Positions 1 to 64,000 of a stretch of 64,000 bases of DNA are shown here, one piece after another. The notes beneath the pieces were generated by a model, which worked only from the letters and a program-made list of their open reading frames with translations, made no database searches and was not told where the DNA came from. A program made the position numbers and the translations under genes. Position 1 is the stretch's first letter, and the number at the start of each line of letters is the position of its first letter. Source of the DNA: Scenedesmus sp. ARA3 (Eukaryota > Chlorophyta > Chlorophyceae > Sphaeropleales > Scenedesmaceae); contig RWJK01001263.1 in NCBI GenBank assembly GCA_004335835.1, forward strand, positions 20,111-84,110. The letters run 5' to 3'.

Positions 1-17
1 TGCTGGGCCAGTCACAG

Positions 18-2953
18 CTAGCTGTTGAACCAGTCGAAGAAGAGCAGCAGCAGGCTCAGCGTGACCATGAGCACCAGCAGGTAGTAGCGGCTGCTGCGGT
101 TGAGCACGATGGTCTTCTTCAGGTCCGCGTTGCCGCGCTTTATGTGCTGCACGGTGTTGCAGCGCACACACGCAGGACACAGAAAAGAGAGCGCAGCAAA
201 GCATCAGCAGCAGCAATGAGAACAGAGATGGATGGTCTTCTTCAGGTCCGTGTTGCTGCGCAATGTTGCAGTGGATGCGCGTGCAGGGCGCAGCAAAGCG
301 AGCGCAGCAGCTGCGAGTAACACGCTGGTGATGAAACCAAAGCATTACACTGTGGGATTCGACTGTTTGAGCACATTGCAACAGTTGAAAACCTGCTGGG
401 TAGATCAGCATTGTGAAGGATGACAGTCCACAAAGATGGCTGAACAAAAGCTTCCAGCAGACGATGCACCAACAGCACAATACACACGTGCATCATCCCA
501 TTATCGCGTAATAGCCGTGCACGCAACACACCTGCGTGGCGTCTACTGCGTTGTTGTACAGCGTCTCTATCATCTCCGCCTGCTGCATGACGGCCGTGCT
601 GATCATCTGGTTGATGGTGGTGATCTCCCGCATGGTGCGCTCAATGCCCTGCGCCTGCTGCACAGCAGACGACAGCTCCTCCTGCAACACACACGGTGCC
701 CAGCCATTGCAATGCAGCGACAAGCAGCACTAGGCAGTAAGGCAGTAGCCAGGCAAGTCGATCAACTGTGCTGTAACGTGTGCTCCAAGACGCGACACAC
801 TGCTCCAAGCAGAGCAGCAGCGGAGGGGCCGGCGCAGATGCAACAGCGCTGCATGCGGCATATATATATGCCGTGTGCGCCTCCAGCAGCTGCTGCAGGG
901 ATCAGCATGCACAGGACAGCTCTGCGTGTGCACCACCCCTGAGCCGCACATACCCCTGCCAGCAAGCGTGCTGCGGCACCGCATCAGTTGCTCCGGAACC
1001 GCCTGCACAGTGCTCAGCAAAACTGCAGAAGCATCACTCACCAGCAACTGCCGTGTGGGGTCCTGCTGCTGCACCTGCTGCTGCATGCTGCCGTTGCCTG
1101 CATCGCTGCCGCCGCCGTCTGATGAATGCCGCTCCTTCCGATCTGCTTGGCTGTTGAGCAGCTGCATCGCAAGTAGAGTGTGACGCGCACGCAGCACTCA
1201 GACACGTGCATAACAGATAAGCTTATGAAGAGAGGGGCAAGACCAGAGGCAGCCACTGCCAGGTCACAGAATGATAACAGCAGCAGCGATAGACATTTAT
1301 GTGCAGAGAAGCGTGCAAACAGCATACGCATGTTGATGGAACTGCCTGATCACTGCCAGTGTAAAGGCCCCATAGCATCTGCTGCAAGGACAGCACAGCG
1401 ACAGCACTTGCTCGGCAACGTCATCTGTTCTGCTGCTGCTGCTGCTGCCGCTGCTGCATCACTCCTGCTGGCTGCTCACCGCTGAGTGCGGCACCTTGCG
1501 GTGCTGCCGCAGCTCCTTCGCCAGCGACTGCTGGTAGCGCACCGCCCTGCACTTGTCAAAGCTCGCTGTCACGCTGTGCAGCTGCTCCACAAGCACCAGC
1601 ACCTGCAGGTTCACACATGGTTAGGCAGCAGGCGACATGCACAGTGTATCTGCAGATAGCAACAGCGCAAAGATGAGGCACATTGCAGCACTGCGCTTGT
1701 TCTGCATGCGGTGTATGAGTTTCTGCTGTCCCTGATAGTTGCTCCTGCAAAGTGTGCCTTTTCAGCTCCTTGCCGTTTGCGCAGTGGCTCCTGTGCGCAG
1801 CTGCTTTGCATGACAGCAGTGCATGGGCAGCGTGGCGTGCAACCTGTGCTGCTGCTGGTGTCGCTGCTGGTTTGGCTCTCAGACATGCATCAGGCACCCC
1901 AATCATGCAGCGCTGCGCACAGCAGCGGCCTGGCAGGCGCAGCTGCCGCCGCGCCACGCAGGTGTAGTTGCCGGCTGTCACTGCTGCTGCTGCAGCTGCA
2001 TTTCAAGCACGCGGCCGGCGCCCTACTGCATGCACATCCCTGCCACGCAAGCTCACCGCGCCGTGTAGGTGTGCTGCAGAGTGCTCGTTAATCAGTGGCT
2101 GCCGCCCATCTGCTGGCTGCTGCGCTGCTACCACTCCATCCTTTAGCGCATCTAGGTGCTGCGTGATGGCCCGCACTGCCTGGCCTACTTGCTCCTCTAC
2201 TTTGTCTTTGCCTTGCTCAGTGAGCTTTCCTGCAAGCAGCCAAATTGTAGGTGGTGGTGTGCGGGGCTCGTATGCGGTGACAGCTGGAGCAATGCGGTTG
2301 AGCGCCGCCGTGTGGGTGGTACATGCTGTGGCTGTATGCAGCTGCTGCGGAGATGTGGAATGCTGGATGCAGTAAGTGGGTTGCTGTAGGGCGCACACAC
2401 CTACTCCATTGCTGCACGTCAACTGTTCTAGCATTACAACGAGAACTTGCTACAATGTCAATCATACGCTGGACCATATGCTGCGTGAGCATGCAACAAG
2501 CATCAGGCCAACTGCTGCTTACCAGTGGACAAGTAGTCCCGCTTGTTCGCTGCTATGAACTCCCTGAGGTCGTGTATTGACCGGCTCTGCACACCACATA
2601 AATTACACTTAGCCTTATGCTGCACAGAAAGCCCATAGCGTGGATGCACTGGGCTGCTAGGCCTGCACTGCTGCAAGCAGAAACAAGTCACCCACCACAC
2701 CCTCTGCCACAGTTGAGAACTGTGAGCGCTCCTTCTTTGGCTTGAGTATCAGCGACTGTGTTTGCTTCCTGGCGTCCTCCTGCGTGTATGCACGCAAACT
2801 TTGAGGCCAGTGTGCTGCTAAATGCGATCGTCTGCTGTGTCGTCCTTTGCTACTGCTGGTGCTGTTGCTGCTGAATGCACTCACGGGGCTAAGACCTAGC
2901 ACACTACACGCTGATTGAACTGATTGAACCCAATCATCTGTTCGATCAAGCAT
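18..2953 (-). CDS. SYP81: Qa-SNARE of the SYP81 / syntaxin-18 (Ufe1) type
   Basis: An ER-resident tail-anchored t-SNARE for retrograde Golgi-to-ER fusion, by family knowledge. The ATG at 2951-2953 begins MLDRTDDW, like the RDRTEDF start of plant SYP81. Exon 2 (about 2702-2779) carries LILKPKKERSQF, matching the family's IIHKPKERSPF. Exon 3 (2523-2586) carries LREFIAANKRDY. The SNARE motif lies at about 540-680 (ERTMREITTINQMIS, then QQAEMIETLYNNAVDAT); the second Q of QQAEMI is the likely zero-layer glutamine. The last exon (18-146) encodes IKRGNADLKKTIVLN, then one hydrophobic anchor and the terminus FFDWFNS before TAG, as expected for SYP81 (LDWYS). Exons between 700 and 2500 are spread over long introns and were not all resolved. 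A decayed copy of the last exon's 5' edge lies at 232-264. Family assignment is secure; the exact internal exon set is not. Confidence 0.85.
232..264 (-). repeat. Intronic copy of the SYP81 last-exon 5' edge
   Basis: This repeats, with few changes, the segment at about 109-140 that encodes NADLKKTI of the last SYP81 exon. Flanking intron sequence (GCGCAGCAAAG-like) is shared too, so the unit is a direct tandem duplication of roughly 123 bp including the acceptor side. It is not needed for the protein. Confidence 0.7.
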
Positions 2954-3614
2954 CTTCGAAGCAACTGATGCAGCTGAACTGTCGAAACTGGTTCAAACTC
3001 GAGCTAGCGTCACGAACAATGCTGCACCTTCCTGCACAGTGTGCATGGCAGATAACCATCAAAACAATGCACAAAAGTCGGTCAACGTCTCAGGCAGTGC
3101 GCTGCTGCTGGTGTCGACGGGGTTTGATGTGACAGGGGTTTGAGGTACAGGGACCTGTACCATCAGCAGAAGCAGTGGCAGGAGCATGAGCAGTTTTGGC
3201 AGTGCAGAATTAAACATCAATAGAAGGTACACAACATGCGTTTTACACCCACTACCTACATCTCCTCAAGCCAGTCAACTACGTCAATCAGAGCTGCAAG
3301 TGCCACTTGCAGGCTGTGCCTGCCAGATCAATGATCACCTGCAATCTGAGACTGAACACTCCCAGAGAACATGACAGCTGCTTCAATCAACAGAGCAATC
3401 ACCATGATTTCAGGTGCGATAACATGGTTATCTGTACTGCCATGGCTGCCACTTGCAAAGAGTCGCACGCGCAGCACAACAACTCTGGACAACCGGCACT
3501 GCACACCACTTGTCCAACCACACGCATTCATCGAACCCCTAGCTCCCAACCCTCTACAATCTAGAGGTCCAAAACATCAATCCAGTAAGAATCAACCAGC
3601 AAGCAGGCCGGCAG
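2954..3614. other. Intergenic region between SYP81 and the dynein 3' end
   Basis: About 660 bp. It must hold the promoter and 5' UTR of SYP81 (reading left) and the 3' UTR of the dynein gene (also reading left). I see no conserved coding frame. A TTTTACA stretch near 3241 gives TGTAA on the minus strand, the green-algal polyadenylation signal, about 370 nt beyond the dynein stop. This is a suggestion only. Confidence 0.4.
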
Positions 3615-5306
3615 TTAGCTAGACAGGCTCGTCAGCAGCGCCACACCCCGCTTGGTCCAGTGTGCTGCATCCTTGCTACTGGGCAGCCGGATGTCCAGCA
3701 CGAAGTTTGTGCTGTGCCCGGTGGTGCTCAGCACGCCGCGCCGCTCCGCTGTTTTGTACAGCGGGCAGTTGTAGTGCGGGTACGGGCTGAAGCTGGACAA
3801 GTCCTTGGGCACCATCCAGATGACCGGCATCTGCGTGAACAGCACCTGCACGGCAAGCAGGGCGCGGGCGGGTACCAAGTATCAGAAGCAATAAACTGTT
3901 ATTTGACAAGCTGTGTTAGCAGCTGGGGACAGGATGGTAATCACCAGCAGGGCGCCCAATGAAGCGCAGTCACACAGACAGCTGCTAGGTGCATGCGCCG
4001 CCTGACACCACTTGCAGCAGGCAGTGGACTCGAGCAAGCAGCACACGCGCAAAACTATGCAGGGGCGTTCGCAACACCATCCTGCGCTGAGTTGCAGGCA
4101 GGACTGATCAGACCTGCAAGTGCTGCCCTGCGTGCAAGCACAACGACACTGCCTGGCTGCTTACCTTTGGATGCGACTCCACCAGTTCATGGCTGCTGCT
4201 GTCCCATCTGGCACCCTCCAGAAAGAGCCCCCTGCAGTACACACCATCAGCTGGCGCTGCCACAGCCTCCCCGTCTGCGCCTGCTGCTGCTGCCGCGCCC
4301 GTTGCTGCTGCTTCTGGCAGGCCGTCCATGATCTCAAAGTCAAAGTCAATGGTGTCGATGGGCAGCTTGAGCTTGCGCGCATAGTTCTGCTTCGCACCAG
4401 TCAGGAACGCCTGCAGACAACACGCAATTGGCAGTGATCATGCACTGGTGTGAGCAGAGGCCGCTGATCAGTACAGTACACAACAGATGCACCTGCTGCA
4501 CCTGTGTATCGCGACGATCGTGCATACTGCCAGTGCTGGTAGCAAGCTATGCACCTCAAGCAAAGCAGCCCCAAGAGCCGCACCTGAGTGAAGAAGAAGC
4601 CGCTGATCCAGTACACGGGTGGCGCGCCGTGCTGCAGCCAGCCGCTGAAGAAGGCCACGCGCTCCAGCACCTCGCGCACGTAGCCGCCCAGCGGCTTGAG
4701 GCTGGGGAAGGACTTGCGCAGCCACAGGCCGGGCACCTGCATCGCGCACAGCAGCAGGCCAACTGTTTCATGCAACTGCTGTTGGTGTTCATAGCTGGGG
4801 AAAGGACCGCGCAGCCACAGCCCGGGCACATGGCAGGACGACAAAGCGGCAGCAGCAGCAGGGGTTGTTGCGAGGCCAGGTGAGGCAAGTTGAGGACATG
4901 CGAGGACCAGGGAGGCACGGCAAACCACAAGGCGGCAGCCAGCGCATGTGCAGACCGCAAACACGCTGCGAAAGCTACAGCTGCAGTTGCAGCTGTGTGC
5001 AGTTGGTATCCCTTGACAGCAGCGCATGCGCAATGCAAGTGCTGTTTGCGGGCCGATCCACTGGCTTTCCAGCAAAGATACCCATCTGCAGCAAACCGCT
5101 GCAGCATACGCAGCCATGACTCATGTAACATGCTGCATCCGAGGTGCCCGGTAGCGCACCTTGCCATCAAACAGCGAGCGGCCGAGTGCGTCCAGCTCTG
5201 CGCTCATCAGCGCCAGGCCCTTGCACGCCTGGTCCAGCGCCAGCAACGTGCTGCGCATCACGCTCAGCAGGCTGTTGAAGCGGCCAAGCTCCTGCATGCG
5301 CAATAG
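3615..5306 (-). other. Dynein C-terminal domain exons
   Basis: Visible pieces in order: [20 protein letters not shown] (about 5225-5290), the [20 protein letters not shown] exon (about 4585-4740) ending [10 protein letters not shown], an exon with [20 protein letters not shown] (about 4200-4410), and the last exon with [14 protein letters not shown] and [14 protein letters not shown] partial copy of the VPGLWLR edge lies upstream at 4790-4834. This arrangement is the usual end of axonemal heavy chains. Confidence 0.85.
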
Positions 5307-8300
5307 TCCCAAGCAGCACCAACAGCAGCAGCAGCAACATCAGGCCCTTAAACATACGTGCGTTGGACCTGGGCATACATATTGCTTGCCAGCTTGCTCC
5401 TGTACTGTTTGAGCTGCCCTGCAGATAGCATGATTGATGCTGGAAGCACTCGGCAGCGCGTGCGCTGTGTCTGCACACTGTTGCCGCCTGTGGTTTTGCA
5501 GCAAGTTCAGCACAGCAACCGCCCTGTACGCATTGCTGTCACAGCATCACTGCAGGCATCGCACCTGCACCAGCACTGTGTTCATGCTGTTGTAGTAGTC
5601 CTGAGGGTAAGCCCGCTCAGCAGCCTCGAGGTCAAAGTTGGGCGGCAGCCGCCCCAGGATGTCAGCAGCAACCTCGGCAATGACGTCCTCAGCACTGCGT
5701 ATTGCCGGCACTGCTGCTGCTGCTGCTGCTGCTGTGCCTGAGGCGCTGCTGTCCTGAGCATCTGCTGCTGCTGCAGCGCCGGTTGAGCTTGCTGCTGTGC
5801 TGCTGCGGGGGCCGGCAGCAGGCTTGGGTGCAGCTGGTGCAGGGGTACTGCTGCTGCTCTGGGTGAGCAGCAGGCTGTCCAGCAGCAGCTGTGACTCCTG
5901 CAGGTCCTTTGCAATGTCTGCGTTGTCATGCAGGCCAAACACTGCTGGCGCTGTGGACAGCGGCAGGCTGTTGATGTAGTCCAGATAGCCCTGCAAAACC
6001 AACAGTATGGTTTGCAGCAGATGGTTCAGCGCGCTGCCCTGTTTTACTTGGGTGCAAACAACAGGCTGACTTCCAGGACGATGCTGGGGATAGCTGTGCA
6101 ATTAACTTGCAGCATAACAAGGGTCGGCATGCAAGCAACGTCAGCAGCCGTATCGTCCAGTCAAAGTATGGTTTGGCAAGTGCGGCCTTAAAAACACGGC
6201 ACCCATGGTGGTGCCATAACTATTCACCTTATAGTTTGTGTGCTCCGGCACAGCATAGCCGTCTGTGGGTGTCCCTGCCAGGCTGTAGCCGGCAGTGGAG
6301 ACCAGTGCAGGGCTGTAGTAGGTGCTCAGCAGGGTCATCAGCGTGTGGCGGTCATGGCCATCCGTCACCTTGCCGCCATAGTTGCACTCGCCTGCGCATA
6401 GAACATGAGAGTTTGCAAGAAGCTGGTGCGATGTTTTGCCATCCGGCTGCTTATGACAGGTTGTAGACAACAGCACACAGCCATGCATACGGGGCTCACA
6501 ACCTGTGCTATGGACACAGTCCTGGTGGCAGGAGGCTGCACGCTGTTGCGCAACATGCAGCAGCTTATACGTCACAATCTGCTCAGCCATCTTAACTGTG
6601 TGCAGTACGTGTGTTTCTCACCTGCTGTATATGCCAGTGTGTCGTACGGTATGTCTGGGTACTCATCAAGGAACATGCGTAGCTGGCGGCAGCTGCACGC
6701 AGCAAATGACAGCGCACATGGCCTCGGTAAGCAAACTACTTGGGGCGTGTATGCACTTCATGAAGTGACACAGTACTCTAGGCTGCCATGCTGAGGCAGC
6801 TGCACGCAGCGTTCTACCAGCGTTGTCACCCTGCGCAGCGCAAGGGAATGGTCAAACACGCAGCGCCCCTCAAGCGCCCCCACCTGATGCGCAGGTCGTT
6901 CTCGTTGAACTCGTAAGGGATGTTGAAGCCGATGGGCCCGAACTTGCGCCGCTCCTGCAGCACGCTGTGGAAGAAGGCCAGGCCCAGCAGCAGCCGCCTG
7001 AAGGGCGCATCATGCACGCAGCCCTCCAGAAAGTCGCTGCTGCAGAAGGGGTCGCTCGCGTACGTGCGCAGCAGGCCTGCGGCGGGATGTGCACATGACA
7101 ATGTACAGCACACAGTATTGCAGGGATTGGCCAATGTGCGCAGGCGCGAGAGCATGCAGGCGTTGATCATCGGAAGCAGCCAGTCAAGCAAAACAAACGC
7201 AGGTGCAGGGTGCATAATTCGCTGGGTTGTGATCAATGCACCAGCCACGCTGCCCAGAGCGGCATGACCAAAAAGCAGCAGCGCACCTGCGCGCAGGCCC
7301 TTGGGGGGCTCGTTGGTCATCTTGATGCTGTTCTCCAGCACGCTGATGGGGAACTCGGGGCTGGGGTAGCTGGTCAGCCACAGCCTGAAGCTGCTGTGGC
7401 AGCGGCCCTCAGCCAGCAGCGACTCGCACAGCAGCTCCAGCGTGGTCATGAAGCTCTTGGCCAGGTGGCAGTTCTGCAGCCGAGTTGTGTTGGAGCAGTA
7501 GCAGCAGCAGCAGCAGCAGCAGCAGACGGGGAACGTGTGCAGCAATCCAGTTTTCTGGCTTGAGTTGAGGTTTCGCAGCTAACAAGCTACACTTTGCGCG
7601 CCATGTGCATTAGCAGGCGGCTCTGCCCCCAATGCAACAACACATTGGACTGCCGTGTAGCATGCAAGCAACACTGCTGCAAGCAGGTCCCTGTGTGTGC
7701 AAGCCAACCCCACAGCCGCTAACAAAGCAGCCGATTTCACAGCAGCAATGCGGCAATGCAGCAGGGCCACACTCACCTGCAGCACCACCCAGAAGCCTGC
7801 CGTGCTGCCCTCCTCAATCAGCTTGGTAGCCACAGGCCCCTGGCCCTGCCCCAGGCTCACAGACTCAACCCGCACGCCACGGTCATCTGCAAACTTGAGC
7901 AGTGCTGCCATGGGGTCGCTGCCCGGGGACAGCACAAAGATGAGCGGCGTGGCGGCGCTGCTGTCGGCAAAGGAGGGCTCCAGCGCAAATGGCTGCGGCT
8001 CCACAAAGCGCCTGCGACAGCATTTTCGTATTATAAGGAATGTATGAGGCACTGTATGAAACAGGCCAGGTGAGCAGTTCAACAAAGATCTGCATGGCTC
8101 TGTGCATCACGTGGGTGTGTGACTGTCTGGACTGAGCACATCACGGGCCCGAGGTTTGGCGTAAGAAGATACAAATTACCAGCAACGCACCCGCCCATGA
8201 CTTCAGCCACATACGCCATGATGGCTGGCGTCAGCTTGTCCTGCCGCATGGCGCGCAGCAGCAGCAGCCGCTGGAACGCGTCCAGGCGGCCCTGCCAGTC

Positions 8301-11300
8301 TCCTGGCAGCGGCTCGGACTGCGGCGCTGCGCTGTCATACAGCACGCGCCACTCGTCGAGGTGCTCTGCAGGCGGCGGCAAGAACAGCGACGTCATCATC
8401 AGCAGCAGGCAGTGTGGCAGCGCCGTGTGCTGCGAGCAGCCCAAGTGCATGCAGGATCAAGTGCCTCCAAGGAGTATGGGCATGTGAAAATATGTCCATC
8501 TCAGGACCTACTTGCCAGCCTTGCAACAAGCATGCAGCAGCAGCAGCAGCAACAAAGAAGCTGCAGCAGCCGCACCTGCCACGTGCGCAGCCAGGCCTTG
8601 CCATGCTGGCCCCAAGTCTGACGCCCTGCACAGCTCCCCCCAGCACTTGTCTGCGATCCAGTCGGGCGCTGGATTGGGCAACGGCAGGTCTCCCACAGCA
8701 ACGCCGCCTGCAAGATCATGAAGCGCAGTTCAAGCTAGTTGGACGATCGCCGCAGTAACACACAATGATAAGGGCTCGCCAAGTGCGGGCAAGTGACTGC
8801 AGATGATGTGTGGGGACAGCAGTGGTGACAGCAGGTGTGGCAGCGCTGCAGCAGCAATGAGTTGCATCACTGCCGCGCACCTGTCATGAGGAAGCGCAGC
8901 TCCTGCTGCCCCACCGCGCCCGCATCCAGCCGCAGCTTCAGCGCCAGCGTGAACGCAAACAGCAGCTTGTCCTTCTCAAACAGCGACCTGCGCGGTGGGC
9001 CAGAGAATCAGAGCAGCAGCAATGCTACACCTCACGACAGCCGCAGCCGGAACAATGCCCAGCTGGCAGACAGCCACATCGATGCAAGGATGCAGCCCAT
9101 CCCTGGAATCCTACGGCACCCCCTAACCAAGAGCTTGCACACAAGAGCTTGTCCTTCTCACACAGCGATCTGCGCAGCGCAGCGCAGCGCAGCACAGCAC
9201 CAGGGGGCCGCCAGGACAGCAGCAGCAGCAGCAGCAGCAATGCTCCACCTCACCAACTCCTGCGCCAGAACATACGCGCTGCTGCTGGTAACAGACACAG
9301 CCGATTTCTGACACCCGAGGCATGCAGGCGTAGCTGTGGAGTTGAATTGACAGCTCGCGGGTTGTGCCAGCAAACGCTGGGCTGCCCACCTGCACACGTT
9401 CTGGTACAGGAAGTACGTGAAGTGGTCGTTGAGCAGCTGCAGCCGCGTGGGCAGGTCGGGGCTGCGCATGCTGTCTGCGATGGCGCGCGTGAAGAGCTCC
9501 ACGAACCAGCGAAGGCTGTACTGGTACATGGGGTCGATGGCAGCCAGATCGGTCACGCTGAAGTACAGCAGGCTGGCGTGGTGCGCCACTGGCTTGTACT
9601 CTGCGGAGGCAGAGCATGTGGAGATTTGTGTGTGTACACACATGTGGTATGACACCAGAAGGCGTGACACTCCATATGATGAGGCATGCGTGTGCTCGGA
9701 TTGTTTTTCAAGCAGGTTTGCTGTACTCATGAGTGATGCCCATGCCAGGAGTGCTGACATACATGACATAGCTGTGTCCAAGACAGGTGCTGATAGGATG
9801 ATACCCGGACAGTTCAGGGTGTGCATCAAGTGCATGCGCAACTTCCGCCTGCATGGCAAGAAGTGCCTCACCTTCTCGCGCCTGGTCAATCTTCTGCTCG
9901 GTCTCATCTGCAATCTTCTGCTTGCTGCTAATCTCATCAGCAAGGATCTTGCTTGACTGCAAGCAGCAAAAACACAGCAGGGCAAATAACCATCATCAGT
10001 GCATGCGGCTTGCCAGCATGCGCAGCTGGCGGTTGCAAGTCACGCCTGTGTGCAGTGAGGCCTCTGAGCATGCTGAGCAGGGCGCCCCAGATGAAAGGCA
10101 GGAGGAAACGAACCTGCAGGATGTTGACTGCCGCCGCATCCTCCAGGGTGCTGCTGCTGCTGCTGGGCCACACCCCTCTGCCATGTCACCAGCAATGCAT
10201 GCACATCACCGCCAGCCACCCACACCCTCTCAGCACACGGCGCAGGGCCTGCCAGATGGACACTCTGTCTCGTCATGTCTGCCATACAGCCGGCCTGCAG
10301 AACATTGACTGCCGCCTCGTCCCCCAAGATGTAGCTGCTGCTGCTGCCGAGTCACACCCTGTCATGATAACTGGGTTGCATACACACCAGCATCTGCCAC
10401 ATGTCTAACCACAGCCCACCTGCAGGATGTTGACTGCCGCCTCATCCTCCAGGATGTTGCCGCTGCTGCTGCTCAGCACGCGCAGGATCTCGTCCTCCGT
10501 CTCCTTCAGCTTGCGCTTATTAGCAGCTCCGCTGATGATCAGCTTGGCCTTCTCTTCCTCGAGGTCGGGCCGCTCAGCAGCCACCACAATGCCCAGCAGC
10601 TGATCTTCCAGACCCTCAGGGGTGGTCATGAAGTTGAGAAGAGACACCTGCAGCCAACAGCAACAGCATTGGCTTGCAAACTAAGGCTCTGAGGGAGACA
10701 GAGCCACCATGATGCCCAGCAGCTGGTCCCCCTGGCCCTCAGGGGTGGTCATGAAGTTGAGCAGCGACACCTGACCACAGCGGCAACACAACATAAGCAG
10801 GGCAGCAACCCAAACAGTGAGATGCTAAGGCAAGCACCCTGACGCTAAGGGCCCTGGTGGGTGGGACAGAGGCTGCCCAGGCCCTCAGGGGTCGTCATGA
10901 AGTTGAGCAGCGACACCTGGCGTTCAGCGACAGCAGCCGGGTTAGTAACCCTCAGCATGCTACAGCACGCATCCATCAGTTACGCCAGGCCTCATACGAA
11001 CATTTCCTACGTTCTGAGGCACGTGCATGTAATGCCCGCTGCTTGCTGTAATCAAGTGCCGCATGATTTACGTCAGCTGCAATGCGGATACCCAAAGCCC
11101 AGCACCCATAGTTCTGCTCACCTTGGTACACAACTCAGGTGCGAAGTGCGGGTTGCGCAACCTGCAGGCATGCAGCACACAGTGCGTTTGCATTACAAGT
11201 GTGACATACAGACTCAGCATAGGCAGTTCATCATGCGGGCAATACAGCTACAGGCTGACACCAAACCTCAGTCAAACAGGGCTGCAGCGTTGCTGTACTC

Positions 11301-14260
11301 ACTTGGTGGTGATGTAGAACTTGAAGCCATCACTGTACTCCACAACAGCATCTCCCAGCTTCATGCACAGGCTGCCAGCCTGCTTGAACGTCTGCCGCGC
11401 AAGCAGCGGCTCAAGCGAGGCATCTAGCACCTCACCCACATTCTCAAGCAGGACAGGCTTGCCTGCACAGCGGGAGCAGCAACAGCCACCGCACACCACA
11501 GCTGCATTGGACCCACGTCCCATGTGTACTCTTGTTGCAAAATTTGGTGCAGCTAAAAGTACAAAGCAGCATGCTATCATGACACAGGCAAGCAACCTCC
11601 TAATGTTCCATTGCAGCCAGGCTGCGTTCAGCACATTGGTCACACCCACCAAACTGTATGGCGTTCTCAAGTGTCCGCAGGAAGTTTGCATCGGTGAGCT
11701 TGATGACCAGCAGCCCTGCATCCTTCTCCATAGCCCTGATCCACTTGTTGGCCAGGCCCTGAGGATCAATGCACAGTGGCCAGCGGCGCCCTGTGCACAG
11801 CAGGGGTCATGTTGAACACGGAGCAGCAGATAGATCACAGCTTAAACCTGCTGCTTGGCAGCTGCCAAGTATCGGATAACCTGCATTGTGCATACTCTGC
11901 TGGCTCCCCGTGTGGTGATCGGTGCAACAACTGCTGATTAGCAAGGCAGCTGCTAGATGCACATGAGGCAGCAGAAGCCAGTGCCAGTGCGCTGCTCACC
12001 TGCATCAATGGCTATGGCGTTTTCTGTTGAAAAGTCGTCTTTGGGCAGGCCCCAGATATTCCATTGGCGGACCTGCAACAGAAAGCACAGCAGCACATTC
12101 ACAACCAGCAGCCACAAGGCATTGACACCCAGGTTGCCAGCAGACATGCAACAAACAAATGTCATTGTGCGCGCGGCGTTGTTTCCAGGCATTGTGGCAT
12201 CTATAGCAGTCAGCTGCGCAACACACCTGGCTGCGTGCATTGTTCTGTTCAAGAGCCAGTCAGTCGCTCACCTTGACTGGATCTGACAGCACTACACCCA
12301 GCTTGAACTTCTCACTGCAGGCCACGCCATGTGCCTGACAGGCTTTCACCCAGCCGTGCAGGCAGTCAGACCTGCAGGCACAGCGCATCAAACAAGCAGA
12401 GTTTGACTGCTTCGTACTCAAAAATATGTGCACCATCTTTGTGTGGTGTGTTTTGCATGTGCCCGCAAGTACAGTATTTCCACATGCCTTACTGCATGGT
12501 ATGAAACATTAGAACACACAAAGCACGTTTTCATCTGTTTTGTCTGAAAAATATGACGGCCGCACCTGTACGTAGATGTGAAGGCCCCTAGGTAAGCAAT
12601 CGACGCAGCCGCCAGCAGCACGTCTCCTGTCAGCTGCTGGTATTCCTGGCCCAGGCGTGCTGCTGCAGCAGTCCAGCGGCTTTTCTCCCCACCCAGGCCA
12701 GCAATCAGCTTCTGGGCCCTGCAGTGCACAAAACAGCCAGGCCACAACAGCACATGCTGAGACACAAGCTTGCATCACGTGCACCACAGTATGCTTGGGA
12801 TGAAGCCAACAGGCTTGAATGCGTGTCAGCTGCACCTGCTTGCCAGTGACTATGCTGTTGCCGCACTCACCTGTCCAGCTTGACCCTGCACAGCTCCACC
12901 TCAGCCTCAGGTCAAAACAAAAAGCTGCAGACTCGGCGGCACGATATGGGTTTTTGCCGTTTCAGAAGCCAGGCAAGTCCACGCAGCAAGAAAGGCAGCC
13001 CCTTTTCCTGCTGTTATCATGTGCTGGTGCTTCAGCTCATCGTTGTGTACAATCAGCATCCAGCACATCCACACCTGTCCAGCTTGACCTTGCACAGCTC
13101 CACCTCGGCCTCCAGGCTCTCCTTTCGAGCAGTCTTCTCAGCCAGGTCAGCATCTAGTGCTGCCAGCTTGTCCAGCACAGCCTGCAGCTCTGCCTGCTTG
13201 GCCCGCAGCGCCGTCATCACTACCTGCAATGCGGCACAGCAGAATGAAGCAGCACATGTCAAAATGTGTACTCACACATACGCATCAGGGCCATGTGCAG
13301 TCAAGCGCCACCTGCGGCTCCGCCTGCTTCGCCCGTAGCGCCGTCATCACCACCTGGAGCGTATTTGTGGCGCAGCAGAGAGACAGCGCAGACCTGCGTC
13401 AGCCATAGACGCTCGGTGCAATTGTCGTTCGACATACCACACCAGCAGCTTGCTGTCGACGCCGTACGCCTCAGTGTCAGGCACCAACTGGCTACTTCTT
13501 TTTGCGCACTATTGCTCACCTCCAGCTCTCCCTGTGCCTGCTTGAGCGCCTCCTTCTTGGGCCCCACCACCTTAGCCACGCGGTCATAAACCTCCATGGC
13601 GCGCACCCAGCAGCACAGCCCGTACGCAGCCTTGGACACCTGCAGCACACACCAGCCACCAAGCGTGTTCATCCTCCGCAACCTTGCGCAAACTGCAGTT
13701 GCCACCAGTGCAACGTTCTCTGGTTGAAATACTTGCTGTATGGCTGCCCTTTAAGTTGTGGGGCTGAGCAGCTGAGCCCCGCCACACCCCCCTTGGCCTC
13801 TTGCCCACCTTTTCAATCTTGTCGGGTTGGAACTCCGGCAGCACCGTGTAGCCCGTGATCTTCTTCATGATGCCCGCATCAATGTGGTCCTTGTCGAATT
13901 GCCTGCAGGCCCCAGCACAGCAGCCACCAGCCACACACATCAATGTGTTGCAGCCGGATGCCTTGCAGCACAGAACGGCATGCTTACTAGATTGTAATTG
14001 CACCTCTCATCTAAAGCCATCATACATTTCTGCACGCCGGCACAGGGCACAGATAAGCAGCGGTGATGGATGCACTGCACAACAAGTGACAACATTCTCA
14101 AGCCAGCCCCACCTCAGGCTGAGGAGGAACTCCTCGTCCATGAGCATCTTCTTGCTGGCCTCCCAGTAGCTGTCCACCATCTGGCCAGACTGCGGGTCCT
14201 TGAAGCGCACCGGCTTGATGCCCTTCAGGATGCACACAGCCTCCAGCACCACGCGCACGG

Positions 14261-14309
<49 letters not shown>

Positions 14310-17300
14310 CACATGTCAGCAACAGCATTGTGAGGTGCACATGCCGCTATCGACATTGGTAAAACTTTGGCGGTAGTTAATGCACGCAACGCATGTGGTC
14401 TTTTCTGCCTTTCTGCCGGTCGGCGCACCTGCTGGCAAGCTCATCAAGCCCTTCAATTGTCAGCAAAGCAAGTGCAGGCCCGCACAATGTGGACAAGCTT
14501 GCAGCACATGCAAATGTGTGCTTGTGATCAGCTCACCTGCTGGCGGGCTCTTCATGCCCTTCACCTCCGTGATGTCATTCTTGGTCAGCGTGTCCAGCGC
14601 GCGCACGGCTGCCTGCAGTGCCGGCATGGCCTCCGCCAGGTCAGCCTCGCACTCGTCCTTGATGGCCTGCACCTTGGCGGCCTCGGCAGAGGCAGAGGCC
14701 TCCTCCTGGCTCACAACCTGCGCAGGCAAGCATCGGGCGTGGGTACATGCATGTTGATGTGTATGTGCGATTTGTGCACGCTGTGAACAGAGCATCCACA
14801 AGTAATACGATCTGTAAACACACTGTTCCAGCTACTCTTGCGCTGCACAGTTGTCCTTGAATTGAGCGATTTACAGTGCGGCCAAGGACGTCACACAGCA
14901 ACACCACCACCTGTCAGTGCAGTGGCAGCACACAGTGGCAGCACACAGCGGTACGGCGCCGCGCTTGCACACACCTTTTTCACTTTGTCGGCCTCTGCTG
15001 TCTCCCGCGCAATCTCCACCATCGCCGCCTCTGTCTGGCGGGTGCTGTCTTCCAGCTGTGGCTGAAGCGCAATCAGCTCCTCCTGCAGGACAGACACACA
15101 GCAGGTTGGCCGGCAGCGACGTGTGCCTCTACACAAGCAGCACCGTTCGACCTATGCAAACTCACGCCAGTGCAGCAGGCAATAACAGAAGTAAGCATGC
15201 GGCAGCTGTGATGCAGCTGATGGTTCTCCAATATCACAAAGCTAATGTGATCATTGGCATGCCTAAACTCCTATGGCGTAAACCAGCTCACCTGCATGCC
15301 TGCCACGCTCGACTCTGTTGTGGCCAGTTTGCTCAGGCCGACCTCATAGCGCTTCTTGGCCGTCATCACCTGCACAGATCCCACAAGGCACATAAGCAAA
15401 CGCCCGTCATACCAACGCACACTGGGACAGCATGCTCATGCTAGCTGCAGCTGCCATGCCAACGCCTGCAATGGACTGAACATCCAACATAGCGTGTCCC
15501 CTCTGCAAAGGGTGGCTTTGAGAGTGCACACCACAGCTGCAAAGCGGCCCCGCACGCACCTCGTCCTGGCGCTTGGCCAGCAGCTTCTTGTAGCTGCCCA
15601 GCAGCTCCAGGTAGCTGGTGGGCGTCACGTAGTAGTGCCGCCGCTGCTCAGCCAGGAAGCGCGCCGACAGCGCCTGCACGTCCTCGTGGAACTTCACACA
15701 CAGCACCGGCAGCGCCCGCGCCACCTGCAATTGCATAATCAGCACGAGCACTCATGTTCTGACGTAACACAGATGCATGATGGGTCTCAACCTGATGAGC
15801 AGCAGTCCAAGCTGCTTAGTTGCTTGCAACTGAGAACACTGCAGCAGGGGCGATTATGTCAACAACAGGACGTGGATGTGCGCTACACAGAAGCCCACCT
15901 TGTCGTCTGCGCCAGGCAGCCCTGCCAGGAAGTTGGTGGCCACTGTCGCCAGTGCATCGCGCGGCCAAGCAGTGAACCAGTCCAGCGTGGTGCAGTTGAC
16001 AAGGGATGGGAACTTGCGCAGCCGCTCACGGAAGGCGTCGCCAACAGGGCTGAAGCTCAGCACAATGTGCAGGTTGCGGCGCACCTGGGGGAGACAGAAC
16101 CGGGAGGGTCAGATGCAGCACAGCATGCACGTAATATGCTAGCAAAAAACAAAAGCACAAGATACTGACCATATCTCCTTAATGTTAGCACTAGGTGGCA
16201 GCAACAAACAGCAGAAGCTCATATTTCTGAGGGTAGATGGGTGTGGATAGCAGTTGAAACGAAGGTGCCCATGGTGCTGACTGTATCCTCACCTCTTGCA
16301 CAAAAAAATTGTACAGCTGGTCCCTGCTGCCATCCATGCCAGCCTGCTTTGCGCGTGGCCGGATATTCTCAAATATGCCAGCCAGATCACCGGAGCCAAT
16401 CAGGTTAGGTACCTCATATGTGTTGAGCAGGTTGGACAAGTCCTCAACAAAGGATTCATCCTTGATTTGGGTGTCACTGAACAGGAAGACCACCTGCAGG
16501 ACATCAGAAAAGCAAGCAAGAGTTCACCACAACATCATGTACAGCTTTTATGTTACGGCACTGGTGCTATCCAGATGTGTAGGATGTTGCTAGCACACTG
16601 CAAAGCAGCGGCCTTCAACCGCACTTGTATTTACGGAGTTCGCATTACAAGAGCGCTGTTGCCCAGCCTGAACACAGCAAGCATCATGCCTGGCGTGTGC
16701 CACCCACCTTCTTGTTGGCCTCTCCTGCCAGCTTCAACACCTTGCGCAGGTCATCATGCCACTCATTCTGCCCGTAGGTCTTGCTAATCTCAATCTGCGC
16801 GCACAAACGCAGATTGCAGTTTGCAGTTGTGCGGCTGCATCCCAAAACTTGTACCTTAGCATGCTGGCATTGGCTGACGATAGACAGTACCACATTTGCT
16901 TCGTGGTTCCAGCTGCATACAGCTGTGCCTGCTGCCACGCATGGGATATGCATGGGATGTGCATCCACACGATACATCACTGATGTACTGGTATCACAGC
17001 AGCCACCTTAAGTAGAGGTAGGGCCCTGCTGCGTTACCTTCTACAGCAGACTGCTCACCTGGAAGACCTCCATGTCTTGCATGTATGCGGCGAGCCGTGT
17101 CAGGCTCTGCCTGCCACTGCCGCCAAGACCAACCAGCAGCGCATTACCACCTGCACACAATATCAATGTGCACATGAGCACACGTTAGAGGGCACACGTG
17201 GCTGGAGCTCAGTTGCGTGTGCTGTTGGCTCTTGCATCGCATAATCTGTTGCTCAGTACACATGCGCATCACGCATATGCTCGCACACTCTGCGTGCAGC

Positions 17301-20300
17301 CTTTTGGGAATGGCTATTATCCTACCTGGTGATGTGATGATGCGGCTGATGCGTGCCACATGCTCCAGCGCAAACTGGAACAGCACCAGGTTCTGTGGCT
17401 TCTTGCTGCCTGCATTCATGTCAGCCAGGTTCTCCCCAACCACGTGCAGCATCTTGTCCTGGTCAGTTATGTCCTTGTACACCTTGACATCTGCAGGGGA
17501 ACATGCAAGCACACACAAGCATGAAAGGCTGGGGCGCCGTCAACATTCGGGGTGTACACATACATGCAGCAACCAGAGGTCGCAATTCACAGCAACTGCC
17601 GGCAACCATGGCTGCATTCACAGCAGTTCATGTGTTGCCACAGCAGCCTGTGACTGCTGCACACATCATCAGCACCTGACCACCATTTCAAGCTGAGGCT
17701 GCCATCCACAGTAACATTGCATGCACCACCAAACTCAATCAAACCCAGGCATAGCTCATCACAAACAGTGCATTGATATTTACGCCTGCCTGGTAAGCAA
17801 GCCTCACCTGCACCAGGGACCATGAAGTCGCCAAAGATCAGCCCCCGCAGCCCTCCCAGCAGCTCATCATCGGCCACAGCAGCACCGCCAGCACCAGCCA
17901 GGCCCAGCAGCCGCCCCAGCTGCTGCTTGAAGTGCTTCTCTGTCAGCTCCTCCAACAACCGTCCCACCCGCAGCCGGTCCGGCTCATCAATCAGGCGGTC
18001 GTAGAAGACTCGCAGGACCTCGTGCGCCCAAAGCCGCACGCCGCTGTGGCTGTCCTCGACAGAACCAGCTGCCTTTGTCATGCCCTGTTGCAAGTGTGCC
18101 ATGGCAGACAATTTGCAGTGCTGTTGCGGCATGGTTGCGCTTGAAAGTGGAAACGGACGTTACAGCATGCTCTTGACAGCATTGCAGCCAAAGGTATTGC
18201 TGTTGCCCCCCGACACAGGTGAGCACAACAGGCTGTGAATGCTTGCTGAGCAGCGGCAGCTTACCTGAAACACCTTGGACACGTCCCTCAGATTGAACAT
18301 GTAGTGGCTTTTGGTGGGTGTGGGCAGCAGCTGCTTCTGAACAGACTCATACACGTCCAGTGTAGCACCAACCTGCAAGCAGTAGTCCAAAGCATGTCAT
18401 GCAGCCACGCCTTATTGATAATGCGCTGTGCATTGGACATGGTGAAAAAGCTTGCAGCAAGCTGCAGGCACAAAGCAAACGCAGCTCATGTTAGACAGCA
18501 CAGGCGGCTGAAGGGAAAGCAGCATAAACAGCATCAAGTCTTGCCAGGCACCCACCAGCCCCTTGGCCAGTTTGCCGATGTTCTGGCTGTAGCTGAACTT
18601 GCGCAGCCACCAGTCCACCAGGGCACTGAAGATCAGCTGCAGATTGTCGCGATCGAACGCCGTCATGCTGCAGTGCAGACGGCATGCAGAACACAGAAAG
18701 TGACAGCTCAGGCTTTTGTATACAGCACGCCCATCAGTAGCTGCGCTACGTTGCAGCCGGCAACACTCAAAGGCAGGCAAGCGCTACAGCAGAACTGCAG
18801 TGCAGTTTATTCCATACATGAAGGCTATTCAGTGCTTGGCAGCAACAGCATCGGCATCTGCAGCTCACCTGACAATGCTGAAGTGCCGCAGGTATCTATG
18901 TGTCACATTGTTCCGGCCGCCGCCTGGTGGCCCCATTGCTGCAACGTACTGCAGGCCTTCCAGCTTGCGCAGGGCCAGCTCCTTCCGATCATACCATGCG
19001 TTGTGGTCAATGCCATGGCGCAGCAGCTCAATGGGAGGCTGCGCCCCGTACACCTCAACCTGCAGCAACAACAAGCAGCAGCAGCAGCATGAGCAGGAGG
19101 AATGAGACAGCACTAAAGTTTATGGCGATTCAAGATGCAGGATACAGGTGTTAAAAAGGGCAGCAACCCATGCAAGCGCCATGCAACAAAAATGCAGTGG
19201 GTTTGAATCTGGCAGTGCAGCTGCTGGCCTGATGCTGGGGCTCACCTGTGGCATGTTGAGGTCATCTACAAACACCACCATGGACTTTCCAGCAGGGGGC
19301 CCATACACACCCCTGCGCCGCTTCTCAAGCTTGCCATCGATGATGTCCTGGCAGAAGAGCGTGCAAGAAATGGGTGTTGGAAGCAGCGGCAGCGGTGCAT
19401 GCAGAAAGTGCTAGATGCCAAGAAGGTGCTAGATGCCAAATCTATGCAGCTGGGCAACATGCGCCGGCTGGCTAACTGTGCAACGCCAGCCCAGCATGCA
19501 GCGTGAACATGTCCCTTATGCTGTATGTTCAAAAGCTGCCGCTGCAAGCACAGCGGCTGCCGCACGTGTCCTACCTGTGTCATGTTTGCGCTGGTCTGGG
19601 CGCTGAAGGTCATCAGCATGGAAGTGAAACTGGCAGCAGGTAGACCTGTCTGCAAGTGGCGCTTCACATACACCTGCGCAGCATCAAGGCAGGTCGTGCT
19701 GGGCATCCAGGAAAGAATATGGCATTTCTCTGCACCCATGCTTGTTCCAAATGCTCCTCCCCCTCACAGCTGTTGCAGCAAGCTACCCTAGCAGCTATGC
19801 GTTCATGCAGCTGTCGGCTGGTCACTCACCTTGAGAAGACGCCCCTCACACCGGGTGGGGCGGACTAACAGCACCAGATAGCAGCTACTTTGCACAAGCC
19901 TGGCCTCACCGTCTTGCCAGTGCCTGTGGGGCCCACAAACAGGCAGTGGTGCTTGTGCTGCACCAGCGCATCTAGCAGGTATGTGTAGCGCAGCGTGTCC
20001 ATTGTGGGCACGATGATGGAGCTGTACTCTGCATCTGTATCAAGTGCCTTGGACTCGAGCCGGTCCAGCCAAGGCACCCACTTCAGCTTAGAGCGGTCCA
20101 GCACAAAGTCATACACCAGCCTGCCCTCAGAAAACTGCACAAAGATGGGCACCTGCAGGTGGCACAAGAGATACGATGTCACAGGAGATGATCAGCAGTT
20201 GCCTTGCTGCGTTCCTTGCAGCTTTGGCAAAATATACACTTAACTAGCTGGCCACTGAACCAACAATGATGGTGAGGTGCATCCTGCGGTGCCCTAGCAG

Positions 20301-23300
20301 GTTCTGCTGTGCTTGTGTCCCCGCAGCTGCTCACCTCGGGTGCAGTGATGAATTCAGCCAGCTGTGGTGGCGCATCTCCAGCCAGCAGCTTACGCAGCAG
20401 CCCATCAAACGTCTTGCGGCCTTCATCATCTGTATTTGCGCCAATGGACCATACGAGGCTGAACAGGAAATGGCACTGCAGCAGCGCCGCCTGCTGCTGC
20501 TCAGGCAGCTCTGCCAGCGCAGCGCTGCCATTGCTGCAGCAGCAATTACACACAACTCCTTCACTTCTGGAACAACATTTGAGATAGAGCTGACAACCTC
20601 CGCTAACCAGTAAAGGAGGACCTCAGAGGCAGAGCAGAAGCTTGCTGTCTTCAGCGGCACGCATCTTGCTTACCACACACAACCGTGCACCTGAATAACA
20701 CGAGCGCTCTGCTGTACTGCCTGTCAGCTGCAGCACAAGCCCCTGGCCCACCCACCTGAACTCATCCAAGTGGGATTCCAGCAGCCTCATCAAACTGCAC
20801 ACCAAGTTAATATCCACCATCGGCAGCACCGCTTTCATCAGCTTGGTGGCAGCCCTCAAGCAAGGAGGCACCAGCCAGTCAGCCAGTGCCAGCATCTGTG
20901 CTTTTTGCGCCTCTGTGATGCCAGCCGGCAGTGCAGCGAGCCATGACAGCATCACGGGCCGCCAGCCGAGCAGGTCTGGCTGCACGTAGACCATGCCGCA
21001 GCGGGAGACTGTGGCTGGGGATGCAACCGCCAAGTCGGCGACTTCAAAGATCATGTTCATCAAGCCCTGGCAAGCAATGAATGGGCAGCATGGAGGAAAA
21101 CAGTCCCATATGTCAGGCACAGCAAAGATAACAAGTTGTTTGCCAATCACCAACGCCAGCAACAACCATGCACATTGTGCGTGTGGGCATTGGCACGATC
21201 ACAGGCACAGCAGCACACATAGCAGGAACTGTCAGCAGTTTCACATGCAGAACGCCTGCCGGCAATGTGCTGACATAGTCAAGCCCGCGCATGTGCGCTG
21301 TGCACAAAGCACCCACCTGCATGGCAATGATCTCTCCGCTGTTGAGGCAGAGCTTCTTATTGTCATCCAGCACCGTGTTCATGTTCTCAATCCACAGCGC
21401 ATCCACAGGCCCATCAAACACCAGCCACTTGCGGTCAGGGCTGATGTCCCGCGCTGCACTCCTGAACAGCGTCGGCAGCACGCCATCCGTCCACTCCTTG
21501 CTGATTGGGTCCTCCTGGCCATACAGCTGCCCCATGCTGATGGACTTCGGGTTGAGCACATACATCTTGGTGGCAAACTCGTTGTTGAGGCCCTTGGCAT
21601 TTAGATCTGCAAAATGCAGCAAAGCGCGCATGCACGTATCAGCACGGTCAGCTGACGTTTGCCACTCTTGCAGCACACGCTCTGCAAAGCAGGCACGCTC
21701 GCCATTTGAGCGTCCCGCGTGCGGTAGGCAGCTGCCCCTGCTGGCAGCGCATGAACAGCATGAACACGCAAGCACACGCACCAGTGAGCGCTCCTGCCAG
21801 CATGCGGTAGGCGGCTGTCTTCATGCCGTAGCTCTGGCCCACCAGCATGAGGCCGTGGCGCACCACGATCATCTCGTACAGCTGGATGGCCTTGGTGAGG
21901 AAGGACTCCAGCGGCTGCAGCCCAGCCCTGCAACAATCACACAATCAGAGATCGTGACTTGAGTTCCTGAGCATAGAGGTGGGCACAGTTGCTGAGCAGC
22001 AGCAACGGGCGTGCACAACAAAGACGTGTGGAGAAACTAGACTTGTCACGAGTGAGCACAGCACCATTGGTTAACATAGTGTTTTTCCCAATCAGCATGC
22101 AGCCCTTTGCGGACACTGACCGATTAACAGCGTACTGACCAGCAAGTGCCACTCACTTGACACAGTTGTCAATCAAGGCGTTGCGCAGGTTGTCATAGTC
22201 AACACTGGGCAGCTCCACACCTGCAGAAAAACAAGCAGCGCTGCTGATCTACGGGGCATTTCATGCTGTGTTGCGCCTGCTGCCATTGTGTCACACCGTC
22301 CACAAAAGCGGCATTGCAAAAGAAAAATTTTGACATATGCAAGTTGCAGCGCCTACACCAAGCATAGAGCACACAATATTGCACAGGCCGAGCTTGTGGT
22401 GTTTATGTACCTGGGAAGAGGTCGCTGAGGATGCCGTTGAACAGTGGCACGTCCTGGTCCAGGAACTTTGGCAGGTTAACATCGTTGATGGCGCGCAGCA
22501 TCAGCACATCCTCGGGCGCTGACGCGAAGGAGCGCTTGAGGTTGCCGGCAGCACGCAGCACGCTCATCACAGCACGCATGCCTGCAGAGAAAGCGATGCA
22601 GTGTCCAGGAGCACTTGTTTGAGGAGCGGCACTGGCGTGTACAAAACAGGCTGCTATGCAGCAGCGTGATGGTGTCATGCGTGCTGGTCACACTGCACAT
22701 ATGTGCTGCAGGATGCGTGTTTGTGTGATGCTGCTCAGCAATTGGACAAGCCAAGGCGCTGCAACCGGGCCTGCCTCACCATAGTCGTAGTGGTCTTGAC
22801 TTGACAGCTGCTCACTGCAGAGCCTGCAGCAACGTACACAGTAAACAGAATGATGCTGTGACGACTACAGCGAAACACCCATGGCAGGACGGTGCTGTCC
22901 CAGGCAACTGGGCAAACGCCGGCAGGTTGCGCCGCAGACCAGGCACGTGTATGCATGCTTGCAGATGTAGTGCAGATTGTTGCAAATGATACGCCAAACA
23001 GTGCAGCTTTGCAATCAGCCAGTAGCCAAAGGTACACGTACCTGTATGTTTGCACCAGCTTGCGCGCCAGCGCACGGGCATCCAGGTAGCCATAGGAGTA
23101 GAGCATGATCTCCGCGATCATGGCATAGTCAGGCACCATCATTGCCACATCCCTGTAGGAAACAGCACAACCAGGTGTTCAGACAACCGTGTTTCCAGGG
23201 ATGCCAGCCAGCCCTACAGCCTGCTTTCCAGCTCTTGTTACATGCGCACAGCATGGAGCAAGCGGCAGGCGCTACAACTCGAGGTACAGCTGGATGAAGT

Positions 23301-26300
23301 GACATACTGGTGCCATGGTGCTTCTCACCTAAACAGTGCCTTCAGGTTGTCTGGCAGCTCCGAGCGACCAGCATATCCCTGCACGCAGGCACCGAGGAGC
23401 CAAGCTTGACGGTTTGCCCCGCAGTACGTGTTGCAGCCTTACACGCAGCAACTGATGGCGATGACACAATCCTGCTAGTCACTGAGCAACAAAGCTGCAT
23501 CAGGTTACAGTGTGTCTGGGCAGGCTATGCTGCGGATTTGCAGCAACCGTACAAATGCTCAAGCAGTGCACCACTCACTGGGTTCATGGTGATGAAGCAG
23601 TTGCACGTCATCTTGATGGGAATTTCCACACCTGCAGCGCACCAAAGCAGCAGGCAGCGGCAACCAAGTCAGCACTTTCCTGCACATGAACAGTAGCCAC
23701 ACCCTTGCAGTTGCTTTGAGCGAGGCTAGCTATCCGTCGCGTTGCACTTGCACATTTGCTGCAAGCACCATATGCCGGCTGCCGCAGCACGCCCAGCATC
23801 CCCACCTTCAAACAGGAACGTCGCCACCTTGGCCGCCTTGGCGCGGATTATGGTCAGCACCTGCTGCGCCACCACGCTCAGCACCTCCAGCTCGATGCGG
23901 TTGAACTCGTCGAAGCAGGCCCAGGCGCCGCTGCAGGCCAGGCCCTTGAAGAACTTGCCCTGCGCAGCACACAGCACAGCAGCGTGTCGGCATGATTAGA
24001 CAGTGCAGTCATATCAGCATCAAGCACCAGGAGCAGGCTATGACGGAGGAATTTGTGAGCTGGAGGGCATCAACAAAGCTGCAACACACAATGACGGCAG
24101 GCTGTGCAGCTTGCGCACCATTGCCTTGTAGTCCAGGCCATCGCTGCAGTTGAACACCACGCACTGGATAGCCAGTGCCTTGGACAGGTCCTTGGTGGTC
24201 TCTGTCTTGCCAGTGCCTGCACACGTGGCATACACAAAACGATCATCTCAACAAGCCCCTCAGGCACAGCTTGCAGCACTGCCACAGCAAGGATATCTGC
24301 AACCACTATAGACACAGCCAGTTTCATTTCACCAGGCGTCACGTGCACAGTGCTGAAAGCAGGTGGCACATTAGCGGCGCAGTAGCAGCGGAGTGCCTGG
24401 GTCAGGTTCTGGTGTGTGAGGATGTGCTGTGTTATGTGTATTGCACGGTTTACTGCAAGCAATGCATTGTGAGCTGCTCACCGGCAGGCCCAGCTGGCGC
24501 CCCACCCAGGTTCATGTGGATAGCCCCCATCAGCGTGCGGTAGCACCTGTCAGTCAGCGGCGTGATGACCAGGCGCCCGCTGTTGCCCAGGTACTCGTAG
24601 CCGTACAGCGCCTCGGCATTGATCATGCGCACCATGATCGTCTCCTGCGGCAGCAGCACGACAAACTCTTGCAAACTCAGTACCTATTATGGTGATGTTA
24701 TAAAGCACAGTTGCGTGGAACCCAAGCAATGCAACACAGCACAGCTTGGCAACAGCTATGCACAATGCTGAGCAGCAGCAACAGCGGCAGCAGGTGTGCA
24801 TGCACCCACTTGTGGCTTGACACCCGAGGGCGGTGCCTCGTTGTGCTCCCAGTAGTAGCGCAGCTGGCTCTCCCACTTGAAGTCCCGCACATCCTCCACA
24901 CCCTCTGCAGCCATGTGCGACGTCACGTCCCTGCAGCAGTGGATATGCACAGCAGCTGCCATGAACAACAGCTGACGACCACAAGTGGACCAACTAGACT
25001 CCTGTTCTGCAGGCGTATGGAGTGGAAACTAGCATCCATTGCTTGAACTGTGCCCAGGTAGGTGCAATGTGTCATGGCAACAAGTGTGCGTAAACTGCGG
25101 CGCTATCATGCTGCAGCCACCAGCAACCTACCTGGCGTGCACGTCAATGACCACCAGCGCACCACACGTGGCCCGCTCCAGATTGCTGAGGCTGCCACGC
25201 ACCAGGCTCACTAGCTTAGCAAGCTCCTGGCTGCACCTGCACAGCACAAGCACGTCCACACCAGGCAGGAAGCTTTGCTCAGCTACATGTCCTATGTTGC
25301 CATGGCCGTACTTTACATTGTGTGCTTGCTACAGGTAGTTCACGCACGGCAGTTGTACTAGCATTACATTTGAGTATCGATCGCTGAACAGACGTCTGTT
25401 TTGACCACTTACTTGTGTGCATAGAGAGACAGACCCTTGGCGCCGCCGCTCTGGATGGCATCTGCAACCTCCCGTGTCCAGAACACCTGACAGCAGAATC
25501 AAGAGCGCAGGATGGTGAGCGCTGCAGTGACATTCACACGTTCGCTGTAGCCCGCGGCAAGGGCCTGCAATGCACAATTTTCAGAACGACTTCAGCAACA
25601 CTGGATTGGTCACGTGCAGGAGACCTACACTGCTCAGCTCACCTGCGAGCCATTGAGCACCAGCTGCCCTGGCCACTGCAGGATCCAGCTGGTGCGCGGC
25701 GCCTTGGGGTATGCTGCCAGCGCCTCGCGCATGATGCTGTGCATGGTGCGCTTCATGGCAGCCTGCACCTCCAGCAGCCAGCACTCCACAGCACCTGGCA
25801 GCAGGCAGCGTGCAGCACGCAGTATCCAAGTCACAGGGTCACAGCAGCGGATAGCGCACCATATGCATGAAGATGGTGCCAGGACCCACATGTAACTTCC
25901 CTCTCTCAGAATGTATATAACATGGCTGCTGGCACCTCCTGCAGCCAGCACCTGCCCACAACCACTATTGAAAGGGCATGTTGTGTATGCTGCAGTACCA
26001 AGCACTTCCTATGTAACAGCATGCAGGCTGGAAACTACTTCAACAAAAGAACTGGTGTCTGTGCGGCAAGCACTGACAGGATCCTGTGGCCTCACACCTG
26101 AGGTTGCTGGGTTGACGCGCTCTGTGAAAGTGATCTTTTCTCCTTCCTGTGACACCATGCCGCTGATCTCCCCATTGGCCTCAAACACGAGCTCCTTGAC
26201 AGCCTCAAAGCACTTCTTGACAAAGGGCTGCACTGCCAGTGGGTCCTTGGCCTCTGAAAGGATCTCAAGTAGCTCATCGTTGGACAGGAAGTAGAACCTG

Positions 26301-29300
26301 AGAGGTTGTACAGCGCAGTGGGGGAGCAGGGCATCAGCAGACTATGTGGTTGAGGGATTGCTGGACAGCAAACAGCGCTGCTGCAAGAGAATCACGAAGC
26401 TGCAATGCGGTGGTGATGGACGGTGCCTGCTAGAGTGTGCTGTGCATGGCAACATGACATGCGCCTACAGTAGCTGCGGCACATCAGTAGCCACACCAGC
26501 ACCCACCTTGGGAAGGCCATCTTCTTGGTCTCCAGGAAGTCATTAAGGCCCTTCTCCACGACATCAAGCTGCAGCAGCAAGCAAATTTGCAGCTGAAGTG
26601 AGTTTATGATTGTAGATGCGCGCCTGCAAACTCCGGTGAGTGCCGCGCATCATTGAGGCAACCTTGGCAGTCGCTAGCAGGCCACTCACGTTGCTGCAAG
26701 GTGCCATCACTGGCGATGTTTGAGGCGTGTTTTACATCCTAACAGTTGTGGGAAGTGCCGCCATGGCAAGGCACAAGTCCTGCCAACAGCAGTAGCAGCA
26801 GGCTGGTAGCAGCACCAGCACAGCTCACCTGTTGGTTGCACTCCTTGAGCTGCTCCAGCAGGTCTGGGGTGTCCGCAACCGCCATCATCAGCGGCTGCTC
26901 GTGCACCTGCAAAGAAGACATTCACTGAATATTCTGAGAATACACGCAACCCATGTACAGATACAAGTCAGGTGCAACTGGCTACACAAACCCGCAGCAC
27001 AGTACAGCTGCTGCAGAAGTCTAAGGAGGGGAAAACCTCAGCCATCCACTCTAGGCCCTCACAGTCAACCAGCACCGCCATCTACAGAACTATACAAGGC
27101 ACTACCACCCACCTGCGCCATGATCCTCCTCCAGCTTGCGTCCATGGCTCTGAAGGCGCTGCCCTCCTTGGGTATCTGCTTCATGATCTCCTCTGCGCCA
27201 AAGATGGGCTCCAGGTACAGCCACTTGCCCTGGCAGGTCAGCCACTCGTCAAGCATCTCCTGCAGGCCACAACACCATGCAACATGCTTATGCGTTTGCA
27301 GACGAAGGTGTGCCCGTGACACAGCAGCATGTTGCCCATCCACGCTGCAGGAGCCCTGGTGACATGTGCAGTCTAGCTGGGCTACATTGTTTCCGGGTGC
27401 CGACTATAACTTCTAAGTGCTAGTTGCACACCTGGAAGCGGCGCAGCTTGCGTTCCCATGGCACCAGCCGCTCCTCAAAGGGCTTGCTGAAGGGGCTTGC
27501 TGCCATGGCCTGGCTCTTCACCACATGATCATCCAGCAGCATCTGGGCCTCCTCGACAGGGCCACCTGCAGCGTGCATGCCAGGCATTGACATTCTCAGC
27601 TTGTGCACACATCCTGCACACGAACCACCAGACACTCCCATGCAAGTAACCAGTAACAAAGAATGGCATCAGCGGTCACCTCAACCCTTTACACACTCTT
27701 CCAGTCCCAGCACGCGCACCTTTCAGGATGTGTGTGCCGGTGGCCTTCCATGTACCCAGCTCAAAGGCCAGGCCCTCCCAGTCAGCTGCCATCTTGTCCA
27801 GCGCCTTCTCGATGCTGAACTCGCGACTGGCGCTGTCGCTCAGCTCGCCGATGCGCTCCAGGTGCTCTAGGATGTCGTTGTCCAGCAGCCGCCGCAGAGA
27901 AGTGACCTGCAGGAGTGAGCGGGCAGGGCGGTGTAGTGTTGTGTGTGAGCCAGCCAGCAACCTGCGCAGCTCCAGGATGTCAATGTCCAGCAGCCGCCGC
28001 AGCGAGGTGACCTGGAAGAGTGTGCGGAAAGGGCATTGCAGTGGTATATTTTAGCCGGCCAGAATCATGCACACAGCTCTCGAATGTCGTTTCCCAGAAG
28101 CCGCGGCAGCGAGGTCCTGGGCGAGATGGGCAAAACAGCATGTGCTGGGTAGATGTGACCCAGCCTACTACCATGCGCACAGCTGCAAGCCACATTTACC
28201 GCAGCAGCGTTGGCATGGGATATGTCTGCTAGCATGCCCGAGTGCACATCCATTCACAACTTCTTGTTGAGCGCTGGTGACATTAAAGACAGTCTGCAAG
28301 CCTGGCAGCGCCCACCTCATCCTGCTTGATCTCAAAGCCCACGATCTCTGCCATGGCTGCCCAGTGGCGCTCCCGCAGCCCGGGGTTGCACACAGCCGCA
28401 ATGAGCGGTGTGTACGCCTGGAAGCCAGACACCTTGCTGCGGCCCTCCTCAGCCACTGCAAGTGGCAGCTCCCGCGCCTCGCCAGCAGCGCCAGCGCTGA
28501 ACACCTTTGTCAGCTTGAAAAGCTTCCTGCAAGTGTTATGGCAGCAGCCAGGTCAGTGCGTAGCCCTCAGCAGTTCAGCAGCAGGCCAGTAGAGAAGACA
28601 GGGCTGTAGCAGTGCCGGCAGATCAGCTGCCAGTTGCCGCCCTGCATCAACCAATATGCTTCTTAATTGTATTTGAGCTGGCCCGGACCACCCACCTGTA
28701 TGCATCTGCTGCCTCTGCCTCCACTTGCTCTGGGCTGAGTTTCCAGAATGGCCCGTTCATCCAGACAGAGTAGCTGTTGTAGAAGTCGTTGATCGTGGTC
28801 CACAAGCCCACATACGGCTCGACTGTGGCCAGCAGCTTGGAGACATGTGCATACCTACACATGCAGCACCCCACCAGTCAGTAACGTGCAAACATTCTTC
28901 ACCTGCTGGCAGCCTAGCAGCCACAGCGAATGTAGCAGAGGGCTGGAGTCTGCAACCCGCATATGTTGTACATGCTCATAGCAGCTGCATGCTGGATAAT
29001 CATCTGCATGCTGCAGCGCACTTGGTTAGGGCCCAGCCAAACATCTTCTCCTGGTTGTTGATCTCCTCAGCTTCAGCCACAGCAGCCTGCAGCTTGGCTT
29101 GCAAGTCAGCCACCTGCAGGCCACAACAGACAACACCTCTCCGTGAGTGCGAGTCCTTCAGGCTGTGTTTGCTGTTCAGCCAGTGCTGGTAGCAAGCCAC
29201 TTGCATCATGGCAGGAGCTGTGTCCAAGCAGTGCCACACAATACTCGCCGCCAACACCTGTACAATCGCTGTCCGCCGCCAGCTCACCTCCGACGCCACA

Positions 29301-32300
29301 ACCTCCCGCTTTACGATATCGTTCCTGCCCTCCACCAGCGCCAGCTCAGCAGCATACTGCTCCACGCGCTTGTCAAACTCCTTGCGACGCGCCTTGAGCG
29401 CCGCCTCAAACTGCCGGTGCTCCGCAGCCGCCTTGGTGCCGGCCTCGCGCAGCACGTCAGCAAAGCGCTTGGGCCATTCGTACGCCTTGCGGGCTGAGTC
29501 AATGTCCTCATCTGGCACTGGAAACCTGTGCAAATAGGAACAGAAGTGGCAGTGCACATATGTGCTCTAAGCCATCAGGGTACAGCAAGCTGTCACAGCA
29601 GTAGCCAAGGCGGAACTCTGCTGTGAGAAGACTGACAGCGGCTGAGGAGATTTGCCGGGCGCCAGTGCAGCACATGACATCGCAGCAGACATAGCACGAA
29701 GCAGCGCACACCTGAACTTCAGCAGGAAGTCATCCCTGCTCTTGTTGACCGCGATAACATCCTTGAGCTTCTCATTGTCCAGGTTGCACTTGCTGATGAA
29801 CTTCTTGAGTGCCAGCACCTCCTCGCCGTTGTTGCTGGCCTTGCCCACCTCTGCAGTCATCACCTGTAGCATATATGCAAGACAACAACGAGAGGTAAAG
29901 TCATGTCTGACAGGTGGCGGCAGGCTGCTTACAGTGTGCTGCTTACAGTGTCAGCAGGCCAACGCTTGCATCACAGCAACACACAAAGATCACTACACGT
30001 CCAACAGCACTATTTGCATGGCAGCGCCCGCTACTTACTGCTGAAGAGGAGGCAGCGCACATCTCAAAAGATCAGCTGGATGTGTGCTGCTTGTGCTCGT
30101 GGCCATGTGCACAAGGGCGTCGTCTGGCTCGTTGGATGCTTTTGAAAGCTGCTGTGAATTAGCCTCGCACCTGGTACTCGTCAAACACGCGCAGGTTGCT
30201 GTGGGCTGCTGCAGTACAGACAATGTCCAGCAGGTTGTGCACTGCGGCATCAGCAGCAGCGATGAGCTGGTCCTTGGACTTCCGGCACTGCACATGATAC
30301 AGCCCTGCGGCAACGCACATGCAAGCGACGTATCTTGGTATTGAGCAGCAGGACAGCACTGCTGCCGAAGAAGCCCGCGCAGCCATATCATCACAATGGC
30401 ATCTTCAGTGCAAATCCGTGCAGGCAGCCAATCGCAGTCCATGTCATGTGGGAATACATTTCATTATGCAACAGCTGCATCCATGTACAGCCAGGCCGTG
30501 CATGCACCCACCTGCTCGGACTGTGTCAGTGCACAGCAACCGCACAGCCTGTGCTGCTGCCTGCAGCCGCTCAATCTCCTCCTTGAACTGTGTCAGGTCA
30601 GGCGACTCCGCCCCACCAGCACCTGCACATGTCACACATTGCGCAAGCAGAAACAGCGATCAGCTATGGCTGACGGCAGCATCAACTGCCTGCGGTTTCC
30701 TGCAAGCCCGTCCATGCAGGACAGAACACAGATCTGCAAAGCCGCATGCTCCATCGCATATGGCAACTATCACAACGATACATATATATTCCAACGGAAA
30801 CAAAGCATCCCAGGCGTAACAGCTCACCTGCAGCAAAGCTCTGTGCGTGCTCCACTGGGTCAAGCTGCAGCAGGTACAGATAGGGACCAAACAGCGCTGC
30901 CAGCTGCAGCGGTGCTGCACTGTTGGCCTGCAGGATACTCAAGATCTCCTGCAATAGTCAGCAGCAGAGAAGCACAGCAGCGGAGGCATTGCCGCCATTT
31001 TGTGCAGCCGGTGATGTCGGGCTGCTGCTGTGTGAGCTGCTAGCTGGTACTTTGTGATGTGCGCAGCAGTCTTTTGCAGCCAGCTGCAACACGGTTTGCA
31101 ATCGGGTGGCACTCAACCACGCTCACCTGCGCTGTCTGCTGCACAAGCTCCTCAGTCAGGCCAGTTGATGGTATGACAGTGGGGTTGCTAGCCATTGATG
31201 CTGCATTAGTGCTGGCAGGAGGCGCGGCCAGGCTGCTGCTGCTTATGCTGCTAGGAGTAATCTTCGGAAGGCCCATTGCTGCCACCACAGCGCCCTCAAG
31301 CGCAGACAGCGCTGCCGCCTGCGTGTCTTGAAAAGAGGGCTCAAACGTCACTTGGCCTGCAGCAATTAGCACACACACCGCGCACCCATGAGCACCGTGT
31401 ATCCATGCTCTTGATGCTTCAAAAGCACTGCACAGGTACTGTTGTGCTTTTGCAGCGTCAATCTGCATCCCCCTGCACACGCATTGAAAACATAGCAGAA
31501 TGCAGCACCATGCAACACATAAAATGACATATCTGTATCCCACCTTGTACTGCCACCAGCTCTGTCTCAAACACAGGCCTGCAGCTCCACATGCAGCTGT
31601 CTTGCTGCGGGTCCAGCTGCTGCACTGCCTTGTGCTGCTTGAAGAATGCCATATAGTCAGACAGCGACGCAGCCACCAGCCCACGCAGCTGGTTGCTCTG
31701 CAGCGTTGCAACAGCCCTGCAGGCAGACACACCAGCAGCAACCGCAACCACAACACTTGTGAGGAAGGTGCAAGGAACGTGCGGCGAGGCAGTGCTGGTA
31801 TGCTGAATCTGCGAGCTGCTTGTGCTGGTGCAGCTGCATTGCTTGCCTGAAGTATGCCTCGGTGTCTCCGTTGATCGGCACTGGCGGCAGGCGCCTGAAG
31901 ACATCCACACACTTGGGCAGCCAGTGGCTCCACAGCTGCCCCTTCACCTGCTCTGTTGCCGACTGCTGGTACTGCTTGAACCAGTCAGCCTGTAGCAGCA
32001 GTAGCAGGAGCAACCACAACAAACGCTGCATCAGTACCATCGCCAGCTGGTGGCAGAGAGGCAACCGCCGCAGACAGCACCCTGACCTGGTGTGGCTGTT
32101 GCATGCCGTGCCTACGCATATGGCACTAGTCATATACATATCAGCATCCCATCATGCACACAGAGTGCGTCAAGTGCTACAGCGCGGCAGGCACAATCAA
32201 CACACAGCTGCAAGGAAAGCACCACCAGGTGCACAAGAACACAGCTGCAGGCCTTCCACAGCAAGAGCAAGGCGCTGCAAGCCAGGCCGCCGGGTACCTT

Positions 32301-34750
32301 GACAGGCAGCCTGTCCTGCAGCTCCCTGCTTGCCACATCCAGCAGCCGTGCAGAGATGTACCCGCTGTCGAGCCACAGCCTACTCAGCTCCAGGGCATTG
32401 GGGCTCAGCGTCTGCAGCGTCCACGCAATGTCCTCCCTGCAAGCCAGTGCAGGCATGAACGCTGGTGAGCTACAAAGCACATCTGCTTCTTCTCTGAACT
32501 AGCGTTGCCACAGCCCGCACGCCCATCTGGGCCGCTGACAAGCAATACGCTGCTGCAATTTATTGCTGCATGTCCTGCAATGTGTGTTGCAGCTGCTGCG
32601 CGAGTGCCAGCCAAGGGAACCACCGCGCACCTGGCAAGCGCCACGTGCTCGTGCCATTCCTGGGGCAACTGCCGCTGCACCAGGCGCTGCTGTGAATCTG
32701 ATCCAAGCGGCGGCCCCAGCGGCCCACGCAAGCCATGCCTGGGCACCAGCAGCGGCTCAAGGCCCTGCAGGCCCAACCGCTGCCGCTCCAGAGCGTTCGA
32801 CAGCACGTAATCCAGCATGGCACGCTGCATGGCCTTGCTGTAGTCTGTGCGCACCTCTTGCATGGCGCTGCTGATGAAATGGTCGAAGAAGGCCTGCGTA
32901 TGCAGTTGCCGGTCGATGCATACACTTCTCCAAATCACCGCTGGTCAAACACTGTTGGGTGTGGAAGATGTTGCTTGCAGGAACAGCAGAAGGGGTTGTC
33001 AAGCAACTGATTAGAGCCACTTGTGAAGCAACAGGCACCGTCACATTGCCCAGCTGCTGCCAGCAAGCAGTGTATGCGTCTCCTGCCTAATAGTTGTGCC
33101 CGGCTTCCCCGCGCTGCTACTCACGTCACTGACGTTTGGTGGCGGCTGGTTTGGCACCATCGACAGAGCATTGCCCATCCACTCCTCCCTGAATGGCGCC
33201 ACATGCCTGGCATCTATGCCAACCTCCTGGTAGTAGCAGTAGCGCAGCAGCGCATCCACTAAACTAGCCTCGTCCACTGCTGCTGCTGCTGCTGCTGGTG
33301 CAGCTCCAGTACTGCTGGAAAGGCCTGCAGGCAAGATATCCAAGGCAAAATCCAAACCTCGTGTCGGCCATGCACGTGGTCCTGCACTAGCCTATACACC
33401 TTGCTGTGAGCGCAGATTTTAGCAGTTACTGGCCAGGAGGCTGCAGGAGGCACAGCGTATGTGGGGCCAGCCGTGCTCTGCTGACTTACCTGTGCCATGC
33501 TGCTGCTGCTGTGGCGGCTGCTGGTGTAGCCCTGCTGCCTTGCTTGCCAGCAATGCTGCTGCCTGCACTTTGGGGCTATGGGATGGGCTGAGGGGCCTGC
33601 CCATTGCTGCAACAGCTGCAGCTGTTGGTGACAGCTCGCCTGCATGGCTGGGGCTCAGTGGCCTGCTGCTGCTATACGGGCTGCGGATATCCCCTAGTGG
33701 CTTAGCGCCTGCTCTAGTCCTCGGGGCATGAGGGTCCTGCAAGGAGGCACACACAAGCATTGGTTAGAGCTGCCCAAGAAGCGCGTACAGCAGCAAAAGC
33801 GCAAGTGCTGCATGACGAGAAACCAGCCACTGCTTCTGCAGATCCAGCACTGTGTTGCGTCACTGCCACTGCACATAGGTTGGCGTGAGCAACACAGCTG
33901 CTGCGTTGCTCTGGCTGCCGCCCCCGTTGCAACCACATCTGCTGGTGTGCCTGGCACTGTGCTCTCAACTGCCAGGGCTGAACTGCTGCCAGCAACAGCT
34001 GCAAGCTGCTACACTGAGGTACCTGTGGGAACTCCTCAAACAGTTGAGCAGCAGCTGCCATGGAGCCAGGCGAGTAGTACACGCCGATGCGGTTGGACGG
34101 GGCATGGTATGCCTGATCTGCCCTGTCGCCAAATGGCGCTGCACGTGTGAACAGTGCCTTGTCATTCAGCACTGGCGGCAGCTTGCGCCTCTGCTCCACA
34201 ACCTACAAACACACCATGCAGACACACATGAGTTACAAAGCGCAACTATACTGGAAGCAGGGTTTGCGCTGCAGGCTTGTGTTGTCTCATGTGCAGGAGC
34301 GGCGCAGAAAGCAGACATGCCTGCAGTCACCTGGCGTGGATATATAACCGCTGCTGCAATGTGCTGCTGCACATGGTTTACACCAGCTCAGCTGCTACAT
34401 GGATAACCAAAACAAAGGGCATGAGCTGCTGCATCTGGCTTTCCATCCACTACTTGCATCCAGCCTCGTGAATGCAAACACACCTTCAGTGCAGCAGCAT
34501 GCTGCTGGTTGCACACAAAGCTGTCCTCCAAATTGCCGCCAGCTGCATCGCTGGCGCCCTGCAGCATCAGGCAAGGTCATCAAAGACGTTCTCGTAGCTG
34601 AAAGTTGAGGGAAACCTGTGCTGCCAGCAGGCTCACATCGCCAGAGCAGTTGCTGTTCCGCTGGGCCAGGAAGTCTTGCAAGCACCAGACCAGTGGGTGC
34701 TGAAACGGATTGTACGCAGGGCCCTCCAGAGGTTCCCTGGTGTCCTCCAT
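3615..34750 (-). CDS. Axonemal inner-arm type dynein heavy chain (DNAH1/3/7/12 clade), many exons
   Basis: A motor ATPase of the ciliary axoneme. The ATG at 34748-34750 ([10 protein letters not shown]) has an in-frame TAA 11 codons upstream; the TAA stop is at 3615-3617. From N to C the exons encode: a tail with a Ser/Pro segment (about 33490-33740); the linker (about 26000-29560); AAA1 ([13 protein letters not shown], split across about 24485 and 24216); its Walker B region ([15 protein letters not shown], 23830-23960); AAA2 (21816-21839, altered P-loop); AAA3 (GPTGTGKT, 19910-19933, and [11 protein letters not shown] near 19260); AAA4 ([10 protein letters not shown], 17101-17130); stalk and microtubule-binding domain (about 13080-15750); AAA5-AAA6 (about 6000-12800); and the C-terminal domain ending [34 protein letters not shown] after the stalk and FDFEIMD near the end resemble DNAH1, but the member is not certain. 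Several exon edges are duplicated in introns. It implies a flagellate stage. Confidence 0.93.
4790..4834 (-). repeat. Intronic copy of a dynein exon 5' edge (VPGLWLR)
   Basis: It matches 4699-4740, the 5' edge of the exon reading [14 protein letters not shown]. The copy would read [14 protein letters not shown], then loses similarity. It sits in the upstream intron in direct orientation. Confidence 0.7.
8957..9178 (-). repeat. Dynein exon 5' edge (SLFEKDKLL) and its upstream copy
   Basis: The real exon edge at 8957-8998 encodes [20 protein letters not shown] of the AAA6 region. A diverged direct copy lies at 9137-9178, 180 bp upstream in the transcript, and would read [13 protein letters not shown]. 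The copy is followed by a short GCGCA repeat and a CAG run. Confidence 0.7.
10112..10480 (-). repeat. Three copies of a dynein exon 3' edge ([10 protein letters not shown] plus donor)
   Basis: The real exon (about 10425-10650) ends [12 protein letters not shown] at a donor near 10424. Two further copies lie downstream in the transcript at about 10296-10350 ([10 protein letters not shown]) and 10112-10160 ([10 protein letters not shown]). All three keep the same TGCTGCTGCTG stretch and the exon-intron border, so the duplicated unit spans the splice junction. Confidence 0.75.
10613..10921 (-). repeat. Three copies of a dynein exon 5' edge ([12 protein letters not shown])
   Basis: The real acceptor edge is at about 10613-10650. 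Diverged direct copies lie at 10733-10773 and 10885-10921 in the upstream intron, spaced about 120 and 150 bp. Each repeats the segment encoding [12 protein letters not shown]. The same exon therefore has duplicated edges on both sides. Confidence 0.75.
12872..13355 (-). repeat. Copies of both edges of a stalk exon
   Basis: The exon at about 13077-13225 encodes stalk coiled coil ([13 protein letters not shown] ... [11 protein letters not shown]). Its 3' edge (13077-13113) is repeated at 12872-12908. Its 5' edge (13186-13227) is repeated at 13312-13355. Both copies are direct and lie in the adjacent introns. Confidence 0.75.
13080..15750 (-). other. Dynein stalk and microtubule-binding domain exons
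   Basis: Coiled-coil helix 1 comes from [45 protein letters not shown] and [19 protein letters not shown]. The microtubule-binding tip follows ([45 protein letters not shown]), then [22 protein letters not shown] and the return helix [20 protein letters not shown]. Order and spacing are those of axonemal heavy chains. Confidence 0.85.
14267..14307 (-). repeat. CTG run before a dynein 3' splice site
   Basis: An uninterrupted CAG run on the plus strand is CTG on the sense strand of the dynein gene. It lies immediately before the acceptor of the microtubule-binding-domain exon ([13 protein letters not shown]), in the place of a polypyrimidine tract. Confidence 0.8.
17101..17130 (-). other. Dynein AAA4 P-loop
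   Basis: Reads [10 protein letters not shown] on the minus strand, the usual AAA4 Walker A variant of dynein heavy chains, followed by [14 protein letters not shown]. Confidence 0.9.
19910..19933 (-). other. Dynein AAA3 P-loop
   Basis: Reads GPTGTGKT directly before a donor site. It is preceded by the exon text [16 protein letters not shown], typical of AAA3. Confidence 0.9.
21816..21839 (-). other. Dynein AAA2 P-loop, degenerate
   Basis: Reads GQSYGMKT after RHGLMLV. The lysine and threonine of the Walker A motif are kept, but the glycine before the lysine is methionine. The exon continues [11 protein letters not shown], and the AAA2 Walker B region ([14 protein letters not shown]) is intact at about 21370-21420. 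Confidence 0.85.
24119..24216 (-). other. Dynein AAA1 catalytic P-loop exon
   Basis: The exon begins with the split glycine codon of [15 protein letters not shown] and ends LDYKAM before a GTGCGC donor. The preceding exon ends GGAPAGPA near 24485. Together they form the canonical motor ATPase site [13 protein letters not shown]. The next exon ([20 protein letters not shown]) holds Walker B. Confidence 0.9.
27868..28120 (-). repeat. Three copies of a dynein linker exon 5' edge ([12 protein letters not shown])
   Basis: The functional edge at 27868-27912 reads [16 protein letters not shown]. Direct copies follow at 27971-28016 and 28077-28120 in the upstream intron, about 103 and 106 bp apart. 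The spacing suggests a tandem unit of about 105 bp carrying the acceptor. Confidence 0.75.
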
Positions 34751-34998
34751 CTGCGTACTACAGCTGCTATTGCTGCATGCTTAGTTCAATCTTCCTGCTG
34801 TACAAAATCACAGTAAACAGCCACCTCTAATGATTTCGAGATGTGGAGGTCCAAAGCCGTAACTCGTCCACGTTAAAGAATCGACGATATAAGCAATTAT
34901 CACCTCATCAAACCGTCTGGCCAACTGAGCAAGTGGGTGGCGGACGTTTAGGGTTTTTTGTTACGAAGCTCTCTGCACTCGTGATCTCTATCAGACGA

Positions 34999-35039
34999 CT
35001 CAAAACGTCATTTTTGTTACCTATGAAAAACGTTTTGAG
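34999..35039. promoter_or_regulatory. Inverted repeat upstream of the dynein gene
   Basis: Two perfect 10-bp arms, CTCAAAACGT at 34999-35008 and ACGTTTTGAG at 35030-35039, flank a 21-bp AT-rich spacer. It lies about 250 bp upstream of the dynein ATG in the AT-rich promoter block. It could be a paired factor site or a small foldback element; function is not known. Confidence 0.45.
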
Positions 35040-36246
35040 CATTGTAGCACAGAGAGAGGCTTAAGTCGATTTAAATGCCATCTGGTCAAACGCAGTACCG
35101 GTAAGATCCGAACTGGAGCCAAAACAGCTGGAACAACAGCAGCGTTTGTTGACTAAAAACAGCCTGAAGCTTTCGGACCAAGTGAAGATGGACCCATTAC
35201 CGGCGTTGCATGAGCGCAAGGGGACAACGGCCAGCCGCACATATGCATGCTGTTGATGGGGCCAGGAGCAGCAAATGTTGGCTACCCAAAACTGCTGACA
35301 GCAGACTGCAGGGTGCTTCACATACAAACACAGCCCCTTGTTGGCATGGGTTCCATGCCTGACCACAGCTACCCTTTGCGCATCCCACACCATATTTTGA
35401 CGGCCTAAAGCCGGCAGCTTGGCTGGCATGCAACTAGCTTGTGACTGACAGGGCGCCCAGCTGCACCAGCTGAAAAGCAGTGGTGCTCACATGACCACCC
35501 CAAGCTGCAAGCACTGCTTGCTTTCAAACCACCTTGAGCGGTGCTCTGCCATGCCACCATATGAGAAAGTGCAGCAGAAAATGGCTCCCACCGAGCATCT
35601 GCCGACACCAACTATATCTAATCCATGGCACGTGCAGGCCAGGTGCATGACATGCAGCAACGCTGCAGCGCAAGATGTGCACAGCACTGCAAACCCATCC
35701 GCAATGCAACTGATACACTACATACCAAGCGGTTGACTGAGCGGGTTTGCCCATTCGTAGTTGAAAGGCCTGGAAGCTGCAGCCGTCTGGGCTTCCTGAC
35801 CTGCTATGCCAACGACGCTGCTGCGGCAGCGCGCTGCTCATCTGCCAGCTGCCCATGCCTAGACAGTGCTGCTGCTGCTGCTGCACCTGCGACCTACACT
35901 ATCCGAGGCAGCGGCCCAGCCACCTGCAGCAACACCAGCAGGCAGGCAGCGGCAGGTCAGACAGTTGTTGACAAACAGACTGCATTCAACTTGCAAGTGG
36001 GCGACCAAAGTAATCGCTGATTGAAAAATCCGACTCCAGTAACAAATTCATGTTACGCGGCTGCCATAACTTCGCTCCGTGCGCAAGATATGGCCAGTGC
36101 TGTAGCTGCGCTGCAGATGCATAGTAGCCAGACGCATCTGCCATGCCACAGATCTCCTGCACTGCACGCCCTCCCAACATGTGTTCACATCGCTGCACTG
36201 CCAGCGACCAGCAAACCACCATGGCAGCAGCCAGCAAGCCACCCTC

Positions 36247-36285
36247 ACCAGGTCTGCTATTTTCATTGAAGAAGGGTCTTCCATG
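36247..36285 (-). repeat. Copy of the CDKA last-exon 3' edge
   Basis: Resembles 36386-36415. The real exon reads [10 protein letters not shown] then GTGAGG; the copy would read EDPSSMKIADL then GTGAGG. The matched part includes the donor-like border, so the source segment once behaved as an exon end or was copied with it. Confidence 0.65.
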
Positions 36286-36362
36286 CAAGCAAACAACTGT
36301 GCTGCATGCTCCTTCTGATACTCGTTGCTGTGCACCACACAGCCAGAGACCAAAGACGCAAC

Positions 36363-39300
36363 CTATGATATGACAGCACGCGCCCTCACCAGATCTGCTA
36401 TGTCGTTGAAGAAGGGGTGCGCCAGCGCCTGGCGTGCGGTGATGCGCATCTGCGGGTCATACACCAGCATGCGCCCCAGCAGGTCCAGCCCGGGAGGATC
36501 CAGCGCGGGGCACATGTCCTGCAAGCAGCCAGCCGTGAAGGAAAGAAAGTGGGAGAAATGCAATTTCACGTGCACATGTACTTGCTTGTAATATGCTGCG
36601 TTGGCGCGATACAGGCAAGCAACAAGCAGGCGATGTGAACAGAGTGCAGCTGACAACCCAATCAAGCGCAGCGGCAGCAGCAGCAGCGGCGCCGCACCTG
36701 CAGCGGCTGCGGCCGCCAGCGCGGGAAGGTGTCCTTGTAGTCCGGCAGGTTGCGCACGCCCGGCCACACCGACTCATCGGGGGTGCCCAGCTTCATGAAG
36801 ATCTTGTACAGCTCGTCAATCTCCTGCAGCAGCAAATGGCAGCGAAAAAAAAAGCAAGATGTGGGGTTTGAACTCTACACTGCTATGCCCACATCCATCG
36901 GGGGTGCCCAGATCTTGTACAGCTCGTCAGTCTCCAGCAGTTGCACACGGCAGCAGCAAACAAGACAATGTGCTTTGAGTTTCCTGCTGCTGTGGCATAA
37001 GTGACAGGGGTGCCCTGCTGCAATGATGAACACATGATGCTCACCAAGTCCGACAGGAGGAGATGCCTGTAGTTATTCATTCCACTCAACTCGGTGATTG
37101 GCATGTCCCGGTGTCTGTGCATCGCATCATGTACGTCACCAGCAGCACACCACATGACACCACGAACGCACCGAGTCCCCAGGGAAGAGCGGCCTGTGGT
37201 TGATCATCTCCACGAAGATGCAGCCGATGGACCAGATGTCCACGGGCGTGGAGTAGGTCTTGGCGCCCAGCAGGATCTCCGGCGAGCGGTACCACAGCGT
37301 CACCACCTGCACAAGATAACACAGCGTGCGAAATGACAGGTTTGAAAACACACACGTATGTGTGGTAGTCTTTCTTGCCGGCAGACACACAGCCAGAGCA
37401 GCCCAGCAGAATCTCCAGCGAGCGGTACAGCAGCGTCACCACCTGCAAGAGTGTGTGGCAAAGTGACAAAAAGTGACACATTTGCAGGGCACACACGTGT
37501 CACGAGGTGGTGCATCTTGCCGGCAGGGCCAGACGAGAATAGTGCGGCAGTACAAGACAAACAGGCACAAAGGCAGACGGCAGATAGGTGGCGTATGACT
37601 GCATTCTGCAACAGAGCACGACCCGGCTGAGACTGGCTCTCATGCCAGCAAGGCGACTGCGGCAGCAGGCACCAGTTGGACTGGCAGCGCAGCAACAGCA
37701 CTGCAGGCAGAGCTGCAGCAATGGCTGCGTCTCCTGCGCACCTCGTGTGTGTATGCGCGCACGGGGATGCCAAATGCGCGCGCTAGGCCGAAGTCTGCCA
37801 GCTTGAGCTGGTTGTGCTGCCTGTCTATGAGGAGGTTCTGAGGCTTGAGGTCACGGTGCAGGATGCTGCAGAGACACGACGAAACAAGCATGCAAGGCAG
37901 TAATGATCAACAGTAAGATCAGCGCTAGGTGATAGTAGTGTGACAGTGCAAGTTATGCACCAGACAATGCGGTTGGCTGTGCACGTGCTGATGTCAGCTG
38001 CGACTAGATCAATCTACGTCAGAGATCAAGTGCCATCGCTCAAGTGCCCACTGCTGCTGCTGATCCTGTCCCCGGGTGTTTGCATATGCAGCAGATGGTC
38101 CTGGATGGTCTGCTGCTGAGCGCTGCTGCTCTTTCCCTGCTGCTGCTGCTGCTGCTGCTACTGCTGCCAGCCCTCACCGTCTCGAGTGGCAGTAGGCTAT
38201 GCCTGAAAGCATCTGCCACAGGTACAGCTGCAGCACACAAGAAAAGTAAACAGCGGACGGCACCAGAGTTACAAAATGCATCAAACCACCATACAATCAC
38301 ACCGCAGGTAGCACCAATTTGCCGCCTAACAGCTGGTTGCACAGTCATGCTGTTCCTACAAACGCTGAGCACACAGGCAGCAAGCTACTCCCCCGCGGTC
38401 ATCACAGCGTGCACTATGAAGTTTGTATGCATCCTGTGTGAACTTCCTGCTCTTCACAGTCTGAAGTTCCCACCTTGATGAGCCTGTGGTCGCTGCTGAA
38501 GCCTGGCAGTGCATCCATCAGCTTCTTGAGGTCTAGGTCCAGGTACTCAAACACCAGGTACAGCCGCTTGTCCGCGTGGATCACGTCATACAGCCTGGCA
38601 GCAGCAGCAGCAGCGGCAGCAGCAGCCGCAGGCAATCGTTACTAGAGGTAATAATACTGGGTATTCGCACTGTAGAAGCACCAGACAGTAGCCTCGCCAG
38701 CGACACGACATGGGTGCGCCGCTGTATGTAGTGCAGACAGCAGTGAAGGTCCCGAGCCGCACACAGCAGCCGTATGTAAGTGACTGCATGGCACGCTTGT
38801 TGCTGCAGCTGCTGCCATCAAAGATAGTAGCACCTGCACACCCCACCACCATCACCAGGCCCCAAGTGCAGCGCATGCGGTGTGAACCATCCCCCAGCAA
38901 AGGCGAGTAGTGTGCACGCACAGCATTGGGCTGGTTCGCCCGGCCTGTGCCAGGCTGCATGAACCAACAGCATGACTGCTGCAGCATGCCTTGTCATTGG
39001 TCAAACGCTACGCTTTGTCGGCGCCAGCAGCTCGTGGCTTGAGTAGCACTGCTGCAAACTGCTGCTGCTGTGCAGCATTGCCAGCAATGCACTACATGCA
39101 GCTGGTGCTTCCTGTGTAGCTGACTCTGGCTGCTGCAGCATACGCTGCAAAACACACCAGTTGGCAAGGCCAGGAGGCCAACACACCTGACTACGTTTGG
39201 GTGGTTCAGCTCCTTGAGCAGAGCAATCTCCCGGATTGCTGTGCTGGGCACACCTTCCTCCTCTTGCTCAAGCCTGATCTTTTTGAGGGCCACAATCATG

Positions 39301-39516
39301 CCGGTGCGCGTGTCCCTGGCCTTATACACCACACCATAGGTGCCCTCACCCACACGATCCAAGCGCTCATACTGCACACAGCACCAGATGTCGGTTGCCA
39401 AGTGAGAGAAGCAGAAGAGCAGTACACCTGTACAGACACGGGTTGATGGCTGCTGCTTGGGCAGCATGCAGCTGCCCAGCGCTTGCATAGATGCTTAAAT
39501 GGCTTACCTTTTCCAT
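36363..39516 (-). CDS. CDKA: Cyclin-dependent kinase A (PSTAIRE CDK, Cdc2 type)
   Basis: A cell-cycle serine/threonine kinase that pairs with cyclins for S and M entry. Eight exons with closing phases: 39508-39516, 39187-39371, 38474-38594, 38178-38227, 37742-37865, 37172-37306, 36698-36823, 36363-36518. They give 301 residues, normal for CDKA (about 294). Seen in order: [20 protein letters not shown] (glycine loop with inhibitory T/Y), VALKKI lysine, the cyclin-binding helix [10 protein letters not shown], the catalytic loop [11 protein letters not shown], a T-loop threonine in [21 protein letters not shown] and HPFFNDI. The end may be read-through of a donor-like GTGAGG (VRARAVIS, then TAG at 36363-36365) or may splice to an unseen short exon. 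Three exon edges have decayed copies in the introns or 3' flank. It stands divergent to the SLC25 gene. Confidence 0.92.
36896..36936 (-). repeat. Copy of the CDKA exon-7 5' edge
   Basis: Matches 36786-36823 ([15 protein letters not shown]), with an internal deletion. It is about 110 bp away in the upstream intron, in direct orientation. Confidence 0.7.
37400..37447 (-). repeat. Copy of the CDKA exon-6 5' edge
   Basis: Reads [14 protein letters not shown], preceded by CTTGCAG. It copies 37268-37306 ([14 protein letters not shown]). It keeps a usable AG acceptor about 137 bp before the real one. Using it would replace the invariant W and P and soon run off the kinase frame. Confidence 0.75.
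38595..38632 (-). repeat. CTG-rich tract before the CDKA exon-3 acceptor
   Basis: CAG/CGG triplets on the plus strand, which are CTG/CCG on the sense strand, abut the acceptor of the exon starting [10 protein letters not shown]. Same placement as the CTG runs in other genes here. Confidence 0.65.
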
Positions 39517-40338
39517 CCTGCGGGGTCAGGCAGCCCCAGGGCCCTGCTAGCAGGCCTGATATTGTCCTGCTGTATGGCGCCCAGCTGCTGCCTGTTCCGA
39601 GGACAGTTTCTGAACGTTTGAAACGGCGCAGGTTGATTGCAAGAGCAGAACAGATTGGGATCGAGCGGTTGTGCCTGGCGCAGCCTGAAGGATAAGTGGC
39701 GGGCTACTCGAACCAGGCCAATAACACCTACTCACTTGACAAGTGGGGCAACACACAACTCCAGGTGCCAACACGCATGTGCTGATCAGCCTCGAACGCG
39801 CAGAAAACCCGAGATTCGCTTTGATTGCTTGCCGCCATCTATTCTCATCAGCAGCCTGAGGCAACAGCAGTATCGACTTCACCGTGCACTCAACTGCCTT
39901 CATTAGCGAACATAGGTGCTTATACAAGCTGACAGACCAGAATTGAGGGCATGCTGTGGCACACACGTGCCTTAGATCATCAGGCACACCGCCAAAAACA
40001 TGCCAGACAGTAGCGCAGGCAAGCAGCAGGACGCTAAGGCAGAGTTTGAGTTCCCAATAGGTGAGCAAGGTGCCTCGAATGCATGTTTAGCTTAACAGCA
40101 GTATGCTGTAGCGGCAGCAGCTCGCCAAGCAGCAGCCGCTTGGCGCAGTTGCTGCTGCAGACACCTGCTGCATGAGCACCCTGAAGCAGCGCGACAGCAC
40201 TCATTGGCAGCAGCAGCAGCAGCAACAGCATGCAGCATTGTACCTGCAGGAAAGTCACAATGGTTAATGCGTACAGCACATGTGTATGTCCTGTTATTCC
40301 GTCATAGAGGGGCTGAAGCGGCTCAAGGCAGTTGTGCA
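39517..40338. other. Divergent intergenic region between CDKA and the SLC25 carrier
   Basis: About 820 bp must contain both promoters and 5' UTRs. No TATA box or exact E2F site was recognised. CAG-rich stretches near 40205-40230 are the only repeats apart from the TGTCACT heptamers further right. Confidence 0.5.
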
Positions 40339-41373
40339 ATGCCAGTAAGCTTGCACGCCTCACCGGCTCAAGTATCCCTCCCGCCCCGTCCTTTCTACCT
40401 CTGCCGGTGCGCTACCATCCCACCTTGTCACTTGTCACTTGTCACTTGTCACTGTCAATTGTCATCTGCAGACAACAACCCGCACACCAACTACCGCCAC
40501 CAGGAGCCATGGACAGCGCTTGCACTAGACAACCTTCACGGCTTTGCCATCCAGCTGGCGTGTGCGGGAGGCTCAGGTGCCATTGCAAAGACAGCAGTAG
40601 CACCACTGGAGCGAGTCAAGGTCCGTTACAAGCAACGCTGCACAGCAGCGTAGCAGGGTGTGCGGCAGTGGTTCGGCAGTGCAGGCTGAATGCGCAGTGC
40701 ACGCTGCGCAGTACACAGTTGAGGGCTGCCCTGTTGTGAGTTGCTACGCAGCGGCACATACGTGCATGGCAGCGCTCGCAGCGGACCCACAACTTGTAGC
40801 TGCTGATGCTGGCGCCTGTAGAGGCAGCAACGCAAACAATGATATCTGTGGTGCAGCACCACTTACAGTTGTTGTTCTGCCGTAATCAGCTGCTGCGCAT
40901 GTTTAGGACAACCTTCACCTAAAACCCTGTTGTGGTGTCCTGCTTGCGCCTGCCTGCTTGCAGATCCTGCTGCAGGTGCAGCAGATGAGCAGCCTGCCGC
41001 AGCAGCAGCAGTACAAGGGCCTGTGGGATGCACTGCGGCGGATACCCAGCAGAGAAGGCGGCATTGCGGTGAGCAGCGGGCTTACACTGGGGCTGGCAGC
41101 AGCAGCAGCAGCAGCAGCAGCACTGGTGGCGGGTAGCCGCTGAAAGCCGCAACCGCAGCAACGCGTATAGCAGGATAAATGGGCTGCTCCAATGGCTGCA
41201 GCACCAGAGTTTCTGGGATGTGCACGATAGCCGGCAGAGCTCAAGGCATGGTGCTGCATGCAGGCGTTGATGCTGTGCTGCTGAGAAGAGCAGTGCACTT
41301 GCCACAGCAGTTGGTGCACATAAACTGCAGGTGGCATTGAGCACAGAGATGAAAGGGTTATGATCTTGAAGGG

Positions 41374-41411
<38 letters not shown>

Positions 41412-42912
41412 TCTGCAGCAGCGCAACACGCCACATCAAATGTTGGAATGTGCTGCCTGCCTTGCAACTGGGCTAACATGGCGCGGCTGCTGCCTGACAA
41501 GGGCCTTGCCTTTGCTCTGCATCAGTTCAAGCTCATGTTCATGCGGCATGTCCGTGTGTTGTGTGTTTCTGCAGGCGCTGTACCGCGGCAACGGTGCTAA
41601 CGTGGCGCGGCTGCTGCCTGACGTGGGCTTCAAGTTTGCGGTGCACGACCAGTTCAAGCTCATGTTCACGCCACCAGACGGCAGCCCGCTTGGTGTGCAG
41701 GAGAAGATGGCGGCAGGAGCAGCCACTGGTGAGGGCGGCTGCTGCAGTGCACTGCACTGCTCTGGGCATCGGCAAAAATTGCTGAGTCACAACTGTTCTA
41801 TGCTGAGTCACAACTGTGGCTGCAAGGCATGCTGCGCACAAACAAGCTGTACTTGCTGGACTTCACCACTCAAGCAAAAGCACGACGCCATCCATCCTAG
41901 CGACTGGCACATCGTCTCTCATGCAGACTTGCTGTGCCATAAGCAACCTCCTACAGCACCATACCAAGCACGGGCCTGCCATTTTTCACCCGCTGCCGCA
42001 CCCTTTCCACTGCAGGCATCCTGCGCACGCTCATGTTCTACCCGCTGGACTTCAGCCGCACGCGCCTCACCGCAGACACCACGCCAGCAGGCCAGCAGCG
42101 GCCCTTTGCTGGCGTGGCCTCCTGCCTGCGGCACGCGTGGCACCAGCGCGGGCTGCGGGCCTGGTATCAGGGCATGGGCATGTCACTGCCGGGGGTGGTG
42201 GTGTACACCAGCATCAGCTTCACCGCATATGACTCACTCAAGGTGGGTGGCGGGCGATGTAGCTGCATACCGCATAGGGCTGCATGGCTATTGTGCGTGA
42301 CAACGGTGTAGCTGCATGGCGGGTCGGCTGTGTAGCTGGGCGGGAATTTGGGTGATGTGCTGGGGCTTGATGTCTTGTGGGCGCGTCTGGATGGCGCATC
42401 GGCAACACGTCACTGTCTGTTGTTATCGTGACTGCCTGCATACGCTCCTCTGCCTGCAATGCTGCACCGCGCCAGCCTACTTTACCCTTTCTTCCTTACT
42501 CCCCTGCCTGTCACCCGCCGCGTCATGCGCCTCCCCACGCTGTTGTCACCTGCAGCAGCAGCTGCCGGCAGACAAGGCGTCCAAGGAGCAGTGGTGGTAC
42601 CCCTTCGCCAAGATCGGCTGCGGCGCAGCGGCAGGTATCGCAGCGCAGACCGCGAGCTACCCGCTAGACACGCTGCGGCGGCGGCTGCAGGTGAACGGCG
42701 CCCCTGGCACTAGCCTGCAGTACAAAGGCTACCTGCACTGCCTGCGGCACATGGCGCAGCATAAGGAGGGGCTGCTGCGGCAGCTGTTCCGGGGCTGGGG
42801 CATCAACTGCTTGAAAACGGCGCCTGGCGCAGCGGTGCAGTTTGTGGCGTATGATTTGCTGCGGCTGGCGGTGACGAGTATAGATCCTGCAGGGGCGGTT
42901 TCGCCGCTGTAG
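40339..42912 (+). CDS. SLC25 family mitochondrial carrier (nucleotide-carrier-like)
   Basis: A six-helix inner-membrane exchanger. Exons 40339-40620, 40964-41068, 41575-41728, 42016-42242 and 42556-42912 join in phase to 374 residues. The three repeats carry the signature loops PLERVK, PLDFSR and PLDTLR. Other family text: GGSGAIAKTAVAP, YRGNGANVARLLP, WYQGMGMSLPGVVVY, FRGWGINCLKTAPGAAV. ADP/ATP carriers have RRRMMM after the third loop; here it is RRRLQV, so a classical AAC is unlikely. A CoA, ATP-Mg/Pi or AAC-like substrate is open. The N-terminal about 45 residues before DNNPHTNY rest on an ATG at 40339 and run through TGTCACT repeats; the true start may instead be an upstream exon spliced at the CTGCAG near 40468. 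A diverged copy of exon 3's 5' part lies at 41455-41545. Confidence 0.85.
40428..40464 (+). repeat. TGTCACT heptamer repeat at the 5' end of the SLC25 gene
   Basis: Four near-perfect copies of TGTCACT run directly up to the possible acceptor at 40468. If translated from the ATG at 40339 they give HLSLVTCHCQL. This looks unlike carrier sequence and supports the idea that the region is 5' UTR or intron. Confidence 0.6.
41455..41545 (+). repeat. Intronic copy of SLC25 exon-3 sequence
   Basis: Parallels 41595-41668 (GANVARLLPDVGFKFAVHDQ). The copy reads GLTWRGCCL in one frame and ANMARLLPDKGLAFALHQ in the frame of the exon, then FKLMFM. Direct orientation, about 138 bp upstream of the real exon. 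Confidence 0.75.
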
Positions 42913-44086
42913 TAGGGGAGTGTTGCCACTGTGAGTGTTTTTGTGTGATGAAGGTAGCAGTGCTGGAAGGTAGTTGGTTGGGTGTATGTGGCAGGCAGTA
43001 GTGGTTGGAAGTGTGTTGAGTATTTGCAGGCTGCTGGCACTCTAGTCACTGCTAATTGCTGAGTGGTGGTGACAAAGGCTTGCATGCAAGCTGCATGCAG
43101 ACGGGTTTGTGTCAAGCAAGGGAAGCAATTCACGCACTCAGGAGAGGTTCCCATGTGGTGCCATGCAAGCATTGCACATTCTTGAGCAACATATTGAGCT
43201 GCGCTCAGCAAATGCCACTCAGTGTTTTTGGTTTCATCAGCAGCACAGTCGCTCCTTGTGTGGGCACTGCTGTCGGGCGCATGCTGCCTATTGTAGATGG
43301 CAAGGCAGAACTGCTCCTTTGCAGTTGTAACTTACCACATCAACAGCAATCAGCTGCGTTAGCCGAATGTCACTGCTGTGCTGCATGTTTAAGAACAAAT
43401 TTACACATCCTCCGAGTCCTCACGGCATGTCCTGGGTTGTTGTGCTGCTTCAGTCCTTCATGGCCATCACTTGGGCACACATGTAAACATATGTAAACAT
43501 AACAGCGTATTATGAGACTGCAGACCCGAACTAGTGTCTTAAAGGACTGACCTCGCACGGGCCACCTTGCAGTTCAGCTTGTCAAGAGTTTGGAGTACCG
43601 TTGAGTGTACACGTGAGGCTGGTTGCTATCCTTTTGGCCCTATTGCCAAAGTCCCGAAACAGAGCTATCGCTGAATCTGAAGTTTTGAAGAGGAAATCCG
43701 GGACCAGGTGCTGAGCAGTGCAGCAGAAGGAACGTGTAGGTTGTTTGGTCACCGTGGGGTTCTGCTCTGCACTGGCGAGCAGCTGGTCACTTTTGGGCCA
43801 GTACTTCTGTCTGCTGGTGCGTCAACTGTGCGGTGTAAAACCACGATCGCATTCATTCCAAAAGCTTCACGTAGGTCACGAGCGCTCCCGCACCTCGCTA
43901 CCCTGTCTCGTGTCCCACTTCACTTCGTTCCTGCCGTACGGTTCACACAAGCAGCAGCATCGATAACTCGCTCCATATATACGTAAAACATATTGTTAAA
44001 TAGGCGCGTGAATCCGCCTTTTGGCGGTTGCTGCCCAACTCACCTTCCTCTAGCCTGCTCAGCAGTGCTGCTGCAGCTCGATAGCC
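42913..44086. other. Intergenic region between the carrier and lipase genes
   Basis: Holds the carrier 3' UTR (TGTAA signals at about 43325, 43484 and 43493) and the lipase promoter. Small ORFs are present but none resembles a protein. The right end becomes AT-richer and carries a TATA-like motif at 43973-43981. Confidence 0.5.
43973..43981 (+). promoter_or_regulatory. TATA-like box of the lipase gene
   Basis: CATATATAC lies about 110 bp before the lipase ATG at 44087, in a locally AT-rich patch. Position fits a core promoter with a short 5' UTR; no transcript evidence is available. Confidence 0.45.
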
Positions 44087-46320
44087 ATGCGCGGCTCCTT
44101 AGCCGTTCTGCTGGTTGTTTTCCTATCTTTTCTGAATCTAGCTAGCGGACAGACGGTATTAGACGCTCTCACCGGCCTATGGCGCGGCAATCAAGGCAGT
44201 GTGCAGCGGGGTGCTGTCAACCTGGCACGCCTGTCAGCAAGGCCGGCCCAGTACAACTTTACCCTGCCTCAGTGCAAAACAACAAACGTGTTGCTCAACA
44301 ACGGAGGCTTCCCCAGAGATTGGGCTAGGTTGCAACCTCAGGAACAGGTGGGAAGGGGTGCAGTGACGCACAGAACCGTGCAGCCTAGGACTGCTGTCAC
44401 TTGCTGCCAAGCAGACAAGTGACATAGCTCACCCAAACCTTTACAAGCACACCTGCCTGCTGCAATGGCAAACAACTTCATCCACCTCTAGCCAGCTGAG
44501 CGTGCAAGTTACCCAAGACAGCTGTGTCATCATTCGACTTGCTGACTGCCAATGAGTTTGTGAGACTCATTGGGACACAGTGAGCTTGCAGCTTCCAGCC
44601 CTTTGCCACCCTGCACGCCATTGCTTCCACACTCACGTTCATCCCTTGCTGCCACTGCTGCCTACAAAACGCACAGGTGCTGCACCCCATCAACCTCGTG
44701 ATGATGCAGCTGGCGTATGCAGTGTACCAACCGCCAGATGCCCTGACGGGCTGCTTGCAGGCCATGGGCATCGTGCCCAACAGCATCAAGGTGGTGGAGG
44801 CAAATGTGCCAGAGTATGACACAGTGCGCACAGCCTACGTGATGATGGCTGCCAACCAGCGCATCTTTGTGCTGATACGGTGAGCAGGCGGTGTGCACCG
44901 CACCTGTGATGGAAAGCGTAAGACACCTCTTACGTGCACTCATGTGTTGACTGAGATGCCCCTGCCTATGCATCGTCAGCATGCCAGCATGCAGCTACAC
45001 GTCATGCACCGCCTGCTACTGATGCCGGCTTGCAAACATACCGAGTCTCCTAGGTACAATGCATGCACCATGTGGTGTCTCGCTGTGCACGCAGGGGCTC
45101 CGTAGTGACAAGGGACACACTCACGCATGACGTCACAAGCAAAATGCCAGCTTGCAGCCACACGTCGCGCACTGCCTGCTGTGTTCTGTTGCGCATGCAG
45201 GGGCTCAGTAGTGACAAGGGACACACTCACGCATGACGTCACAAGCAAAATGCCAGCTTGCAACCACACGCCGTGCACTGCCTGCCGTGTTCTGTTGTGC
45301 ATGCAGGGGCTCCGTAGTAACCAGGGACACACTCACGCATGACGTCACCGTCAACATGCCAGCTTGCAGCTACACGTCGCGCACTGCCTGCCGTGTTCTG
45401 TTGTGCATGCAGGGGCTCCGTAGTAACCAGGGACACACTCACGCCTGACGTCACCTTCAACATGCCAGCTTGCAGCCACACGTCTTGCACTGCCTGCCGT
45501 GTTCTGTGGCACATGCAGGGGCTCTGTAGTGACAAGAGACGCACTCACGCGCGACGTCACAATCAACATGGCCTGCCGACATGTCCAGCCACCAGAGAAC
45601 ACCTTTGGAACACCTGGCAGCGACATCAGGCTGCACAGAGGCTTCTACCGCGCCTGGCAGGTGCTAGAACCTGGCGTAACTGCAGCTGTGCAGGCATATT
45701 TGAAGAAGGTGCCTTCTGGAGAAGTGTATGTGGTGGGGCACAGCCTGGGAGCTGCGGTGGCATCTATTGCGGCACTGCGGCTCAATGCAGTGCTCGGCGC
45801 TGCGCAAGGCAGCAGGGGCACTGTGGCTGGTGTGTGGCTGATCGCGAGCCCCAGGCCAGGTGAGAGCGATTTTATGTTGTGGCTGGCTGGCTGCTGGCAT
45901 GCAGGTGGCAGCATCAAGCGTGCTGTGTGGTAAATCAATCCATCAATCAATCAATTACATGTTTTTCTAGCAAGAGGTGAACACAGAGAAGGGAGCCACT
46001 CCCAAACCACCTTAGGTGATTCGTGGCCAGTGAGTGTGCTGTGTGGTCGGTGTTGTTTTATAAGTGCCACGCTGTGGGGTGGTGTGTGGTTTGGACGCAC
46101 CAGACCAGGCATGACTTGTTGCTGCTGACTGACTGGCTGATGCCAGCAAGTGTTGGCATTGCAGGATGCAGAGAGCAGCACATGCTGCGCAGGCAGGTGC
46201 CACATGCAGCCTGACAAACCACTTGCATAGACGATTGCAGGCGCAAAACATGAAGACTGTGCTGCTGCTTGTGCCGTTTTCTGGCAACGGCTGCCTTCGC
46301 AGCTTGCTCTGTTGCTAATG

Positions 46321-46366
<46 letters not shown>

Positions 46367-46991
46367 AGGCAACGCTGCATTCTTCCAGGCATACAACAGC
46401 ATCCTGATGTCCAGGACCCTGCGCATGAGCAACAACCAAGACTTTGCCAGCCGCATGCCCTACCCAGTTCAAGACTGCAACATAGACAACATAGCTGCCG
46501 GACCAGCTGCCCTGTTCAACCTCAACTCGCTGTTTGCGAGCACAGCACGCTTTGAGTTTGCGCATGTCGGCCGGGCTGTGCTGATGTGCCCAGACCCTCG
46601 AACAGGCCTCACAGACTTCAGGATGTTCCCTCGTGGCTCCGAAGTTGTGGATTGCACGGCAACAGCAGACGAAGTGGATGCATCTGGCGCTACACACCAG
46701 CTGGGAAGCTATTTTGATGCCTGGAGGCGAGGCTACGCTGCAAGCAGGGGCTCGAACCTGGCGACTGATCCGCGCGTACAGTCTGTGCTGTGCAACGCAT
46801 GCACGCAGCGCGCAGAGACAGTGCTAGAGCAGCTCGCGGTGCCTGCTCGGCCTGGCGGCCCAGTCACCTGCGGTGCTGACGCAAGCTGCAGTGTACAGCG
46901 CGCGTTTGCTGCTGCTACTGCGCTGGGGAACGAGCTGGTGTCGCCGTTTGGCAGGGGTGGCTCCAGCTGTGTTGGGTTTGTGTGTGCTTAG
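44087..46991 (+). CDS. Secreted class-3 lipase (triacylglycerol lipase-like)
   Basis: A serine hydrolase of the alpha/beta fold, predicted to enter the secretory pathway. Exons 44087-44347, 44677-44879, 45519-45859 and 46369-46991 join in phase to 475 residues. The start MRGSLAVLLVVFLSFLNLASG is a clear signal peptide. The nucleophile elbow VYVVGHSLGAAVAS sits in exon 3. Exon 4 supplies the later part (SRMPYPVQDCNIDN, then ATHQLGSYFDAW, where the histidine is the likely catalytic one). Cysteines near the C-terminus (VTCGADASCS, SSCVGFVCA) fit an extracellular protein. Intron 2 is filled by tandem copies of the start of exon 3. Intron 3 ends with a run of CTG triplets against the acceptor. Substrate (triacylglycerol or galactolipid) cannot be told from sequence alone. 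Confidence 0.88.
44978..45625 (+). repeat. 106-bp tandem array of the lipase exon-3 acceptor edge
   Basis: Exon-like segments beginning GGGCTC(C/A/T)GTAGT start right after an AG at 45095, 45201, 45307, 45413 and 45519: five copies at exactly 106-bp steps, plus a degenerate earlier piece near 44978-45020. Only the last, at 45519, continues into lipase sequence. Each copy holds a GACGTCA core; the four intronic copies have the full palindrome TGACGTCA at 45128, 45234, 45340 and 45446, while the exon copy has CGACGTCA. Confidence 0.85.
46321..46366 (+). repeat. CTG run before the lipase exon-4 acceptor
   Basis: About 15 uninterrupted CTG triplets end in CTGCAG, the acceptor of exon 4 at 46369. 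It replaces a normal polypyrimidine tract. Confidence 0.85.
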
Positions 46992-48800
46992 TTGGCGGTG
47001 GGCGGACAGTGTAGATGTGTGCAGCATGTTGAGTACCAAAGCCTTCGTGCATGTTGAAGTGTTGGAGTGTGTTTCTAGTAGGCATATGAGCTAGGCATTT
47101 TAGGCAGCAGTGTCCAGAGGCATCCAGAGTAGTAGTGCAATCCAGAGGTGCTGCTTCCTTTCAAGCGATGTTTTACCAGCTTAGGTAGTCGCAGTGCGTG
47201 CAGTCATGTGATGTTCTTTTCAAAGGTCGTTGCAGATAGCATACCTGCAGTGCATTTACACATATGCATGTTGACTGGGTCAGCATAGGAGGGTTACTAA
47301 GCAGCACTGGAACATGTGTTCTGCGCTGATGTTTGTGTTGAGGGCTGCACCACCTGTGCATATTACACAGGGCTGGGGCATCTAGTATGCTAGCACGCAT
47401 GTCATTCTGCGCAGCATCAGCAAAAGCTGTTTGCATCAGCAGTGCGCACGCCATATTATGGTGCATTCTGAGCTGCAAAGACTGAGCAACGGCTGCTGGT
47501 ACAGCAGCAGCAAGCACACATTGCACCGCAGCTGAGCTGCCCTAACATCTTTGCACTTGGTGCATTTTTACAGGCAGGTTCTGCACATGCCAACCGCATT
47601 GCTGCAGCTTAACAATTAGCCGTCTCCTGCCCTTGAGTGCTACTAGCAGTGCATGGGATGAAGTGGGTGTCATAGCCATGGGTTAGGGTATAATATGACT
47701 GTTTAAGGGTACCATCAGTGCAGTGGAAGGGGTATCACTTGATCTCTAGCTTAGGGGATGACGCCTGCTGCGATGCAGCATCTTGTTAGTCAGGTATTTT
47801 ACCATCCAACATGTATGCGCGGTGGCATGTGCATCTTGCAGTACCGACCATGGGGCTGCGGCAAACCTGCAGCTGTCCAATTGTGCACATGCATCATACG
47901 GAAGAGCCAGTGCACATGCTGCTGGCAGCTGCACTGGCAGGCAGCGCCACACACTAGCAGGCTGGGAGGGTGGTCACTGGTTCCTGCAATGCAGCTGGGA
48001 AGCACGTCACATGCGTGTGTGCGCGCACAGTATTAAAGCCAATAAATCTGTCAACAACGAGAGTAGGACCCTCAGGCTGCTGTACAACTGAGATTGAACA
48101 GCGCAGCAACACTCAAAAAACAAGCAGTACACGCACAGAACAGAAGGTGGCGGCACACACAAAGAGTACACTGCTAGCCAGGCTGGACCAGCTGGCATGC
48201 ATCCGAATGCATTCATTCCGTCAACAGACCCAGGCGCTGCGTGCACAGCCACCTCCAGCCCCAAATGCCACTGCACATGCCACTGTATCACGCGCCCCTT
48301 GCGGACACACCGGCAGCCCACATACCGAAGCACTGCTGAAAGCTACCTCTCCACGCTTTTATGCTGCCGCACTCCTGGCAGCATTTGAATGAGCAGCCCG
48401 CAGCAACAGTTGACACATCAGACGCGGACACAAACGCATGTGTGCTGTACAGCCCTTACGTCAGGCTTCAACGCCCTGCTGCCAACTCCACTCCTGCCTG
48501 CCTATCCTCACATCAAGAACCACGTGTGGCACACGTACTACTAACTCAGCCTGATGCGCACACCAGAACATGCAGCCGGTGATGCAGCCACACCTGTGCA
48601 TGTAGCTGCATTTAACCACTCATCACACTAAAGCTGCAGTGCCGCTGCGGCATGGCAAGGAAAGCAGCTGCACTGCAACCTGATGGCCGGCCTCACACTG
48701 GAAAGTACAACCAGGCAATGCCTGTGCACACAAACTCTGCTGTCATGGCTGTCTCTTGTACTGCTGAGCCCTTGAACTGAACCAAGCGGCTGCTGTGTGT
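46992..48800. other. Convergent intergenic region between lipase and ISCA2
   Basis: About 1.8 kb between two genes that end toward each other. A 140-codon frame at 47970-48392 has biased, non-family composition and no clear exon signals. I regard the stretch as 3' UTRs plus spacer. No repeat array is visible here. Confidence 0.5.
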
Positions 48801-50486
48801 TCACATCTTTGCTGCAAACGACGTGCCGCAGCCACATGCAGACTCTGCGTTGGGGTTTGCGGCAATCTGCAGCAGCAGGCGGCAGCAGCAGCAGCAGCGC
48901 AACCACATGTCACAGATGCGCATCAGCAGCACCACAACAGCATGCAGCATGTGGCGTGACAGCTACTGCACGCCAAAGTTCACGCAACGCATGCTGCTGC
49001 ATGGCCTCATTCCTCTGTCTGATGCTGTCTGACGCTGTCTGAAGCTGCTGCCGCTACCAGCTGCTGGCCAGCACCTGCAGTGCCCACACCATGTGGCTCA
49101 GCAAGGTAGTGTCAGTCTGCAGCTGCCATCCTGCAGAGCTTAAGGTCACGCCACGCCTGAACCGACAGGCTGGATGCATGGACTGTTGTTGACAGTGAGA
49201 TGGCAGGTTGTGCTAGTGTGCAGCTACAACATTGCCAGGCGCTACCTAGACTCACCTGGAAAGCTGAGCGCATGAGGCTGTCCTCATACTCCAGCACCGC
49301 GCCGCGCAGGAAGTCTATTGACACGGTGTCGCACACCACGCGCACGCCGTCACGCTCAAACACCCTGCGCAGGATCATCATCATCATAATCAGCGGGCGG
49401 CATGGACGCATGCTCAGCAGCAGGGCGAACATTGCATGCCAGCTGTCCGGTGTGTGAAAGAGCGCTGCCTCACCCCACACACCAACTCACACAGGACTGC
49501 TGCTGGGCCTGCTGCTGCGCACAGCACCTGAATGCAAGCTTCACTGCTGCACACTGAATTGCAGCACCTCCTGTGTGCACTGCACGCTCCATGGCACGCT
49601 TCACAGCACGCACAACTGCTGCCCCCACGCTGGCTGCCCTGACGCCCCACTGCCGCCCCCGATAACTGCAACACAAGCCCCACTGCTGCCCCCACACCGG
49701 CTGTACTCACAGGTCCTCTGCTTGCGCTCTGCTGTCGTCCAGTTTGAATTTGTACTGGAACCCTGAGCAGCCGCCTCCCTCAACCTCTACCCGCAGCATG
49801 ACTGGCTTGTCTGGCGTCTCTGCTTGCAGCTCTCTAAGTCTCTGCAGGAGCAGGCGTTGCAGTGCCGCATGTGCACAGTTAAGAGCAATGGAGGATTGCA
49901 TGGAAGCGTGAAGCATGCTAGTGGTGGCAGCGCAGTTGGCATGTGAGCGCAGCACAGCGGCAACTGCTACCACGGGCAGCGATGGCATGAACAGGTGGCA
50001 GCTCAACTGCCGTGCCGCATGGTGTGCAAACTGGCATATACCACTGGCAGTACAGCATGCAGCCAAATAGGAGAGGCAGCAGGTACTGAGGCAGGGCGGC
50101 AGGTGAAGTGCTAGCATGCACCCTGTCCACCTACCCAAGCTGCCCCTGACCTATGTACTGTTTCACTGCTGCTACTGTGTGCAGGTCACACAGCCTCACT
50201 CGCAAGGAAGTTTCAACATGTGCAAAAACAAAATAGTGTATTGTGACTGTTGCATGAGGCCGTCACGGCCACTCACCCGCACTGCAGAATCGTCTATGAC
50301 GATGCCTGCTCCACCCCCTTGGGTGGCTGCTTGTCGGGTAGCTGCGAATGCCAAGTGTGGATTATTGCGAGTCACTGCTTTTACAAAGCTGCACGCTGCA
50401 TACTGCATCCCTATTGCTCCAGCTGCCTCATCCACGGTGCTGGACAGTAGGAGGGACCTGCACACGCTGCAAGCCGACCGCAACAT
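48801..50486 (-). CDS. ISCA2: Mitochondrial A-type iron-sulfur cluster assembly protein (ISCA2-like)
   Basis: A late-acting Fe-S carrier or scaffold of the HesB/IscA family that helps make [4Fe-4S] proteins. Exons 50277-50486, 49711-49841, 49256-49364 and 48801-48866 join in phase to 171 residues. The ATG at 50484-50486 opens [16 protein letters not shown], an Arg/Ser-rich presequence. The domain follows: IDDSAVRRLRELQ, then [19 protein letters not shown] with the first conserved cysteine, [21 protein letters not shown], and [14 protein letters not shown] with the CGC pair. The GGCSGFQY form and DGV..V.D are closer to ISCA2 than to ISCA1. No ATG exists further upstream in frame before a stop, although a TTG-led extension is open. 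Head to head with the RH47-like helicase, about 400 bp apart. Confidence 0.88.
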
Positions 50487-50889
50487 GCTGCTCCGCCTCC
50501 GACAACCTATAACCCGATCTGAAAGCTCTGAACTACAGAACGCGGCAAAGCGCACCAAGTAGATGGTGACTCTGGATTAGGCAGAGCTGAGCATTGCTTT
50601 CCAACTAGCGTTTTCACTTCAATTAGCAACTGCTTCAACTTGATAGCAAGGATACACGCATGACGTCGAGTGAAACACAACATGCACTTGCTTTCGAAGC
50701 AGATGTTATCAGGTGGTTGGTGTAACTGTTACTACACTAGGGTTGCCAAATTACACCTTTAATCAGTTTGTAGATTTATTTCACTATGTTTGAGTATTCT
50801 GCTGCAGAGGTACCGTTTGTAAAGTTGCGGACAAGCGAGACAACGGTACTTTGGCTTTGCCGCTGCCTACCCTGGTTTCATCCACTGCA
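50487..50889. promoter_or_regulatory. Shared divergent promoter region, ISCA2 / DEAD-box helicase
   Basis: The two start codons are only about 400 bp apart and face away from each other. The middle (50580-50790) is AT-richer than the flanks. Such spacing suggests a bidirectional promoter for two organelle-directed proteins. No TATA box was identified. Confidence 0.5.
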
Positions 50890-53132
50890 ATGCATTCCTT
50901 ACACCACAAATCGGTCCTGCAAGGCTGCATGGGCATACGGTCCAGGTCTCGTAGCCAGTCGCATTACGGGCTGAGCCCCTGCAGCTCCAGCTCGTTTCGC
51001 ACTCCACAAAACGGACTGTCCAGATATTATTTAGTCAACACCCAGTCGGCTCGACCAGAAAGCGCCCAACAGCTGCAGCCTGATGTCGTGGAGGCTGGCA
51101 GCAGTGAGCAGCAGCAGCAGACTCTGGAGGCATTTGCCGCTGAGCAGCCAACAGACGGCAGCATCACGCTGAGCGACATGTCAGTGGAGGACCCGCCAAC
51201 ATTCGAGGAGCTGGGCATTGACAAGCTACTGGTGGTGAGCATTTGCAATTCAAGTGAACGCTGTGCACCAGCCGGCGTCAGCATGCATGTGTGGTGGGCT
51301 GTGGCTGGTCAGCATGGTCAGCAAGCTGTTAGCGCCCCTGGGCTGTTGCAATCTCATCCCGTTGCTGTGTTCCAGCTTCGTGCAAGCTTCTCTTTGGCAG
51401 CACTGCTGCTGTTGCCACACTGGCAGATGTTTTCACGCCGCACCCAAGCATGCATGCTCAAGCTACTCTGACGGTGGTCACGCAACTGCCTGCTGCTGCT
51501 GCTGCTGCTGCTGCAGTCCTGCCTCGCTGAGTCAGGCATCGAGCTGCCCTCACCCATCCAGGAGGCAGCCATCCCGCAGCTGCTGGCGGCGCACAACGCA
51601 GCAGTGCAGAGCTACACCGGCTCCGGCAAGGTGCGAGGGGGCGCATGCCTGGCTTGAGCAGATGTAACAGTGATGAATTCAGCTTTTCAGACATAGGTCA
51701 TGTTGTAGAGGCACTTCATGGTATTGTTTCAGGGTCACACGGGGCAGCTGTTATGCGCCAAAAGGGGGTGCCAGCATCTGTGCCGCAAACCAAGGTCACG
51801 ATCATGTGCACCATGGAGCCGCAGCTGCTGCCCATTGGTGTCCACCTGTGACCTTAGCCTTCCTGCCGGGGTCTCAACACAGGCTTTCAAGGCACTGCCA
51901 CCCCTGCTGACACCCTCTTTCCGCGTCAACCTCCTACATGTCACACTCTCGCAGACGCTGGCGTACCTGCTGCCAGCCATGACCCTCGCGCTGCGGCGCG
52001 CTGAGGCCACATACCGCCGCCAGCAAGCCGCCGCATCATCTGGTGCCTCATCCCTCGCGGAACAAGACCAATACAGCGTGCAAGTGCTTATTGTAGCACC
52101 AAGCCAGGAGCTTGCAATGCAGATCTGCAGGGTGGCTGCTGGGCTGCTGCCCCCTGAGGGCCGCAGCGCAGTGCAGCAGGCCATTGGCGGGGCGAATATG
52201 CGGAGGCAGGCTGAGGCGCTTGCTGAGAAGCAGCCGCTGGTGGTGGTGGGCACGCCTGGGCGGCTGGCTGACCTGATGCGGTGAGCAGGATGCACGTTGT
52301 AACTTGTGTGTCTGTCAGTATGTGGTAGCAGGCGCGGTACTGGTTGCAGCAGCTGGTTGGCATCAGGTAGCACAACGTTGCGATGCATGTATATATGGAA
52401 GCCCATTTCGCAGTGGCGACATTGGCTGAGAAGCAGCCGCTGGTGGTGGTGGGCACACCTGGGCGGCTGGCTGATTTGATGCGGTGAGCAGGGGATAGTG
52501 TAGTTAGTTGCATCATGTGTGCCTGGCAGCATGTGGTATTAGGCGCGGTCCAGGCTGCTGCAGCAGCAGCAGCGGCAGCAGATGGTTGGCTGTGGGCAGC
52601 ACAACGTCGCGCTGCCTGTATAGGAGAGCATGTTGCTGTGTTTGTGTAGGCTGAGAAGCAGCCGCTGGGGGTGGTGGGCACGCCTGGGAGGCTGGCTAAC
52701 CTGATGCGGTGAGGACACAAAGAAACCAGCTGGTTTTGAGGCTGTAAGAGGCAGTTTGAGGCGGTCACGGCGGCAGCAGCTGTTGACAACTACAGTGCAT
52801 GCTGTATGTCTACCAGCATCTGATGGTTTGCTTGCCTGGAAGCATGTCGGTAGACTAGCAGCGACATGGCCTAAGTCTGATCATATTCTGCTGCTGCTGC
52901 TGCTGCCGCTGCTGTTGCTGCTGCTGCTGTTGCAGCATGGGTGCGCTGCGGCTGCACCGCTGCCCCGTGCTCATCATGGACGAGGCTGACCAGCTGCTGG
53001 GAGATGTGTATGCAGCTGACATGGCCCACATCAGCGAGCACTGCGGCAAGAAGCTGGGCCAGCAGCAGCAGCAGCAGGGCGGCAAGGGCAAGGGCAGCCG
53101 TGCTGCAGGCAATGCAGCTGATGCAGCCGCAC

Positions 53133-53224
<92 letters not shown>

Positions 53225-54350
53225 GAAGGAGATAAGGGCAGCTTACTGCTGCCAGTCAAGCGGCAGACGGTGCTTGTGAGTGCTACGCTTTGGGACGGTG
53301 TGCTGGGCCGCTTTGCCAAGTGGTGCCCAGAGCCGCAATTCCTGACCATGGGCAATGCTCCCACTTGGTCGAATGATGACGAGGATGACGGCGCAAATAA
53401 CAAGGGTTCAGAGGGCAGCAAAACCTGGGGCTGGGGCGCAAAGGGCTGGGAGGGTCCGGCGTCTGTGGTTCAGGCGGGCCCTAAAACCCAGGGCATGGCC
53501 GGGGGGGCGGAGGGTTCAGGGCTGGTGCCGACGATGCCGCCGAATTTGGAGCATCGTTACATGGTGGTGAATCCGCAGCATAAGGCTGATGCAATGCGGC
53601 GGGCTATGTATGCGCTGGAGATCGGCATGGGCTTAGGGTTCATGAACTGGCAGCAGCGGCTGAAGGACGTGGCTGGCAAGGTGGCGGCGAAGAAGATTGA
53701 GGTGGGTGGCGCTGGGTCGGATATTTGGTGTGTGTGGCTGCTGGGTGTCGGGGTGTGCATGCTAATGCATGTGTGTGTAGTACGATTAGTGGGTATGCTT
53801 GTACTGCCCGCTGATGCTTGACAACTAGTACCAGAACGGCAAGCGTGTCACCCATGTCATGCTGGCAGCAGCCAAGCTTGATTGTTGGACGCAATTGGTG
53901 AGCATATTAGTTCACAATGATTTATTGTCGTTGTCCCTCACACCCGCAGGTGGGGCAGCTGCATGGTGACATGACCCCCCTGGAGCGTGCCGCCGTGCTG
54001 GATGCTGCGCGCAAGGGTGCCTTCCAGCTGCTGCTGGTCAGCGACGTGGCGGCACGTGGCATCGACATGCCTCAGGTGGGTCTGGGGTTGTGTGTTCTGT
54101 CAGGATCAGGAGTTGTGTTCTGTCGACCTTGATAGTGTCAGAGTCCGCTGTCAGTGTGCCCGGCAGTGGGTTATGCAGCTGCACTCGGCTGTGACGCAGA
54201 ACAGCAGCTTGTCTGTGGAGCTGTACAGCTACAGTTTGTGGCACCTCATGTATCTGTGGGAGGCTGCAGCACCCCTTGAGCTCAGCTAACCTCACTCCTT
54301 TCGTCGCTGCCCGCTGCTTCTGTCGCTGTTGCCGCTGCTGCTGCTGCTGC

Positions 54351-54406
<56 letters not shown>

Positions 54407-54494
54407 CAGGTTGAGGTGGTGTTCAACATCGAGATGCCCAGCTCGTTCAAGTTCGATCTCAAAGTCGCTCCCTGCTGCTGCCGCTGCTGCTGCC

Positions 54495-54568
<74 letters not shown>

Positions 54569-55673
54569 AGGTTGAGGTGGTGTTCAACATCGAGATGCCC
54601 AGCAACGCGGCGCACTACGCGCACCGCGCGGGCCGCACGGGGCGCATGGGGGCCCCAGGGCTGGTGCTGAGCCTGGTGGCACCGGGAGAACGCTTCGTTG
54701 TGCAGCGGCTGAGCAAGAAGCTGGGCGTGCCCATCATGGTGGGTGTTTTTCTGGTTTTGTGGGGAGTGCGGATTTACACTTTGTGGGCCGCCTGTTGATT
54801 TAAAAGCAAGGTTGAATAGGCGGCATCTGGCATCAGCTCAGATGGCCGCAGGTTTTGTGGGGGTTGGGGTTATCAGCAAGTCAGCTGTGGGGCGCATGGG
54901 AGCCCCGGGGCTGGTGCTGAGCCTGGTGGCACCGGGGAGCGCTTCGTGGTGCAGCGGCTGAGCAAGAAGCTGGGCGTGCCAATTAAGGTAGGTGTTTTTC
55001 TGGGTTTGTGGCGCGTGCGGATGCACACTTTGTGGGCTGTCTGTTGATCTAAATGTAAGGTTGAATAGGCGGCGTCTGGCATCAGCTCAGATGGCCACAG
55101 GTCTGTGGGGTTCGGGGTTATCAGCAAGTTGGCTGCGAGGGCCGCATGGGGGCCCAGGGCTGGTGCTGAGCCTGGTTGCGCCCGGGGAGCGCTTCGTGGT
55201 GCAGCGGCTGAGCAAGAAGCTTGGTGTGCCCATCATGGTGAGTGTTACTGCAGCTATCTGTATTGTTATTGGTACAGGACGTCAGTCTGTACAAGATGAG
55301 GAAGGCTTGGTGTTGTGTCGGCATCTGGCGGTTGGTGCTGGCCAACAAGCACCCAGCTTTGGATCATGACAGGAAGCAAGCAGAACATGCTGCAGGTACA
55401 CTTCATGTATGGGGAGTTGGCATGCAATTCAAACACTGCAGTTGTCTTGGTGTGCCAGCTCACTTTACATGCCACTGCTTCTGCATGCGCTCGTGTAGGA
55501 GTGCCACCTTGCTGCTGGTGAGGTGGTGCTGGGGCCGCCGCCAGTCAAGGAAAAGAAGAAAAAGAAGGTGCTTAAGGAGCAGCAGCAGCCAGAGCAGCAG
55601 CAGCAGCCTTCCAGCAGCAGTGACAAAAGCAGCAGTGACAAAAGGAGCAGCAGCAGCAGTAGCAGCAGCCAGG

Positions 55674-55707
<34 letters not shown>

Positions 55708-56362
55708 GAAGCCCGCTAAATCACCAGCAGCAGCAGCCCCACAGGTAACAGGCGCAGAGCGCAACCGGCTGACGCCAGCCGCCGCAGCGGCAGCGGCCGC
55801 AGCGGCAGCAGCAGCAGCAAAGCTCGACTCGCCTGCAGCTGATGACTCAGACGATGGGGATTATGTTGTTGATGAAGATGATGATGTGGAGGTGGAGGGA
55901 GATGAGCCAGTTGAGGTTATCAAGCAGCGTATCAAGCGGGATCTCCAATCGGAGCTTGATGAAATCAAGGCTGAAAAGGCAGCAGCTCGCGCGGCGCGCT
56001 ACGAGCGGCAGCAGCAGGCAGACGGCGGCAGCCGGCAGCCGCGGCAAGTCAGCAGCAGCAGCAGCAGCCGCAAGTGGAGCGGGCCGAGGCCGAAAGGGTC
56101 GCCTGCTGAAGCTGCTGCTATGGCTATGGCGCTGATCATGGCAGATGAGAAGGCGAAAAAGTCAAAGTCAAAGTCAAAGCTGCCTGCTGAGGTGCTGGAG
56201 GCGATGGGCGGGGACAACGCTGCAGCAGCAGGCGAGCAGAAGCCGAAGCAGCGGCGGCCGCAGCAGCAGCAGCAACAGCGGCAGCGGCAGGATGCGAGGC
56301 CAGCGGCTGGTCGTGCAGCGCGTGGTGGGGCGCGGCGCAGCAGCAAGAGCAGTAGCGAATGA
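50890..56362 (+). CDS. DEAD-box ATP-dependent RNA helicase, RH47-like, probably organellar
   Basis: An RNA-remodelling ATPase. Exons 50890-51234, 51517-51630, 51955-52280, 52936-53701, 53950-54075, 54571-54738 and 55499-56362 join in phase to about 902 residues. Motifs: Q motif region FEELGIDKLL..ELPSPIQ; motif I SYTGSGKT (split over an intron; AVQSYTGSGKTLAYLLP resembles plant RH47); PSQELA; TPGRLADLM; DEAD in LIMDEADQLL; SAT in LVSATLWDG; HGDM; VSDVAARGID; HRAGRTGRMG. The Ser/Arg-rich N-terminus without acids until residue about 50 suggests an organelle transit peptide. Two large additions: a run of 30 serines between motifs II and III, and a charged Ser/Gln/Ala-rich tail of about 280 residues with lysine clusters, likely RNA-binding. 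A 69-bp in-frame segment at 53829-53897 may be an optional exon. Exons 3 and 7 have multiple decayed edge copies. Confidence 0.88.
51490..51516 (+). repeat. CTG run before helicase exon 2
   Basis: CTG triplets end in CTGCAG, the acceptor of the exon beginning SCLAESG. Confidence 0.8.
52204..52714 (+). repeat. Three copies of the helicase exon-3 3' edge with donor
   Basis: The real edge encodes EKQPLVVVGTPGRLADLMR and ends at the donor at 52281. Copies at 52432-52489 (donor 52484) and 52650-52714 (donor 52709) keep the same text with minor changes (GTPGRLADLMR; GTPGRLANLMR) and a GTGAG donor. They are separated by 203 and 225 bp. Confidence 0.85.
52889..52935 (+). repeat. CTG-rich tract before helicase exon 4
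   Basis: CTG/TTG/CCG triplets run into TTGCAG, the acceptor of the exon starting MGALRLHRCP. Confidence 0.75.
53135..53224 (+). repeat. AGC microsatellite coding for 30 serines in the helicase core
   Basis: Twenty-nine AGC codons and one AGT sit in frame between the DEAD motif and the SAT motif. Purity of the codon indicates recent slippage. In most DEAD-box proteins the equivalent spacing is short. Confidence 0.9.
53829..53897 (+). other. Possible optional 69-bp cassette exon in the helicase gene
   Basis: Bounded by CAACTAG and GTGAGC and open in phase (YQNGKRVTHVMLAAAKLD..). Joining exon 53701 directly to 53950 gives AAKKIEVGQLHGDM, which fits the family spacing (K...VGHLHGD). Including the cassette would add 23 residues in front of that motif. 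Confidence 0.4.
54330..54602 (+). repeat. Duplicated CTG tract plus exon-7 5' edge
   Basis: Two CTG/CCG tracts (about 54335-54410 and 54476-54570) each end in CTGCAG followed by GTTGAGGTGGTGTTCAACAT. The first copy (54411-54445) departs after NIEMPS; the second, at 54571, continues into NAAHYAHRAGRTGRM and is the real exon. Confidence 0.85.
54635..55240 (+). repeat. Three copies of the helicase exon-7 3' edge with donor
   Basis: The real edge reads RMGAPGLVLSLVAPGERF..KKLGVPIM and ends at 54738. Copies end at 54987 and 55237 (steps of 249 and 250 bp) and share following intron text (GTGTTTTTCTGG and GTTGAATAGGCGGC). Copy 2 lacks one base near CCGGGGAGC and copy 3 lacks one near GGGGGCCCAGG. 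Both would shift frame if used whole, so they are decayed. Confidence 0.85.
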
Positions 56363-56993
56363 GCTGTACTGCTGTTGTTTGTGGATGTAGTCACATTGGT
56401 ACTTGGCGTTGGCCAAGCACTGGCATGGAAATACTTCAGTGTCGTGCAGATGGTCCCACATGACACAGTTCTATGTGTGGGCATGATAAGGCAGTGTCCA
56501 GTGGTGCAGGCTGTGGCCCACAAGGCGGCCTTGTGTGTCACCTGTGCATACCATTGCCTCAAGATGGTCCTCACGCATGAGAGGTCCTCACTCTCGTTTG
56601 TATTTATTCAGGTACAGGACATCACGGCATAGCTGGTGAACACTTACTTGATAAGCCCGAGGCCAGGATCCAACCTCCTGTAGAACTGCCAGTGTTGCAC
56701 TTGCTGGTTGACCATCGCAGAATGACAACCGCCGACTTCTCTCAATATTGTTGCTTCGAGATGCACGGTCTGCGATATGTACACAAAAGCGAGGTAGCTT
56801 TCCAGATGAATTCATATCCTTGGTGAGCCGCGACGGACTTTGCCGGCCAGTCGGCAGTGGCGCAACTGGTCACATTGGACATTCACGGCTGGCGATCAAG
56901 GAGCGCTTTGCTGTACTGATAGCACAAATTCTTATTTAAATGTTGTTTCTTTTCTCCACAACGTCGATCATCACCTGATCAGCCTCGGCGACG
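56363..56993. other. Intergenic region after the helicase gene
   Basis: About 630 bp with the helicase 3' UTR and the promoter of the next gene. The last part is AT-rich with TATTTAAAT at about 56932-56940, some 55 bp before the next ATG. No coding signal seen. Confidence 0.45.
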
Positions 56994-58464
56994 ATGCACC
57001 GTCAGCTGCTGCTGCAATTAGCAAGCATGGTACTGCACCTGCTGCTGTGCCCAAGAGGCTTGCAGGCAAGGCCTGCACCACCTTGGATATTCTCCCACCG
57101 GGTGCTGCAGCAGGGTGCAGCAGGACCAGCAGCTGTAACGGACCGTAGCGGAACGTTTGGTGCTGCTCCAGCAGACAGTGCAGACTGTGCTGCTGTGTGC
57201 AAGCGCGCACTAAGCATGTCAGATATCAACGGAGGGGTGCAAGGCCAGCAGGCATGTGCAGTGTACAATGAAGCTGCTTGGCTGCCTAGCATAAGCAGCA
57301 CAGCGGCCTTCAGGCAGCGTGCCATCTACGGTGAGTGGCATGGCAGATCATCAGTATGATGGCAGCTGCAGCGCTCGACATGATCAGATGCTCTGCATCG
57401 CGACTGCGCAGCATGACGTTGTGTAAGCCTTTTTTCTGGCATCAACTTGGCTCTCTCAGCTGCTGGCATACTCTGTAATGAGCACAACGCTTCAAACAGT
57501 AAGGACGCAAGGCCTGCACAATTCAAGCACAAACAGAGCTCGATGGCTATATTTATGTACTATTTATGCTGCAGGAGTGGAGGCCAGTCCTGCTCAAGAT
57601 GCTGCCTGCTTCGTGCACTCCTCCAGCAGCAGCAGCAGCCAGCCCGCTTCAACCCCTTTCAAGCCGTGGCAGCGCGGCTCAACTGCCCTGCCATCCTTTT
57701 GGTGCCTCTGCCAGCAGCAGCAGGGCGTGGCTGGCGCAGCATGGACAACACAAGGCCCCTGCAGCGCCGGTGGCACAGCAGTCTGCCGGCTTACGCGGCG
57801 TAACAACCAACTGGGAGGAATTGTGGCACAGCAGCAGCAGGTGGGGTGTGAGAGTGCGAATGCTGTGACGTACAATGCAGCGGAGTTCCAGGAGCTCTGC
57901 ACAAGCACACAGCAGGCTGGCTCCAAGGTTGCGGCATCACCATCACCAGCAACAGCAATATCACCATCTTCATCACCAGCAGCAACCACATCATCCCCGC
58001 CATCGCCATCACCATCACGAAAGCTGGCTCCGGTGTCCCCAGCAGCATCTCCGTCAACACCTGCACCTGTACCTGCATCATCATCAGCACCAGCGTCAGC
58101 ACTAGCGCCAGCAACACCGCCAGCACTTACACCTGCATCAGCAGCAGCACCAGCACCACCAGCGCCAGCACCAGCAGCACCGGCACCAGCAGCAGCAGCA
58201 GTGCCGGCGGCTTCAGCGCCAGGGCCTTCTATTGTCATCATTAATCCAGGGCGGCCCCCATTGGTGGTGGCACCAGAAGCAGCAGCAGCTTCACAAGGCT
58301 CTGCGCCCACACCCAACACAGTGGTATACACGCCATCTGCTGCAAATGCTGCTGCTGCACCTCGTGTGGTGGTGCTGACGCCAGCGCCTGGGCAGCAGAC
58401 GGTCATCATGCCAAATGCAGGCGGCAACTGCTGCAGGCGCCACTTGCTGCTGCCTCAGCACTAA
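56994..58464 (+). CDS. Secreted Pro/Ala/Ser-rich protein of unknown function
   Basis: I do not recognise a family. Exons 56994-57330, 57460-57498 and 57575-58464 join in phase to 421 residues; further 5' exons cannot be excluded. The N-terminus MHRQLLLQLASMVLHLLLC is a plausible signal peptide. Residues to about 260 are a cysteine-containing, otherwise unassigned region (ADCAAVCKRALS, QQACAVYNEAAWLPSI, AAGILCNEHNASN, CESANAVTYNAAEFQELC). From about residue 270 to 350 comes a low-complexity stretch of SP, AP and PAP units, like hydroxyproline-rich cell-wall proteins of volvocine algae. The end returns to VVV-rich segments (SIVIINPGRPPLVV, TPNTVVYTP, PRVVVLTPAPGQQTVIMP) and a basic CCRRHLLL tail. 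A wall or matrix role is inference from composition. Confidence 0.6.
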
Positions 58465-59165
58465 TGCCATCCTTCCCGCCCTGTCTGGCCCTTCCCGCCT
58501 GAAGCCATAGTCAGGCGTTTTGCTATATGCTAGCTGACAGCAGAGCTGGCGAGCCGTCTGGCTGGAAGCGTTGCTGAGTTCAACAGTGGCTGGAAGAGGA
58601 TACTGCAGTCATTTCACAAGCATGTATGAATTGCTGAATCGGCCATGATGCCAAATCCATGCGATGGACACAATGATTGTTTGATTGCTGCCAGCTTTTG
58701 ATTGTATGACGTATACCAACATGAATAGCGCTGATTGATGCATGCAGCGCTATGCGGTCGTTTTTGTTCTGCGCTGCGGTTGTTAGCGGTTGGCTGGCCA
58801 CATAGTACCCGTGAAGGCCTTAAGAGGGCTCATGCATGAGCTTGTGACGTGCCATATGACTAGTGCAGCGCCGTTTGAATGCGCTGCCATGCTCTGACGG
58901 ATCATCGGATGATGATTATGTGACTGAAGCTCGAGGTGGCACATGCACAGAGGCGCTGATTTTGTAACACCCTGTAAGTTGCATGCCTGCAGCTGTTACA
59001 TCCTATACCGGCAAAAGCTTCAAGGCTGTGATGCACACAGCAGGGACACAGCATGCTCGCTGGCGGCGGTAGCCTTGGGGCAAAGCAAGCACGCACAAGG
59101 ACTCCTAAGTCACCATACGATGACAAACACCGCCAGCAGTCCAGCGAAAAACTAGTGTACACCAG
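58465..59165. other. Convergent intergenic region before the NCS1 gene end
   Basis: About 700 bp between two genes ending toward each other. TTACA at 58995-58999 gives TGTAA on the minus strand, about 170 nt past the NCS1 stop, a plausible polyadenylation signal. No gene is visible. Confidence 0.5.
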
Positions 59166-62100
59166 TCAAGATGCTGCTAAGCCAGGCTCACCACCCGTCC
59201 CAGCTGCAGCACCTGCCCCGCTCATCCGCATGCAGCCACAGTACACCAGCATGGACACAGCCACCCCCACAAACCAAGCACAGTCATAGATGGCCCCAAA
59301 CACAGGGCCAGGGCTTGCGGCTAGCCCCACCGAAGCCAGCAGGCCAGGCAGGCAGGGCAGCACGCCGGCAGCCACCGCCAGCAGCGCTGCAACGTTGTAA
59401 CCACCCTACAGCAGAGCAGCACAGCAGCCGGCACACAAGGGGCACAGGGTGAATTGATCAATCCTCAAATGTCAGGCAAACTCAAGTTTTGCTTGCGTCA
59501 AGCAGCAAGATTCTAACAGCGGGCCAGGGCTGCCAGCCAGCCCCATCGATGCCAGCAGCCCCGGAAGGCAGGGCAGCACGCCAGCAGCCACCGCCAACAG
59601 TGCTGCAATGTTGTAGCCGCCCTACAGACAAGCAGAAAGCGCAGCAAGGCTTGTTGAAGCATGCAGCAGGCAGGGCAGCACGCCGGCAGCCACCGCCAGC
59701 AGCGCTGCAACGTTGTAACCGCCCTGCATCCAAGCAGACAGCGCAGCAAGGCTTGTTGAAGCATGCAGCAGGCAGGGCAGCACGCCGGCAGCCACCGCCA
59801 ACAGTGCTGCAACATTGTAACCGCCCTGCAGCAGAGCAGCACAGCAGTTGGCACGACACGGTAGCGTGAGCGAGGTACAAAGGGCTTGGTGACAGCAACT
59901 AGAGGCGTTGTAGCCGCCGGGCAGCCAGGCAGCCAGGCAGCCAGCAGACAGCGCAGGAATGCGGCAATGCTTGCTGACACGTGCAGGGTGTTGACAGCAA
60001 GGGCACACTTCCGACGATGCCTCATCCTTTACGGCAGGCAGCCGCCAAACTGCTCTGAATGAATGAATGAATGAATGAGCTACGCGTGGTGTGTTCACAC
60101 TTGACACCTGCGTAATTTAATGAAGAGGACGTGTGTGGCGATGAGGATACCTCATGCGCCTCTACGCCTCCTGCCATGCCAAACTGCTCTTGATGTAACC
60201 CAGCACGGCGCTCACCTGGTACCAGCAGCGACCGCCAGGGTCCATGGAGTACAGGTCATCCACATCCAGCTGCCTCCCGCGCACAAGGTAGTAATCAGCC
60301 AGCACCACACCAACAACCGGGCCCAGCAGTGCGCTGTAGCCCACCAGCCATCAACAATGCCTCCAAACAGTTGGTCCCCTGTATCATGTCTGATGGCTGC
60401 TAGCCTGGCAACCGCATAACTGCAACCTAGCGCGTAGCTAACCTGGTACCAGTAGCGCCCGGCAGGGTCCATGGAGTACAGGTCATCAATAGCCAGCACC
60501 CGTTTTCGAATCAAGTAGTAGTCAGCCAGCACCACGCCCACCACCGGCCCCAGCAGTGCGCTGTAGCCCACCAGCCAGTTGACAAAGCCGCCACTGCTGG
60601 CCATGAGCTTCCAGGGCATCACGCAAAGACCTAAGAGAGCTGCGGCAGCAAGGGATGACACAGCAACGTTTTGTAAAATGCACAAGACTATGCTGGCCGT
60701 GCTGTTGACGGCATCATGCAAAGACATAGGAGAGCTGCGGCAGCAGTAAGGGAAGCAAGGCGCCCCGGGGCAGTAAAGACTGGTGGCTTGTGTATTTTCT
60801 ACGCCGTGTGTAGCCCACCAGCCAGTTGACAAAGCCGCCGCTGCTGGCCATGAGCTTCCAGGGCATCACGCACAGCCCCAGCAGCGCTGCGGCAGCAGCA
60901 AACAGGCAGACATCGACACGATGCGTTATTTTGGTCCCCGTGCACGGCGAGTTGCGAGCTTCCAGGGTATCACGCACAGCCTCAGCAGCGCTGCAGCACT
61001 GAAGCGATAAGGTGGCAGGGAAGCAGTCAGAGTCATTGGCTTGTGCGATTGTCTGTGCCATGTGTAGCCGATCAGCCAGTTGACGAAGCCGCCGCTGCTG
61101 GCCATGAGCTTCCAGGGCATCACATACAGCCCCAGCAGCGCTGCGGCAGCAAGGGAAATGACACAGCAGGCAGGGTGACTGCAATCCAGCAACATGCATA
61201 TAGTTAAGCTGCTGGCCCTGAGCTTCCAGGGCATCACACACAGCCCTAAGAGAGCTGCAGCAGCAGCAAACAGGCAGGCATCGATATGATGCGCTACTTT
61301 GGTCCCGGTGCACGGCGACTTGCGAGCTTCCAAGGCATCACGCACAGCCCCAGCAGCGCTGCAGCAGCAAGAGAAGTAACACAGCAGGCAGTGTAACCGC
61401 AGTGGTGGTGCAAGTATGCATAAGGATGCTGGCCATGAGCTGCCAAGGCATCACACACAGCCCCAGCAGCGCTGCAGAGCAGCAAGGTAGCAAGCAGTAA
61501 CATCAAGCAAGTGTCGGGCCGACTTCCTCAGCCGGCTGGTGGGCTGCAGCTGCTGACTGAGTGGCTACCCAGGCAGCTCTGCAGCTTAGAGGGTGTGTGT
61601 GGCCAGGGGCGTCGCCCCTGGGCTCCACACCCTCTACCTGTGCAGCTACTACTAGCCATGAGCTTTCATTGCAAGACACACAGCCCTAGGAGAGCTGCGG
61701 CAGCAGCAAGGCGGAAGCAAAACAGCCGCATTATAGAAGTGTTGAGCCGGCTGCCAAAGGCGGTCGGTGGGCTGTAGCGTGATGCTGGCCATGAGCTTCC
61801 AGGGCATCACACACAGCCCTAAGAGAGCTGCGGCAGCAGCAAGGGAAGCAAGGGGAAGGCAGAGTCACAGCATTGTGTGATTGTCACAGCATTGTGTGTT
61901 GTATGAAGCAAGGGAAAGGCAGAGTCACAGCATTGCGTTTAGTTGGATTCTTGCTGGACCCCATGAGCCTTGTCTGGCTCCTTTGTGGGTGGGCCTGTGG
62001 CCCTACTTTGGTAACTAAACTGGTGATGGTCTGCGCCATGGAAAGCCCCAATGCGCGAGCTGCCGCTGCGGGCCATGACTGTTCAAAGCATCACACACAG

Positions 62101-62458
62101 ACCCACCAGCGCTGCGACGAATCAAGGCAGCATGGAACAGGCACGCTGATGAAGCATATGTAAGATGAGACAAGCCGAGTGTTGCTGCTGCAGCGCCCAG
62201 CCGCACCAGAGGTGAGTCCCCCCGTGTTTTCATTCAAGATGCGCGATGAAGCATGTTGGACAATACAGTAACTGGTGGTGGTTTTGATGTATGCTGTGTA
62301 CGCCACGACGTGCAATGTACTGCCCAGCCGCACCAGTGATGAGTCCTCCCGTGGTGAAGCTGATGACCCTTGGTGCCAGGTTGATAATGGCGTTGGCGGG
62401 CGCTACGACATTGGCTGCGATGTTGGTGGTCAGCGTGGCCAGGATGAGCCCTGCAGGT

Positions 62459-62513
<55 letters not shown>

Positions 62514-64000
62514 GTGTCGGCACCTGCATGTCAACTCTTGAATTGGCAGCAATGTTGGTGGCCAGGATGAACCCTGCAGTTAGGCATATTGCAAGCAGCT
62601 TGTGTGTTTACGCGTAACATGTTTCGTTCTGCATGGCGTGCGGCTTACGCTGTTGAAGGCATACACTGTCACTGCTGCGCTGCCATCCCCTACCCCAGCA
62701 CAGTACAGCACACCAGACCACAGCACAGCACACCAGACCACAGCACAGCACAGCACAGCACAACACAGCGCAGCACAGCACAGCAGGCCACAGCACAGCA
62801 CAGCACAGCACATCACAGCACAGCACAGCAGACCACAGCACAGCACAGCACAGCACACCAGACCACAGCACAACACAGCACAGCACACCAGACCACAGCA
62901 CAGCACAGCACACCAGACCACAGCACAACACAGCACAGCACACCAGACCACAGCACAGCACACCAGACCATAGCACAGCACCAGGCATCCCCGTGCATCG
63001 CCCAGCATCGCCCGCTCACCAAAGAGTGACACTGCACCCACCAAAGAGTGACACTGCACTCACCAAAGAGTGACACACACACTGCCAGCGGCTGCGTCAT
63101 GTGGCTCAGCAGCTGACATCACCAAAGAGTGACACTGCTCGCAGAAGAGTGACACATTACTCACCAAAGAGTGACGCGCACACTGCCAGCGGCTGCGTCA
63201 TGTGGCTTAGCAGCTGAATTCACCAAAGAGTAACACTGCTCACAGAAGAGTGACACTGCACTTAACCAAAGATTGACACTGTACTCACCAAAGAGTGACA
63301 CGCACACTGCCAGCGGCTGCGTCATGTGGCTCAGCAGCTGCACCGGGTCTACCACGGGCGCGCCATAGATGACCACAGTGGCACTCGTCACGGCTAGGCC
63401 TGCACAATGATACACAAAAAGGTGCATCAGCATAGCAGCGTGGTGTAATGTGCGTTGTAAATGACCACAGTAGCACTGGTCACGGCAAGGCCTGCACGAT
63501 GATACACAACAAGGTGCATCAGCATGGCAGCGTGATGTAATGCGCGCTGTAGATGACCACAGTAGCACTGGTGACAACCAGGCCTGCACACGCATACACA
63601 AAAAGGTGCTTCAGCATAGCAGCGTGATGTAATGCACCCTGCAGATGACCACAGTAGCACTGGTCACCGCTAGGCCTGCACATTGCTACACAAAAATGTG
63701 CATGAGCATAGCAGCGTGATGTCCAGCTCCCTGAAGATGACCACAGTAGCACTGGCCACGGCTAGGCCTACAGCCTGCAGGGAGCAGCCGCAGCAAGACC
63801 AATACACAACCGGTGCGACAGCGCAGCGTGGTATCACGACGCTGTGCATGATGGACACAGTGGCGCTGGTCACGGCAAGGAGTGAAGAGAAAAAAGCATC
63901 ATGTCTGGTTGCAGCAAATGTACGGGAAGCACGGCAACGTTCTGCATGCGTGCCGGGCTGCTGCTTGACATGCATGTTGAGCCGGCGTGTGATTGGTGCA
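59166..64000 (-). CDS. NCS1 family nucleobase/allantoin transporter, 3' part (5' end outside the window)
   Basis: A 12-helix cation-coupled importer for purines, pyrimidines or allantoin (plant PLUTO type is plastidic; location here unknown). The last four exons are 63289-63399, 62334-62450, 60443-60639 and 59166-59405; they join in phase and give about 221 C-terminal residues that align without gaps to the family: [129 protein letters not shown], then two last helices and a TGA at 59166-59168. The introns are packed with tandem copies of the exon edges, more than in any other gene here. No exon was recognised between 63400 and 64000 except such copies, so the preceding exon lies beyond the window. 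Confidence 0.88.
59526..59955 (-). repeat. Copies of the NCS1 last-exon 5' edge
   Basis: The edge [21 protein letters not shown] (real at 59340-59405) is repeated at about 59526-59625, 59660-59726 and 59766-59825, with a short remnant at 59905-59925. Each is preceded by a GTAG or GCAG acceptor, and the second and third share about 100 bp including AGGCTTGTTGAAGCATGCAG. Confidence 0.85.
60056..60080. repeat. GAAT microsatellite
   Basis: Six tandem copies of the tetramer TGAA/GAAT within the last NCS1 intron. Confidence 0.9.
60208..60350 (-). repeat. Copy of the 3' part of an NCS1 exon with donor
   Basis: Reads [37 protein letters not shown], then a GTGAGC donor. It parallels 60443-60575 of the upstream exon but lacks that exon's first half and has no acceptor. 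It still codes without a stop, so it is young or under some constraint. Confidence 0.8.
60640..62115 (-). repeat. About ten copies of an NCS1 exon 5' edge ([12 protein letters not shown])
   Basis: The functional edge is at 60560-60639. Copies of the acceptor plus [21 protein letters not shown] sequence lie at about 60713-60750, 60815-60899, 60955-61000, 61075-61150, 61210-61268, 61325-61370, 61432-61480, 61655-61710, 61790-61845 and 62070-62115. Two extend through [12 protein letters not shown]. All are direct, with varied length and flanks, and several share a following AAACAGGCAGRCATCGAYA segment. Confidence 0.85.
61588..61635. repeat. Long hairpin in the NCS1 intron
   Basis: AGAGGGTGTG..CCAGGGGC, a GTC loop, then GCCCCTGG..CACACCCTCT. 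The 8-bp inner and 10-bp outer arms are perfect and are joined by a short mismatched stretch, giving a foldback of about 21 bp per arm. Confidence 0.7.
62170..62235 (-). repeat. Copy of an NCS1 exon 3' edge with donor
   Basis: Repeats the [12 protein letters not shown] end and GTGCGGCTGGGC donor of the exon 62334-62450 (real edge 62320-62360). Located about 130 bp downstream in the transcript. A small copy of the same exon's 5' edge lies at 62544-62578. Confidence 0.7.
62459..62512 (-). repeat. CTG run before an NCS1 acceptor
   Basis: Eighteen CAG triplets on the plus strand, CTG on the sense strand, followed by CACCTGCAG and the exon starting LILATLTTN. Same arrangement as in the lipase and helicase genes. 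Confidence 0.8.
62698..62985. repeat. CACAG pentamer satellite
   Basis: Nearly 290 bp of CACAG pentamers interrupted regularly by CACCAGACCA, giving a higher-order unit of roughly 20-35 bp. It lies in the NCS1 intron between exons 63289-63399 and 62334-62450. On the sense strand it is CTGTG-rich. Long frames here are artefacts. Confidence 0.9.
63012..63288 (-). repeat. Copies of an NCS1 exon 3' edge with donor ([13 protein letters not shown])
   Basis: The real edge ends at 63289 ([10 protein letters not shown], then GTGAGT). Two direct copies of [14 protein letters not shown] lie at about 63055-63114 and 63163-63216. Several extra fragments of only CACCAAAGAGTGACAC, the donor border itself, are scattered between 63010 and 63260. 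Confidence 0.8.
63369..63880 (-). repeat. 92-bp tandem array of an NCS1 exon 5' edge
   Basis: ATGACCACAG starts at 63369 (real exon), 63461, 63553, 63645 and 63737, exactly 92 bp apart; a diverged copy (ATGGACACAG) starts at 63851. Each unit carries the [18 protein letters not shown] start of the exon, its CTGCAC-side acceptor and about 55 bp of intron. Confidence 0.88.

Follow-up and report, generated by a model that had tools for sequence, protein, structure and literature searches.

The window analysed here, a stretch of 64,000 nucleotides from Scenedesmus sp. ARA3, raises the question of how the edges of exons, together with their splice sites, came to be copied into neighbouring introns, and whether a process directed at splice junctions is needed to account for this. 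The window covers positions 20111-84110 of its contig in an assembly of 87.3 Mb (1567 contigs), and this contig ends shortly past the last array of the NCS1 permease gene. Genes were found by six-frame Pfam scans (with gaps on the plus strand at 4-40 kb and past 59 kb, and on the minus strand at 14-24 kb) and by homologues, and exon maps were made with a purpose-written spliced protein-to-genome aligner (Table 1). The dynein map, aligned to Scenedesmus dynein P0003, comprises 81 exons at 91% identity with 3 frameshifts, and the intron lengths cluster narrowly around 200 nt. For one stretch of the dynein gene, the highest-identity match was dynein heavy chain 9 of Scenedesmus sp. NREL 46B-D3 (97%, across a tenth of the query). 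The NCS1 exons agree with a T. obliquus protein in 245 of 248 aligned residues. We take the DNA to come from Tetradesmus obliquus or a very near relative. The name SYP81, given in an earlier note to the gene at the left edge, is unconfirmed: Pfam scans of both strands of 1-4000 detected no SNARE domain, and the exon start near 146 was placed by eye from the reading frame.

Table 1. Genes and copied exon edges in the window (positions in nucleotides unless marked kb).
Feature	Position	Strand	Particulars
Axonemal-type dynein heavy chain gene	3618..36515	-	81 mapped exons, median intron ~200 nt; spliced alignment
CDKA-like kinase gene	at least 36.7-38.6 kb	-	CDK2 fragments as exon-map query
SLC25 carrier and class-3 lipase genes	about 41.5-46 kb	+	Pfam; junctions judged by eye
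DEAD helicase gene	from about 51.9 kb	+	exon map from P0241, apparently transcript-derived
NCS1 permease gene	about 59.2-63.4 kb	-	exon map from P0121/P0123
Acceptor-edge copy, gene called SYP81	108..309	-	exon start ~146 by eye, period 123
Dynein E78 acceptor-edge copy	4701..4832	-	offset 93
Dynein E68 acceptor-edge copy	8955..9284	-	offset ~185
Dynein E65 donor-edge copies (2)	10112..10472	-	offsets 125 and 306
Dynein E65 acceptor-edge copies (2)	10579..10935	-	offsets 123 and 267
Dynein E58 donor-edge copy	12868..13112	-	offset 204
Dynein E58 acceptor-edge copy	13170..13356	-	offset 130
Dynein E54 donor-edge copy	14420..14563	-	offset 108
Dynein E22 acceptor-edge copy	25754..25951	-	offset 167; weaker, outside cluster set
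Dynein E18 acceptor-edge array	27864..28184	-	period 105
Dynein first mapped exon, donor-edge copy	36130..36416	-	offset 140
CDKA acceptor-edge copy	36775..36968	-	exon 36707-36823
CDKA acceptor-edge copy	37265..37526	-	exon 37172-37306, offset 136
SLC25 acceptor-edge copy	41464..41671	+	exon start 41575 by eye, offset 124
SLC25 acceptor-edge copy	41825..42054	+	exon start 42016 by eye, offset 189
Lipase acceptor-edge array	44971..45570	+	exon start 45519 by eye, period 106, four decoys
DEAD helicase donor-edge array	52222..52713	+	exon 51952-52280, two decoys
Helicase acceptor-edge copy	54303..54603	+	exon start 54571, offset 161, CTG-rich
Helicase donor-edge array	54639..55246	+	exon end 54738, period ~249, two decoys with a 1-nt deletion each
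NCS1 acceptor-edge array	59299..59854	-	exon start 59405, period 102
NCS1 donor-edge copy	60194..60593	-	exon end 60443, offset 227
NCS1 acceptor-edge array	60562..62143	-	exon start 60639, 10 decoys, two of them taken as exons in P0121
NCS1 donor-edge copy	62195..62353	-	exon end 62334, offset 127
NCS1 donor-edge array	63014..63340	-	exon end 63289, two decoys
NCS1 acceptor-edge array	63358..63880	-	exon start ~63399, period 92

Direct copies of exon edges and their probable origin

Self-comparison and Tandem Repeats Finder revealed numerous direct local repeats besides trinucleotide runs, with tandem periods of 92-249 at lipase, NCS1 and helicase according to the latter program. A self-search of the window at a single threshold (repeat pairs 30-700 apart, at least 36 bits) gave 22 local-repeat clusters, of which 21 were retained after removal of a low-complexity cluster of CACCAG type (57916-58288). 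All 21 span a splice junction, as checked against the exon maps, four of them by eye (two SLC25 junctions, lipase and "SYP81"). Splitting the composite clusters and adding dynein E22 (37 bits, outside the 22 clusters) yields 25 junctions with copies, 16 acceptors and 9 donors, carrying 49 copies in total; copy totals vary among the tests described below because the thresholds vary. Single-step offsets are about 92-250, and one NCS1 acceptor has the highest copy number, 10. None of the 21 clusters includes an entire exon, the largest copied portion being about 150 of 197 nt (an NCS1 donor). The earlier note had described direct, local, junction-spanning copies at both acceptors and donors, 1 to about 10 per junction and never a whole exon, and this description is borne out in the window. 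In a control with one triplet shuffle for each of six dynein genes, no pair reached 30 bits.

Below the cluster set, the 426-nt dynein exon contains one exon-internal pair (36 bits, rounded), and there are a few weaker exon-to-intron matches of 28-37 bits. One lipase breakpoint, inspected by eye, has a near-identical 8-mer at either side. CACAGC-rich repeats extend from the NCS1 donor array at exon end 63289 to position 62692.

Introns that hold copies are longer. Ten of the 80 dynein introns carry one, and their median length is 405.5 nt (range 276-2187 nt, with offsets of 93-306), vs 198.5 nt for the 70 without (p = 4e-6). At acceptor junctions, all 13 values for the intron part of the copy are at least 51 nt.

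We consider it most probable (at roughly 0.6) that these structures stem from local duplications, made by repair or slippage, that were sieved by purifying selection and in part grew into arrays. Duplications of ~90-250 bp would arise inside genes, the source probably being microhomology-mediated or synthesis-dependent repair, or replication slippage. A duplication internal to an exon usually alters the protein, one that spans a single junction need not affect it, and one internal to an intron is silent. Purifying selection would thus remove the protein-disrupting duplications, and since exons are ~150 nt, introns ~200 nt and units 90-250 nt, a surviving unit would usually cross exactly one border. 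Of the two copies, the one contiguous with the exon body would be spliced, and the other would persist as intronic filler with a decoy splice site that is normally left unspliced. Recombination between copies would then enlarge arrays, and introns would lengthen unit by unit. The use of one copy per junction is predicted from homologues and transcript-like proteins rather than from RNA of this organism.

Unequal divergence of exon and intron parts

Simple duplication followed by drift of the decoy predicts that intron parts diverge less than twice as fast as exon parts. In the outermost copies, exon edges are 77-100% alike and most intron flanks have lost similarity; the dynein E58 donor copy, for instance, has an exon edge 95% identical and an intron flank without detectable similarity. 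Within one helicase array the flank falls from z = 20 in the inner copy to z = -1 in the outermost one, vs exon identities of 0.94 and 0.90. Compared with simulations based on each junction's own exon divergence, flanks were too dissimilar at 13 of 24 junctions (p < 0.05) and below the expected median at all 24 (Fisher p = 2e-13), a comparison that is biased because the exon edge had been picked for its similarity. A test of the aligned share of the intron part, which mends this bias only partly, gave a median of 0.41 over 21 junctions vs simulated values of 0.93-0.94 (MW test: acceptors p = 1e-4, donors p = 5e-4), although the simulations contained no large intron indels, which could end local alignments. 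The share was at least 0.7 in about seven of the 21 junctions, and outermost flanks aligned over 0.83-1.00 at E0, E18, the helicase acceptor, CDKA and lipase; because any aligned base is counted, the share can be high despite a low flank score, as in the first helicase array and lipase. Similarity over the whole unit, as plain tandem duplication with neutral decay would leave, is thus not the general finding, and the likeness of exon edges beside unlike flanks goes beyond simulated neutral decay.

The splice sites of the decoys are largely preserved, in line with the reservoir of decoy splice sites proposed in the earlier note: AG or GT is intact in 43 of the 46 alignable copies (of 49). Acceptor dinucleotides are conserved above the exon side (p = 0.008, copies not being independent), and donor dinucleotides show no excess conservation over the exon side (p = 0.50). 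Where the functional exon differs from all its decoys, 12 of 14 differences (ten arrays) are at third codon positions, the pattern that constraint on the exon alone would produce. Columns that vary among decoys of the same ten arrays lie at third positions in 48 of 86 cases, vs one third expected (p = 3e-5) or vs the 0.46 allowed by recurrent copying with neutral decay (p = 0.08), and changes private to one decoy do so in 20 of 42 (p = 0.07 vs one third). In one helicase array, whose decoys are frameshifted by 1-nt deletions, all 9 of the 9 variable columns are third positions. For all copies in the window the third-position share is 169/305 (p = 0.001, copies not being independent), and for the best copy per junction 65/127 (p = 0.25). 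Strong coding constraint on the decoys was considered and rejected, as a share of 49/89 in 15 alignments (three dynein genes, one being the stop-codon edge) fits neutral decoys beside an exon that accepts only synonymous changes (p = 0.09).

Exchange with the exon, or the joining of diverged homologues, would explain this unequal decay. The former is the stronger competitor of our preferred reading, although we regard it as clearly less probable: in such concerted evolution, gene conversion from the functional exon would overwrite the exon part of each decoy, AG or GT included, as the intron parts drift. It would account for outermost exon edges that remain alike beside dissimilar flanks, for intact decoy dinucleotides, for third-position variation among decoys, as if the exon had been sampled at different times, and for the persistence of such variation in frameshifted helicase decoys. 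However, the decoy-decoy share is not clearly above 0.46 and the private changes do not clearly exceed one third; large intron indels and the selection of exon edges by similarity could each contribute to the flank result; several outermost flanks still align over most of their length; and no conversion tract was observed directly. Some continued copying from the exon onto decoys is probably needed for the leftover likeness of exon edges. The fuller proposition, in which the exon repeatedly overwrites its decoys, splice dinucleotide included, so that near-perfect decoys are constantly renewed and the spliceosome must reject them by context alone, we hold to be somewhat more doubtful still.

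The joining of diverged homologues, with an edge from a related haplotype or strain placed beside the resident exon so that the introns never matched, appears unlikely. It would cover similarity confined to exons, differences at third positions, intact splice sites and regional clustering. Against it, no second haplotype was present in the assembly for the two tested exons (the tested dynein exon has a 77% partial match to another contig, C26), the third-position share of 0.51-0.56 is below the expectation for two coding lineages, and multi-copy arrays require an additional process.

Junction overlap, regional density and assembly support

The earlier note had invoked a local mutational process targeted to, or tolerated at, splice junctions. 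A geometric formula that takes the observed periods and intron lengths predicts that 18.0 of 22 events cross a junction, or 19.2 of 22 if crossing events are detectable 1.6 times longer (82-87% overall); it was applied to 22 of the 25 junctions, SLC25 and "SYP81" being outside it. In a simulation of 1600 random duplications in four dynein genes, with purging of exon-disrupting events, neutral ageing and the same BLAST detection, 72% of detected events crossed a junction, a share lowered by over-long, probably mis-mapped introns among the templates, vs 21 of 21 observed. The corresponding probability, 0.721 raised to the 21st power, amounts to about 0.001, or 4e-4 in a version with 24 of 24, both post hoc in a window picked for the pattern. 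No intron-only cluster occurs among the 21 in the window, vs about 28% expected. With 72-87% crossing expected, the junction bias is therefore mostly a matter of geometry and selection, with a modest excess remaining.

The exon part of the copies is short (median 46 nt, n = 22, vs 74 nt simulated; KS p = 0.001), in part owing to an apparent requirement of acceptors for 40-50 nt of intron: when the intron part must measure at least 40 nt for acceptors and 6 nt for donors, the departure falls to p = 0.07. Two further candidates were rejected. Random short-patch copying of exon pieces predicts many exon-internal patches, and none of the 21 clusters is of this kind. Recursive splicing, in which a used decoy acceptor rebuilds a donor at an exon that starts with GT, would fit the six dynein acceptor junctions, which all start with GT, but over all acceptor junctions the count is only 8 of 16, close to the proportion among dynein exons (roughly two in five, by eye).

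Outside the window, five other dynein genes searched at the same threshold yielded four events: one at a splice edge, one at a stop-codon edge (a duplication that spans the stop codon and 3' flank and includes no splice site) and two in introns only, the last two resting on a homology map that possibly misses exons. A 10-kb stretch elsewhere, with no Pfam domain on either strand, holds another three arrays, although the stretch need not be free of genes. A process aimed at junctions, for example via transcription or the splicing machinery, would account for the complete overlap in the window and for the short exon parts, but events away from splice sites in other genes, together with the sufficiency of geometry, selection and detection for most of the bias, make it rather unlikely, slightly more so than the joining of homologues. 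Such targeting is thus mostly unneeded. In the window the overlap is above the simulated share (21 of 21 vs 72%, post hoc), and in the five other dynein genes one of four events lies at a splice edge.

The copies are local in sequence and regional in occurrence. Each of the four units searched genome-wide matches its own locus only, unlike introners or other dispersed elements, for which related copies at many loci would be expected. The window holds 21 clusters in 64 kb vs 9 in 190 kb of five other stretches (about sevenfold), and the first 10 kb of the same contig, at its opposite end, holds one. Exon-edge copying is therefore regional, and local duplication with a selective sieve does not explain the high density of the window.

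A public protein model bears on both the reality and the use of the decoys. T. obliquus protein P0121, from a 6.03-Mb contig of another assembly, contains 27 residues that are missing from six other aligned NCS1 proteins, and this insert corresponds to two decoys of the NCS1 array in the window, with 26 of 27 residues identical. As the insert is encoded by two decoys, the NCS1 array is present in a second assembly. Within the insert the copied exon is out of frame, and the insert is absent from P0124 (named a transcript) and from P0122 (a 1989-base contig, probably cDNA). A selected role of the decoys as alternative or regulatory splice sites might be suggested by their intact dinucleotides and by the inclusion of two of them in this model. 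It appears quite improbable to us, given that reading frame, the lack of the insert in the other proteins, and the frameshifts and few stops found in decoys; it is less supported than continued copying or the joining of homologues.

Misjoins of haplotypes or tandem repeats during assembly are the least probable source of the copies, and the earlier note had also judged an assembly error unlikely, for although the excess density of the window and the nearby end of the contig might raise suspicion, the decoys differ among themselves by substitutions and indels, the T. obliquus model offers outside support (for the NCS1 acceptor array only), and an artefact would not leave exon interiors untouched.

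Significance and comparison with known systems

Local duplication sieved by selection may offer a concrete route by which compact introns lengthen, with one junction-spanning duplication per step. In the table of PMC5966456, T. obliquus UTEX393 (GC 57%) has a mean intron of 462 nt vs 230-302 nt in four other algae; intron growth of this kind might fit that mean. The arrays also provide natural near-perfect decoys, up to ten beside one true acceptor, with which site choice by the spliceosome could be examined, and they pose a hazard for annotation, as the 27 decoy-derived residues in the public T. obliquus NCS1 model illustrate. Were concerted evolution to prove correct, gene conversion between exon and intron would lie outside the models compared here.

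The earlier note's statement that no standard class explains these structures was too strong, as two papers describe precedents. In the potato RdRp gene, a junction-spanning tandem duplication, with two copies that differ at ten nucleotides, gave rise to a new spliced intron (PMC4974935). The window differs in having copies at 25 junctions of several genes, up to 10 per junction, which apparently stay inside an existing intron. In vertebrates, repair-mediated and closely linked duplications of up to 619 bp include exons, UTRs and intron splice sites (PMC2671141). The copies in the window resemble these in being direct, local and a few hundred bp apart at most per step, but every cluster of the window meets an exon border, and several are arrays.

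Other systems share less with the window. The Rogers model of intron gain through duplication of an AGGT-containing exon segment (as cited in PMC4974935) likewise involves tandem duplication of splice dinucleotides, whereas the copies described here sit within longer introns: a Rogers-type gain would give an intron as long as the unit and composed of exon sequence, vs the excess of intron length over offset in the copy-bearing dynein introns. Exon duplication, including mutually exclusive exons, would copy a whole exon with both splice sites, which none of the 21 clusters does. Minisatellites share the tandem periods seen at lipase, NCS1 and helicase, but here each unit combines intron with the edge of a local exon, and at many junctions there is a single copy. 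Within the terms searched, no report of such arrays in Tetradesmus was found in the open-licence full-text literature. As far as that literature shows, the density of the copies, the occurrence of arrays at both kinds of exon edge and the difference in decay between exon and intron parts are new.

NCS1 copies in a public protein and the contig edge

Two decoys of the NCS1 permease gene, that is, intronic copies of an exon edge with its splice site, encode a 27-residue insert of the public T. obliquus NCS1 protein P0121 (OEZ85_012883), in a reading frame that differs from that of the real NCS1 exon; the insert is likely a gene-model error. The contig terminates where the window does, a little upstream of the 5'-most mapped NCS1 exon and its array, and protein alignment gave no match to the N-terminal part of NCS1 anywhere in the window. 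CAG/CTG-type trinucleotide runs are numerous in the window, the longest comprising 30 perfect units.

Positions of the features discussed (window positions unless a contig or stretch is named)
Feature	Position	Detail
CAG/CTG-type run	7494-7525	example, among others
CAG/CTG-type run	14264-14328	example, among others
CAG/CTG-type run	53134-53223	example, among others
CAG/CTG-type run	62459-62512	example, among others
NCS1 decoy	60819-60886	part of P0121 insert
NCS1 decoy	61815-61827	part of P0121 insert
NCS1 5'-most mapped exon	63289-63400	
Contig end	64000	C920:84110
Dynein frameshift	34023-34202	
Dynein frameshift	33490-33639	
Dynein frameshift	27113-27259	
Dynein exon	5565-5990	partial matches to C26:36328-36526
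Dynein to NCS1	3618-63400	
Dynein stop-codon duplication	36266-36479	C1548 stretch, L046-L049 joined
Three tandem arrays	C1475:23047-27558	L037 3047-7558

Duplications on other contigs

Elsewhere in the assembly, another dynein gene carries a 113-bp tandem duplication over its stop codon and 3' flank, a copy of a coding edge in which a splice site is absent. Three tandem arrays on a further contig have best offsets between copies of 115-160; scanning both strands of this stretch revealed no Pfam domains.

The dynein gene and its linkage to NCS1

The dynein exon map against the Scenedesmus protein P0003 contains three frameshifts, which may reflect sequence error, annotation difference or a lesion. 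One dynein exon has two partial matches (77% and 82%) with overlapping query ranges on contig C26, which perhaps reflect a separate dynein gene carrying a local copy of its own. For the Scenedesmus sp. NREL 46B-D3 relatives of dynein (P0003) and NCS1 (P0123), the contig given is in each case 1,194,225 bases long, which suggests that the linkage of the two genes is conserved in that strain.
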